A stretch of 45,407 nt of DNA from Chloroflexia bacterium (GTDB lineage Bacteria > Chloroflexota > Chloroflexia > Thermomicrobiales > CFX8): positions 1 to 45,407 of the forward strand of contig JAUIIK010000028.1 of NCBI GenBank assembly GCA_030431755.1, read 5' to 3'. Positions 1 through 45,407 of this stretch are shown here, one piece after another (position 1 is the stretch's first letter; every line of letters starts with the position of its first letter). Below the pieces are notes generated by a model. It did no database searches. It was not told the origin of the DNA and was given only the letters and a program-made list of their open reading frames with translations. Position numbers and translations under genes: made by a program.

Positions 1-1
1 G

Positions 2-121
2 CGCCTCGTCCGCGAGGGCCTCATCCGTGTCCTCACCGGCGTCTTCCACCGTCGCGGCCCCGACGTCGGCCGCGAATTCGTCATCACCCAGGCCGGCTAC
101 GACGCGCTAGACCGAAGATGA
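2..121 (+). CDS. C-terminal end of an unidentified protein (partial)
   Basis: The frame is open from the window edge and ends at TGA 119-121, giving 39 residues that end in ITQAGYDALDRR. The pattern of an LVREGLI helix followed by a short strand and a TxAGYDAL-type helix resembles the end of a winged-helix DNA-binding domain, but too little is visible to assign a family. GC content and codon use match the GC-rich genes further right and differ from the adjacent 122-580 frame. Confidence 0.55.
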   Translation, partial: RLVREGLIRVLTGVFHRRGPDVGREFVITQAGYDALDRR

Positions 122-580
122 CTACGGTCGACGTTGAAATTCAAACACTATGACTTTACGTGAATTACCCATCGAGTCTCGTTTGTGGATGTGATGCGAG
201 CTGAGCTGGAGTTCACATCGAAAGCGGACCTTGCCGCGGGTTGTTGACGCCTTGGGGAGTATCTCGAAGAGATAGACTCGCCTGCCGGTTTCGGTGTGGT
301 CATTGATGGCTTTGTTACCGCGCACAAATGTCATGTCGCCGTGTTCAGGTTGCCCCTCGCCAGTGTAATGAAATGTCTTATTATCCTCCCAGCGATCGTA
401 GCCATATCCATGCTCTTGACCAGTGGCTCCAGTAAAGATGAAGATGGCTGGTATCGATGCCGGAGTGCTTATCCCACCTTGGCGTTGTCCTCCATACTGA
501 TCGTGAATCTCGCGCCGTACGTAAATCTCATCTTCGACAAACTCAGGATACAGTGGATTGGAACAGCGAGATGAAGCCAA
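122..580 (-). CDS. Stand-alone SRA-like domain of the ScoMcrA/HNH-endonuclease type, probably truncated
   Basis: The 152 residues carry YGGQRQGGIST near residues 29-39, an IFIFTG strand, YTGEGQPEHGDM, VRGNKAINDH and RVYLFEI. From memory this is the pattern of the SRA-like modified-base-reading domain at the N-terminus of many HNH endonucleases (ScoMcrA type). Those proteins normally continue into an HNH nuclease domain; here the frame stops right after the SRA fold (TAG at 124-122) with no HNH residues. The only start at the 5' end is TTG at 580, so the true start is unsure. GC is visibly lower (about 50%) than in the neighbours, which suggests horizontal transfer. It may be a relic of a modification-dependent restriction enzyme or a free reader domain. 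Confidence 0.7.
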   Translation of the reverse strand: MASSRCSNPLYPEFVEDEIYVRREIHDQYGGQRQGGISTPASIPAIFIFTGATGQEHGYGYDRWEDNKTFHYTGEGQPEHGDMTFVRGNKAINDHTETGRRVYLFEILPKASTTRGKVRFRCELQLSSHHIHKRDSMGNSRKVIVFEFQRRP

Positions 581-601
581 CTGTGCACTCCTTTGGCGAC
601 C

Positions 602-1099
602 CTACGGATGTTCATCTTTAGGATCTAGGCTATCGCAAAGCGCTGAGAGTTGCTTGCTGGCAATAGTCGTCGCGTTCCTACGCACGAGGAGCCGGTCGAC
701 GATCCAGCCGCCGGGGCCGCCGGACATGCGGTACTCAATCCGCCATGTGACCAACGGAACCGGGCCGTTGCGCTTCAGTAGTACCGTGTGGCGGATGAAG
801 TCGTACGGTGGCGAGAGGCTGATCGAGGCGAAGGCGAAGGCTTCCAGTGGCCGGTGGCCGACCTGGTGGAAGGTACCCGTGTAGGGAATGCGGCCGAGAA
901 AGCCGTTGAGCTTCCACTCCCCGTTGAGCCCGATCTCCGGCGTCTCCGGCTCGACCAGCTGGAAGAGTGGCGACCACTCCGGCCAGCGTTCGTAGGCCAG
1001 CACAATGCGCCAGATCGCCTCGGGACTGGCGTCGATCTCGGCAGTCGCTTCGAGCGTGTGCAATGGGTCCGGATTCCCTTCGCTGCTGCTTCTTTCCAT
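602..1099 (-). CDS. SRPBCC-fold (START/polyketide-cyclase-like) protein
   Basis: The 165 residues open with ATAEIDASPEAIWRIVLAYERWPEWSP, the typical first strand and helix of the SRPBCC ligand-binding fold. A central GxFLGRIPYTGTF strand, a PLEAFAF strand and a long C-terminal helix follow, and the length suits a single domain. Members bind hydrophobic ligands or act as cyclases and aromatases; the substrate cannot be told from sequence. ATG at 1099 is chosen because no stronger start lies inside the first strand. The gene is transcribed away from the PPOX gene at 1238, leaving a short shared promoter region. A second SRPBCC protein lies at 2628-3143 but is only distantly similar. Confidence 0.8.
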   Translation of the reverse strand: MERSSSEGNPDPLHTLEATAEIDASPEAIWRIVLAYERWPEWSPLFQLVEPETPEIGLNGEWKLNGFLGRIPYTGTFHQVGHRPLEAFAFASISLSPPYDFIRHTVLLKRNGPVPLVTWRIEYRMSGGPGGWIVDRLLVRRNATTIASKQLSALCDSLDPKDEHP

Positions 1100-1237
1100 A
1101 GCGCCCCGACATCTAGCGCCGGGTCTACACTGCTAACCTGCGTCACACGCCGCAACGGTACCTGATCGGCTGCCCGGACGCGCCCGGTAGAATGTGACCG
1201 TCCCAATACGCTCGCTTGAGACCGAACTGGAGATCAG

Positions 1238-1663
1238 ATGTCATTCTTCGACCGCTCGACGCCCTATGGTCAGCGCGTTGCCAGCCGCTTGGAAGCCGAG
1301 CCAATCATCTGGCTGACGACAGTGACGCCCGGCGGCCAGCCGCTGTCCGTGCCGGTCTGGTTCCTCTGGGACGGCGAGGAAGAGGTACTGATCTATAGCC
1401 GCCCGGATACACCCAAGCTCCGCAATATCGCCGCGCACCCGAAAGTGTCGCTCAACTTCGACTCCGACGGGACAGGCGGGAACATCGTCCAGTTCGACGG
1501 CGAGGCCCGCGAGGATACCGCGGCGCCGCCCGCGACCGCCGTCGAGGCTTTCATCGAGAAGTATCGCGATGGTATCGCCCGTCTCGGTTCCGACCCGGAC
1601 GGTTTTGCCGCCAACTACTCGGCAGCGGTTCGCGTGCGCCTGACGAAGGTGCGCGGACACTAG
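1238..1663 (+). CDS. PPOX-class flavin/F420-binding oxidoreductase
   Basis: The 141 residues begin with a helix, then PIIWLTTVTPGGQPLSVPVWFLWDG, the split-barrel FMN/F420-binding signature of the pyridoxamine-5'-phosphate-oxidase-like family. VLIYSRPDTPKLRNIAAHPKVSLNFD is the second conserved block (cofactor phosphate contact and strand). The pattern resembles the TIGR03667-like subgroup predicted to use F420. These small cytosolic dimers catalyse hydride transfer to unidentified substrates. ATG 1238 has GGAG a few bases upstream. Two LLM-family oxidoreductases at 5.7 and 6.9 kb strengthen the inference that F420 is used by this organism. Confidence 0.85.
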   Translation: MSFFDRSTPYGQRVASRLEAEPIIWLTTVTPGGQPLSVPVWFLWDGEEEVLIYSRPDTPKLRNIAAHPKVSLNFDSDGTGGNIVQFDGEAREDTAAPPATAVEAFIEKYRDGIARLGSDPDGFAANYSAAVRVRLTKVRGH

Positions 1664-1896
1664 CCTGGCGACTCACGGAGATCCCAGGGGTCAGGCTTCA
1701 CCGCAGCCCATCTAGCGTCTGTTTCCGGCCCGGATGGCGTCCGCTTGCCCCTGTCCGACGCTTGAATGAGCAGAAACTGAACACTCTTTGGGCTGGTTCA
1801 CTCCGGCGCTCGCTATCACGATGGAGACATCGAACACGATAGCGACGCGCCGGTCCGCTCCACCGCGACACCTGTCTCGACGGCTGCCGGCCGGCA

Positions 1897-2631
1897 ATGA
1901 CCGAGGGAAGCGCAGGTGCGGCGATGAGCGCGCAGCCACTGGCAACGACTGGACCGCTCAGGTCTCTCCAGCTTCATTCCATTTCCAGGACACAGCCCGA
2001 GCCAACGCCAGCGCGACGGCCTGCCGTGACGGCAGGTTTGAATGACGACGCTCGCGCTGAGACCCGGCGGCGCGACGCGGCCGAGGGGCAGCGCGACCGG
2101 GCGCTCGTCGCGCGGCTGCAGAGTGGCGACCGCGAGGCGCTGGCGGAGCTCTACGACCTCCACGGCCGCACGGTCTATTCCATCGCCCTGTCGATCCTCC
2201 GGGACACCGGCCGGGCCGAGGATGTGACCCAGGAGGTCTTCATCACGCTCTGGACGCACGCGGAGCGCTTCGACCCAGCGGTTGGCCGCTTCGCGCCCTG
2301 GTTCTACCGCGTCGCGCGCAACCGGGCGATCGACACCCTGCGCCGCTACCGTCGCGAGGTCATGCCGGGCGATCCGGTCGTCTTCGAGCTGATGCTCGGG
2401 CCGGCTGACGACGCCCCGCCGGAGACGATCTTCCAACGCCAGGATGCCGAGCGGGTCCGGGCGGCGTTGCGGCAGCTCCCCGTCGAGCAGCTTCAGCTGA
2501 TTGAGCTGGCCTACTTTGAAGGTCTGAGCCAGAGCCAGATGGCCACCCGGCTCGGCATCCCGCTCGGAACGGTCAAGACGCGCGTGAGGGGCGGCTTGCG
2601 GCGCTTGCGGAAGCTACTGGAGGAAGTATGA
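1897..2631 (+). CDS. ECF-type RNA polymerase sigma factor
   Basis: The core contains region 2 (DREALAELYDLHGRTVYSIA, then GRAEDVTQEVFITLW, about residues 80-122) and region 4 (LPVEQLQLIELAYFEGLSQS followed by a helix-turn-helix ending VKTRVRGGLRRL, about 195-240). This is a two-domain extracytoplasmic-function sigma factor, closest by pattern to the SigK-like group. The first 50 or so residues are not conserved-looking; TTG at 2038 preceded by GGCAGG is a realistic alternative start. The 3' end overlaps the next gene by four bases (ATGA at 2628-2631), so the two are translationally coupled. In this family that place usually holds an anti-sigma factor, but here it holds an SRPBCC protein. Confidence 0.88.
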   Translation: MTEGSAGAAMSAQPLATTGPLRSLQLHSISRTQPEPTPARRPAVTAGLNDDARAETRRRDAAEGQRDRALVARLQSGDREALAELYDLHGRTVYSIALSILRDTGRAEDVTQEVFITLWTHAERFDPAVGRFAPWFYRVARNRAIDTLRRYRREVMPGDPVVFELMLGPADDAPPETIFQRQDAERVRAALRQLPVEQLQLIELAYFEGLSQSQMATRLGIPLGTVKTRVRGGLRRLRKLLEEV

Positions 2632-3143
2632 AGAGCAATCTGACGGCCCAGACGTGGGAGACCAGCGAACGTAGCGCGGCACAACGCTTTCATCTCGTGA
2701 CCAACTGGGAGTTCGACGCGACGATCGATGCAGTCTGGGCGCGGCTGACCGACCCTGTGACCTTCCCCGACTGGTGGCCCGGCTTCGAGCGCGCCGAAGT
2801 TGACGGCGATGGCGGCATCGGCACCGTTAGCCGGTATCGCGTGCGTGGTGACTTCGGGCTGCGCTTCGACCTGGAGACGACGGTCGTCGATATCCAACAG
2901 CCGCGCTCGATCCACCTGGCATCGACCGGTGACCTGGTCGGAACCGGCGTCTGGTGGTTGCACGCCCGGGGCAGCTCGACGAAAGTGACCTACATCTGGG
3001 ATGTCGAGCCTGCCAATCCGGTGCTGCGCCGGCTCAGTCAGATACCGTTTCTGCGCCGGCGGATGGAGCGCAGTCATGATCGTGTCATGGAAGCCGGTGG
3101 CGAGAATCTGGCTCAGCTACTGGCGGAGGATGCGCGGAGCTAG
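2628..3143 (+). CDS. SRPBCC-family protein coupled to the ECF sigma factor
   Basis: The 171 residues include FDATIDAVWARLTDPVTFPDWWPGF, the characteristic SRPBCC opening, then GTVSRYRVRGDFG, the VVDIQQPRSI strand, GTGVWWL and a long final helix (ERSHDRVMEAGGENLAQLL). It is a cytosolic ligand-binding fold with no membrane segment. ATG 2628 overlaps the sigma factor stop and is preceded by GGAGGAAG inside the sigma gene. Its place suggests it either senses a hydrophobic ligand for the sigma factor or is a co-regulated enzyme; the sequence does not decide this. No anti-sigma zinc-binding (HxxxCxxC) motif is present. Confidence 0.82.
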   Translation: MKSNLTAQTWETSERSAAQRFHLVTNWEFDATIDAVWARLTDPVTFPDWWPGFERAEVDGDGGIGTVSRYRVRGDFGLRFDLETTVVDIQQPRSIHLASTGDLVGTGVWWLHARGSSTKVTYIWDVEPANPVLRRLSQIPFLRRRMERSHDRVMEAGGENLAQLLAEDARS

Positions 3144-3174
3144 ACCCAACTCCAGATTGCTACACCACATCGGT

Positions 3175-3284
3175 TGTCATCTCGCCCGGAGCGCAGTCGG
3201 GTACTCGCTCGCGGGCGTGGGAAATCTCAGCCCGGCATCTGAGTGGCATGACGCTGAGATTTCTCCACTTCGGTCGAAATGACA
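3175..3284. repeat. Palindromic element family A, copy 1 (degenerate)
   Basis: The segment begins TGTCATCTCGCCCGG and ends with CCACTTCGGTCGAAATGACA, and an AAATCTCAGC / GCTGAGATTT inner pair lies between. The ends match the outer ends of the copies at 5.4, 7.9, 21.5 and 25.3 kb (TGTCAT..CGA.CGGAG), though the arms have diverged and the left arm carries an insertion. It occupies the gap between the convergent ends of the SRPBCC gene and the acetyltransferase gene, so it may also act as a terminator for both. Confidence 0.6.
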
Positions 3285-3365
3285 TGCTTGTTTGTTGGCC
3301 AGTTCCCTCGAAGGCCGGTCTAGCAACTCGTCTGTGGTTGGTCGCATGTGTGCCCGGTCGGAGGA

Positions 3366-4187
3366 TTAGGCGGTAACCGGGCCGCCGCGGACGGCGTCGT
3401 TGCAGTTGTCGCAATCATCCGCGCCACAATGCGTGATCTTGGGGTTTGTCCGGATCGCAGCGGCGGCGACCGACAGCGTCGCCTGGATAGGGAACGCTCG
3501 CCAGCGGCTCTCGCCAACCGTCGTCTCCTGAGCGAGCTGGCCGATTACCGGTTCGAAGGCATGGAACCCTTCCGAGCAGCCACCGACAAGTGTCTCGGTC
3601 AACTCGCCGTCCGCTCCTACCGCCCAGCGACGGAACAGCGCGCGACCGGCATCCTGCTCGGCCGTGTGGAGCAGCGTCATCCGGTCAAGTCTGACGCCCA
3701 TAAGCAACACGTAGCCGCCACCCTCGCCACAGGCCCGCACGGGACCATAGACATTGCGCGGTGTTTGTCTTCCGATGATGTCCGCGCTCAACGGTCCGAT
3801 CCCGCTGAACGAGTCGATCGGATGCGCTCCGCGTCGGCGGTTGGGCCGGTTGATCAGCGCGGTCGGTATGGCACCCATATCCGCGGCGGTAATCCGGTTC
3901 GAGCTCGGGTCGTAGGGCGATAGTGTCTCATCGTCAGTATAGAGATCGTCGGCTTCGTCCCAACCGTTGCGCTCAAGCCTGCGGTCGGGCGGTGTCGGCA
4001 GCTCGTTGGCGTAGTTGAAGCTTGGAACGACAACCGTGCAGCCTGCCTCCAAAAACGCATCGAGGATGGCGTCAGCGCCACCCTCGACGTAGCCGAACGA
4101 CCCGAGCGACGCATGTATGCAGACCGGCAGCTTACCGATCTGCAGCGCTTCGATGCCGCGGCTGATATCCGCTTGGTTGACCGTCAT
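3366..4187 (-). CDS. Aminoglycoside N(3)-acetyltransferase-family protein
   Basis: The 273 residues show the AAC(3) family pattern: CIHASLGSFGYVEGGADAILDAFL (residues 22-45), TVVVPSFNY, IDSFSGIGPLSADI (His and Ser near the acetyl-CoA site), YVLLMGVRLDRMTLLHTAEQ, and a C-terminal HCGADDCDNCNDA cysteine cluster seen in environmental homologues. Family members move acetyl from CoA to the 3-amino group of deoxystreptamine aminoglycosides; chromosomal homologues often have unknown natural substrates, so resistance is not proven. The start is 3 bases after the stop of the small gene at 4191-4391, so the two form one transcription unit. Codon use matches the surroundings. Confidence 0.88.
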   Translation of the reverse strand: MTVNQADISRGIEALQIGKLPVCIHASLGSFGYVEGGADAILDAFLEAGCTVVVPSFNYANELPTPPDRRLERNGWDEADDLYTDDETLSPYDPSSNRITAADMGAIPTALINRPNRRRGAHPIDSFSGIGPLSADIIGRQTPRNVYGPVRACGEGGGYVLLMGVRLDRMTLLHTAEQDAGRALFRRWAVGADGELTETLVGGCSEGFHAFEPVIGQLAQETTVGESRWRAFPIQATLSVAAAAIRTNPKITHCGADDCDNCNDAVRGGPVTA

Positions 4188-4190
4188 AGG

Positions 4191-4391
4191 CTAAGGGCGC
4201 ACGACCCGCCGGCGGACCTGCACCCGGTAGCGACCGGGCTCCTGATCGCGCATCAGCTTGCGGATCTCCTGCTGCACGCGCTTGTCGTCGACGCACAGCT
4301 CTTCGCGCGGACCGTCCAGGGTGATAACCCCGCGGCGCACGACCTCATCTTGCCGTGGCTTGTTGCCACGGTTCCTGAGAAACCTGACCAT
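4191..4391 (-). CDS. Small conserved-looking basic protein, function unknown
   Basis: This is a 66-residue protein from ATG 4391, chosen because GGGAG lies eight bases upstream; the frame is open further 5' but that part has no plausible start signal. The sequence is charged (LDGPREELCVDDKRVQQEIR and a final RYRVQVRRRVVRP), with no membrane segment or signal peptide. It stands directly upstream of the acetyltransferase with a 3-base gap, suggesting co-transcription. I do not recognise a family. Confidence 0.5.
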   Translation of the reverse strand: MVRFLRNRGNKPRQDEVVRRGVITLDGPREELCVDDKRVQQEIRKLMRDQEPGRYRVQVRRRVVRP

Positions 4392-4822
4392 TGTGAAACT
4401 CCCGTTCCGTCTGCATGCAGCTTTGGTTGCATGACTCCGCGGCTGGCGCCTCACTGGCGTGAGGAGAACGGGAATTGAGGGAGTTAGCGGCGCATCTTCA
4501 AGCGGCGCGCCATTCCTCGGTCTCCCGACAGCCGGCGCCATCTACCAGCGGGGTCGGATAAGCTGGATTGACTACCGTCCAAGAACGACGAACCTCCTGT
4601 TAAGACAAGTGCCGGACAGGTGCTCTCCGGCATTGAGCGCCGCATCACGCGTACCGACAGACGCCGATACGCGCCACAGCAACACCAAGTATGCGCCATG
4701 CGCCCCCGCTCAGGCAAGCGGCCCGGCATCGGCGCACGCACGAGCTCACAACCGCCTCGCGCTGCCGGGTTACACTGCGGCTCGTAAGCAGGTGGCTCCA
4801 GGGTGTACAAGGCGAGGGCGGG
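4392..4822. other. Non-coding region between divergent genes
   Basis: This 431-base stretch separates the minus-strand acetyltransferase unit from the plus-strand DinB gene and must carry promoters for both. A direct GCCTCACTGGCGTGAGG hairpin lies near 4447-4463. I see no convincing -35/-10 pair, RNA gene or further coding frame. Confidence 0.5.
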
Positions 4823-5365
4823 ATGAGCATGGCAACGGTGATCGAGCGGCCGGAAAGCAACGAATACTCCTCTTATTACGGTGATTACGTCAACCGGGTG
4901 CCGGATGGTGATGTGTTGGAGTTGCTGGCCGCCCAGGCGGATGAGCTCGACGAGCTGCTCGGTGGCTTGTCGGACGCGCAGGCCCGCTTCAGCTTTGCGC
5001 CGGGCGAGTGGAGCATCAAGGAGGTCGTTGGCCACATCGTCGACGCCGAACGCACCTTCGCCTACCGCGTCTTCGCATTCTCGCGCGGCACTGCCGGCGA
5101 ACTGCCGAGCATGGAACAGGACGACTGCGTCCGAGAAGCCCATTTCGACGAGTGGGATCTGCCGGAGATGCTCGAAGAGCTGCGCCTGCTCCGCCAGGCC
5201 AACCTGATCGCCTTCCTCCACATTACCCCGGAGGCGTCACTGCGCCAGGGTGTCGCGAGCGGTATCGAGGTCAGCGTCCGGGCGCTCATCTACATCCTCG
5301 CCGGCCACTTCCAGTATCACATTGACGATCTGACGGAGAAATACCTGCCGGGGTTGGCGGCGTAG
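4823..5365 (+). CDS. DinB-superfamily protein
   Basis: The protein is 180 residues from ATG 4823, which follows GGCGAGGGCGGG; a longer upstream frame has no conserved content. The four-helix DinB fold is visible in LLAAQADELDELLGGLSDAQ, then FAPGEWSIKEVVGHIVDAER (the W-S-x-K-E-x-x-x-H-I motif with the first metal-ligand histidine), and ILAGHFQYHIDDLTEKYL near the C-terminus with the paired histidines. Members are mostly metal-dependent thiol transferases using low-molecular-weight thiols, or uncharacterised. No partner gene indicates the substrate. The gene is followed by the longest inverted-repeat element in the window. Confidence 0.88.
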   Translation: MSMATVIERPESNEYSSYYGDYVNRVPDGDVLELLAAQADELDELLGGLSDAQARFSFAPGEWSIKEVVGHIVDAERTFAYRVFAFSRGTAGELPSMEQDDCVREAHFDEWDLPEMLEELRLLRQANLIAFLHITPEASLRQGVASGIEVSVRALIYILAGHFQYHIDDLTEKYLPGLAA

Positions 5366-5400
5366 CGGCTGCTTGGCTGGCCCGAACCTCCCCGTACCAG

Positions 5401-5606
5401 GGCTGTCATCCCGACCGGAGGCTCCGCGAAGTGGAGGGATCCCAACGAGGCGCGAACCCGGAACGAGACCCGCAGCAGCGCTCTCTTCGATGTCATCCCT
5501 TCGCGTGATGTAGCACAGTCGAGAGCTTTGCATAGGGTCGAGTCCATGCGCTCGTCTGAGGTTGGGATCCCTCCACTTCGCGGAGCCTCCGGTCGGGATG
5601 ACAGCC
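5401..5606. repeat. Palindromic element family A, copy 2 (perfect 46-bp arms)
   Basis: The bases at 5401-5446 and 5561-5606 are exact reverse complements over 46 bp, starting GGCTGTCATCCCGACCGG and ending GGATCCCAAC in the left arm. A 114-base centre contains no coding frame of note. The perfect arms suggest this is the most recently acquired or best maintained copy of the family. The layout (long terminal inverted repeats, no gene, intergenic) is that of a MITE-like element; RNA from either strand would fold into a very stable hairpin. Confidence 0.85.
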
Positions 5607-5685
5607 AGGTTCCGGAAGGGCCGCAATCCCCCGATTCCGCGCTAGAATGCGCCGTCGATGACGCAGACAGCAAGAAGGAGCCTGG

Positions 5686-6651
5686 ATGGCGCGGCATCCG
5701 TGGGTAGCGCAGGCAGACGAGGGCGTACGGTTTGGGATCCAGACCTTCCAGCGGCGTGGTAGCGCTGACCCAATTCCGGAGCTTATCGCGATCGCCCAGC
5801 TCGTCGAGCGGCTCGGTTTCGACGCCTTCTTTCTGGGGGACCACCCGGCGCGTGTCTCCGATCCCTTCACCGTCCTCGGCGGCATCTCCCAGCACACCGA
5901 GCGGGTGATGCTTGGGTCGGTCGTCCTGTGCGCCTTCTACCGCAACCCCGCCTATCTGGCCCGGCTGGCAGCTGATCTCGACCAGCTCAGTCGTGGCCGC
6001 TTGATGCTGGGGCTCGGCGTGGGCTGGGATGAGTCGGAGTTCCGGGCGCTGTCCGCGCCGTTCCTCTCCGCATCGCAGCGGCAGGACGGTCTGGAAGAAG
6101 CAATCGACATCATCCACGGCCTCTGGGGCGACGAACTCTTCAGCTACCAGGGCGAGCATTTTTCCGTTGACTCGATGCAGGTCCAGCCCGGGCCTTATCA
6201 GGAGCGCGTCCCGCTGATGATCGCCGGGGGTGGTGAGCGGCGGACGCTACGGCAGGTTGCTCAGTATGCCGATGCCTGCAACTTCGGTCCCGGCGAGGTC
6301 ACCGGTCACGCTGACGAACCGGACGATGTGCGCCATAAGCTCGATGTCCTCCAGCGCCATTGCGACGCCGTCGGCCGCGAATACGACGAGGTCTTGCGGA
6401 CCTATTTCACCGGCTGGCTGATCATGGCCCCGGATCAGGGGGCGCTCGACCGCAAGCTGGCCTGTATGTTCCCCGAAGGGGTTCCCGACCGCCCCGGCTT
6501 CCTCTTCACCGGCACGCCCTCGGAGATGACCGACTACTACGCGGCCCGCGCCGAGGCCGGAATGCAGTACTTCGTCATCCAGTCAATCGACAACACCGAC
6601 CACGAGACGCTGGAGCTGCTGGCGAGCGAGGTCGCGCCGCATGTGGGGTAG
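5686..6651 (+). CDS. LLM-class F420-type oxidoreductase
   Basis: The 321 residues have the luciferase-like TIM-barrel pattern: RFGIQTF at the first strand, LVERLGFDAFFLGDH, LGSVVLCAFYRNPAYLARLAADLDQLS, then GRLMLGLGVGWDESEF and a substrate-side YQERVPLMIAGGGERRTLRQVAQYADACN. These motifs fit the predicted F420-dependent subgroup rather than FMN monooxygenases, though the cofactor is inferred. ATG 5686 is preceded by AAGGAGCC. A paralogue starting with the same MARHPWVA follows at 6912, and the two come from a tandem duplication. The substrate is unknown. Confidence 0.9.
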   Translation: MARHPWVAQADEGVRFGIQTFQRRGSADPIPELIAIAQLVERLGFDAFFLGDHPARVSDPFTVLGGISQHTERVMLGSVVLCAFYRNPAYLARLAADLDQLSRGRLMLGLGVGWDESEFRALSAPFLSASQRQDGLEEAIDIIHGLWGDELFSYQGEHFSVDSMQVQPGPYQERVPLMIAGGGERRTLRQVAQYADACNFGPGEVTGHADEPDDVRHKLDVLQRHCDAVGREYDEVLRTYFTGWLIMAPDQGALDRKLACMFPEGVPDRPGFLFTGTPSEMTDYYAARAEAGMQYFVIQSIDNTDHETLELLASEVAPHVG

Positions 6652-6680
6652 TCCGGCAGCACGTTTCGACGTGAGGCAGT

Positions 6681-6837
6681 CGTAGGGGTGGGGCTCGTCC
6701 CCACCCGGTCGTCGGATACGACGACACGGTATGGAAACCGACGCGCATTTCGAGGGAGCAAGGCCTTCATCACACACCGGCGGCATTTGCATGTTGTCGT
6801 GGCCGGAAACCGGGTGGAGACGAGTTCCACCCCTACG
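6681..6837. repeat. GTAGGGGTGG double-hairpin element, family B copy 1
   Basis: CGTAGGGGTGGGGCTCGTCCC at 6681 is mirrored by an inverted, slightly diverged copy at 6810-6837. Each arm is itself a hairpin (GGTGGGG / CCCCACC), so the element can form two hairpins or one long one. The same arms occur at 32145-32220 and 35063-35138. It separates the two LLM paralogues. Confidence 0.75.
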
Positions 6838-6911
6838 AATGTGGTGAGGACTGGTTACCAGCAAAATATTGTGGATTCCGAAATGGGATGGATTTAGGAA
6901 GGGAACGGACG

Positions 6912-7895
6912 ATGGCACGACATCCGTGGGTAGCGAAGGCAGATGATGGGGCCCGGTTCGGCATCCAGCTCTGCGCCGAGGATGGCCGGCGGGATGCGAT
7001 GGACCGGGATATCAAGGCGAATCCCTATGACGCGTTGATGGAGAGCGGCAAGCTGGTCGATCAGCTCGGCTTCGACGGCCTCTTCATCTACGACCACGTC
7101 GGGCAGGCGCCCGATCCCTGGGTCTGGCTCTCCGGGCTGGCCAGCGTCACCGAGAACGTCATGCTCGGCTCAGTCGTCAACTGCGTCTTCCACCGCTACC
7201 CGACCTACCTGGCGCGGCTGGCGACGGATCTCGATCACCTCAGCGGCGGCCGCCTGATGCTCGGTCTCGGTATCGGCTATCTGCCGGAGGAATTCAAGAT
7301 GCTTGGCGTCGAGTTCATGCCGAACCGCGACCGCTTCCGGGCGCTGGAAGAGATCGTCCAGATCATCCAGGGTAGCTGGGGCGACGAGCCCTTCTCCTTC
7401 GATGGCGAGTACTACCAGGTTGAGAACATCCGCGTCCTGCCGCCGCCGGTTCAGGAGCGTCCGCCGATCATGATCGCAGGGTCAGGCGAGCAGGTGACGC
7501 TGCGCCACGTCGCGAAATGGGCCGATGCCTGCAACTTCAACCGCGGCCCATCGGCCGAGCAGACGCGCCACAAGCTCGAGGTGCTTAGAGGGCACTGCGC
7601 CGACATCGGCCGCGACTACGACGAGATCCTCAAGACCGACTTCACCGGCTGGCTCATTATGGCCCCGACCGAAGCCGAGTTGGAGCAGAAGCTGGCCGGT
7701 TACTATCCCGACGGCCTGCCCGGCTCGCTCGACTACCTTGGCGTCACGGCGGGCACGCCGGAGCAGATCACCGAGAAGTTCCAGTCCTTCGTCGACGCCG
7801 GAATCCAATATTTCGTCGTCCAGCTCGTCGACGGCTCCGACCGCGAGACGATCCAGCTCCTGGCCGACGAGGTCGTCCCCGCGATTCAGGGGTAG
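6912..7895 (+). CDS. LLM-class F420-type oxidoreductase, second paralogue
   Basis: The protein is 327 residues from ATG 6912, chosen because it restores the MARHPWVA start shared with the gene at 5686 and has GGAAGGGAACGG just upstream; an ATG-less extension to 6888 is unlikely. Landmarks are RFGIQLC, LVDQLGFDGLFIYDHVGQAP, LGSVVNCVFHRYPTYLARLAT, GRLMLGLGIGYLPEEF and ERPPIMIAGSGEQVTLRHVA. It is clearly homologous to its neighbour but diverged, with a short acidic insertion near residues 25-37, so the two probably differ in substrate. The cofactor (F420) is inferred from family pattern. Confidence 0.9.
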   Translation: MARHPWVAKADDGARFGIQLCAEDGRRDAMDRDIKANPYDALMESGKLVDQLGFDGLFIYDHVGQAPDPWVWLSGLASVTENVMLGSVVNCVFHRYPTYLARLATDLDHLSGGRLMLGLGIGYLPEEFKMLGVEFMPNRDRFRALEEIVQIIQGSWGDEPFSFDGEYYQVENIRVLPPPVQERPPIMIAGSGEQVTLRHVAKWADACNFNRGPSAEQTRHKLEVLRGHCADIGRDYDEILKTDFTGWLIMAPTEAELEQKLAGYYPDGLPGSLDYLGVTAGTPEQITEKFQSFVDAGIQYFVVQLVDGSDRETIQLLADEVVPAIQG

Positions 7896-7936
7896 AGGAC
7901 AGCTCATTATTCGTGGTGAACTGATAGCCAACACCA

Positions 7937-8105
7937 CGTCATCCTGAGCGAAGGCTCTGCGAAGCCGAAGGATCTATGGTGGATGTGGGTGTCTATCCGC
8001 GGAAGCTAGTCTCGTCGGTTCCAACGTCGAGCAACGGTTGCCCCGGATGCTCTCAACACTCGTCGCTAGATCCTTCAGCTGCGCTCCGCTTCGTTCAGGA
8101 TGACG
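7937..8105. repeat. Palindromic element family A, copy 3
   Basis: The left arm CGTCATCCTGAGCGAAGG...GGATCTA (7937-7976) and the right arm TAGATCCTTCAG...CAGGATGACG (8067-8105) are imperfect reverse complements of about 40 bases. The roughly 90-base centre has no gene. The element ends only about 40 bases before the SDR start and so lies in its promoter region. Confidence 0.8.
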
Positions 8106-8142
8106 TTTCGTTGGTTTGTGCGTGCAGTCATGGAGGGACAAC

Positions 8143-8967
8143 GTGTCAGCAGGAGTACTCAGCGGCAAAACCGCCATCGTCACCGGAAGCTCGTCGGGCA
8201 TCGGCAAGGCCATTGCCGAGCGCTTCGGGCGCGAGGGAGCGACGGTCTACGTCACCGCTGACAAGAACGTCGACGGCGGGGAGGCGACGGCGGCAGGAAT
8301 CCGTGACGAGGGTGGCGAGGCCACGTTCGTGCAGTGCGACGTCTCCGACCCGGCGGCGTTCAAAGCCCTGATCGACCGGGCTGCCGAAGAGACTGGGCGG
8401 CTCGATGTCCTGGTCAACAATGCCGGGATCGGCGACGGCCGCAAGGTCGAGGAGACGACGGTCGCAGCCTTCAACCGTGTGCTCGGCGTCAACCTCGCCG
8501 GGCCCTTCTATGGCGCGAAGTTCGCCATCCCGCACATGCGCCGGCAGGGCGGCGGCGCGATCATCAACGTCGCCTCGGTCTACGGCATCATCGGCGCGCC
8601 GGGCGTCACCGCCTACGCTGCCTCGAAGGGCGGATTGATCATGCTGACGAAGCAGATGGCGGTCGACTATGCCCGCGAGAACATCCGGATCAACGCGATT
8701 TGCCCCGGCTTCGTCGACACCGACCTCGGTGGCCGCCGCGCTGCCATGCCGCCCGAGCAACGGGCTCAGGCCCAGGCGCTCCGCGAGCAACGCGCCGCCC
8801 TCCAACCCATCGGCCGCCAGGCCCAGACCGACGAGATGGCCGGCCTCGCCCTCTACCTCGCCAGCGACGAGGCCAGCTTCATGCACGGCGCGATCATCCC
8901 TATCGACGGCGGCGCGACGGTGCTGCAGAACTGGGGGACGTTAGGGGAAATAGGGGATAGGTTGTAG
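8143..8967 (+). CDS. Short-chain dehydrogenase/reductase (classical SDR)
   Basis: This is a 274-residue SDR. The Rossmann glycine motif TGSSSGIG lies near residues 13-20, a DV(S) adenine-binding site follows, then NNAG, the catalytic Ser in NVASVYG, YAASKGG (catalytic Tyr and Lys) and the PGFVDTDL loop. It catalyses NAD(P)-dependent oxidoreduction of an alcohol or ketone of unknown identity. GTG 8143 is preferred over an upstream ATG because GGAGGG lies eight bases before it. The last residues (GTLGEIGDRL) and the stop codon are encoded by the AACAGGG-type repeat that begins there, so that repeat seems to have replaced the original 3' end. Confidence 0.92.
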   Translation: MSAGVLSGKTAIVTGSSSGIGKAIAERFGREGATVYVTADKNVDGGEATAAGIRDEGGEATFVQCDVSDPAAFKALIDRAAEETGRLDVLVNNAGIGDGRKVEETTVAAFNRVLGVNLAGPFYGAKFAIPHMRRQGGGAIINVASVYGIIGAPGVTAYAASKGGLIMLTKQMAVDYARENIRINAICPGFVDTDLGGRRAAMPPEQRAQAQALREQRAALQPIGRQAQTDEMAGLALYLASDEASFMHGAIIPIDGGATVLQNWGTLGEIGDRL

Positions 8968-9005
8968 GGAACAGGGAACAGGGAACAGGGAACAGGGAAG
9001 CAGCC
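8955..9005. repeat. AACAGGG repeat, left arm flanking the 9194-9742 gene (family C copy 1)
   Basis: Four copies of GGGAACA in tandem (8968-8995) run into GGGAAGCAGCC. The reverse complement of this arm, with substitutions, occurs at 9759-9799 on the other side of the hypothetical gene. It overlaps the SDR stop codon. Confidence 0.75.
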
Positions 9006-9012
9006 GGGAGGC

Positions 9013-9192
9013 CCTCAACCCCAACCCCCTCTCCCACTACTCCGCTGCGCTGCGTGGGGAGAGGGTGCTTCGATCCCGACGTCGTGTGCGATGGGCACTT
9101 GCCTTCCCTCCCCTCTCCCAGAATTGGGAGAGAGCCTGCCCTGAGCGGAGCGTCAGCGGAGTCGAACGGGGAGCCGGGGGTGAGGGCGGCTG
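9013..9192. repeat. GC-rich imperfect inverted repeat (family D)
   Basis: CCCTCAACCCCAACCCCCTC at the left end is mirrored by GGGGAGCCGGGGGTGAGGGC at the right. Internal CTCTCCCAGAATTGGGAGAG and CACTACTCCGCTGCGCTGCG hairpin parts lie between. The same CCCTCACC..CCAACCCCCTC start recurs at 16541 as the terminator of the first propeller gene. Confidence 0.6.
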
Positions 9193-9193
9193 T

Positions 9194-9742
9194 TTACGCC
9201 TCGATCTCGAACACCAGTCGCTCCATGAGAGTCTGCTGTGCCTCGAGAATCGCAGCGAATGTCTCGTCGAGCTCGAAGCTCGGCCAACCATTCGACTCAC
9301 TCCTCGGAAGGATTGTCAGCGTGTACGAGCCGGACGCGCGATCCAGCGAAAGGGTGGCCCATTGCGAGTCCCCACCGTACAGCTCGGCGACGATCTCATC
9401 GTTCTGGTTGTCGGATGACCTGAGCCTGCTGGAAGGTGATTGAGAGATGGTCTTCTCCCGAAATGGATCAGGAGTGCGCCAGTCGTAGTTACCCATCTCC
9501 TCCTCTGTTCGAATGTCGCCAATCGTACCCGCGAGAATACGTTGCTTGGCGTCCAGCAAGCGGTGAAAGACCTCATTCAGGTCGATCGCTACACTTGATC
9601 CTTCCGGCGCGCCGAAGATCGTCAGCTTGTAGGCAGCCGATTGCTTGTCGAGTGTTAGATCTCCCCACATCTCATTCTGATGCCAGAACTCAACGACCCA
9701 CATGTTCCTCAGGAGATCGAAGGTGCTGACAATCTCATCCAC
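9194..9742 (-). CDS. Hypothetical protein made of two tandem copies of one domain
   Basis: The protein is 182 residues from GTG 9742, chosen because AGGGGAG stands nine bases upstream; TTG 9751 is the other option. It has two similar halves: EFWHQNEMWGDLTLDKQSAA, YKLTIFG, then a helix FHRLLDAKQRIL in the first; and AELYGGDSQWATLSLDRASG, SYTLTIL, then a helix FAAILEAQQTLM in the second. Each unit is about 55 residues (two to three strands and one helix), joined by a hydrophilic linker. It has no signal peptide or membrane segment. I do not recognise the family. The gene is bounded by inverted AACAGGG repeats, so it may have arrived as cargo of that element. Confidence 0.7.
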   Translation of the reverse strand: MDEIVSTFDLLRNMWVVEFWHQNEMWGDLTLDKQSAAYKLTIFGAPEGSSVAIDLNEVFHRLLDAKQRILAGTIGDIRTEEEMGNYDWRTPDPFREKTISQSPSSRLRSSDNQNDEIVAELYGGDSQWATLSLDRASGSYTLTILPRSESNGWPSFELDETFAAILEAQQTLMERLVFEIEA

Positions 9743-9758
9743 CGGTAACAACTCCCCT

Positions 9759-9799
9759 GGCTGCTTCCCTCTTCCCTGTAACCTGTTCCCTGTTACCTA
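9759..9799. repeat. AACAGGG repeat, right arm (family C copy 1)
   Basis: GGCTGCTTCCCTCTTCCCTG, then a further CTGTTCCCTGTTACC, forms the inverted partner of 8955-9005. It overlaps the stop codon of the creatininase-family gene (TAG, 9799-9797). Confidence 0.7.
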
Positions 9800-10606
9800 C
9801 CTGCGCGTCTCCAGCCCCTCGAACACCCGCACATACTCGATGCCCATCTCGACGGCGCGGTTGAGGAGCTTCTCGCCGGCTTCGGCGGAGGCGAGGGAGA
9901 TGTCGCCCATGACGCCGTTGGGGACGACATCGAGAAAGTCGAGATAGAAGTGGCCAGTGACGTCGCCGATCTCAAGCTGGTTGATGCCGCGCAGGGGCAC
10001 GTCGCCGGCTCCGGGCTTGCTCAGAGCGGCGGGATCGATCCGGTTCTCCGGCTCGGCGAGGTCGGCGCGGACGTCGTCGGGGAAGAGGTGGAGCGACATC
10101 GAGGCGAAGGGCTCGGTGCCGTGGCCGTGGCGCGGGTTGGGCTGGCCGAAGGTCTCGGCCATGAAGGCGGGCGAGAAGAGCCGCCAGGGTTCGAGGCAGC
10201 CGAGGACGATGCCGCGCTCGCGGCGGATGCGGTGGGCGACCTGCTCGAGGATCGACATGTTGCCGTGGTGGCAGCAGAGGAACATGACGTGGTCGAGCCC
10301 GTTGTCGAGGAAGTTCTCGACGACGTCGTACATGACATTGCTGATTGATTCGGCCCTTAGCGTCACCGTGCCGGGATAGCGGCGAAAGGCCTCGGAATAG
10401 CCGAAGGGCAGCATCGGTGCAACGATTGCGCCGGTCTCGGCGGCGATGCGGTCGGCGACGATCTCGCCAACGCGGAAGTCACCGACCGGCGTCTGCGGGC
10501 CGTGCTGCTCGATGGAAGCGTTCGGAACGATGATGACCGGGTTCTCCTTGAAGGCCTCTTCGGCCTCTTTCCAGGTCATCGCGGCGAGCTGGGTCTTGGC
10601 TGGCAT
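9797..10606 (-). CDS. Creatininase-family metal-dependent amidohydrolase
   Basis: The protein is 269 residues from ATG 10606; a TTG 36 bases upstream is possible. The metal-site motif is clear in VPNASIEQHGPQTPVGDFR (Glu, His and Asp ligands), followed by PFGYSEAFRRYPGTVTL, LCCHHGNMS (in place of the usual NGHGGN), HGHGTEPFAS (second-shell His and Glu ligands) and GVMGDISLASAEAG near the end. Members hydrolyse cyclic amides such as creatinine or act in cofactor pathways (MftE and FAPy deformylase types); the substrate is not evident. No mycofactocin genes are nearby. The gene lies downstream of the large regulator on the same strand with an 83-base gap. Confidence 0.9.
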   Translation of the reverse strand: MPAKTQLAAMTWKEAEEAFKENPVIIVPNASIEQHGPQTPVGDFRVGEIVADRIAAETGAIVAPMLPFGYSEAFRRYPGTVTLRAESISNVMYDVVENFLDNGLDHVMFLCCHHGNMSILEQVAHRIRRERGIVLGCLEPWRLFSPAFMAETFGQPNPRHGHGTEPFASMSLHLFPDDVRADLAEPENRIDPAALSKPGAGDVPLRGINQLEIGDVTGHFYLDFLDVVPNGVMGDISLASAEAGEKLLNRAVEMGIEYVRVFEGLETRR

Positions 10607-10689
10607 CTCCTCCGGTGGTCCTTTCTCCGTTTGCGGGCGCAATAAAGACAGCGGCAGCGCGGGCCGCCGCTCCAGGTTGACGGGCTATC

Positions 10690-13080
10690 TTAGCGGTCGT
10701 CGCCGTCGCGCATGGCGTAGTCGATGGCGTCTTCGGTGGAGAGCGCCGCGCCTTCGCCCCAGAGCGCGAGGAAGCGTTCGTGGCCGAGAGCGGCTTGCGC
10801 GCGCTCGATGAAGGGCCGGTTGAACTCGGCGTCGTTGGGCTGGAGGGCCGTGCCGGTCTCCGAGCGCAGGCCGTCGGCCATGCCGAAGAGCCGCGCGCCG
10901 CGCTCGTCGTTGCCGCGCTCGATGGCGATGACGGCGAAGTTGTCGTAGCTGCGGGCGAGGCTGGCGAGGTTGCCGGTCTCGACGCGGAGTTCCAGCGCTT
11001 CGCGCTGTAGCTCGGTGGCGCGGTCGAGATCGCCCTGGGCGAAGGCCACCAGTCCGAGGTTGCTGAGGTTGATCGAGACGCTGTTCTGGTTGCCCAACTC
11101 GCGGGAGAGCTCCAGCGACTCCTCCAGGACCTCAGCCGCGCGCTCCTGATCACCCTGGAAGTGGGCGATCAGGCCGAGATTGCCGAGCATGAAGTGCGTG
11201 TGCGTCTGATCGCCAAGATCCCGGAAGAGCTCCAGTGCCCGCGAATACAGCTCGGTTGCCCGATCGTAATCCTCCTCGGCGTCGGCGATTAGGCCGAGAT
11301 TGCCGTAGGACCAGCCGATCCCGGCCGGGTCGTCGAGCGCCTGGTAGATGCGTAGGCCGTCTTCGCCGTAGGACTTCGCCGCCGCGTAGTCGCCCTGGAA
11401 ATAGCTGATGACCTCGATGCCGAGCAGCGCCTTGGCGCGCGCCGCGGTCTCTGTCTCCGGATCGAGGGCGAGCGCCTGCTCGTACCAGTGGCGGGCTTCG
11501 GTAAAGCGGCCAATGGAAACCCAGAAGCGCAGGAGCGAGCCGCTCAGCAGCAACGCCTGCTCAGCCTGGCCCATCTCGATTGTCCAGTCGAGCGCCGTTC
11601 GGAAATTGTCGTGCTCCTGGGTCAGCCGGGCCAGCCACTCGCTCTGTTCCGGGCTGTTGAGCCCCGCGTCCGACTGCGACGCCAGCTCGGCGCACCAGGC
11701 GGCGTGGCAATCGCGAATGCGGTCGCGCTCGTCGAGCTGCGCCAGCCGCTCAAGCCCGTACTCGCGGATCGTCTGGAGCATCCGGAAGCGGGTTGCCAGC
11801 GGGCCGCTGGCGATGTCAGCGCGTCGCCGGCGCTGGATCAGACTCTTTTCAACCAGCGAGGCGAGTGTGTCGATCACACTCGTGGCGGCGTCGGGATCAA
11901 GCTGCGTGACGAGGTGCTCGGCCGCTTCGAGGGTGAAGCCGCCGGTGAAGACCGCCAGCCAGCTGAAGAGCCGCTGCTCGTCTGGTGTCAGCAGGTTGTA
12001 GCTCCACTCGATCGCCCCGCGCAGCGTCTGCTGGCGGTCGGGCACGTCGCGTGGGCCGCCGGTCAGCAGCGGCAGGCTGCGGTTGAGGCGCTGGAGCAGC
12101 TCGGCCGGGGCCAGCAGGCGCATCCGGGCCGCCGCAAGCTCGATCGCTAACGGCAAGCCGTCGAGCTGGGTGACGATTTCGGCAATCGTCGCGGCGTTTT
12201 CCTCCGTCAGCGCGAAGGCCGGTTGCGCGGCCTCGGTGCGGGTGACGAAGAGCTGGATCGCCGGCGTGTCGGTCAGCGCGTCGAATGAGGATGTGTCCTC
12301 CGGCAGGCCGAGTGGCGCGACCGGATACTCCCGCTCGGCACGTAGCTGTAGCATTTGCCGGCTCGTCGCCAGCACCTTCAGGCGCGGGCAACGCTCGAGC
12401 AGCGCGGCGATGTCCGGTCCGGCGTCGACAAGGTGCTCCAGGTTGTCGAGCACCAACAGGATGCCCTTGTCGTCGATCCCGGACGCGAGCGCGGCGGGCG
12501 TTGCCTCACTTTCTCCGGAGATTTCCAAGGCCCCGGCGATAGCCGGCAAGGTCTGCTCTGGCGCGGCCGTCGCCGAGAGGTCGACGAAGACGACGCCCTC
12601 GGGAAATGCGCTGGCGGAACGCTGCGCCGTCTCGATGGCCAGGCGCGTCTTGCCGACCCCGCCGGGCCCGGTCAGTGTCACCAGTCGCGTTTCAGGCTGG
12701 AGCAGCAGCGAGGTCGTCGCGCTGACCTCTCGTTCACGTCCGATGAAACTCGTTGGCTGGACCGGCAAGCGCACGCTGGGCACTTGCGGCGGCTCGTCTT
12801 CAGACGGCGCTGCCGGCCGGCGGCGTGAGAGCGCCGCGAAAGTGGCGCGTTCGGTAGCTTCTAGCTCCAGGCCATCGGCCAGCATCTCGACCGTGTCGCG
12901 GCGCGAGCGTTGGACGACGCCGCGTTCGAGGTCGCTGATGAGCCGGGCGCTGACGCCGGCGCGCTCGGCCAGCTCCTCCTGGGTCAGGTTGGCGGAGACG
13001 CGCAGGCGCTTGAGGAGCCTGCCGAAGGCCGAGGGCGAGGGTTGGTTTGTCTGGTGACGCTGCTGGCTACGCGCGGCCAC
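10690..13080 (-). CDS. HTH (XRE-type) regulator with NB-ARC-like ATPase and TPR array
   Basis: The 796 residues form three regions. An XRE-type helix-turn-helix at about 19-75 (LTQEELAERAGVSARLISDL) is followed by an AAA/STAND ATPase with Walker A GPGGVGKTRLAIE, Walker B ILLVLDNLEHL and the LPLAIELAAARMRLL motif typical of AfsR/LuxR-like STAND proteins. Tetratricopeptide repeats run from about 475 to 750 (units such as NLGLIADAEEDYDRATELYS and NLGLIAHFQGDQERAAEVLE). Such proteins are ligand-switched transcription regulators; the inducer is unknown. The creatininase gene downstream may be a target (inference). It is divergent from the next gene to the right. Confidence 0.93.
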   Translation of the reverse strand: MAARSQQRHQTNQPSPSAFGRLLKRLRVSANLTQEELAERAGVSARLISDLERGVVQRSRRDTVEMLADGLELEATERATFAALSRRRPAAPSEDEPPQVPSVRLPVQPTSFIGREREVSATTSLLLQPETRLVTLTGPGGVGKTRLAIETAQRSASAFPEGVVFVDLSATAAPEQTLPAIAGALEISGESEATPAALASGIDDKGILLVLDNLEHLVDAGPDIAALLERCPRLKVLATSRQMLQLRAEREYPVAPLGLPEDTSSFDALTDTPAIQLFVTRTEAAQPAFALTEENAATIAEIVTQLDGLPLAIELAAARMRLLAPAELLQRLNRSLPLLTGGPRDVPDRQQTLRGAIEWSYNLLTPDEQRLFSWLAVFTGGFTLEAAEHLVTQLDPDAATSVIDTLASLVEKSLIQRRRRADIASGPLATRFRMLQTIREYGLERLAQLDERDRIRDCHAAWCAELASQSDAGLNSPEQSEWLARLTQEHDNFRTALDWTIEMGQAEQALLLSGSLLRFWVSIGRFTEARHWYEQALALDPETETAARAKALLGIEVISYFQGDYAAAKSYGEDGLRIYQALDDPAGIGWSYGNLGLIADAEEDYDRATELYSRALELFRDLGDQTHTHFMLGNLGLIAHFQGDQERAAEVLEESLELSRELGNQNSVSINLSNLGLVAFAQGDLDRATELQREALELRVETGNLASLARSYDNFAVIAIERGNDERGARLFGMADGLRSETGTALQPNDAEFNRPFIERAQAALGHERFLALWGEGAALSTEDAIDYAMRDGDDR

Positions 13081-13304
13081 GCCGGGCCGCCTTTCCGCTT
13101 CAACCTACCGAAAGTGAGCCGTTGCGACGGCATCGTATCACACCGCCCACAGGAAACTGTGAGTGGAACTGTGGGTCGCCTGCATGGTCTTGGGCTGCGC
13201 CGCCCGTCAATCTGAAAAGCAGCACCGGCAAGTTCGGTGCCGGCTTCGCACAGGACGCGAAGTCAGCTTGTCAGAGCACGCAGACTCCAGGGACGGAGAC
13301 GGCC

Positions 13305-13682
13305 ATGATCTCACCACACCCCGATACGGCCCAGCGCGTTGCCGAAGCCGCGCGTCAAGAGCGCCTGGCTTCGTTGGCAGCGGCGCATCGCCGCCCTGGT
13401 TGGCTGGCCTCTGGCGCGCTGTACGTCGTCAGGTTCGCCGCAGTTTCCGGACTCCTCGCGGGGCGCACTCTTGCGCGCTTCCGGTTGCGGCTGAGTTCTC
13501 ACCCGACGGCGCTACAGCCTGCCGAGCCCGGCCCTGCTTGCCACTGGCCGCAAGCGCGCTCGTCTCGATCCCGGCGGCGCGTCACTCCCGAGTTCCGGCG
13601 CTACAGGCCGGCTGTCAACAAGACGACAGCCGCTGTCACAGACGAGTCACGCGCCCTCGGGATCATGAATCCAGACAGATGA
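13305..13682 (+). CDS. Small hypothetical protein upstream of the first propeller gene
   Basis: The protein is 125 residues from ATG 13305, with GGAG eight bases upstream. The first half (HPDTAQRVAEAARQERLASL followed by a hydrophobic GALYVVRFAAVSGLLAG) resembles small actinobacterial and chloroflexal proteins that begin with a short charged helix, but the second half is Arg/Ser/Pro-rich and looks like run-on reading. A shorter true gene or none at all is possible. Confidence 0.35.
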   Translation: MISPHPDTAQRVAEAARQERLASLAAAHRRPGWLASGALYVVRFAAVSGLLAGRTLARFRLRLSSHPTALQPAEPGPACHWPQARSSRSRRRVTPEFRRYRPAVNKTTAAVTDESRALGIMNPDR

Positions 13683-13751
13683 CCGAGCGCCTGCCAATCA
13701 CTGAAGGCTGGCTGCTCCCAGGGCCCGAGTGCCCACGGAAGGAACCGCACC

Positions 13752-16538
13752 ATGTTGAGCAGAATCGACGGAGGCAACTCCACCCACCGCAGGCCGGGCG
13801 GCACGCGCATCCTCGCGATTGCCGCCGCTGGCGTGACCAGCATCGCCCTGATCTTCGCGATGATTCTCCAGGCGAGGGCGGCTGAACCCGCCAACTCCTA
13901 CTTCGAGTCGACCTGGCAGCGGACCGACGACCCGGTCGAAAGCGGGCTCGTCAGCCGCACCTGGATGTGGGGCCCGGAAGGCTTCACCGGCGAGATGGCC
14001 GAGGAATACGGCGAGAGCCCCGGCGGCGAGCGCGTCGTCCAGTACTTCGACAAGAGCCGCATGGAGATCACCGATCCAGCGGCCCCGACCAACTCTGTCT
14101 GGTACGTCACCAACGGCCTGCTGGTCGTTGAGCTGGTGACCGGCCGGATGCAGCTGGGCGACAACAGCTTCACCCAGTACAACCCCGCCACAGCGAATGT
14201 GGCCGGCGATCAGGGCATCCCGAACGGTCCGACCTACGCCACGATGGCCGGTCTGCTGAATGCTCCGGCACTCGCTGACGGCGCGACGGTCAGCCAGCGT
14301 ATCGACAGCAGCGGCACCGTCACCGACGATCCGTCGCTGACGAGCTTCGGCGTGACGGCGGCCTACCGCGTCACCGAGCCGGGCATCGACCACCAGGTCG
14401 CCTCGCCCTTCTGGGACTTCATGAACTCCAGCGGGACCATCTACGAGAGCGGCGCGTACGTCAACGCGCCGATGTTCCTGAGTCCCTTCTACGCCACCGG
14501 CTACCCGATCAGCGAGGCCTATTGGGCTAACGTCAGCGTCGGCGGTGTCCAGCAGGACGTTCTGTTGCAGTGCTTCGAGCGCCGCTGCCTGACCTACACG
14601 CCGGGCAACGCGCCAGGCTGGCAGGTCGAGGCCGGCAACGTCGGCCAGCACTACTATGAGTGGCGCTACCAGCAGGTTGGCGGCCAGCCGACAGCGACGG
14701 CGACGCCGCCAGTAACCGGCACCGCCGAGCCATCGCCAACCGAACCGCCGGTCACCGCTACCGCCGAACCAACGGCGACCGGGACGCCCCCGGCAAGCCC
14801 GACGCCGACGATCCCGCCGACAGCTACGGCGACGCCCGAACCAGCCCTCAACTACCAGTACCTGGCGCAGTTCGGCGAACAATGGGACCCGGCGACGACG
14901 ATTGACCAGCCGCGCGGCGTTGCCGTTGGCAATGGTTATGTCTACGTCGTCGAATTCACCGAGGATCGTGTCCAGAAGTTCACCACCGACGGCGTCTGGG
15001 TCGCCAGCTGGGGCGAGCTTGGCAATGGACCCGGCCAGTTCAACAACCCCTTCGATGTCGAGGTCGGCCCCAACGGCAATGTCTGGGTCGTCGACGCCAA
15101 CAACAACCGCATTCAGAAGTTCGATCCCGACGGCAACTACCTGACCCAGTTCGGCGTCGCCGGCAGCGGCCCGGGCGAGTTCGCCGGCCCGACCGGGATG
15201 GCCTTCTCGAGCAGCGGCGAGATCTACGTCGCCGACTACGCCAATCACCGCATCCAGCGCTTCGACGCCAACGGCGGCTTCATCGCCGAGTACGGCAGCC
15301 TGGGTACCGGCGACGGCCAGTTCGAGCTGCCCTCGGCAATCGCCTTCGACGCCAACGACAACTTCTACGTCGCCGACACGCAGAACCACCGTATCCAGAA
15401 GTTCAACGCCGTCGGCAACTACATCACCAAGTGGGGCGTGCAGGGCGCCGGCAACGGCGAGTTCGACGTGCCGCTCGGTGTCGTCATCAGCGGCAACAAC
15501 CGCGTCTACGTCACCGACACCGGCAACATCCGCGTCCAGGCCTTCGACCTGAACGGCGGTTACCTCGGTAAATTCGGTGACCCCGGCACGGACTACGGCC
15601 AGTTCGGCGAGCCGATTGCCATCGATGTCGATAGCTCCGGCTACCTCTATGTCGCTGACATGGACAACGGCAACGTCCAGAAGTTCGACGATGTCGGCAA
15701 CTACCTCGACCGCTGGAGCGACGACCGCAAGGGGCGCTTCGGCGACGAGACCTACGGCCTCGCCCGTGACGTGGACGGCAACATCTACGTCACCGATCCG
15801 ACCTTCGCCCGCGTCCTCAAGTTCACGGCCACCGGCGAATACCTGCTGGAGTTCGGTGAGCAGGGTGTCAACACCGGCCAGTTCATGACGCCGCACGGCA
15901 TCGTCGCCAGCAACGACGGCTACGTCTTCGTCGCCGACGCCAGCAACGACCGCATCGTCAAGTACACCCAGGATGGCGTCTATGTGACTGAGTGGGGTAG
16001 CAGCGGCGGCGGCAACGGCCAGTTCCAGGGGCCAATCGGCGTCGCGCTCGACGCTGCCGGCAACGTCTATGTGACGGACACATCCAACGATCGCATTCAG
16101 AAGTTCACCGCCGATGGCATCTACATCACGCAATGGGGAGAACCGGGTTCAGGCAATGGCCAGTTCGACCTCCCCGGCGGCATCGAGATCTACGGCGAGC
16201 GCGTCTACGTCACGGACATCTACAACCACCGTGTCCAGGGCTTCGACCTCGACGGCGTCTACATCGGCCAGTGGGGCAGCTTCGGCAGCGGCAATGGCCA
16301 GTTTGACGAACCCGGTGGCATCGGTATCGATAGCTACGGCTTCATCTACATCGCCGACAGCCGGAACGACCGAGTGCAGAAGTTCACTCCCGACGGCCTC
16401 TACCTGACCCAGTTCGGTAGCACCGGCGCAGGCAACGGCCAGTTCGATGGTCCCGTCCGGGTCGAGGTTGCCGCCAACGGCTACGTCTACGTCCTCGACT
16501 ACGGCAACAACCGCATCCAGGTGTTCACGGGAAGCTAG
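13752..16538 (+). CDS. Membrane-anchored protein: WQRTD domain, Pro/Thr linker and twelve NHL blades (paralogue 1)
   Basis: The 928 residues start at ATG 13752 behind GGAAGGA. A signal anchor lies at about 19-42. An unnamed domain spans about 45-306 with landmarks STWQRTDDPV, RTWMWGPEGF, VQYFDKSRMEI, YVTNGLLVVELVTG, FWDFMNSSGTIYESG and QCFERRCLTYTPGNAPGW, ending GNVGQHYYEWRY. A linker of Pro, Thr, Ala and Glu (307-364) follows. Residues 366-928 are twelve NHL repeats of about 47 residues (pattern GxGNGQFxxPxGIAxD..GxVYVxDxxNxRIQKF). NHL units fold as beta-propeller blades, usually six per ring, so two rings are expected; blade 7 is shortened (DDRKGRFGDE). The protein is exported and probably binds proteins or glycans; no catalytic residues are evident. 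Two full paralogues follow in the window. Confidence 0.92.
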   Translation: MLSRIDGGNSTHRRPGGTRILAIAAAGVTSIALIFAMILQARAAEPANSYFESTWQRTDDPVESGLVSRTWMWGPEGFTGEMAEEYGESPGGERVVQYFDKSRMEITDPAAPTNSVWYVTNGLLVVELVTGRMQLGDNSFTQYNPATANVAGDQGIPNGPTYATMAGLLNAPALADGATVSQRIDSSGTVTDDPSLTSFGVTAAYRVTEPGIDHQVASPFWDFMNSSGTIYESGAYVNAPMFLSPFYATGYPISEAYWANVSVGGVQQDVLLQCFERRCLTYTPGNAPGWQVEAGNVGQHYYEWRYQQVGGQPTATATPPVTGTAEPSPTEPPVTATAEPTATGTPPASPTPTIPPTATATPEPALNYQYLAQFGEQWDPATTIDQPRGVAVGNGYVYVVEFTEDRVQKFTTDGVWVASWGELGNGPGQFNNPFDVEVGPNGNVWVVDANNNRIQKFDPDGNYLTQFGVAGSGPGEFAGPTGMAFSSSGEIYVADYANHRIQRFDANGGFIAEYGSLGTGDGQFELPSAIAFDANDNFYVADTQNHRIQKFNAVGNYITKWGVQGAGNGEFDVPLGVVISGNNRVYVTDTGNIRVQAFDLNGGYLGKFGDPGTDYGQFGEPIAIDVDSSGYLYVADMDNGNVQKFDDVGNYLDRWSDDRKGRFGDETYGLARDVDGNIYVTDPTFARVLKFTATGEYLLEFGEQGVNTGQFMTPHGIVASNDGYVFVADASNDRIVKYTQDGVYVTEWGSSGGGNGQFQGPIGVALDAAGNVYVTDTSNDRIQKFTADGIYITQWGEPGSGNGQFDLPGGIEIYGERVYVTDIYNHRVQGFDLDGVYIGQWGSFGSGNGQFDEPGGIGIDSYGFIYIADSRNDRVQKFTPDGLYLTQFGSTGAGNGQFDGPVRVEVAANGYVYVLDYGNNRIQVFTGS

Positions 16539-16555
16539 GCGGCCCTCACCTCCAA

Positions 16556-16586
16556 CCCCCTCTCCCAATGCTGGGAGAGGGGGCTT
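16556..16586 (+). terminator. Stem-loop terminator after propeller gene 1
   Basis: CCCCCTCTCCCA (16556-16567) pairs with TGGGAGAGGGGG (16572-16583) over 12 bases with a four-base loop, 18 bases after the stop codon. A weak T-rich tail (CTTTCC) follows. The same sequence family also occurs in the 9013-9192 repeat. Confidence 0.75.
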
Positions 16587-16622
16587 TCCGGAGTGGACGA
16601 CGAGAGAGGAAGCGATCCAGTG

Positions 16623-16748
16623 ATGAAGAAGGTTCAGAAGGACTCCGAGACGAAGACTGAGAAGCAGCCCCGTAAGGCAACGAATCCCGGCGGCCAGCTG
16701 CGTCGGAAGCGGCCGCTGTCCAAGCGCATGGTGGCGTCCACGACGTAA
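16623..16748 (+). CDS. Small basic protein (41 residues)
   Basis: ATG 16623 (GTG 16620 also in frame) follows GAGAGGAAGCG. The product begins MKKVQKDSETKTEK and ends SKRMVASTT, with about a third Lys or Arg, and contains no membrane segment. It lies between two propeller paralogues on the same strand. A ribosomal or nucleic-acid-binding role would fit such composition, but this is a guess, and it could be a chance frame. Confidence 0.4.
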   Translation: MKKVQKDSETKTEKQPRKATNPGGQLRRKRPLSKRMVASTT

Positions 16749-16758
16749 GGCTGAAGCA

Positions 16759-16838
16759 GGGAATAGGTGACAGGTAACAGGGAACAGCAGAAGTCGAGAG
16801 GAGTCGCTCTGCTATCCCCTGTCACCTATCCCCTTCCC
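16759..16838. repeat. AACAGGG-type inverted repeat (family C copy 2)
   Basis: GGGAATAGGTGACAGGTAAC with AGGGAACAGCAG (16759-16790) is the imperfect reverse complement of CTGCTATCCCCTGTCACC with TATCCCCTTCCC (16809-16838), with an 18-base loop. It ends about 29 bases before the start codon of the second propeller gene, so it lies in its leader. Confidence 0.75.
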
Positions 16839-16866
16839 CAGAGGTCCCTTGGAAGGAACCAATCTC

Positions 16867-19692
16867 GTGAGCGAGACAACATCGACGAAGGAGCGCAAGA
16901 GGCGCTCAAAGGGCGAGCTGGTGAAGCGGGTGCTGCTCGTCTTTGCCATCTGGGCGGCCGTTGGGCTCGGTATCCGGCTGGCGATCAACGTCTTCGCGGC
17001 CGAGCCGGCCACGACTGCGTTCAACCAGACCTGGCAGCGGACCGATGATCCGGTCGCGCTGGGGCTGGTTGACAGGACCTGGATGTGGGGGCCGGACGGC
17101 TTCACGGCCGCGCTGAGCGAGGAGTACACAGAGGGCCCCGGCGGCGAACGCACCGTCCAGTACTTCGACAAGAGCCGTATGGAGGACAATGGCTTTCGCG
17201 CGACGGCGCCCTGGGATGTCACCAACGGCTTGCTCGTCGTGGAGCTGGTCACTGGTCAGATGCAGGTCGGCGACAACGACTTCGAGCAGCGTCCTGCCGC
17301 CGAGATCAACGTCGCCGGGGATGCCGATGATCCGACCGGCGTCCAGTACGCCGGGCTCGCCGCGCTCCTCGACGCTCCCGCGCTGGCCGGTGGCCAGTCG
17401 GTCACCCAGCGGGTCGACCGCAGTGGGAATGTGGCCGACGATCCGTCGCTGGCGAGCTTCGGTGTGACGGCGGCCTACCGCCTGACTGAGCCCGGTATCG
17501 ACCATCAGGTCGCCTCGCCCTTCTGGGAGTTCATCAATGCAAACGGCACGGTCTACGAAGATGGCGGCTACGTCGACGCCCTGATGTTCCTGAGCCCCTT
17601 CTACGCCACCGGCTACCCGATCACCGAGGCCTACTGGGCCAACGTCAAGGTCGGCGGCGCCTACCAGGATGTCCTGTTGCAGTGCTTCGAGCGTCGCTGC
17701 CTGACCTACACGCCGGGTAACACGCCCGGCTGGCAGGTCGAGGCCGGGAACGTCGGCCAGCACTATTACAGCTGGCGCTACGGAGCTGCGTCTGACGAGC
17801 CGGGATCAGACGGCACTCAGACGCCGCCGGCCGACAGCACAGCAGAAGCGTCTCCAACCGACGTGCCGGGGACCGGCACCGCCGAGCCCTCGGCAACCGC
17901 ACCAGCAGACCCGAGCACCGAACCGACGATATCGCCAACGACGACGCAGGAGCCCGTGCCCTCACCCACTGCCGAGCCGGGCCCAACAGCCACCGCCACG
18001 CAGGAACCTGCGCCGCGCTACAGCTTCGCGGGCAAATTCGGCGAGGCTTACGACCCTGACACGCGCTTCGATGAGTTGAGCGGCATCGGTGTCGGACCTG
18101 ATGGCTCCATTTATGTACTCGAAGAGGGCGACCCCCGCGTTCAGCAGTACACGTCCGAGGGGCTCTTCGTCAGGATGCTGGGTGAGTCAGGGTCAGGCGC
18201 AGGCCACGTCGACCACCCACGTGCCATCGCCTTCGATAAGCAAGGCAACATCTACGTCAGTGACTGGCCGAACGGCCGCATCGTGAAGTACGGCCCGAAG
18301 GGCAACTACCGCGGTCAGATCGGTTCCTACGGCTTCGGTGACGGTGAACTCTCAACCGTTTACGGTATTGCGTTCGACAGCCAGGGCTATCTCTATGTCG
18401 TCGACACGAACAGCGACCGTGTTCAGAAATTCGACCGGGACGGCAACTTCATCGCGAAGTGGGACAAGGGCACCGGCGCGGGACCTGGCCAATTCAGCAA
18501 TCCACTTGGACTGGCCATCGACGCGAAAGACATCGTCTATGTCGTTGATTCGTACAACAACCGCGTTCAGAAATTCGACACGGACGGTACCTATCTCGAC
18601 GAATGGGGCACTGGCGGTAGCGGCAACGGTCAGTTTAGCGCGCCGACCGGGATCGCCATTAGCGCAAGTGGTGTCGTCTATGTCGCCGATACCGGCAATA
18701 ACCGCATTCAGGCGTTCCAGACCGACGGCACACATGCCGGTAGCTGGGACGGGACTGGCTCCCATCTGGACCCGTTCCGCTATCCAGAGGGTGTCGCTGT
18801 AGACCGCGCCGGCAACGTCTATGTGACTGATCCGAACGCTAATCGCGTGCAGAAATTCAGCGCGAACGGCGCCTATCTCGATGGCTGGCTGGGCGGGCAT
18901 CGAGGCCGTTTAGAAGCCCACGCAGCAGCGATGACGCTGGATGAAGACGGCAATGTCTACATCGCCGACGCCGGCCGCGTTCAGAAGTTCGACCCGGCCG
19001 GCCGGTTTATCTGGGAAGCCACCGAGCTGAACACGCCGGTCGATCTGGAAGTGCTTACGGCTCTTGTCGCCAGCCCGGACGGTTATCTCTATGTCGCCGA
19101 TGGTGACCTGAATAAGATCGTCAAATTCACCCTCGACGGTGACTTCGTCCAGGAGTGGTCCGCCGCCGACAACATCTCTGGCCTGACGCTCGACGACGAC
19201 GGCGACCTTTACAGCATGGATATCAGCTCCAGGCGACTACGCAAGCTCTCGCCCAGTGGCTCGGTGCGCGCGACCTGGGACATGAGCGGGCTCCTAAGCG
19301 CGCCCATCGACATCGCCATCGACGGCGACCGGCTCTACGTGGCCGACATGGATCCGACCAAGCTTTCCGGTGTCCCGACCGGCCCGGCCGATCTCCCGGC
19401 TATCAAAGTCTTCGATCTCGATGACCGCAGCCCCCTGGGCGCCATCGGCGGTCCGGATCAGTTCGACGCGCCCTTCGGCCTGGGGCTCGACGGGGCGGGT
19501 TACGTCTACGTCGCGGATGTTGATGGCGACACCGTCCAGCAGTTCGCGCCGGATGGGACCTACCTGGCGACCATCGGTGGTCCCGGCAACGGGAACGGCC
19601 AGTTCCGTACACCGACCGCCGTTCAGATCGCCTCCGATGGCACGCTCTATGTGCTGGATACCCACAACTTCAGGGTGCAGATCTTCCGCTAG
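16867..19692 (+). CDS. Membrane-anchored protein: WQRTD domain, Pro/Thr linker and twelve NHL blades (paralogue 2)
   Basis: The protein is 941 residues from GTG 16867, selected because it has the same GGAAGGA leader as paralogue 1. A basic N-terminus (KERKRRSKGELVKR) and one transmembrane helix (about 20-42) precede the WQRTD domain (about 45-303, QTWQRTDDPV to QHYYSWRY, again with CFERRC). A long PTAE-rich linker (305-382) and twelve NHL units (383-941) follow. Several blades are degenerate: blade 7 (HRGRLEAH) and blades 8-10 lack the consensus GNGQF turn, and blade 10 has a proline-rich loop insertion. It ends in QIFR with no cell-wall sorting signal. It is probably a surface-exposed binding protein; function unknown. 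Confidence 0.92.
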   Translation: MSETTSTKERKRRSKGELVKRVLLVFAIWAAVGLGIRLAINVFAAEPATTAFNQTWQRTDDPVALGLVDRTWMWGPDGFTAALSEEYTEGPGGERTVQYFDKSRMEDNGFRATAPWDVTNGLLVVELVTGQMQVGDNDFEQRPAAEINVAGDADDPTGVQYAGLAALLDAPALAGGQSVTQRVDRSGNVADDPSLASFGVTAAYRLTEPGIDHQVASPFWEFINANGTVYEDGGYVDALMFLSPFYATGYPITEAYWANVKVGGAYQDVLLQCFERRCLTYTPGNTPGWQVEAGNVGQHYYSWRYGAASDEPGSDGTQTPPADSTAEASPTDVPGTGTAEPSATAPADPSTEPTISPTTTQEPVPSPTAEPGPTATATQEPAPRYSFAGKFGEAYDPDTRFDELSGIGVGPDGSIYVLEEGDPRVQQYTSEGLFVRMLGESGSGAGHVDHPRAIAFDKQGNIYVSDWPNGRIVKYGPKGNYRGQIGSYGFGDGELSTVYGIAFDSQGYLYVVDTNSDRVQKFDRDGNFIAKWDKGTGAGPGQFSNPLGLAIDAKDIVYVVDSYNNRVQKFDTDGTYLDEWGTGGSGNGQFSAPTGIAISASGVVYVADTGNNRIQAFQTDGTHAGSWDGTGSHLDPFRYPEGVAVDRAGNVYVTDPNANRVQKFSANGAYLDGWLGGHRGRLEAHAAAMTLDEDGNVYIADAGRVQKFDPAGRFIWEATELNTPVDLEVLTALVASPDGYLYVADGDLNKIVKFTLDGDFVQEWSAADNISGLTLDDDGDLYSMDISSRRLRKLSPSGSVRATWDMSGLLSAPIDIAIDGDRLYVADMDPTKLSGVPTGPADLPAIKVFDLDDRSPLGAIGGPDQFDAPFGLGLDGAGYVYVADVDGDTVQQFAPDGTYLATIGGPGNGNGQFRTPTAVQIASDGTLYVLDTHNFRVQIFR

Positions 19693-19842
19693 CGTTCAAC
19701 CGAAACCACAGAGATATCGCGACCTCCGTCCCGTCCTCACGACAGAAAGTGAAGACGGGGCGGCTCTTCGGCACGCGGGAGTTCGCCCAGATGCGCTAGG
19801 CTCAGGCGTGAGCAATGAGCAGTACGACCGAAAGGCGTGACC

Positions 19843-20070
19843 ATGTCGGGAAGTACGGAGAATCGGGAGATGTTGCAGCGCCTCTTCGCGTCGGCGAACA
19901 TGGCATTGTCTTCCCGCGACCTCGCCATCGTCAGCGAGCTCTACGCCAGCTTCTCCGGTCAGCGCGACCGGCTCGCCGGCGCAGCCCGGCCCGAAACCGA
20001 GCCGATGATCATCCCGGCCTTCGAGCGCGTCTATCAAGAGAGGCAGGCCGGTGATGAGCGGGCGAGCTAA
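19843..20070 (+). CDS. Small GatC/AtzG-like putative partner of the amidase
   Basis: The protein is 75 residues from ATG 19843 (AAAGG seven bases upstream). It is all-helical, with LQRLFASANMALSSRDLAIV, then a loop, then PETEPMIIPAFERVY. The length, the two helices plus the EPM/F tail, and the position directly before an amidase-signature enzyme resemble the small subunits GatC or AtzG (DUF4089), which wrap around their GatA-type partner. Sequence similarity is too weak to be certain. It overlaps the amidase start by 17 bases, so the two are translationally coupled. Confidence 0.6.
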   Translation: MSGSTENREMLQRLFASANMALSSRDLAIVSELYASFSGQRDRLAGAARPETEPMIIPAFERVYQERQAGDERAS

Positions 20071-21466
20071 CGAGGTCGCTTTCCTTTCTATCTCCGAGCT
20101 CGTCAGCGCTTTCGAACGTGGCGAGGTCTCGTCGGTCGAGGCGACCCGGGATCAGCTCGAACGGATCGAACGCTACGACGAGGTGCTGAATGCCTACATC
20201 ACCGTCCTGGCCGACGCCGCGCTTGAGCAGGCAGAAGCGGCGGACAGGGCCCGGGCGGCGGGCGAGACGGGCGCGTTGCTGGGTGTGCCGATTGCCTTGA
20301 AGGACCTCTTTTACACCGCCGGGGTCCGCACGACGGCCGCCTCGAATGTGCTGGCCGATTGGGTGCCCGATGAAGACGGCGCGGTCGTCCGCAAGCTCAA
20401 GGCCGCCGGGGCGGTGACGCTCGGCAAGACGAATATGATGGAGTTCGCCTACGGTTTCCCGCATCCCGATTTCGGCGAGTCGCACAACCCCTGGGACCTG
20501 GGGCGCACTGCTGGCGGTTCGAGCGGCGGCTCGGCGGCGGCCGTCGCGGCCGGTCTGGCCTACGCCGGGATGGGCAGCGACACCGGTGGCTCGATCCGCA
20601 GCCCCGCCGCCTACACCGGGCTGGTTGGACTGAAACCGACCTACGGGCTCGTCAGCCGGGCCGGGGTCGTGCCGCTCTGCTGGTCGCTCGACCATGCCGG
20701 GCCGCTGACCCGGACGGTGCGTGACACAGCGATCATCCTCGATGCCATCGCCGGGTACGATCCGGCCGATCCTGCTTCGGCCAGGGTGGAAACGGGCGCG
20801 TCGGTCGCCGGGCTGGATCTGGCCATCGAGGGGATGAAGCTCGGCGTCGTCGAGGATCTCTTCACCCGCCACGTCGAACATGAGGTTGAATCGCTGGCGC
20901 GTTCGGCGGTCGAGCAACTGGAGGCGCTTGGAGCCGACGCCGAAGCGATCAGCGTGCCATCGACGGCGCTGGTTGGTCCGGCGATCATGCCGATCCTCCA
21001 AGCCGAGGCGACGAGCTATCACTGGCCGACGATGCAGGAGCGGATCGACGACTATGGTCCGATCGTGCGAGCCAACCTCCAGTTTGGCGCGACAGTACTG
21101 GCCAAGGACTACCTCGATGCCCAGCGGGTGCGGCGGCAGCTCCACAGCGCCGTCGAGGAACTGTTCGAGCGTTTCGATGCGTTGGTCTTCCCGACCCAGC
21201 CGACCGTTGCCTTGCCGATGAACGCCTATGGCATGACCGAGATACCGCAAGGTGACGCCCTCGACGTTGAGATCGGCCACACTGGCTGGGCCAATCTGAC
21301 CGGCCACCCAGCCGTCTCCGTCCCCTGTGGCTTCACCGAGGCGGGACTCCCGGTTGGCCTCCAACTCACCGGCCGCCTCTTCGACGATGCTATGATCCTC
21401 CGACTAGCCCACCACTACGAGCAGGCGACGGGCTGGCACACGCGGCACCCGGAGGTGATGGTGTAG
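20054..21466 (+). CDS. Amidase-signature family hydrolase (GatA-like)
   Basis: The 470 residues have the full amidase-signature set: catalytic Lys in GVPIALKDLF, cis-Ser in GRTAGGSSGGSAAAVAAGLA, and nucleophile Ser in GSDTGGSIRSPAA followed by GLVGLKPTYG. The enzyme hydrolyses a carboxamide through a Ser-cisSer-Lys triad; the substrate is not evident. The gene starts within the small GatC/AtzG-like frame. No gatB is near, so a role in tRNA amidation is unlikely; a two-subunit amidase like AtzE-AtzG is a better model. The pair sits between propeller paralogues 2 and 3. Confidence 0.92.
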   Translation: MSGRANEVAFLSISELVSAFERGEVSSVEATRDQLERIERYDEVLNAYITVLADAALEQAEAADRARAAGETGALLGVPIALKDLFYTAGVRTTAASNVLADWVPDEDGAVVRKLKAAGAVTLGKTNMMEFAYGFPHPDFGESHNPWDLGRTAGGSSGGSAAAVAAGLAYAGMGSDTGGSIRSPAAYTGLVGLKPTYGLVSRAGVVPLCWSLDHAGPLTRTVRDTAIILDAIAGYDPADPASARVETGASVAGLDLAIEGMKLGVVEDLFTRHVEHEVESLARSAVEQLEALGADAEAISVPSTALVGPAIMPILQAEATSYHWPTMQERIDDYGPIVRANLQFGATVLAKDYLDAQRVRRQLHSAVEELFERFDALVFPTQPTVALPMNAYGMTEIPQGDALDVEIGHTGWANLTGHPAVSVPCGFTEAGLPVGLQLTGRLFDDAMILRLAHHYEQATGWHTRHPEVMV

Positions 21467-21517
21467 CGACGGCCACGGACTCCTAGTGCTTCCCGGGGCG
21501 CAAATTCTCATCCACCA

Positions 21518-21675
21518 CGTCATCCCGAACGGAGGCTCCGCGCAGTTGAAGGATCTAGCACGGCTACCGGAGCCAAGCGGGGAAGCATTGTGAACGTAGC
21601 CGGTCTCGCTGCCTCGGAAGCTCCTGTGTCCGACGTAGATCCTTCGGCTGCGCCGAGCCTCCGCTCAGGATGACG
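21518..21675. repeat. Palindromic element family A, copy 4
   Basis: The left arm CGTCATCCCGAACGGAGGCT... and the right arm, ending ...GCTCAGGATGACG, are reverse complements at about 36 of 40 positions. The loop holds no gene. The rest of the 420-base gap from 21467 to 21886 shows nothing else I can support besides the leader of the next gene. Confidence 0.8.
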
Positions 21676-21886
21676 CGATTGGGCTTCTGAAGTTTCCCTG
21701 GGGATCCTGGTAACCCTGGCGCCACAAATCATTCCCAGCATTCCGGCCATCGTGGAAGTACGATATGCGCCTGTCGAACCTGTCCGATAGTGGGTGGGGA
21801 AGCGACACAATATCCTGAGTCTGGCGGGCCCACAGGTCCGCCGGCTGTGTCCATCTTTGTGGTCCGCGACTAGGGAGGAACTCCCG

Positions 21887-24634
21887 ATGATGTTGTTCTC
21901 AGGGCCCGGAATCCGCACGACAAGATATCTCTGGCCAAGCGCCGCCGCGCTGCTCGTGCTGAGCCTCGTGATCCTTTCGGTCTACTCGGCACTGGCCGCG
22001 CCACCCGGCAACGAGCACTTCCAACGTACCTGGCAGCGCACCGACCAGCCCGTTCTCGACGGGCTCGTGGCGCGTACCTGGATGTGGGGGCCGGAAGCCT
22101 TCACTGACGTCGTCCGGGAGCCGTATGCAGAGACTCCGGGCGGTGAGCGCGCCGTCCAGTACTTCGACAAAGCCCGCATGGAGATCACCAATCCTGACGG
22201 CGACGCGGGCAGCATCTGGTACGTCACCAACGGCCTGCTGGTCGTCGAGCTCGTAACCGGCAACATGCAGACGGGCGATGCGGACTTCGAGCCGCGCAGT
22301 CCCGCCCAGGTCAACGTCGCCGGAGATGCCGACGACCCGACTGGACCAACCTACGCGACGTTCGGCGCCCTGCTCGATGCAGCGCCGCTCGCATCCGGCG
22401 CGACGATCAGCCAGCGCGTCGATCGGGAGGGCGACGTGACCAACGATCCCGCGCTCTCGGGGCAGGGTCTGACGGTCGCGATCGTCGACGAGGTCACAAA
22501 CCACGGGATTGCCGGACCCTTCTGGGATTTCATGAATGCCAGTGGCACCGTCTACGAGAACGGGCAGTTCGTCGATAACCAGCTCTTCGAGAATCCGTAC
22601 TTCGCGACCGGCCGGCCGATCTCCGAGGCCTACTGGGCCAACGTGAAGGTCGCCGGAACCTATCGCGATGTCCTGATGCAGTGCTTCGAGCGCCGTTGCC
22701 TGACCTACACGCCGGGCAACCCGGAGGGCTTCGTGGTCGAGGCCGGCAACGTCGGCCAGCACTACTACGCCTGGCGCTACACGCAGACGCCCGTAGACCC
22801 GACTCCGACCGCTACAGCGCCGGTCACGTCCACCGCTACAGGCACCGTGACGGCCTCACCGACGGTCACTGCTACGGCAACCGTGACCGCGACGATGACG
22901 GCCACCGTGACGACAACCCCGACCGAGACCCCCGCGTCCGAGTACAGCTACACCGCCCAGTGGGGTAAGCAGTACCAGCCCTTCACGGCGCTGAAGTCGC
23001 CGGTTGGGGTTGCCGTCGATAGCGATGGCCACCTGTGGACGCTGGATACGCACAACCACCGGCTGATCGAGTACGACGAGAACGGCGTCTACATCCGGAC
23101 GGTCGGCAGCGAGGGCGCCGCCCAGGGGCAATTCGAGTTCCCAGTCGATGCCGCTTTCAGCGCCGACGGCCGTCTGTTCGTCACCGACCAGGGTAACAAT
23201 CGGGTCCAGGTCTTCAACTCGGATGGCGAGTTTCAGACGGCCTTCGGCTCGCTCGGGGCCGGGAACGGGCAGTTCGACGCTCCGACCGGGATCGCCATTA
23301 GCGGCCAGACAGTCTACGTGACCGACCTCAGCAACGACCGAATCCAGTTCTTCAACCTCGATGGCGTCTACCAGGGTCAGTTCACGGCCAACGGGATGAC
23401 CCATCCATCGGATATCGCCGTTGCGCCGGATGGGTTGCTCTACGTCACCGACTACCAGGCGCACGTCATCTGGGAGTTCAACGCCGACACCAGCTACCGG
23501 GGAGTTTTCGGTGGCGAGGGCTCCGGGACGCGCCAGTTCAAGAATCCTTCCGGCATCGTCATCGACGCCGATGGCTACATTTACATTGCTGAAAACGGCA
23601 ATGAGCGCGTCCAGGTGCTCGCGCCGAACACTGCCTACTTCGGCGAGTGGGGCAGTCAGGGCTTCGGTCTCGGTCAACTCTATGCTCCTCGCGGGCTGGC
23701 GCTCGACAACGACGGTAATATCTACGTCGCCGACTATGGCAACAGCCGCATCCAGAAGTTCACGACGAGCGGACAGTTCCTCTTCGAGGTGCACGACGCC
23801 AGTCGCGGCCAGTTCGGGAACGTCCTCGCTATCGCGCAGGACCGCAACGGCTACCTGTTGACGATCGATGCCAACAAGGAGGCCTACGACTCCGGCTCGA
23901 TCAGCCGCTACACCGCCGACGGCATCCCGCTCGACGTGCTGAGCAGCATGCGCCCGGAGCGCGGCCAGTACGACCAGCTCGCCGGCGTGGCGGTCAACCT
24001 CACCAGCGGCGAGATCTACGTCACCGACCGCATCTCCAATCGGATTCAGCGCTTCAGCGCGACCTGGCAGTACCTCGGCAAGTGGGGCACGGCTGGGACA
24101 GGTCCGGGCCAGTTCAACGGTCCGACGGGTATCGCTATCGATGCCGATGGTTATGTCTATGTCGCTGACGCCGGGAACAACCGCGTCCAGAAATTCGATG
24201 CCAACGGCGTCTTCCTCGATCAGTGGGGCGGCGTCGGCAGCGGCAACGGCCAGTTCGTCCAGCCGGCCGGCATCGTGACCTACGGCGAGCGCATCTACGT
24301 CAGCGATAACGGCAACCATCGGGTGCAGGTATTCGACCGCGACGGCGATTACCTCGGCCAGTGGGGTGGCATGGGCGCGGAACCGGGACAGTTCAACGGC
24401 CCGGCCGGCGTCGCCGTGACATCGGACGGTAAGTACGTCCTCGTCGTCGACGTCGGGAACAATCGGGTGCAGATCTTCAGTCCCGAAGGGATGTACCTGG
24501 CGTCGTTCGGCACGGCCGGTAGCGATCCGGGGCAGTTCAACGTGCCCTACGGCATCGCGATTGACGCGGAGGGCAATGCCTACGTCACCGACCTCGGCAA
24601 CTACCGCGTCCAGAAATTCAGCCCTACGCCGTAG
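21887..24634 (+). CDS. Membrane-anchored protein: WQRTD domain, Pro/Thr linker and twelve NHL blades (paralogue 3)
   Basis: The protein is 915 residues from ATG 21887, chosen because GGGAGGAA lies just upstream and a signal anchor (about 14-36, SAAALLVLSLVILSVYSALA) starts there. The WQRTD domain covers about 40-298 (RTWQRTDQPV, RTWMWGPEAF, QYFDKARMEI, QCFERRCLTYTPGN, QHYYAWRY). The linker is very Thr-rich (TATATVTATMTATVTTTPTE type). Twelve NHL units run from about 352 to 915, again with an irregular seventh (ASRGQFGNV) after six regular ones. Family C-terminal ends differ, but blade order is conserved with the other two paralogues, so the domain set duplicated as a whole. Confidence 0.92.
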   Translation: MMLFSGPGIRTTRYLWPSAAALLVLSLVILSVYSALAAPPGNEHFQRTWQRTDQPVLDGLVARTWMWGPEAFTDVVREPYAETPGGERAVQYFDKARMEITNPDGDAGSIWYVTNGLLVVELVTGNMQTGDADFEPRSPAQVNVAGDADDPTGPTYATFGALLDAAPLASGATISQRVDREGDVTNDPALSGQGLTVAIVDEVTNHGIAGPFWDFMNASGTVYENGQFVDNQLFENPYFATGRPISEAYWANVKVAGTYRDVLMQCFERRCLTYTPGNPEGFVVEAGNVGQHYYAWRYTQTPVDPTPTATAPVTSTATGTVTASPTVTATATVTATMTATVTTTPTETPASEYSYTAQWGKQYQPFTALKSPVGVAVDSDGHLWTLDTHNHRLIEYDENGVYIRTVGSEGAAQGQFEFPVDAAFSADGRLFVTDQGNNRVQVFNSDGEFQTAFGSLGAGNGQFDAPTGIAISGQTVYVTDLSNDRIQFFNLDGVYQGQFTANGMTHPSDIAVAPDGLLYVTDYQAHVIWEFNADTSYRGVFGGEGSGTRQFKNPSGIVIDADGYIYIAENGNERVQVLAPNTAYFGEWGSQGFGLGQLYAPRGLALDNDGNIYVADYGNSRIQKFTTSGQFLFEVHDASRGQFGNVLAIAQDRNGYLLTIDANKEAYDSGSISRYTADGIPLDVLSSMRPERGQYDQLAGVAVNLTSGEIYVTDRISNRIQRFSATWQYLGKWGTAGTGPGQFNGPTGIAIDADGYVYVADAGNNRVQKFDANGVFLDQWGGVGSGNGQFVQPAGIVTYGERIYVSDNGNHRVQVFDRDGDYLGQWGGMGAEPGQFNGPAGVAVTSDGKYVLVVDVGNNRVQIFSPEGMYLASFGTAGSDPGQFNVPYGIAIDAEGNAYVTDLGNYRVQKFSPTP

Positions 24635-24659
24635 CGCGAACCGCAGGCTCAATTGACCG

Positions 24660-24694
24660 ACGAGGGTGGGGTTTGCTCCACCCTCGTTGCTCTT
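24660..24694 (+). terminator. Stem-loop terminator after propeller gene 3
   Basis: ACGAGGGTGG (24660-24669) pairs with CCACCCTCGT (24678-24687), followed by TGCTCTTTC. It lies 26 bases beyond the stop codon. The sequence resembles one arm of the GTAGGGGTGG element family, so this terminator may derive from such an element. Confidence 0.75.
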
Positions 24695-24899
24695 TCGGCG
24701 AATCCCCTCTGCATTGACCGGTATCCACGAACGATTGTAGGGGCGTGGCTTGTTGGCTTATGGCGGCCATTGAGAAACCACGACCATCATTTCTGGTGCC
24801 TGGACGATATGGCGCTGGGCCGGTTGGCCATAGGCTGTGGAGACAGCCGGTAAGCCGGGGCGGCGACGCTCCGATCTACGTACCCCGGCCAGCGGCAAT

Positions 24900-24918
24900 A
24901 TCGGTTAACTGGACGATG
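24900..24918 (+). promoter_or_regulatory. Shared upstream motif, copy 1
   Basis: ATCGGTTAACTGGACGATG matches ATCGGTCAACTGGACGATG at 25586-25604 in 18 of 19 positions. Both sit upstream of genes for exported or membrane products (about 65 and 95 bases before the start codons). It could be a promoter element or operator; no function is proven. The remaining 24695-24984 shows no gene. Confidence 0.45.
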
Positions 24919-24984
24919 TCCTTTCGCGCCCTGGACCCGACTATGGAGACACAGGGAACGCACCACACAGGAGAGGACAGACAG

Positions 24985-25155
24985 ATGGAAATCACACGAA
25001 ATCACGTCAACGAGCAGGTGACGACGATCGACGCCGCCACGCTCGACGATGACCAGTTCAACCAGCTGATCAACGGCATCGACGCGCGTAACCCGCTCGT
25101 GCTCTATCTGATCCTCGTCTTCATGGTCATCGCCGGCGTCAGCATCGCCCTCTAG
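24985..25155 (+). CDS. Small tail-anchored membrane protein (56 residues)
   Basis: ATG 24985 follows GGAGAGGACAG. A polar N-terminal part (NEQVTTIDAATLDDDQFNQL) precedes one C-terminal transmembrane helix (LVLYLILVFMVIAGVSIAL), so the product is a 56-residue single-pass protein with the polar end probably cytosolic. I do not recognise the family. It shares a 19-base upstream motif with the 25698 gene and may be co-regulated with it. Confidence 0.65.
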   Translation: MEITRNHVNEQVTTIDAATLDDDQFNQLINGIDARNPLVLYLILVFMVIAGVSIAL

Positions 25156-25278
25156 CCCCCACAACCTCTCCCCCCATTTGTCCCGGACGGGAGCTCGATT
25201 CGATCGGGTTCCCGTCTCTTTTGTTGCGCGCGGTTTTGCCCGTAGGTGCACGTGAAATAGAGGCTCCGTCCCACTGTT

Positions 25279-25432
25279 TGGCATCCCGAGTGGAGGCTTC
25301 GCGGAGAGAGATCTAGCGACGTGCGTGTGAGGTGAAGGTGGCACTCGATTCGTTGGGCAGATTTCTGTCATTGCGAGTCCACAGTGCCGCTCGTAGATCC
25401 CTCACTTCGCTGAGCCTCCACTCGGGATGCCA
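25279..25432. repeat. Palindromic element family A, copy 5
   Basis: The left arm TGGCATCCCGAGTGGAGGCT..GATCTA (25279-25315) and the right arm TAGATCCCTC..GGGATGCCA (25394-25432) are imperfect reverse complements, with a centre of about 78 bases. It differs from the others in the outermost bases (TGGCAT instead of GTCAT) but keeps GGAGGCT and GGGATCTA. Confidence 0.75.
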
Positions 25433-25538
25433 ATCGGGGAGTTGTGCGGCTGCCCTGGTTCGGCGGCCGGGGCGTCCAGGATGGCGACCGCGCCGGTCGC
25501 CCCTCCCACCCCACACGCTTGCCGTCTCATACGCACGG

Positions 25539-25556
25539 ATACGTACCGGTACGTAT
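25539..25556. promoter_or_regulatory. Perfect 18-bp palindrome, candidate operator
   Basis: ATACGTACCGGTACGTAT is a perfect palindrome 142 bases upstream of the 25698 start codon. Related half sites lie around it (ATACGCAC before, CGTACGCAT after). A dimeric regulator could bind here. Besides this, the repeat at 25279-25432 and the 19-base motif at 25586, the 542-base gap 25156-25697 shows no gene. Confidence 0.45.
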
Positions 25557-25585
25557 GCCGGGAGGCGTACGCATCCCAAACCGAA

Positions 25586-25604
25586 ATCGGTCAACTGGAC
25601 GATG
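25586..25604 (+). promoter_or_regulatory. Shared upstream motif, copy 2
   Basis: ATCGGTCAACTGGACGATG is the second copy of the motif at 24900-24918 and lies 93 bases before the start codon of the three-domain secreted protein gene. One mismatch separates the two. Confidence 0.45.
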
Positions 25605-25697
25605 GCGGCGAGGGGCATTCCCGGAATGATGTGAATGTAAGGCAAACGCGCCGCAGGATGGCACCGGGACACACCGGACGGGATGGGGAGAGAGACG

Positions 25698-27866
25698 ATG
25701 AGCAGCTTCGCGGGACGCAACGACCGGATATCGAACGATCTGACTGGACAGAGAAAGGACGCGCGCACGATGACGACGCGAGAGATGACGATCAGCCGCC
25801 GCCGCTGGCTCCGGATCATGACCGCCGTGCTGGGCGTCCTGCTCTTCACGCTCCAGGCGCTGCCGGCGCTGGCCTCGAACGCAGCGCTCGACAACCTCTC
25901 TTACCGCCTCGGCAAGGACGCGACAGGCAGCGAGTACATGCAGGCCAAGAGCGTCCGGGGCAACGGCGTGCAGTTTGCGCCGGTAGCGCCGGCCAGTGGT
26001 CCGATCAGCTTCGCGGACGTAGCCGCTGGTGGCTCCGACCGCATCGGGAGCCTCCAGGGTGCTGCCGACACGCTGCGCGGCTCGCAGGAACCGGTCGGCG
26101 CTGCCGCCAAGCAGCTCGCCGTGGCGAACGCCGGCGACGCGCCGAACAACGATTCCGAGCTGGCGCAGACCGCCGAGCCTGAATTGATCATCAGCGACGA
26201 CTTCGACAACAGCGGCGCTTCACGGCTCTGGACCGGCGAAACCAACGGCAACGAAGCGTTCGTCGATGAAGAGGGCGGCTGGTACGTCATGCTGGTCCAG
26301 CCGGGCGTGCTGCTCCCGGTTCTGGCAACCGGCGACATCGAGATCACCGACGGCGCGATCGTCGCCGACGCGCGCTTCTACGGTCAGGATGGCGGCGCTG
26401 GCGACCTGGGCGTCATCGGCCGCTCGGCAAGCGATTACAGCGTCTACTACTACTGCATGATCGACGTCTCCGGCGGCGCGGGCTGCTACCTCCGGAACGC
26501 TGAAGGCTGGACCGAGCTCTTCTACGCCGCTCCCGGCGAGATCACCCGCGGCCAGATGGACCGCCTGATCCTCGAAATCTCGAACGACACGCTGACCTTC
26601 GCCGTCAATGACCAGGTCGTCGGCTCAATCAACGACGCCGGGCTGACCGGCGGCTCCTGGGGCATCGCGACAACCTGCTACGAGGGCTACTGCACCGGCA
26701 ACTTCGACTTCGTCGACATCTACAGCTACGGCCCGCTGGCCAATGAAGCGACGACCTCGCTTATCGCGACTGATTTCGACGGCGCGCAGCACGACAGCTT
26801 CTTCACCGGCGAGGGCGACTGGGGCTTCGCAAGCATCAACGACGGCTGGTACACGGTTTCGCTTGCGCCGGGCGTTTACTTCCCGAACATGATCTACGGC
26901 ACCGAGGGCATGACCGGCGGCACGCTGACGGCTGACATCGCCATCGACGGCGAGGGCGCAGTCGGCCTCGTCTCCCGCCTCAGCTACAACGACGAAGGCT
27001 ACGCCAGCTACTACGTCTGCTGGGTCAACAGCTACGCCTTCGCCAACTGCCACGTCGTCGTCGACGGCGAGTGGTACGAGATCGACGGCGCGGCCGGCGC
27101 GGAAGTAACGCTTGAAGAGATCAACCGTCTCTCGCTGGGCATCGTCGGCGAACAGCTTGTCTTCGCGGTCAACGGTCAGGTCGTCGCAGATATCACCGAC
27201 GGGACGCTCCAGACCGGTGCGATGGGCTTCTACCACGAGGCCTTCGGCGACGCGAGCCAGAACTTCAACAGCTTCGTCGACGCGGTCAACGTCGAGACTG
27301 TCGGTGGCGGCGCGGCCTCCGGGGCCGCCATCGGCTCGGACCTGGACTCCGACAACGACCTGGGGCTCTACACCGGGAGCGGCGACTGGGGCTTCGCGGA
27401 CTTCGTCTACGAGGGCGTCTACACGGTCGAGGTCAACGCGGGCTACTACCTGGCCCTGCCGATGGCCGACACCGCCTTCATCGAGTCCGGCGTGATGACG
27501 ACGGTTGTCGACTTCGGTGGCGCTGGCACGACCGGCTTGATCGCCCGGCACCAGTACGGCGAGGCCGGCGAGAGCTTCTACTTCTGTGGCGTCGATACGG
27601 ACGCCTACGCGGCCTGCAACCTGGTTCTTGACGGTCAGATCTACTCGCTCGGCTTCACTCCTGAGCCGCTCCAGCTTGGCGATATGACGGAGATGAGCCT
27701 GATGGTCGAGGGTTCCGAAATCACCTTCTTCGTCGACGGTGTGGCGGTGGTCGAAGCGTTCGACACGTCGCTTGCGGGCGGCAACTGGGGCTTCTATAAC
27801 GACGCCAACGCCGATGGCGAAGGTTCCTGGGCAGACACCGACCTGGTCATCATCGAACAGCTCTAA
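25698..27866 (+). CDS. Secreted protein with three repeated concanavalin-like domains, each with a C-x9-C pair
   Basis: The protein is 722 residues from ATG 25698 (GGGGAGAGAG upstream). A twin-Arg-like or basic leader (SRRRWLR) and hydrophobic stretch to LPALASNA (about 40-62) form a signal peptide. A low-complexity Ala-rich region (to about 165) precedes three domains of about 175-190 residues starting near 167 (DDFDNSG), 358 (TDFDGAQ) and 546 (SDLDSDN). Each repeats FTGxGDWGFA, GWYTV..PGVYFP, a GLVSR/GVIGR strand, YYxC-x9-C, then LxxxVxxxxLxFxVNxQVV and GxWGxxxxxY. The order of strands resembles the concanavalin/LamG jelly-roll used by many extracellular proteins. The function is unknown; glycan or surface binding is plausible. 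Confidence 0.85.
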   Translation: MSSFAGRNDRISNDLTGQRKDARTMTTREMTISRRRWLRIMTAVLGVLLFTLQALPALASNAALDNLSYRLGKDATGSEYMQAKSVRGNGVQFAPVAPASGPISFADVAAGGSDRIGSLQGAADTLRGSQEPVGAAAKQLAVANAGDAPNNDSELAQTAEPELIISDDFDNSGASRLWTGETNGNEAFVDEEGGWYVMLVQPGVLLPVLATGDIEITDGAIVADARFYGQDGGAGDLGVIGRSASDYSVYYYCMIDVSGGAGCYLRNAEGWTELFYAAPGEITRGQMDRLILEISNDTLTFAVNDQVVGSINDAGLTGGSWGIATTCYEGYCTGNFDFVDIYSYGPLANEATTSLIATDFDGAQHDSFFTGEGDWGFASINDGWYTVSLAPGVYFPNMIYGTEGMTGGTLTADIAIDGEGAVGLVSRLSYNDEGYASYYVCWVNSYAFANCHVVVDGEWYEIDGAAGAEVTLEEINRLSLGIVGEQLVFAVNGQVVADITDGTLQTGAMGFYHEAFGDASQNFNSFVDAVNVETVGGGAASGAAIGSDLDSDNDLGLYTGSGDWGFADFVYEGVYTVEVNAGYYLALPMADTAFIESGVMTTVVDFGGAGTTGLIARHQYGEAGESFYFCGVDTDAYAACNLVLDGQIYSLGFTPEPLQLGDMTEMSLMVEGSEITFFVDGVAVVEAFDTSLAGGNWGFYNDANADGEGSWADTDLVIIEQL

Positions 27867-27889
27867 CCTCTCTCGGCCTCCTCATCCCG

Positions 27890-27930
27890 GACCCCCGCAA
27901 CGGTCACGCCGTTGCGGGGGTCTAGCTGTT
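27890..27930. terminator. Bidirectional stem-loop terminator between convergent genes
   Basis: GACCCCCGCAACGG (27890-27903) pairs with CCGTTGCGGGGGTC (27909-27922) over 14 bases with a five-base loop, followed by TAGCTGTTGTTT on the plus strand. It lies between the 25698-27866 gene and the converging minus-strand beta-helix gene. Confidence 0.85.
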
Positions 27931-27936
27931 GTTTAG

Positions 27937-29397
27937 CTATGCCGCCGGGATGGTGTTGGGCGCTTCGTAGGCGGTGCACTTGGCGTGGTTCGTCACCCAG
28001 CGGTTTGCGCCGGTGTAGAAACTGACACAGGTCAGCAGGTCGCCGTCGTCGGGCAGGGTGTGCTCGAAACGCGGCGCGGCGCAGGGGCGTCTGGAGGTGT
28101 AGCTCACCTGGCCGGTCCACGGGTTGATGCAGAAGCTCTCGCCCGCCAACTCGGTTAGCTGTACCTGGCCGGCGTTGCAGACGCCGCTCAGCGGGCTCGT
28201 CACCAGACCGGTGTAGCTGCTGACGCAGATGGGGTAGGTCGGCTCGGACTGCGTTTCCTCAGGTACTTCGACGCTGCCGATGTCACAGGCGCTGCCCTGG
28301 GGCCGCTCCGTGCCGGTCTGATCGACAGCCGTCGGGCAGGATGGCGCGCCATCGATGGCCGGGCTACCGTCGCCGGGCATGTGTGTCTCGGTCGGGCCGC
28401 CGTTGTCCTGGAGTGGGCCGAGCTGCGGGTCGGTTTCCGGCATGTCGCCGGTCTGGATCAGATTGCAGTAGCTGATGTCATCGCTGATATTCTCACCTAG
28501 CGATTCCGTGGCCGTGCCCTGGCAATTGTCTCCGGATGGATTGTCGGCGAGAATCGTCGCCCGCAAGTAGACGATGCCGCTGGCGTTGTAGTAACCGCCG
28601 CCGAGATTCGGATCGCCTGAGTTGTCGCTAATCGTGCTGTTCGTCACCGTTACAGTGCCACCGGAATGGAAGAAGCCCCCACCAATTGCTGCTGTATTGC
28701 CACTGATGGTGCTGTTCGTGATGACCAGTGGCCCGTTTTCATTGTAGATACCACCACCGGAATGGTCGAAGCCACCGGATGTTGCTGTATTGCCACTAAT
28801 TGTGCTGTTAGTGAGCGTGAGCGTTCCGCCGTTGTTGTAGATACCGCCACCGTTCGTGCCTGAATTGCCGCTGACGGTGCTGTTCGTCAGTGCGACGCCG
28901 CCGCCGTTGTTGTAGATACTGCCGCCGTCGCTGGCTGCGCCGTTGGCGTTGGTCAGCGTGATGTTCACGAGCTCAAGCTCACCGCTGCTGGTGACGAAGA
29001 AGTGGCGTGTCGTGCCCTGGGCATCGAGCGTGATCAGCTCGCCGCCGTCAACCACTGTGTTCTCGGTAATCACTTTCTGCTCCACCAGGGCAACAACTAC
29101 CGGGCTTGGACCGCAGTTGAAGGTAACCGTACCCCCGCCGGCAAGGGCTCCCGTGAGCGCCGCATCGGTGCAGCTCGCGGGCGTGCCGTCGCCAACGACG
29201 CCAGCAGCCACAGCCGGACTCGCCGGGCTCAAGGTGGCGAGGCCCGCCAGCATGATCAGAATCGTTAGTCCGCTCAAGAGGCGGCCTATGGTGCATTCTC
29301 CTTCAGGTAAGTTGACGCATAGCCAAAGTGAATTGTAGGTAGTGAGCGACGCTACGCCATGGCCGGTCAGTCCTGTGTGTCTCTGCTGCGAGTGCAC
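27937..29397 (-). CDS. Secreted parallel beta-helix protein with C-terminal Cys-pair repeats
   Basis: The frame runs to GTG 29397, but a better signal peptide begins near GRLLSGLTILIMLAGLATL; GAAGGAG stands at 29301-29295 on the minus strand and the in-frame codon at normal spacing is ATA (29289), with TTG 29277 next. The body holds tandem LTNSTISGNTAxxGGGIYN-type units typical of right-handed parallel beta-helix repeats and choice-of-anchor Q proteins (LQDNGGPTETHMPGDGSPAI, then DQTGTERPQG-CDIGSVE). After that come three C-x15/16-C units, each with xTG after the first Cys (CVSSYTG, CINPWTG, CVSFYTG). It is exported; adhesion or polysaccharide binding is plausible but unproven. Confidence 0.82.
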   Translation of the reverse strand: MHSQQRHTGLTGHGVASLTTYNSLWLCVNLPEGECTIGRLLSGLTILIMLAGLATLSPASPAVAAGVVGDGTPASCTDAALTGALAGGGTVTFNCGPSPVVVALVEQKVITENTVVDGGELITLDAQGTTRHFFVTSSGELELVNITLTNANGAASDGGSIYNNGGGVALTNSTVSGNSGTNGGGIYNNGGTLTLTNSTISGNTATSGGFDHSGGGIYNENGPLVITNSTISGNTAAIGGGFFHSGGTVTVTNSTISDNSGDPNLGGGYYNASGIVYLRATILADNPSGDNCQGTATESLGENISDDISYCNLIQTGDMPETDPQLGPLQDNGGPTETHMPGDGSPAIDGAPSCPTAVDQTGTERPQGSACDIGSVEVPEETQSEPTYPICVSSYTGLVTSPLSGVCNAGQVQLTELAGESFCINPWTGQVSYTSRRPCAAPRFEHTLPDDGDLLTCVSFYTGANRWVTNHAKCTAYEAPNTIPAA

Positions 29398-29502
29398 ATG
29401 CCGTCATGGTTCTGTAGCGCGGCGCTGGAAACTGTTGTGACTTCGGCACGGTTGCGAGGTTAGATTGATGGTGGTGAAGCATCCAGGTGAAAGGGGTAGC
29501 CG

Positions 29503-29682
29503 ATGGCATCCCAGCAGGACGAATCGCGCAATTGGAGCGGAGCAGAGGGGCTGGCAATCCCGGCCGGGCTGTTCATCGGCATCGGTGTTGGGATGGTGAT
29601 CGGCAACGTCGCCGCGGGCGTCATGCTCGGCCTTGGCGCTGGGTTTCTCGTGATGATGCTCGTGCGCATGGTCGCGCGCTAG
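29503..29682 (+). CDS. Small Gly-rich membrane protein (59 residues)
   Basis: ATG 29503 is preceded by AAAGGGG. A polar first third (MASQQDESRNWSGAEG) is followed by two hydrophobic segments rich in small residues (IPAGLFIGIGVGMVIGNVAA and GVMLGLGAGFLVMMLV), as in glycine-zipper hairpins that span or associate in membranes. It is too short for family assignment. The gene lies between divergent-end genes of exported proteins. Confidence 0.6.
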   Translation: MASQQDESRNWSGAEGLAIPAGLFIGIGVGMVIGNVAAGVMLGLGAGFLVMMLVRMVAR

Positions 29683-29727
29683 CCGGTCTCTCGCGTCTCG
29701 GGCTCCCGGCGTGATCGATGAGAAATA

Positions 29728-29752
29728 CGGGCCGGGCTAGATTCCCGGCCCG
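29728..29752 (-). terminator. Terminator of the 29787-31157 gene
   Basis: CGGGCCGGG (29728-29736) pairs with CCCGGCCCG (29744-29752). Read on the minus strand, the hairpin is followed by TATTTCTC, a U-rich tail, which fits a rho-independent terminator for the minus-strand gene. Confidence 0.75.
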
Positions 29753-29786
29753 CAGGCACGTCAAGACTGTCAGGTTGAGTCGCGCC

Positions 29787-31157
29787 TTAGCCGCAGGGGA
29801 AGGTCTCCCAGTAGGCGAAGTCAGGCTCTCCGTTGATCAGCGAGATGGCCCAGAACTCCCAGCGCATGGGGTCGGAGCTACGGGCGATCGCGGCCCAGAT
29901 GCCCTCGATCCCGGCGACCGCGTAGTAGCGCTCGACGGTGCACTCCTCGGGCCGTGGCAGATCGCCGATCGTGTTGTTCGGCTCGACGAAGTAGCCGAAG
30001 GTCTGGAAGGCGCGCGTGTCGAGCTTGTCGCCGGTCGGCGTGGTGCCCTGGTAGATATCGGCGCTGCCGACCAGGTGGTACCAGTAGGTGTTGCTCGCGC
30101 GCTGCTGCACGCCGCAGATCCGGCCGGTGATATCGGCCGCAACGTCGAAGCCGTAGTAGTCGCGCAGCCCCGGTAGCTGCCAGGGGATCGCCGTCGTCTG
30201 GACGTCGTTGTAGTCAACGCAGGCCTTGAGCGGCGTCTGGCCGCCGGTGAGCGCGGCGCTGTAGTCCATCGTCAGCCCCTGCATCTCGCCGTAACGCCAG
30301 TCATAGTAGTGGCGGCCCACGTTGCCTGCTTCGACGCGCCATTCGGGAGCGTTCTGCGGCGTGTAGGTCAGCACCCGGCGCTCGAAGACCTGGACCAGCA
30401 CCTGCTGCTGTGTGCCGCCAACGCGGACGTCAGCCCAGTAGGCTTCGGTCAGCGGCAGACCGGTTGCGAAGAAGGGGTCCTGAAAGAGCAAGCCCTCGCT
30501 GTAGCCGCTGTCCCAGATCGTGCCGCTGGAGTTCATGAAATCCCAGAAGACCGAGGCGACCGTGTGGTTCGTCGCTGCGACGTAGTGCGCAGCCGTCACG
30601 CCCTGACCTGCCAACGCGCCGTCATCGCCGACCTCGCCGGCGCGGTTCACCGTCGCAGTGAGCGTCTGGCCTGTGGTGGCGGGGCTCGCGCCCATCAGCG
30701 TCTCGAAGGTTGCGTAGGTCGGGCCGTCGGGGTCATCGGCGTCGCCGGCGACGTTGACCTCGGCTGGGCCGGTGAAGAGGACGATCGAGCCGTCGCTCAT
30801 CGGGATCTGGCCAGTCATCAATTCCCGCGCCAGCAGGCCGTTCGTGACGTACCAGACGCTCCCCGTGTCGCCGTTGGGGTTGGTGATCTCCATGCGGCTC
30901 TTATCGAAGTACTGGACCTGCCGCCAGCCGCCGGGCGACTCCCAGTAGGGCTCGCTGAGGGCTTCCGTGAAGGGTTCCGGACCCCACATCCAGGTGCGGT
31001 TGGCCTGGCCTTCCAGCACCGGCAGATCGGTCCGTTCCCACACTTCGTCGAATTCGGCGTTCGCGACGGCCCCATGCGCGCTTGTGACCGTCAATCCGGC
31101 CAGCGACGCAGCGACCGCCGACAACGCGATCGCGACTCGCAACACTCGCTCGATCAT
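29787..31157 (-). CDS. Secreted protein with a WQRTD-type domain and a distinct C-terminal domain (no propeller)
   Basis: The 456 residues have a Sec signal peptide (to about 30, TVTSAHGAVA) and a WQRTD-family domain at about 35-288: VWERTDLPVLEGQ, RTWMWGPEPF, VQYFDKSRMEI, YVTNGLLARELMTG, FWDFMNSSGTIWDSG, VFERRVLTYTPQNAPEW and GNVGRHYYDWRY. The paired Cys of the propeller paralogues is absent (VFERRV). A unique C-terminal region of about 165 residues follows, with Cys residues in LKACVDYN, GRICGVQQ, RPEECTVER and a final ETFPCG, and WYHLVGSADIYQG. No linker or propeller is present. It is probably exported into the medium or periplasm-equivalent space; function unknown. A terminator hairpin follows at 29728-29752. 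Confidence 0.85.
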   Translation of the reverse strand: MIERVLRVAIALSAVAASLAGLTVTSAHGAVANAEFDEVWERTDLPVLEGQANRTWMWGPEPFTEALSEPYWESPGGWRQVQYFDKSRMEITNPNGDTGSVWYVTNGLLARELMTGQIPMSDGSIVLFTGPAEVNVAGDADDPDGPTYATFETLMGASPATTGQTLTATVNRAGEVGDDGALAGQGVTAAHYVAATNHTVASVFWDFMNSSGTIWDSGYSEGLLFQDPFFATGLPLTEAYWADVRVGGTQQQVLVQVFERRVLTYTPQNAPEWRVEAGNVGRHYYDWRYGEMQGLTMDYSAALTGGQTPLKACVDYNDVQTTAIPWQLPGLRDYYGFDVAADITGRICGVQQRASNTYWYHLVGSADIYQGTTPTGDKLDTRAFQTFGYFVEPNNTIGDLPRPEECTVERYYAVAGIEGIWAAIARSSDPMRWEFWAISLINGEPDFAYWETFPCG

Positions 31158-31441
31158 GCTCTATCTCATCCTCTCGCCTGGTGTCAGCATGTCCTCCTAG
31201 ACTAGGCCTTCGCCAACCCCCGGCTACATAGGCAATATGGGTGACTTTCCCCAGTTCCACGGGCAAATTCTGCGCCCCTGCCGGGGGGCATATCGACGGT
31301 ACGGAGAAGGCAACGCCGATGATGTTCCTGCCCGCCGCTATACCCCCGGCGTAGCACCGGGTCTATTGAGCTCTCAGATTGTTGCCCTTACGCTAAGTAG
31401 TGACGAAACAATCTCGCGCACGAACGAGAGGAAACACGACA

Positions 31442-31507
31442 ATGCGTATTGGAATTGGACTCACCGGTCTTATCCTGATTATCTTGATACTCATCCTGCT
31501 CTTGTAG
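31442..31507 (+). CDS. Very small single-helix membrane peptide (21 residues)
   Basis: ATG 31442 follows AGAGGA with nine bases spacing. The product MRIGIGLTGLILIILILILL and one more Leu is almost entirely a transmembrane helix. Small hydrophobic proteins of DUF3309 type have similar ends, but this is shorter. It ends just before the hairpin at 31537. Confidence 0.45.
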   Translation: MRIGIGLTGLILIILILILLL

Positions 31508-31536
31508 CAGCGACCGTATCCGACAATCATTAGCGA

Positions 31537-31572
31537 GCCAAGAGCGCGGCCACCTGTGGCCGCGCTCTTGGC
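31537..31572. terminator. Strong stem-loop between convergent units
   Basis: GCCAAGAGCGCGGCCA pairs with TGGCCGCGCTCTTGGC over 16 bases, loop CCTG. It lies just after the small membrane peptide gene and immediately next to the stop of the minus-strand 2H gene; no T-run follows on the plus strand. Confidence 0.75.
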
Positions 31573-31573
31573 T

Positions 31574-32098
31574 TCAGCATACATCCCATTCGGCGATGGA
31601 TTCATAGCGTTTGTCGCGGAGCTCCATATACGTGACGGTGTCGATGCGCCAGTCATCGTCCAACTGCAGATCAGCGGCGGCCTGGAGCAGCCGGTCGATG
31701 TCCTTGCCACGCGTGTAGCGGACGCAGGTGATGTGCCAAGTCCAGTTGGGCTCTCCGGGGAGCTGGAGGTGTGTGCCGTCATAGAGACGGCTGCGTGCGG
31801 CGTCGAGCTGTTCGGTTTCCTGGACTTCGACGAAGAAGGTCCGGTCGCGGTTGTCGAATTGGCGGACCGCGCCGAGACGCGCCGTGACCGGGCGGTCGAA
31901 GGCATGCCGGACCTGTCTCTCCAGCAGCTCCGGCTCAACGACCGGCGCCCAGTAGCAGAGGGTGGCGTGAGGCGGGATGCGACGCGCCTGTTCCGGATCG
32001 TGTTCCCGCCGCCAGGCCTGGACGCGTTCGCTGAGTGGACCGGTCACCGGAGCGATCAGAATGCGGCGACCCTGTGGAGAGCCGGATGCGTTGGTCAT
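31574..32098 (-). CDS. 2H phosphoesterase (2'-5' RNA ligase-like superfamily)
   Basis: The 174 residues carry the two HxT/S motifs that define 2H phosphoesterases: IPPHATLCY (about residue 42) and WTWHITCVRY (about 120). The spacing fits the LigT-like fold. Known members open or form 2',3'-cyclic phosphates or hydrolyse cyclic nucleotides. It is the last gene of the minus-strand series that begins with phnG, behind a family-B repeat, so it may be co-transcribed with the phosphonate operon; a role on ribose cyclic phosphates is an inference only. Confidence 0.88.
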   Translation of the reverse strand: MTNASGSPQGRRILIAPVTGPLSERVQAWRREHDPEQARRIPPHATLCYWAPVVEPELLERQVRHAFDRPVTARLGAVRQFDNRDRTFFVEVQETEQLDAARSRLYDGTHLQLPGEPNWTWHITCVRYTRGKDIDRLLQAAADLQLDDDWRIDTVTYMELRDKRYESIAEWDVC

Positions 32099-32144
32099 GG
32101 CTTGACGCCCACCTTCCTCAGCACAGCGGGATACCGGTGATAAC

Positions 32145-32220
32145 CGTAGGGGTGGAGTTCATCTCCACCCGGCCCGGGGATTGCATTCGTACGCGGGTGG
32201 AGATGAACTCCACCCCTACG
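32145..32220. repeat. GTAGGGGTGG element, family B copy 2 (perfect 27-bp arms)
   Basis: The bases 32145-32171 and 32194-32220 are exact reverse complements (CGTAGGGGTGGAGTTCATCT... in the left arm), and each arm has its own small hairpin. It stands between the EEP gene and the 2H gene, so it could stop or stabilise mRNA within the operon. Confidence 0.85.
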
Positions 32221-32242
32221 AGGGGCACGGAGATCTTATCGG

Positions 32243-33055
32243 TCACGAGTGATGCCGTGCTGGTGGCGTTGTTCTGTCGATGAGATCAACCACCACGCCC
32301 CGGTGGTCGCTCGGGTAGATACCGCCGGTAGGTTCGTCGAGGACGATGGCGGCGTTGCGGAACTGTGGATGGTCGGCAGGATCCTGTGTGATGGAGACGA
32401 TGTAGTCGACGCGGAATCCCTCTCCGTCCGGCGCATCGACCGGCACGGTGGCGCGTTGCGCGCTGCCGCCGGCGGCGAGATGGCTATCCAGCCACTGCCG
32501 GCTGGCCACCTCGAAGAGCGCCGGGATGTTGTCGGGGGTCGTGTTGAAGTCGCCGGCGAGTATCTGCGCGTGCCAGTTGCGCTCGAACCACGGGTGGCAC
32601 ATGAGCGCCCGCAGCTGTTCCCGGCGGAGGTCGCCGCGTCCGCGCAGGTGGCTCAGATGCAGATTGACGATGAGCAGCTCCCGGCCGTGCCAGTCGAAGG
32701 CCAGCAACTGCGCGATCCGCTCGCCGTCGGCGGGGTCGCAGGGCAATGCCAGGCGGTCCGTCTCGATCAACGGGAGCCTGCTCAACGCGCCGAGCCCGGA
32801 GCTGCACAGCAGCCACTGCTCTTCGACCGCCCGGCACTTCGTCCGGGCGCTGGCGTAGGTCGCGGGCAGCGCGAGACCGTCGGCGAGGTCGGCGGTCGTG
32901 TCCAACGTGCCGCTGGCGGTCGCGAGTGCTTCCTGCAAGAGCACGATGTCGGGCGCGAGTTGCTTGAGCCCAGCGATCAAGAACTCGACCCGACGGCGGT
33001 ACGGGCCGTCCCCTTTGCCGGTGTTAATCGTCACAATCCGTAACGCCCGCGGCAC
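32243..33055 (-). CDS. EEP-family phosphohydrolase in the phn operon
   Basis: The 270 residues show the endonuclease/exonuclease/phosphatase fold: RIVTINTGKGDG (metal-binding Asn region), DIVLLQEA (Glu ligand), ELLIVNLHLSHLRGRG, AGDFNTTPDN (Asp/Asn) and IYPSDHRGVVVDL (Asp-His). Members hydrolyse phosphoester bonds in nucleic acids, lipids, sugars or nucleotides with Mg. It starts only 3 bases after the hexapeptide acyltransferase stop, so it is part of the phn transcription unit. Its substrate is not evident; cyclic or di-phosphorylated phosphonate intermediates are one possibility. Confidence 0.9.
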   Translation of the reverse strand: MPRALRIVTINTGKGDGPYRRRVEFLIAGLKQLAPDIVLLQEALATASGTLDTTADLADGLALPATYASARTKCRAVEEQWLLCSSGLGALSRLPLIETDRLALPCDPADGERIAQLLAFDWHGRELLIVNLHLSHLRGRGDLRREQLRALMCHPWFERNWHAQILAGDFNTTPDNIPALFEVASRQWLDSHLAAGGSAQRATVPVDAPDGEGFRVDYIVSITQDPADHPQFRNAAIVLDEPTGGIYPSDHRGVVVDLIDRTTPPARHHS

Positions 33056-33058
33056 CTG

Positions 33059-33709
33059 TCAGACGCCGTACTTCTCAAGGAAGCCTGGGAGATCGTTCAG
33101 GTCGTCGAAGCGCTCCTCGAGCAGCTCGCGGGGCCAGTCCCACCAGGCAATCTGCTGGAGCTGCGCGGCAATGTCGGCCGGGAAGCGGTCGCGGATGGGC
33201 CGGGCCGGCACCCCGGCGACGATGGCGTAAGGCGGGACATCCTTGCTGACAACCGCGCCGGCCGCGACGACCGCGCCGACGCCGACCGTGACGCCGGGCA
33301 GGAGGATGGCGCCGTGGCCGATCCAGACATCGTGGCCCACGGTGACCTTGTGGGCCCTGCGCCAGTCGAAGAATTCCCCGTCGTCCTCGTCGGCGAAACC
33401 GTAGGAGACCTTGCGGTAGGTCATGTGGTGCTGGGTCACGCGGTTCATCGGGTGGTTGCCGGGATTGATCCGGACGTGCGAGGCGATCGAGCAGAATTTG
33501 CCGACCTCGGAGTAGATGATCGAGACGTCGCCGGCGGTGTAGCTGTAGTCGCCGACGTGAGACTCGACGATCCCGCAGTTTGGGCCAATCGCCGTCCAGG
33601 GGCCAAGCGTGCTATCGACAACGCGCGACGTCTCGTGAACGTAGGGCGTGTCGCCGAGCTGCTTGCCTTCGTAGACGGTTGCAGTCTTCTCCGCGATGGT
33701 GTTTGACAC
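33059..33709 (-). CDS. Phosphonate-linked hexapeptide-repeat acyltransferase
   Basis: The 216 residues start at GTG 33709 (AAGGGA eight bases upstream). They form a left-handed beta-helix with hexapeptide repeats ([20 protein letters not shown], then [20 protein letters not shown]), the xenobiotic-acetyltransferase-type [19 protein letters not shown] loop, then [20 protein letters not shown] and AGVPARPI. Proteins of this type next to phn genes form a recognised subfamily (TIGR03308-like). The acceptor is unknown; aminoalkylphosphonate or an intermediate are candidates. It is tightly followed by the EEP gene and lies 68 bases after phnM. Confidence 0.88.
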
Positions 33710-33777
33710 AACATACGTCCCTTCGGTGCATGCTCGATCTGCTCCGGCGGCAGCCGGGCGACGGTGTCGCGGAGGCG

Positions 33778-35010
33778 CTAGCGGTCCGCAAGCGCCTCCT
33801 GGAGTGGTTGAGCGGCGGCCGGGGCGGTGTCGCCAGTCATCGTCAACACCTGCCGGCCGCGGCTGTAGGCGGCTTCGACATGCGGGAAGCCGTGGCTGTC
33901 GAGCCGGACCTGGATGAGGTCGGCCCTCAAGCCCGGCTCGATGGCTCCGCGGTCAGTCAAGCCGACGGCGCGAGCAGGGTTGCGCGTCGCCATGCGGACC
34001 GCCGCCGGCAGGTCGCGCAGGCCGTCGCGCTCCATCTGGAAGAGCCCGGCCAGGATACTGGGTGCGTGATAGTCGGCGCAGAGAATGTCGGCCAGGTCGC
34101 GTTCGATCAGCTCGGCGGCTGAGACGTTGCCGCTCTGCGAACCGCCCCGGACCAGGTTCGGCGCACCGACAACGATCCACATTCCGTGCTCGCGGGCGCG
34201 TTGGGCAGCCTCGATGGTGATCGGGAATTCGGCGATGCGCGCGCCAACCTCGTTGAGACAATCGACCTTCTCCGGCGTGTGGTCGTCGTGACTGGCCAGG
34301 GTGATCGGCTGCCGCCGCGCCTCGGCCTGGACGCGCTCGTGGATCCAGGGCACCGTCGTCGTGTCGTTGGCTGCATTGATGATGCGCTGCTCGAATTCGG
34401 CTCTGCTCGGCGCTGCTTCCCCGCGCTTCGCGGCCATCTCCAGCAAGCGCTGGTAGAGCAGTTCGGCGTCCTGGTACTGTCCCTGCCCCGGCGTGTGATC
34501 GTCGAGCGAGGCGTAGCGCAGATCGAACTGCCCGAGCGAGTCGATCACCACTGGCAGCGCCTCGCGGTCGCGCACGTTGATCCGGTGTAGCACGAAGTGA
34601 TCGACGAGGCGGGTCGGCTCGCCCTGGACGCCGGCGATGAACTTCGTGCGCTGCCGCGCGCCGCCGACGGTGCGTTCGGCGGCGGGACGGTTCATGAAGC
34701 CGATGGCGTGGAACTCCGTCGTCACGCCAGCCGCGAGCAGCCGCCGCTCACAATTGTTGAGGGCGAAAGGCAACGGCAGGTTCGTGCCGGGGCGGGGGTT
34801 GACCTCGATCTCCAGGCTGTCGTTATGGAGGTCGACCAAGCCGGGCAGCAGGTATGCGCCACCAGCGTCGATGACACGCGGCCCACGGTTGGCCAGCCGG
34901 CTGGATGCGCGGATGTCGCTGATCGCGCCGTCCCTGACCTCGACCGTGCCCTGCTCGATGGCGCGGTCGGGCAGAATGACGGTTGCGTTCGTAATTGCGA
35001 ATTCGGTCAA
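33778..35010 (-). CDS. phnM: Alpha-D-ribose 1-methylphosphonate 5-triphosphate diphosphatase PhnM
   Basis: The 410 residues carry the amidohydrolase-fold PhnM pattern: [20 protein letters not shown] (metal ligands), [12 protein letters not shown], a central [12 protein letters not shown] motif with His and Asp ligands, [20 protein letters not shown] and the C-terminal [20 protein letters not shown] strand. PhnM removes pyrophosphate from the triphosphorylated substrate to give the 5-phosphate used by PhnJ. The start is TTG 35010 with GGGGG seven bases upstream. A family-B repeat occupies part of the 150-base gap to phnP. Confidence 0.95.
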
Positions 35011-35062
35011 ATCATTCCCCCTTGTTTGGTCACGAGCACAGACGCCTCGATCCGATCACGCT

Positions 35063-35138
35063 CGTAGGGGTGGGGCTCGTCCCCACCCGGATCGGAGATC
35101 ACCGGCAAACGCGGGTGGGGACAAGCCCCACCCCTACG
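35063..35138. repeat. GTAGGGGTGG element, family B copy 3
   Basis: The left arm CGTAGGGGTGGGGCTCGTCC.. (35063-35089) and the right arm, ending ..CCACCCCTACG (35112-35138), are reverse complements at 26 of 27 positions, with nested hairpins in each arm. It lies inside the phnP-phnM intergenic gap. Confidence 0.85.
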
Positions 35139-35160
35139 GAATTCGAGAGTCTTGCGTCAC

Positions 35161-35970
35161 TCATTGCCCGCCAGCGCCGCTCTCGATGGCGACGGCTCCG
35201 TTGATCTCGAGCTGGAGGCCGGGCCGGGCGAGCGTGACCGGACCCTCGAACACCTGCCGGGCTTCGGCCTGGATCTGGCTTCGGACAACGCCCGGCCAGA
35301 TATGGGTGAGCACGAGGTGCTGGACGCGGGCGCGTTGGGCCAGCATGCCCGCCTGCAACCCGCTGAGGTGGTTGTTGCTCGGGAGGTCGTCGCTGTGCGG
35401 GTAGGTCGCCTCACAGAGCAAGAGCCCGGCGTCGCGCGCGAAGCCCTCGAGTTCGGCGCTCTCCTGCGTGTCGGCGCTGTAGACGAGGCGGCCGTCACCC
35501 TGGATGGCAACTGCCCAGGTTGGGATGTCGTGAGTGGTGCGCTGGAACTGGACCGTGAAATCTCCAATGGTCAGCGGGGCGGCGGGGTCGTACTCTGCGA
35601 TGTCGAACGCCTCATTGAACATATCCGGCGCGTTGCGAAGCGTCGACCCGACGCCGGCGAGAAAGTCGCGGCCACCTGGTGGCAGCAGTAGCCGGGGCGG
35701 GGCGATTGGCTTAAGTCCGTAGCGCAGTCCGTAGCGCATCGGGATCAGGTCGAGATAGTGGTCCGGGTGAAAATGGGTGATCAGGATCGCCGAGAGCTCT
35801 TCCAGCCGGGTCTCGGCCATCAGCCGGCCGAGGACGCCACTGCCGCAATCGAGGAGCAGCCGGGTTGTGTCCTGCTCGATGAGATAGCCCGAGCCAGCGT
35901 CGTTTGCGCCGGTGAAGGAGGCGCTCGATCCGAGAATGGTCAGGCGCATGGCCGCCGCGTGCGATGTCAT
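35161..35970 (-). CDS. phnP: Metallo-beta-lactamase-fold phosphodiesterase, PhnP-like
   Basis: The 269 residues show the HxHxDH metal site in ILITHFHPDHYLDL, an LLLDCGSGV strand, GDGRLVYSADTQESAEL and a C-terminal LTHIWPG. In E. coli PhnP opens 5-phosphoribosyl 1,2-cyclic phosphate made by the C-P lyase. The position, starting 2 bases after the phnL stop and before phnM, supports the same role, though the sequence is also close to generic RNase-Z-like hydrolases, so the name is moderately sure. ATG 35949 is an alternative start. Confidence 0.82.
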   Translation of the reverse strand: MTSHAAAMRLTILGSSASFTGANDAGSGYLIEQDTTRLLLDCGSGVLGRLMAETRLEELSAILITHFHPDHYLDLIPMRYGLRYGLKPIAPPRLLLPPGGRDFLAGVGSTLRNAPDMFNEAFDIAEYDPAAPLTIGDFTVQFQRTTHDIPTWAVAIQGDGRLVYSADTQESAELEGFARDAGLLLCEATYPHSDDLPSNNHLSGLQAGMLAQRARVQHLVLTHIWPGVVRSQIQAEARQVFEGPVTLARPGLQLEINGAVAIESGAGGQ

Positions 35971-35972
35971 CG

Positions 35973-36707
35973 TCAGGCTGTCGTTGCTAGCGCGGGACGG
36001 GCGCGGTCGATGATCCGGCCATGCTGCATCGTCAGCACTTCGTCGGCGAGCTGGTGTAGTAGCGCGGTGTCGTGCATCACTCCGACCATCGTCGTGCCGC
36101 GGTCGCGGGCTTCCGCGAGGAGGCTGACGACCTCGCGTTGGAGCGAGGCGTCGAGCGCCGAGGTCGGCTCATCAAGCAGCATCAGTCGTGGCAGTGACGC
36201 CAACGCCCGGGCCAGATTCACCCGCTGCTGCTCGCCGCCGCTGAAGAGAATCGGATAACCGTCCCAGAGATCCTCCGGCAGCTTGAGGCGCCGGAAGTAT
36301 TCCTCGACCTGCTCGCGGGCTTCGGCTGCCGGGACGCCGCGCCGGGTCAATGGCCGCGCCGCCAGATCGATAGCGGGCACGCGCGGCGTCGGCCGCAGGA
36401 ACTGCGAGACGTAGCCCAGCTCGCTATCCCGCAAGTCGAGCACGTCGTCATCGGAAATCGTGACGAGATCCACCGTCGCGCCGCCGGCGGTGGTGAAGTT
36501 GAGCGAGCCGCCGTCGACCAGGTAGGTGCGGTAGAGGCATTTGAGCAACGACGACTTCCCGCTGCCGCTGGCCCCGGCGATGCCGATGAACGCGCCTTCC
36601 GGCACATCGAACGAGACATCGTCGAACCCGACGACATGCTTGTCGTGCAGGATATGCAAGGTGAAGTGCTTCGATAGATCGCGGACCTCGAGCAGCGTCT
36701 TCTTCAT
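35973..36707 (-). CDS. phnL: C-P lyase ABC-type ATPase PhnL
   Basis: The 244 residues have Walker A GASGSGKSS, Q-loop YVSQFLRPTPRV, signature FSGGEQQRVNLARALA, Walker B LMLLDEPTSALD and H-loop GVMHD. The FDDVSFDVPEGAFIGIAG start matches PhnL. PhnL binds with PhnK on the PhnGHIJ core and is needed for phosphonate growth. No permease genes are present, consistent with a non-transport role. Confidence 0.94.
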   Translation of the reverse strand: MKKTLLEVRDLSKHFTLHILHDKHVVGFDDVSFDVPEGAFIGIAGASGSGKSSLLKCLYRTYLVDGGSLNFTTAGGATVDLVTISDDDVLDLRDSELGYVSQFLRPTPRVPAIDLAARPLTRRGVPAAEAREQVEEYFRRLKLPEDLWDGYPILFSGGEQQRVNLARALASLPRLMLLDEPTSALDASLQREVVSLLAEARDRGTTMVGVMHDTALLHQLADEVLTMQHGRIIDRARPALATTA

Positions 36708-36741
36708 CCGGTTTCTACGCCAATCCTGTGCGTGCGGCGGT

Positions 36742-37629
36742 CTACATATTCACCGAGCTGACGAGCAGCTGGGTGTAGGGATGGTGCGGGTCTTCGAGGA
36801 TCTGGTCGGTGACGCCGGCCTCGACAACCCGGCCGTTCTTCATTACCAGTGTGCGCTCGCAGAGCAGCCGGACAACGCCGAGGTCGTGCGAGACGACGAC
36901 CATCGCGACCTGTTCCTGCCGCTGAATGTCCTGCATCAGATCGAGCACGCCGGCCTGGACCGAGACATCCAGCCCCGAGGTCATCTCATCGAGCAGGACG
37001 ACCACCGGTCCGTTGGCCAGCGCCTTGGCAACCTGGACGCGCTGCTGCATGCCGCCGCTGAAGTTGGCCGGGATCTCGTCCATGCGGCTGACCGGGATCT
37101 CCATGCGCCCGAGCAGCCCGGCGGCGCGGTCACGGATCGCGGCGACCTTGCGCCACTCGGCGGCGAGCAAGCGCTCGGCGACGTTGCCGCCGGAGCTGAT
37201 CAGCAGGTTCAGCCCCTGGCTCGGGTTCTGGTAGACCATCCCGAGGTGGAAATTGCGGATGCGCCGCCGGTCCTGCGGGTCGGCCTCGAAGATGTCGCGC
37301 TCACCGTCGCGGTAGACGCTCAGGTAGGCCCGGCCGCTCGTTGGCGCGAGATCGCCGTAGAGGCAGCGCAGGGCCGTCGTCTTGCCGCTGCCACTCTCGC
37401 CGACGATGCCGATCGTTCGCCCGGGGCGTAGCTCGAACGAGACATCCGCGCAGGCGACGACGGAACCGCAGGTCGGGCAGGTGTTCGTCTCGGCCTCCGG
37501 CCCGGTCCGCGCGACGCAATCCGGGCAGCCTGGCCCGAAGATCCTGGTCAGATTCTCGACGCGCAGGACGGGCGCGGTGTCGCGGAAGGTCTGTCCGGCG
37601 TTGACCGGATCTGTCTGGGTGATCGTCAT
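36742..37629 (-). CDS. phnK: C-P lyase ABC-type ATPase PhnK with zinc-ribbon-like insertion
   Basis: The protein is 295 residues from ATG 37629, preceded by GGAAGG; the frame is open to 37755 but that extension looks non-genuine. It has Walker A GESGSGKTT, signature FSGGMQQRVQ, Walker B VVLLDEMTSGLDVSVQ and a C-terminal DPHHPYTQLLVSSV as in E. coli PhnK. Between VENLTRIFGP and VSFELRPG there is an insertion with CPDC and CPTC (about residues 31-52), a likely Zn-binding knuckle absent from the E. coli protein. A 175-base gap separates it from phnJ, unusual in this tight operon. Confidence 0.92.
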   Translation of the reverse strand: MTITQTDPVNAGQTFRDTAPVLRVENLTRIFGPGCPDCVARTGPEAETNTCPTCGSVVACADVSFELRPGRTIGIVGESGSGKTTALRCLYGDLAPTSGRAYLSVYRDGERDIFEADPQDRRRIRNFHLGMVYQNPSQGLNLLISSGGNVAERLLAAEWRKVAAIRDRAAGLLGRMEIPVSRMDEIPANFSGGMQQRVQVAKALANGPVVVLLDEMTSGLDVSVQAGVLDLMQDIQRQEQVAMVVVSHDLGVVRLLCERTLVMKNGRVVEAGVTDQILEDPHHPYTQLLVSSVNM

Positions 37630-37804
37630 GAGCCGGGAACCTTCCGTCCATGTCCGTAGAGACGTGCCGGCGGCGCGCCTCGGTCTCGATACTGATGTCT
37701 TTCCTGGATGCAAGCGATCGCGCAACGGAGACGCGCCACCGGCATGTCTCTCCATTGTGGTCGGTCATCCGTGTGTATTGCTGACCGCATGAATGAACGA
37801 GGCG

Positions 37805-38704
37805 TCATGCCGTCCCATGCTCCTGCGCGTCGATGCGGCTATAGCACCAGTCGGAATCCGAGCAGCTGTACTCGACGCTGCCATCCTCGTTCGGGATTGC
37901 AACCAGGAAGCTGGTTGTGCTGCCGCAACGGGCGCAGGCGCGGTCACCAAACTGCTCGATGGTGAAGGGGTAGTCCTCGAAGCTGAGCGGCACGACGCTC
38001 GTCAGCGGCGGCACCGCGTAGATGCGCTTCTCGCGGCCCGCGCCGAAGAGCGATAGGTGCTGCGACATGTGGAGCTGCGGCAAATCCCAGCGTGGAATCG
38101 GGCTCGGCGTCATGACATGGCGGCCGTTGACCAGCGCCGGGTAGCCGGCGGCGCGGGTCAAGCGGCCGTTCTGCACGATGTCCTCGTAGAGGGCTACCCA
38201 CATGCGGCTGTAGTCCGCCTCACCGTGCATTCGGCGTGTCTCGGCTTCGCGGCGCTCGACGAGCCGCAGCGGTTCGGGCAGCGGCACTTGCAGGACGAGG
38301 ATCTGGTCCTCGCGCAGCGGTTGCTCTGGGACACGGTGGCGGGTCTGGATGATCGTCGCCGTGCCCGTTTCGGTCGTTGTTGTCACATCCGGCGCGGTGC
38401 GCTCGACCAGCCGCCGGATGTTGACGGCATTGACGCTGTCATCCTCGCCCTGGTCGATGACTTTGACGGTGTCGCCAGCGCCAATCAGCGCGAGGGTAAT
38501 CTGCAGCCCGCCGGTGCCCCAACCACGGGCAATCGGCAGCTCGCGCGAGCCGAACGGCACCTGGTAGCCGGGCAATGCCACCGCCTTAAGCAGCGAGCGG
38601 CGGATCGCCTTCTTGCTGATCTCATCGAGGAAGGCGTAGTTGTAGCCCGGCAGCGCCTCGGCCTGCTGGTCCGTTGAAACCGGGTTAGTTACCGTTGCCG
38701 TCAT
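37805..38704 (-). CDS. phnJ: Carbon-phosphorus lyase catalytic subunit PhnJ
   Basis: The protein is 299 residues from ATG 38704 (AAGGAG seven bases upstream). It carries GYNYAFLDEISKKAIRRSLL, GWGTGGLQITL, GQGEDDSVNA-type region (IDQGEDDSVNAVNIRR), the LHMSQHLSLFGAGREKRIYA block and the C-terminal C-x2-C-x20-C-x5-C pattern (CARC ... CSDSDWC) for the 4Fe-4S cluster and the radical Cys. PhnJ is the radical-SAM enzyme that breaks the C-P bond in ribose 1-methylphosphonate 5-phosphate. It overlaps phnI by 20 bases. Confidence 0.96.
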   Translation of the reverse strand: MTATVTNPVSTDQQAEALPGYNYAFLDEISKKAIRRSLLKAVALPGYQVPFGSRELPIARGWGTGGLQITLALIGAGDTVKVIDQGEDDSVNAVNIRRLVERTAPDVTTTTETGTATIIQTRHRVPEQPLREDQILVLQVPLPEPLRLVERREAETRRMHGEADYSRMWVALYEDIVQNGRLTRAAGYPALVNGRHVMTPSPIPRWDLPQLHMSQHLSLFGAGREKRIYAVPPLTSVVPLSFEDYPFTIEQFGDRACARCGSTTSFLVAIPNEDGSVEYSCSDSDWCYSRIDAQEHGTA

Positions 38705-39854
38705 TGGCATCTCCTTCCGCGTGGTCGCTGGCACCGTTCGGCGAGCTGGTCATGACGCCGTCAGCTTCGAGCTTGAGCTGGAGGCCGCTGCCGAAGGTGA
38801 CGAAGTGCGGCAGTTTCAAATGCTCGACAAAGCCGAAGCTCTCGATGCCGTCGGTGTGATAGAGGACCATCTCCTGGTCGTTGGCCGGCGGCGGGTTGCC
38901 CTCGCCGGCCCAGGTTGATTGCAGTGAGCTGTCGAGCAGCGCCATCGAGATCGCCTTGCGCTCGTTCTGTCCGAAGACGAGCCCGTAGCTCAAGCCGTAG
39001 CCGCCGGCGTGGGTCGTCTTCTCGCTTGGCCCCTCCGGGCCGGTCATCTCGACCTCGGTTGCGCGGTAGCGGCCGATTGTGACCGGTTCGCCGGTGAGCG
39101 GGTGGGTGACGGTCAGGGGCAGGTCGCCGACGCGCAATTCGGCGATGGTCCCGTGACCGCCGCCGCCGTAGCCGCGCATGCCGCTGTAGGCGAGGCAGAC
39201 CAGCGCGCCGCTCTCGCCCCGCGCCAGCGCCTGGAGCCAGGCCGAGCGGGTGACCGGGAAGCGCATCGACTCGCGGGTGATGTCGTCAGGCTCGCGCTCA
39301 ACGCCATTGGGGGTGGATGTGTTCAAAATCCCCATGGCGCGCATGACATCGGCGACCTTCGGGAAGCGACCCGGTTCCGTTGCCGGCTCCGTTCCTGCCT
39401 CCGCCGCCGGGGCGCTGCCGTAGGGCGGCCCGTGGCCGTTCGGCGAGGCTGTGAGCTCTTCCAGGTTCAGCAGCCGCTGGGTGTAGTCGCGGGTGCGCCC
39501 GAGCAGCTGGCCGCCGGGGATGTCTCGGAAGGTCGATGAAATGCGCCGGATGACGCGCATCGCGCTGCCGCGAGTTGGCAGTGAGTAGCCGAAGCGGGGC
39601 AGCGTGCTGCGGTAGGCGCGGAGCATGAAGGCGGCCTCGAAGAGGTCGCCTTCGACCTGGCGAACCGCCAGCGCCGCCAGCTCCGGCGCGTAGAGCCCGC
39701 CCTCGCCCATCACCTTGTCGACGGCGGCGGGAAACTGGTGCTGGATCTGGCGCAGCTCGACGAGCTGTTCCTCGGACGGTTTCTGCGGTTGGTTGATGAG
39801 CTTTTCGGCTTCGGCGATTGCGTCCGCGCCGCCTTTGACCGCTGTGTACGCCAT
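38685..39854 (-). CDS. phnI: C-P lyase core subunit PhnI
   Basis: The 389 residues begin MAYTAVKGGADAIAEAEKLI and contain VMGEGGLYAPELAALAVRQV, AFMLRAYRSTLPRFGYS, LAYSGMRGYGGGGHGTIAEL, GLSYGLVFGQNERKAISMAL and HLKLPHFVTFGSGLQLKLE, all PhnI landmarks. PhnI is the nucleosidase that, with PhnG, H and L, exchanges the purine of MgATP for the phosphonate. A Glu/Pro/Ala-rich loop (about 145-165) and the C-terminal tail are extra relative to E. coli. ATG 39854 directly follows the phnH TAG. Confidence 0.95.
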   Translation of the reverse strand: MAYTAVKGGADAIAEAEKLINQPQKPSEEQLVELRQIQHQFPAAVDKVMGEGGLYAPELAALAVRQVEGDLFEAAFMLRAYRSTLPRFGYSLPTRGSAMRVIRRISSTFRDIPGGQLLGRTRDYTQRLLNLEELTASPNGHGPPYGSAPAAEAGTEPATEPGRFPKVADVMRAMGILNTSTPNGVEREPDDITRESMRFPVTRSAWLQALARGESGALVCLAYSGMRGYGGGGHGTIAELRVGDLPLTVTHPLTGEPVTIGRYRATEVEMTGPEGPSEKTTHAGGYGLSYGLVFGQNERKAISMALLDSSLQSTWAGEGNPPPANDQEMVLYHTDGIESFGFVEHLKLPHFVTFGSGLQLKLEADGVMTSSPNGASDHAEGDANDGNGN

Positions 39855-40517
39855 CTATGCCTCGGTTTCCGTTGCGAGCGTGATCTGTGTGCTGCGCGGT
39901 AGGGCGGCCAGCCGTCCGCTGCCGTCGACGAGCAGCAGGTCGATGCCACAGGGGTAACCAGCGACCGTCGCGTTGCGGGCCGCGATGATCTCGTCGCTGA
40001 GCCCGCCGGCGGTGAGCTCCAGGCCCTCCGGCACGCCGGGGCCGGCAAGCCGCATTCGCAAGGCACTGCCGGCTGTCTGGTCGAGGCGGTCGACGAGCAA
40101 CACCAGCGTCGCTCCATCGTCGGGATAGGCGAGGCTGCCGCGCTTGAGCCGCGTGAGCAGTTCGGGGTCGAGCCCCGCCGCCGGAGCGACCACGAAGTCG
40201 GCCACGTCGGGTTCTGCCAGCGTGACGTTTGTGCGCTGCTGGACGAAGCGCGCGAACGCCTGTGCGTCCGGGATCGCCGCGAGCGCCAGCGACACCTCGT
40301 GATCGAGCAATGTGATTAGAAGGCCTGCCGCCCAGGGGTTGCCGGGCGCGCCGGTCGCCCGCGCCGGGAGCTGCCGGACTGAGCCGGGCCAGGCGCAGGC
40401 ATCCAGCACAACGCGGAAAATGGCCTGGGAGTCCCGGATCGGATCGAGCGCGACCTCAAGCGCAGCGCCAGTCCGTAGCGAGGTCATGAGTTGGTTGCCG
40501 GTCGTTGTCATGGTCAT
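39855..40517 (-). CDS. phnH: C-P lyase subunit PhnH
   Basis: The 220 residues include DSQAIFRVVLDACAWPGSVR, LLITLLDHEVSLALA and ADFVVAPAAG, then YPDDGATLVLLVDRL and GPGVPEG as in PhnH (PLP-transferase-like fold without the Schiff-base Lys). PhnH is part of the PhnGHIJ core. The gene runs head-to-tail into phnI with no gap. ATG 40517 is likely, with an internal ATG (residue 11) possible. A family-C repeat sits between it and phnG. Confidence 0.93.
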   Translation of the reverse strand: MTMTTTGNQLMTSLRTGAALEVALDPIRDSQAIFRVVLDACAWPGSVRQLPARATGAPGNPWAAGLLITLLDHEVSLALAAIPDAQAFARFVQQRTNVTLAEPDVADFVVAPAAGLDPELLTRLKRGSLAYPDDGATLVLLVDRLDQTAGSALRMRLAGPGVPEGLELTAGGLSDEIIAARNATVAGYPCGIDLLLVDGSGRLAALPRSTQITLATETEA

Positions 40518-40524
40518 TGGAGAT

Positions 40525-40606
40525 CAGGGGACAGGTAACGGGGAAGAGGAAGACGGTCGAAACTCGACGAATCCCTAATCCCTTGTCCCTAATCCCTCCC
40601 CCTTTC
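40525..40606. repeat. AACAGGG-type inverted repeat (family C copy 3)
   Basis: GGGGACAGGTAACGGGG on the left is mirrored loosely by CCCTAATCCCTTGTCCC and a second CTAATCCCTCCCCC on the right. It fills the phnG-phnH gap (89 bases), so it is transcribed within the operon. Confidence 0.55.
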
Positions 40607-41029
40607 CTAGAAGGTGTCGAACTCGACTTTGGTGCGGGCGACGCGCTGCCACTCGGCGAACTCTAGAACTGCCTGCTCGGCGGCAAGCGTTTCCAGTTCC
40701 TGTTCGATGTGCTGTTGTTGCGGGTGTCCAGCTTCGAGGCTGGCGTCGACGATTGCGGCGGCGAGCGCCCGGTCGAGGCTGCTGCCCATGACCATCGCCC
40801 AACCCTCGTGGCCGGCGACGCTGACGCGGGCTTCGGTGACGAGCACCTCGCCGAGATTGAAGTGTTCGTTGCGCGCGCCATCCTCGACCCGCGCCATGAT
40901 CATCCCGACCGTCGGCGGCGTGATGATCTGGACATCGCCGAGCGCGCCATCGGCGACCGTTTCGGCCAGCCGGATTGTCTGCGCTTCCGGAATTGCCGCC
41001 AGCATTTCGCTGCGTTGCGTGCGGTCCAT
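40607..41029 (-). CDS. phnG: C-P lyase subunit PhnG
   Basis: The protein is 140 residues from ATG 41029. It carries RSEMLAAIPEAQTIRLAETV, PTVGMIMARVEDGARNEHFN, LGEVLVTEARVSV and GHEGWAMVMGSSLDRALAAA with a final helix; this matches PhnG order and length. It is the first gene of the phn unit and partners PhnH and PhnI. A TTG at 41041 is also possible. A perfect 14-base palindrome abuts the start codon. Confidence 0.93.
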   Translation of the reverse strand: MDRTQRSEMLAAIPEAQTIRLAETVADGALGDVQIITPPTVGMIMARVEDGARNEHFNLGEVLVTEARVSVAGHEGWAMVMGSSLDRALAAAIVDASLEAGHPQQQHIEQELETLAAEQAVLEFAEWQRVARTKVEFDTF

Positions 41030-41043
41030 GGTTGGTACCAACC
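41030..41043. promoter_or_regulatory. Perfect 14-bp palindrome before phnG, candidate operator
   Basis: GGTTGGTACCAACC is self-complementary and touches the ATG of phnG (and includes a TTG start). It could bind a GntR-type phosphonate regulator, or affect translation as a small hairpin. The upstream 41044-41291 stretch shows no further gene. Confidence 0.4.
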
Positions 41044-41291
41044 CTCGTGCGTTGACTGCGCGGCCCCTCCCCAGAGGCAGTTAGCAGCCTACGTCCCGAA
41101 GATGTGGAAGCGGTTAGTGGGTTCTTATCCTCGCGCTAGCAGACGACGAGCGTCGTGTGAGTCGTGCCCTGCATCCAATGGCCGCCGGGGTCGAGCATCC
41201 GGCTCAAAGGCAGGCAGGCTGAAGCTCCACGCTTGGCATCCAGGGGCGCGGCGGATGCGAGCGCCGCTAGGCTTGGTGTATCGGCTGTGAC

Positions 41292-42767
41292 TCAGCCGGC
41301 GTCGCTCGCGAGCGTCACTGCGGGCGCTGGCGTTTCGTTGAGCGTGCCCGAGCGGCTGGCAAGCTCGACGCCGCCGAAGGCCTCGACCAACGCCGCCTGA
41401 TCCGCCTTGGCGCGCGCATCGACAGCCTCGGGATCGAGCATTGCCCGTAGCTCGCGCTCGAACCCCGCGACGAGCTCTGCATGCTCCGGTTTCGCCGCCA
41501 GGTTCTCCAGCTCCTCAGCATCGGCCTCGAGGTCGAACAGCTCCGGCTCGTAGCCCACGTAGTAGATGTACTTGTAGCGTCCGCGCCGCAGCATATACGA
41601 GGCTGAGGGTGAACCGTAGGCGTGGTACTCCGAGAAGACCGTGCGCTCGGGATCATCTTCGGACGCGGCGATCTCGAAGGTTGAACGCCCCGGCAGGTCG
41701 CGTTGTTCTTCCTCGTTCAGCTTCTCGCCAACGCCGTCGAAGATCGTCGGGTAGAGATCGACGAGCGAGATCGGAGTGTGACAGACCTGCCCCTCGGGGA
41801 TGCCGGGACCGGCGGTGATCCAGGGGATCGCGACGCTGTCCTCATAGTGCAGCGCCTTGCCCCAGTGGCCGCGCGAGCCAACCAGATCGCCGTGGTCGCT
41901 GCAGTAGATCACCCGCGTTGACTCCTCCAGCCCGGCCTCTTCGAGGGCCGCGAGAATCCTGCCGACGTTGTGATCGAGGAAGGTGCAGAGGCCGAAGTAG
42001 GCGGCCATCGCGACCTTGCGCCGCTCTTCGGGATGGTCGTCGACGCCCGGCCGGACATCCAGAAAGGCTTTGACCCACGGGTGGTGCTCGTAGCCGTCGT
42101 CGGGGTGGCCGGAAGGGTGCGGCAGCTCATCCAGCGGGTAGAGGTTGAAGAACTCCTCTGGCACGATCAGCGGGAAGTGTGGCGCGACCAGCCCGACATA
42201 GAGCACCCAGGGCGGCTGATCCGCGCCGGCCACGGCCTGCGCGCCGCGTTGCCCGAGCCAGTCACGGGTGGCCTCGGTCACGGCCAGATCGAAGCGGTTG
42301 TAGCCGGAGAGCCCCGGCCCGGCTTCGTTGAGCATCTTCTCGCCGCCGGCGCGGACGGGCAGCGGATCGCGAACCGAGCCCCAGATCTGGCCGACGCCGT
42401 CGAGGATGTGCATCGGCAGCGTCTGGCGGTCGAAGCCAGTGTCGTCGGTCTCGTTGCGGAAATGCAGCTTGCCGATGCTCTCGACCGGGATGCCGCGCTC
42501 GCGTAGCGCGTGGCCCCAGCCCGGAACTCGGCCGTCGTAGGCGGTGGCGTTGTCCCAGTAGCCGATTTCGTGGACGTAGCGCCCGGTCATGAAGCTGGCC
42601 CGGCAGGGCACGCAGAGCGGCGAGTTGCAGTAGGCGGAGCTGAAGCGCACGCCGCGTTCGGCCAGCCGGGCCATATTCGGCGTCTGAGCCAGCGGGTGGC
42701 CGGAGCTGCCCATCATCCTCGGGTTGTGCTGATCGGACATGATGATCAACAGGTTCGCCGGCTCCAT
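41292..42767 (-). CDS. Sulfatase-superfamily hydrolase, choline-sulfatase-like
   Basis: The protein is 491 residues from ATG 42767 (GGAGG seven bases upstream). It has the metal site IIMSDQHNP, the formylglycine motif C-V-P-C-R in NSPLCVPCRASFMTG, GYWDNATAYDGRVPGWGHAL, SIGKLHF and YCSDHGDLVGSRGHWGK. The order and the WDNA and GKLHF motifs are like BetC choline sulfatase and the related phosphonate monoester hydrolases. The Cys needs conversion to formylglycine by a maturase not seen here. It lies upstream of phnG on the same strand, 262 bases away, so a phosphonate ester substrate is possible but unproven. Confidence 0.9.
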   Translation of the reverse strand: MEPANLLIIMSDQHNPRMMGSSGHPLAQTPNMARLAERGVRFSSAYCNSPLCVPCRASFMTGRYVHEIGYWDNATAYDGRVPGWGHALRERGIPVESIGKLHFRNETDDTGFDRQTLPMHILDGVGQIWGSVRDPLPVRAGGEKMLNEAGPGLSGYNRFDLAVTEATRDWLGQRGAQAVAGADQPPWVLYVGLVAPHFPLIVPEEFFNLYPLDELPHPSGHPDDGYEHHPWVKAFLDVRPGVDDHPEERRKVAMAAYFGLCTFLDHNVGRILAALEEAGLEESTRVIYCSDHGDLVGSRGHWGKALHYEDSVAIPWITAGPGIPEGQVCHTPISLVDLYPTIFDGVGEKLNEEEQRDLPGRSTFEIAASEDDPERTVFSEYHAYGSPSASYMLRRGRYKYIYYVGYEPELFDLEADAEELENLAAKPEHAELVAGFERELRAMLDPEAVDARAKADQAALVEAFGGVELASRSGTLNETPAPAVTLASDAG

Positions 42768-43176
42768 CGCCACACCTCCACAGGCTGCTCGTCGGTTCAG
42801 TTCCGCCCCGCATTCTAGCCTCGATGCTCGGCGGAGAGTCTAGGGGCTGTCACGGTGAACCGGCCATGTGCTGTACGAAATGGATGCTATCGGTCGTGCC
42901 TTGATGTTGGCGAGATGCTGGTTGATCTACAGAACTGAGGCTCGTCCCAAGCCGGCGAGAAGGAGGTTACCCGGCCGCGGCTGAGGACGAGCCTCAGCCC
43001 GACTGCGATACCGTTGCTATGCCACCTGCGCATGCATGTGCATCAAATCTCGCCAATGCCCCACAGAAGCAGATCGAACAAAACGTGTCGAAAAGGACCA
43101 GCTTTGTTGCGGATTGCGCCGATGAAACTGGTTCGACTCTCACGTAAGATTTCACCAATACTTGACAGGAGTTGGC
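42768..43176. other. Intergenic region with a 13-bp inverted repeat
   Basis: CTGAGGCTCGTCC (42935-42947) and GGACGAGCCTCAG (42985-42997) form an exact inverted repeat with a 37-base loop. To its right the composition falls to lower GC, leading into the toxin-antitoxin genes. TTGACA near 43163 may be a -35 or be part of the AGGAG leader. No gene seen. Confidence 0.5.
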
Positions 43177-43485
43177 ATGCGAGAAGAGCATCACGAACAG
43201 ACTATTGCGATCACTGATCTGGATGATCACACTCGGGATCTCGTGCGTGAAGCCGGGCAAGGTAGGCTGCGGCTTGTCGTCGTCGACACTGATGGCGAAC
43301 GGATTGCCGAGGTGCGCCGCATTGAGCCGCCCGACACGTCAGATATCTGGGCGAACTATGATCCAGAGGCTGCACGACGAGCTTGGCGTCGCGGCACCGG
43401 CGTGTTGCGAGGTGTTGATGTTGACGACCTTCTGACAGAGATCAAAGCTGAACGTGAGCAGGATAGCTCTGGTCGTCCAAGTTAG
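43177..43485 (+). CDS. Putative antitoxin of a PIN-toxin pair
   Basis: The protein is 102 residues from ATG 43177, with AGGAG six bases upstream. The N-terminal half has DLDDHTRDLVREAGQGRLRLVVVDTDG, a short alpha/beta unit like Phd/AbrB-type antitoxin starts, and the rest is acidic and basic helices (PEAARRAWRRGTGVLRGVDV and a final KAEREQDSSGRPS). It stands 6 bases before the PIN-domain gene, the usual antitoxin-toxin order. GC is lower than the surroundings, as expected for a mobile pair. Confidence 0.7.
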   Translation: MREEHHEQTIAITDLDDHTRDLVREAGQGRLRLVVVDTDGERIAEVRRIEPPDTSDIWANYDPEAARRAWRRGTGVLRGVDVDDLLTEIKAEREQDSSGRPS

Positions 43486-43491
43486 AACTCC

Positions 43492-43904
43492 ATGAGCTTT
43501 CTTCTTGACACCGACATCGTTATCTATCGCCTAAATGAGGTACAGGCGGCGAGCGACCTCATTGACGAACTCTTCCATGATCGAGTGGCAATAGGCATTA
43601 TCACCTATGTCGAGGTGCTGGACGGCATTGATCGCAGCTCTAATCCACGGTTGGCTCGCGAACGCTTTCTTTTGACATGATCTCTACCATGCCGGTCTTC
43701 GCGTTCAGGCGGCAGGAAGCACGTGAACTAATCGAGATTCGACAGTCTTTGCGTCGTCATGGGCGAAATGTTCGCCGTAGGGCGCTTGATCTGCAGATTG
43801 CAGCGACAGCCCGTGCACACGATATGACCCTCGTGACGAACAACCCTGATGACTATCGCGGGATCGATGACCTTAAGCTACGACCCGCAAATATCATGTC
43901 ATAG
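43492..43904 (+). pseudogene. PIN-domain (VapC-like) toxin split by a frame change
   Basis: The first frame (43492-43680) gives MSFLLDTDIVIYRLN and ITYVEVLDGI, with the first acidic residues of a PIN RNase. It stops at TGA 43678-43680. The second frame (43677-43904) starts at ATG overlapping that stop (ATGA) and gives RRALDLQIAATARAHDMTLV followed by TNNPDDYRGI, with the remaining PIN acids. Together they cover one PIN protein of about 136 residues. The boundary CTTTCTTTTGACATGA has short T-runs. This is a frameshifted gene, or two coupled polypeptides, or a slip site; a sequencing error cannot be ruled out. Confidence 0.8.
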
Positions 43905-43931
43905 TCAGCGCCCCGCTACCTCGTACTCCCC

Positions 43932-45047
43932 CTAATTCACCGTGACCGCGCCGTCCCAGCCGTCGACCGTGTCGAGAGCGCGGCGGATGTAGGCGGCGAG
44001 CTCCTCGACGTTGGGCTGGCCGTCGACGCGGTTGAGCGGGCGTTCGTAGGGGGGCAGGCCGGGATCCAGCGCCCGGATGGCGGCGTGGATCTCGATGTGG
44101 GGGTCGGGGCCGTCGAGCGGCGGGGCGTGGACCAGCAGGGCGCGGTTGAAGCCGTCGGACTGCCAGCGCAGGATCATCTGAATACCGCCCGCCTGGGCGT
44201 CGGCGACCAGCTCGATCGGGTGCTTCCAGCGGTCGCTGGCGACCCCGGCGGCGCTCGACATGATACGGGCTAGCTCGGAACGCCGCCCAACCTGGGCCGG
44301 GCTGCGGTAGACCTGTCCACTTCGTTTGGCGATGCCCGCGCGGATGGTGTCGCTGCGCCACGCGACGACAGTTGCGACAAGGAAGGCGACGTGGAAGATG
44401 GCCATCGGGATGGCGATCTCCGGCGCGTCGGTCGAGTAGATCTGCCGCCAGTCGCCGCCGTCGCCGGCCCCGCCCAGTGCGTCGAGCACCGGGTAGAAGA
44501 TCATGATGTTCACCATCTCGAGCGCCCCGAAGACGAGCAGCAGATAGCTCCACGAGCTCCGCATCGGCTTGAACCAGCCGATGGCCAGGGCCGCCAGCCC
44601 CATGACGATGCTGACCAGCGGACCGGCTAGCGCGATCATGCTCTGCTCGGTCGGCGACAGGCCGAAGCCGTTGTAGGCGACGAAGCCGTAGACGAAGTAG
44701 AAGCCGTAGTCGAGCACCTCCCGGCCCACGGACCAGACGGCGACGGCGTGCCCGAGCTCGTGGAAGATGATGCTGAGCGGCAGGAAGACGAAGATGACCA
44801 GGCGCAGGATGCGGCCGCGCGAGTCGACCGTCATCGGCTCGACGAAGAGCGTGTCGTGGTGGCGCACGGCGTCCCAGACGGCGGCGAAAAATGCCAGCGC
44901 CATGATCAGCCCGAGGATGCCTACATTCTCAAGGATAGGGTTTGCTCCATCGTCAGTCGTATCGCCGCAGCCGCCCGCGGCTCGCTGAATTGTATCGACC
45001 GCGACCGGAACGACTGCCGGACTTCGCCGCGACACTCCGACTGGCAC
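43932..45047 (-). CDS. M50-like membrane zinc metalloprotease
   Basis: The frame to GTG 45047 gives 371 residues, but about the first 40 look unstructured; the first membrane helix (GILGLIMALAFFAAVW) suggests a start between there and ATG 44903. The zinc site HELGH follows FVFLPLSIIF within a membrane helix, a second metal ligand may be Asp in YPVLDALGG, and four to five membrane segments are seen. A soluble C-terminal domain of about 130 residues follows (IELVADAQAGGIQMILRW). Such proteins cut membrane-embedded substrates. The gene sits at the far side of the toxin pair with a 27-base gap to its stop. Confidence 0.8.
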   Translation of the reverse strand: MPVGVSRRSPAVVPVAVDTIQRAAGGCGDTTDDGANPILENVGILGLIMALAFFAAVWDAVRHHDTLFVEPMTVDSRGRILRLVIFVFLPLSIIFHELGHAVAVWSVGREVLDYGFYFVYGFVAYNGFGLSPTEQSMIALAGPLVSIVMGLAALAIGWFKPMRSSWSYLLLVFGALEMVNIMIFYPVLDALGGAGDGGDWRQIYSTDAPEIAIPMAIFHVAFLVATVVAWRSDTIRAGIAKRSGQVYRSPAQVGRRSELARIMSSAAGVASDRWKHPIELVADAQAGGIQMILRWQSDGFNRALLVHAPPLDGPDPHIEIHAAIRALDPGLPPYERPLNRVDGQPNVEELAAYIRRALDTVDGWDGAVTVN

Positions 45048-45178
45048 CGATTCAGTAGATATACGGATAGGCCGGACAGGGAATCAACCCTATGCTGGAT
45101 CTGTCGTCCAGACGCTTCACCAGCATCCATCCACCCGCCGCCGGCTACCGGATGGTGGGGCCATGAGAGGACCGACCC

Positions 45179-45407
45179 GTGCCCTACCGCGTCATCGCAG
45201 GAGCGTTTCACATTCGCTACCCGGACCGTCCGCGCCAGGGACCGGAGCCGGACGGGGATACGCTGAAGTTTGAGCCGGACAATCCCGCGTTGGTCGAGTC
45301 GCTCCACCGCGACGGCGGGCGCGGGCCGGACTTCAACGGCCGTGGCATGGTCAACATCCGTTTCGAAGGCGTCGACACGCTGGAGACGCACTTCAGCGAC
45401 TCACACC
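45179..45407 (+). CDS. Thermonuclease-like protein (partial, runs off the window)
   Basis: GTG 45179 follows GAGAGGACC. The visible 76 residues contain PDGDTLKFEPDNPALVESLH and NIRFEGVDTLETHF, which resemble the beta strands of the SNase-type nuclease fold (GDTxxxxPD... and RxxGIDxxExH). The C-terminal part lies outside the window. No signal peptide is seen at this start. Confidence 0.7.
   Translation, partial: MPYRVIAGAFHIRYPDRPRQGPEPDGDTLKFEPDNPALVESLHRDGGRGPDFNGRGMVNIRFEGVDTLETHFSDSH

Follow-up and report, generated by a model that had tools for sequence, protein, structure and literature searches.

A putative LGFP-type wall-attachment module on exported proteins of Chloroflexia

Four exported proteins encoded within a 45,407-nucleotide contig of a Chloroflexia bacterium (hereafter the window; assembly GCA_030431755.1, contig JAUIIK010000028.1) share an N-terminal domain that probably is a two-repeat LGFP-type module holding its exported partner, most likely non-covalently, on the wall of the cell that produces it. 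A wall-attachment tag is the best reading because some 50 unrelated exported carriers are without other anchors and because kindred repeats are present on wall enzymes.

The shared domain and its carriers in the window

The initial annotation had proposed that the four proteins have an unnamed exported domain in common, and this is borne out by the confirmed open reading frames and by alignment. Their N-terminal domains (about 262 residues) align over 258-264 residues with 55-73% identity and E-values of 1e-92 to 1e-146, far beyond chance. The motifs by which the domain had been marked were all found (W-x-R-T-D, RTWMWGP, QYFDK, VTNGLL, FWDFMN and GNVG-HYY-WRY), with protein 2 having FWEFIN for FWDFMN. 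Also as first described, a Pro/Thr linker leads in proteins 1 to 3 to NHL repeats (about 12 units of 47 residues; PF01436, E-values of 4e-78 to 6e-51, 168-254 bits against a cut-off of 20), while the C-terminal part of protein 4 differs, having 167 residues with 4 Cys and no match among the other sequences of this analysis. The features of the window are as follows, with the generic and pooled repeat profiles being those of the next section.

13752..16538, + strand: exported protein 1, 928 aa; signal peptide, shared domain, Pro/Thr linker and about 12 NHL repeats (ORF, PF01436 match)
13878..14669, + strand: shared domain copy 1, putative double LGFP-type module (alignment; second repeat matched at 14391-14648 by the independent generic-repeat profile)
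14832..16535, + strand: NHL region of protein 1, period 47 aa, about 12 units (PF01436, periodicity)
16867..19692, + strand: exported protein 2, 941 aa, GTG start; shared domain, linker and NHL repeats
16996..17781, + strand: shared domain copy 2, sister of copy 1 (73% identical; second repeat matched at 17503-17760)
18016..19689, + strand: NHL region of protein 2 (PF01436, periodicity)
21887..24634, + strand: exported protein 3, 915 aa; shared domain, linker and NHL repeats
21995..22780, + strand: shared domain copy 3, nearest relatives on other contigs (second repeat matched at 22496-22759)
22943..24631, + strand: NHL region of protein 3 (PF01436, periodicity)
29787..31157, - strand: exported protein 4, 456 aa; signal peptide, shared domain and unique 167-aa C-terminal part with 4 Cys
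30801..31073, - strand: putative first LGFP-type repeat of copy 4, domain residues 1-91 (generic-repeat profile E 4.6e-7; pooled repeat profile 2e-7 over 65 columns)
30582..30800, - strand: insert of copy 4 between the repeats, domain residues 92-164 (no match to the repeat)
30288..30581, - strand: putative second LGFP-type repeat of copy 4, domain residues 165-262 (profile match E 2.3e-14; independent profile A4 matches 30312-30575)

The propellers of proteins 1 and 3 are similar to those of ScyF (NF035926) and lie above its NCBIfam equivalog cut-off. Automatic annotation would consequently misname the proteins at 13752-16538 and 21887-24634 as ScyF, the scytonemin biosynthesis PEP-CTERM protein. 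The ScyF score stems from the repeats, however, and unlike ScyF the window proteins have an extra N-terminal module. The three NHL proteins also have no hydrophobic C-terminus and, lacking a C-terminal membrane helix, no PEP-CTERM anchor. An 811-codon open antisense frame across the first NHL gene (13698-16133, - strand) is probably no gene but a by-product of high G+C repeat coding.

Internal repeats, their relatives and the predicted fold

No match to the shared domain was obtained in Pfam, NCBIfam or PHROGs up to E = 1, and the earlier statement that no named family is known for it stands with respect to these collections. The domain does have relatives, however, as both of its halves are tied to a repeat related to LGFP (PF08310). 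Five weak matches from a search of the genome led to this repeat, which has about 75-97 residues and the pattern ETGH..F..YW...GG..FGYP.TE....VQYFERARFEYHPE..VLLG.LG, and which is paired in tandem in at least 16 further proteins encoded by the genome. Such generic repeats were found on amidase, GH18, GH3, GH5-like, deacetylase-like and choice-of-anchor I proteins and others, as well as on at least three of the genome's four L,D-transpeptidases. A profile made from seven generic repeats, none of them taken from a complete domain, detects nearly all domain copies in their second half, including all four of the window. In profile-profile comparison with the generic tandem repeat, the second half of the domain gave an E-value of 2.3e-14 and the first half 4.6e-7, values that apply to single comparisons. 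None of the controls gave a match; these were the middle part of the domain, reversed columns and 40 versions of the first half with shuffled columns (best 4e-3). A direct profile comparison of one half with the other also gave no match (E 0.27), and the internal repeat is consequently drawn by way of the third-party repeat.

A search for LGFP across 120 genomes of the class returned LGFP-positive L,D-transpeptidases that have two generic-type repeats ahead of the YkuD domain. The scanned enzymes score 28-40 bits (maximum 39.7) against an LGFP cut-off of 22, which one GH3 protein also exceeds through its repeats. The repeats of the LGFP-positive L,D-transpeptidases match the generic repeat with an E-value of 7e-18 and the second half of the domain with 5.5e-9, and a pooled repeat profile matches the second half at 3.8e-15 over 71 columns and the first half at 2e-7 over 65 columns. 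The ties of both halves to these profiles, taken together with the LGFP-positive L,D-transpeptidase repeats, argue at the level of sequence for a double LGFP-type unit, its two repeats being separated by an insert of about 75 residues. The Pfam LGFP model (PF08310) itself has no match up to E = 1 in the four window proteins, and for this reason we file the domain as an LGFP-type relative and not as a member of Pfam LGFP. Direct comparisons of its halves with canonical LGFP repeats are not significant (E 0.15 and 0.03), the link running via the intermediate repeats. As for the L-G-x-P signature, repeat 2 has an invariant G205-x-P207 in the signature place with varying Leu and Phe positions, and repeat 1 has W-G-P in an uncertain register.

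AlphaFold2 predicted the domain alone with a pLDDT of 96 and a pTM of 0.92, and each half of the model has a helix together with antiparallel strands. The domain was folded by itself because whole protein 4, which was rejected as a fold query, drew only propeller look-alikes through its poorly predicted C-terminal part. An LGFP unit has been described as one helix and a three- to four-stranded antiparallel sheet (PMC11299179), and the predicted secondary structure of both domain halves agrees with this description. Foldseek comparison of the domain model with the PDB and with viral models gave no match under E 0.001, and sequence profiles gave only chance matches to PDB chains. A structural second look placed the LGFP domain of MytA (6swz) at the top of the solved structures that were aligned, with a Z of 4.3 (78 residues, 3.7 A; the next was 3.2), a score that is weak in absolute terms as it lies below 8. 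The best match among viral models was a Gordonia phage amidase, which is also weak (E 0.1). Gordonia phage lysis enzymes are a known setting for LGFP. Each of the two matches is weak alone, yet they agree.

When set beside the LGFP repeats of the Corynebacterium glutamicum mycoloyltransferase MytA and the Gordonia phage lysins, the domain is similar in its helix followed by a small antiparallel sheet, in its tandem arrangement on exported proteins, in the G-x-P of repeat 2 and in its profile homology via intermediate repeats; LGFP also ranks first in two structure libraries, with neither match significant alone. The domain differs in its two repeats with a long insert, below Pfam detection, in being mainly limited to the class Chloroflexia and in its roughly 50 copies in one genome with very mixed partners. 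The tandem repeats of Chloroflexia L,D-transpeptidases (YkuD) and other wall enzymes are found in the same genomes and are alike in their two repeats and in the motifs ETGH, F..YW, FGYP.TE, QYFERARFE and LG.LG, but they are shorter, are without the long insert and are tied to wall-active enzymes more than to general cargo.

Chloroflexia L,D-transpeptidases with two N-terminal LGFP-type repeats (L204, L205, L206, L208, L209 and L211) are, by their sequences, putative wall-crosslinking enzymes with a built-in wall-binding module. A choice-of-anchor I protein (L177:829-3249) has a tandem LGFP-type repeat as its sole other recognised part, as if this were the anchor chosen in the lineage.

Copy number, distribution and fusion partners

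Searching the window's own genome (5.1 Mb, 97% complete) returned 55 matches, comprising 50 domain copies (48 complete) and the five weak matches to the related repeat. The 50 copies are spread over many contigs in open frames of 305 to 1451 residues, where the domain is N-terminal, internal or C-terminal. The domain is strongly conserved across the whole class; the sampled genomes have 24-44 copies each in the same family, 14-29 in other families of the order and 2-30 in the rest of the class. Named carriers are Thermomicrobium, including Thermomicrobium roseum itself, Thermalbibacter, Sphaerobacteraceae and Candidatus Chlorohelix. The sampled genomes of two families, f3 in the order and f10 in the class, had no copy. 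Outside the class there were matches in only 13 of about 350 sampled genomes, nearly all of them weak.

The family of the same order without the domain (f3; G010, G019; L202, L203) has proteins with canonical LGFP repeats instead. Six IMG/VR contigs (L216-L221), inspected at the domain-bearing ORF only, bear the domain, most of them together with a thermonuclease-like part as in T. roseum. The T. roseum protein that combines the two is WP_012642611, encoded on the megaplasmid NC_011961. These contigs are either prophage cargo or bacterial DNA called viral, and the latter may hold because the same partner is present in T. roseum.

About 20 kinds of exported partner are joined to the domain in this genome. 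Propeller and repeat partners are NHL (8), PD40 (several), Kelch and pentapeptide repeats (2). Partners of enzyme type are subtilisin (2), trypsin-like (2), a clostripain with lamin-tail, D,D-carboxypeptidase S11, beta-lactamase-like, sulfatase and glucose/sorbosone dehydrogenase (GSDH; 2). The remainder includes CAP (3), CHRD, Germane (2), BACON, PKD, DUF192 and a Stig1-like Cys-rich part, and there are also domain-only proteins. Similarly, 82 domain proteins of other genomes have 41 Pfam families, none on more than 6 proteins, with thermonuclease being the commonest (6), and partners in other families of the class include PPC and glycosidase-type domains (GH99, GHL10 and melibiase-like). Several charged residues of the domain are invariant or nearly so (D16, K58, R60, E62, D111, R232 and H255), as might be expected if it were an enzyme of an activity as yet unknown. 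We give this idea almost no credence, as the domain matches no enzyme family and its repeat make-up and wide range of catalytic partners favour a binding module. One twin-arginine protein (L013:1027-2337) has a short Cys/His-rich stretch (CHACNSCHHHAENK) ahead of the domain that is possibly metal-binding.

The breadth of partners and the history of the copies also bear on the suggestion of the initial annotation that repeated duplication within 17 kb points to a surface recognition system tied to NHL propellers. Four copies in 17.4 kb amount to mild clustering only (p about 0.025 for 48 copies placed at random). A tree of the 48 complete domain copies of the genome, in which many deep branches are poorly supported, does not place the four in one clade. 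Instead, copies 1 and 2 are sisters and constitute the only local tandem pair, copy 3 falls with an NHL copy from a different contig, and copy 4 with trypsin-like carriers. Apart from one tandem duplication, the four thus stand together mostly by chance, as members of a large family. NHL carriers are scattered across the tree, and we therefore reject NHL and the domain as a single co-inherited unit; NHL, as one of about 20 partner kinds here, is present on 3 of the 82 domain proteins from other genomes. A generic attachment module fits such broad partners better than a recognition system does. Local duplication leading to a surface recognition or adhesion system would account for four copies within 17 kb and for the tandem pair, but we consider it very improbable, given that copies occur genome-wide with unrelated partners, that the four are not one clade and that all copies keep the same invariant residues.

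Export, anchors and a proposed role at the cell wall

Export was called with a simple hydrophobicity rule and not with SignalP. By this rule an N-terminal hydrophobic core is present in 47 of the 48 complete copies, the 48th starting with a twin-arginine motif, and in 80 of the 82 domain proteins from other genomes; 4 of 25 other window ORFs also have one. Other anchors are scarce on these proteins. In this genome no carrier has a lipobox or a sortase signal with a membrane helix, the lone LPxTG-like string being inside a Kelch repeat without such a helix, and only one carrier has a hydrophobic C-terminus. No C-terminal helix was found among the 82 domain proteins of other genomes, and the SLH domain (PF00395) has no match anywhere in this genome. 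The genome encodes three sortases, so that other attachment routes exist. SLH domains, sortase signals and other surface anchors resemble the module in the role presumed for it, which is keeping varied exported proteins at the cell surface, but they have no sequence similarity to it.

In most carriers the module is directly behind the signal peptide, which would suit a part that aids folding, maturation or sorting during export, is perhaps removed later and is no anchor. We regard a part of this kind as quite improbable because in many carriers, for example the sulfatase, GSDH and subtilisin proteins, the module is at or near the very C-terminus, because it is strongly conserved over the whole class, and because related repeats bind the wall in corynebacteria, where the LGFP repeats of MytA bind peptidoglycan-arabinogalactan (PMC11299179).

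If the module were instead a lectin-like domain with an outer polysaccharide (capsule, matrix or food polymer) as its ligand, and not the producer's own wall, the carriers would be matrix or substrate-bound enzymes. The glycosidase-type carriers of other Chloroflexia (GH99, GHL10 and melibiase-like) are in line with such a domain, as are the many conserved aromatic residues, and LGFP ligands are known from one lineage only. Against it, the short repeat form occurs on wall-building and wall-cutting enzymes, namely L,D-transpeptidases and amidase, and the carriers have no substrate in common; we therefore think it unlikely.

We infer wall binding, its ligand and its non-covalent mode for the preferred reading of a wall-attachment module, which would operate in the following manner. 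The module would leave the cell with its partner via Sec or, in a few cases, Tat, and would then bind the partner non-covalently to the cell's own wall, either to peptidoglycan or to a wall polysaccharide. The lineage would use it as a general tag that precedes or follows propellers, proteases, hydrolases and binding domains, and some fifty different proteins would thereby be kept at the wall after secretion. In NHL proteins 1 to 3 the Pro/Thr linker would extend the propeller outward, and it is the propeller that would do the protein's work.

Such a tag would matter for the walls of this group. The wall of T. roseum has been described as mostly protein with little peptidoglycan, and its genome paper left the identity and attachment of that protein unsaid (PMC2615216), while the wall of Sphaerobacter thermophilus has been called "unusually rich in protein" (PMC3035262). 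Nothing about this domain came up when the literature was searched for LGFP in Chloroflexi. A module that is class-wide and has as many as about 50 carriers per genome offers a concrete, testable answer on protein-rich walls. We suggest tentatively, as a possibility that we hold to be somewhat doubtful, that it is chiefly through this module that Thermomicrobia and relatives load their walls with protein, with one non-covalent tag in dozens of copies making secreted proteins a bulk component. Dozens of "hypothetical" exported proteins per genome would gain a name and a likely cell location, and LGFP-type wall binding, as inferred here, would extend to a deep-branching phylum.

Two further proteins are encoded between the NHL proteins and protein 4. 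The first (25770-27866, + strand) is exported, has about 700 residues and consists of three units that resemble one another; one of these is weakly similar to 3-keto-disaccharide hydrolase. The second (27937-29280, - strand) combines a beta-helix, a choice-of-anchor Q domain and a Cys-rich C-terminus with repeated C-V-S-x-Y-T-G-like strings, and it may contain yet another surface-attachment part.
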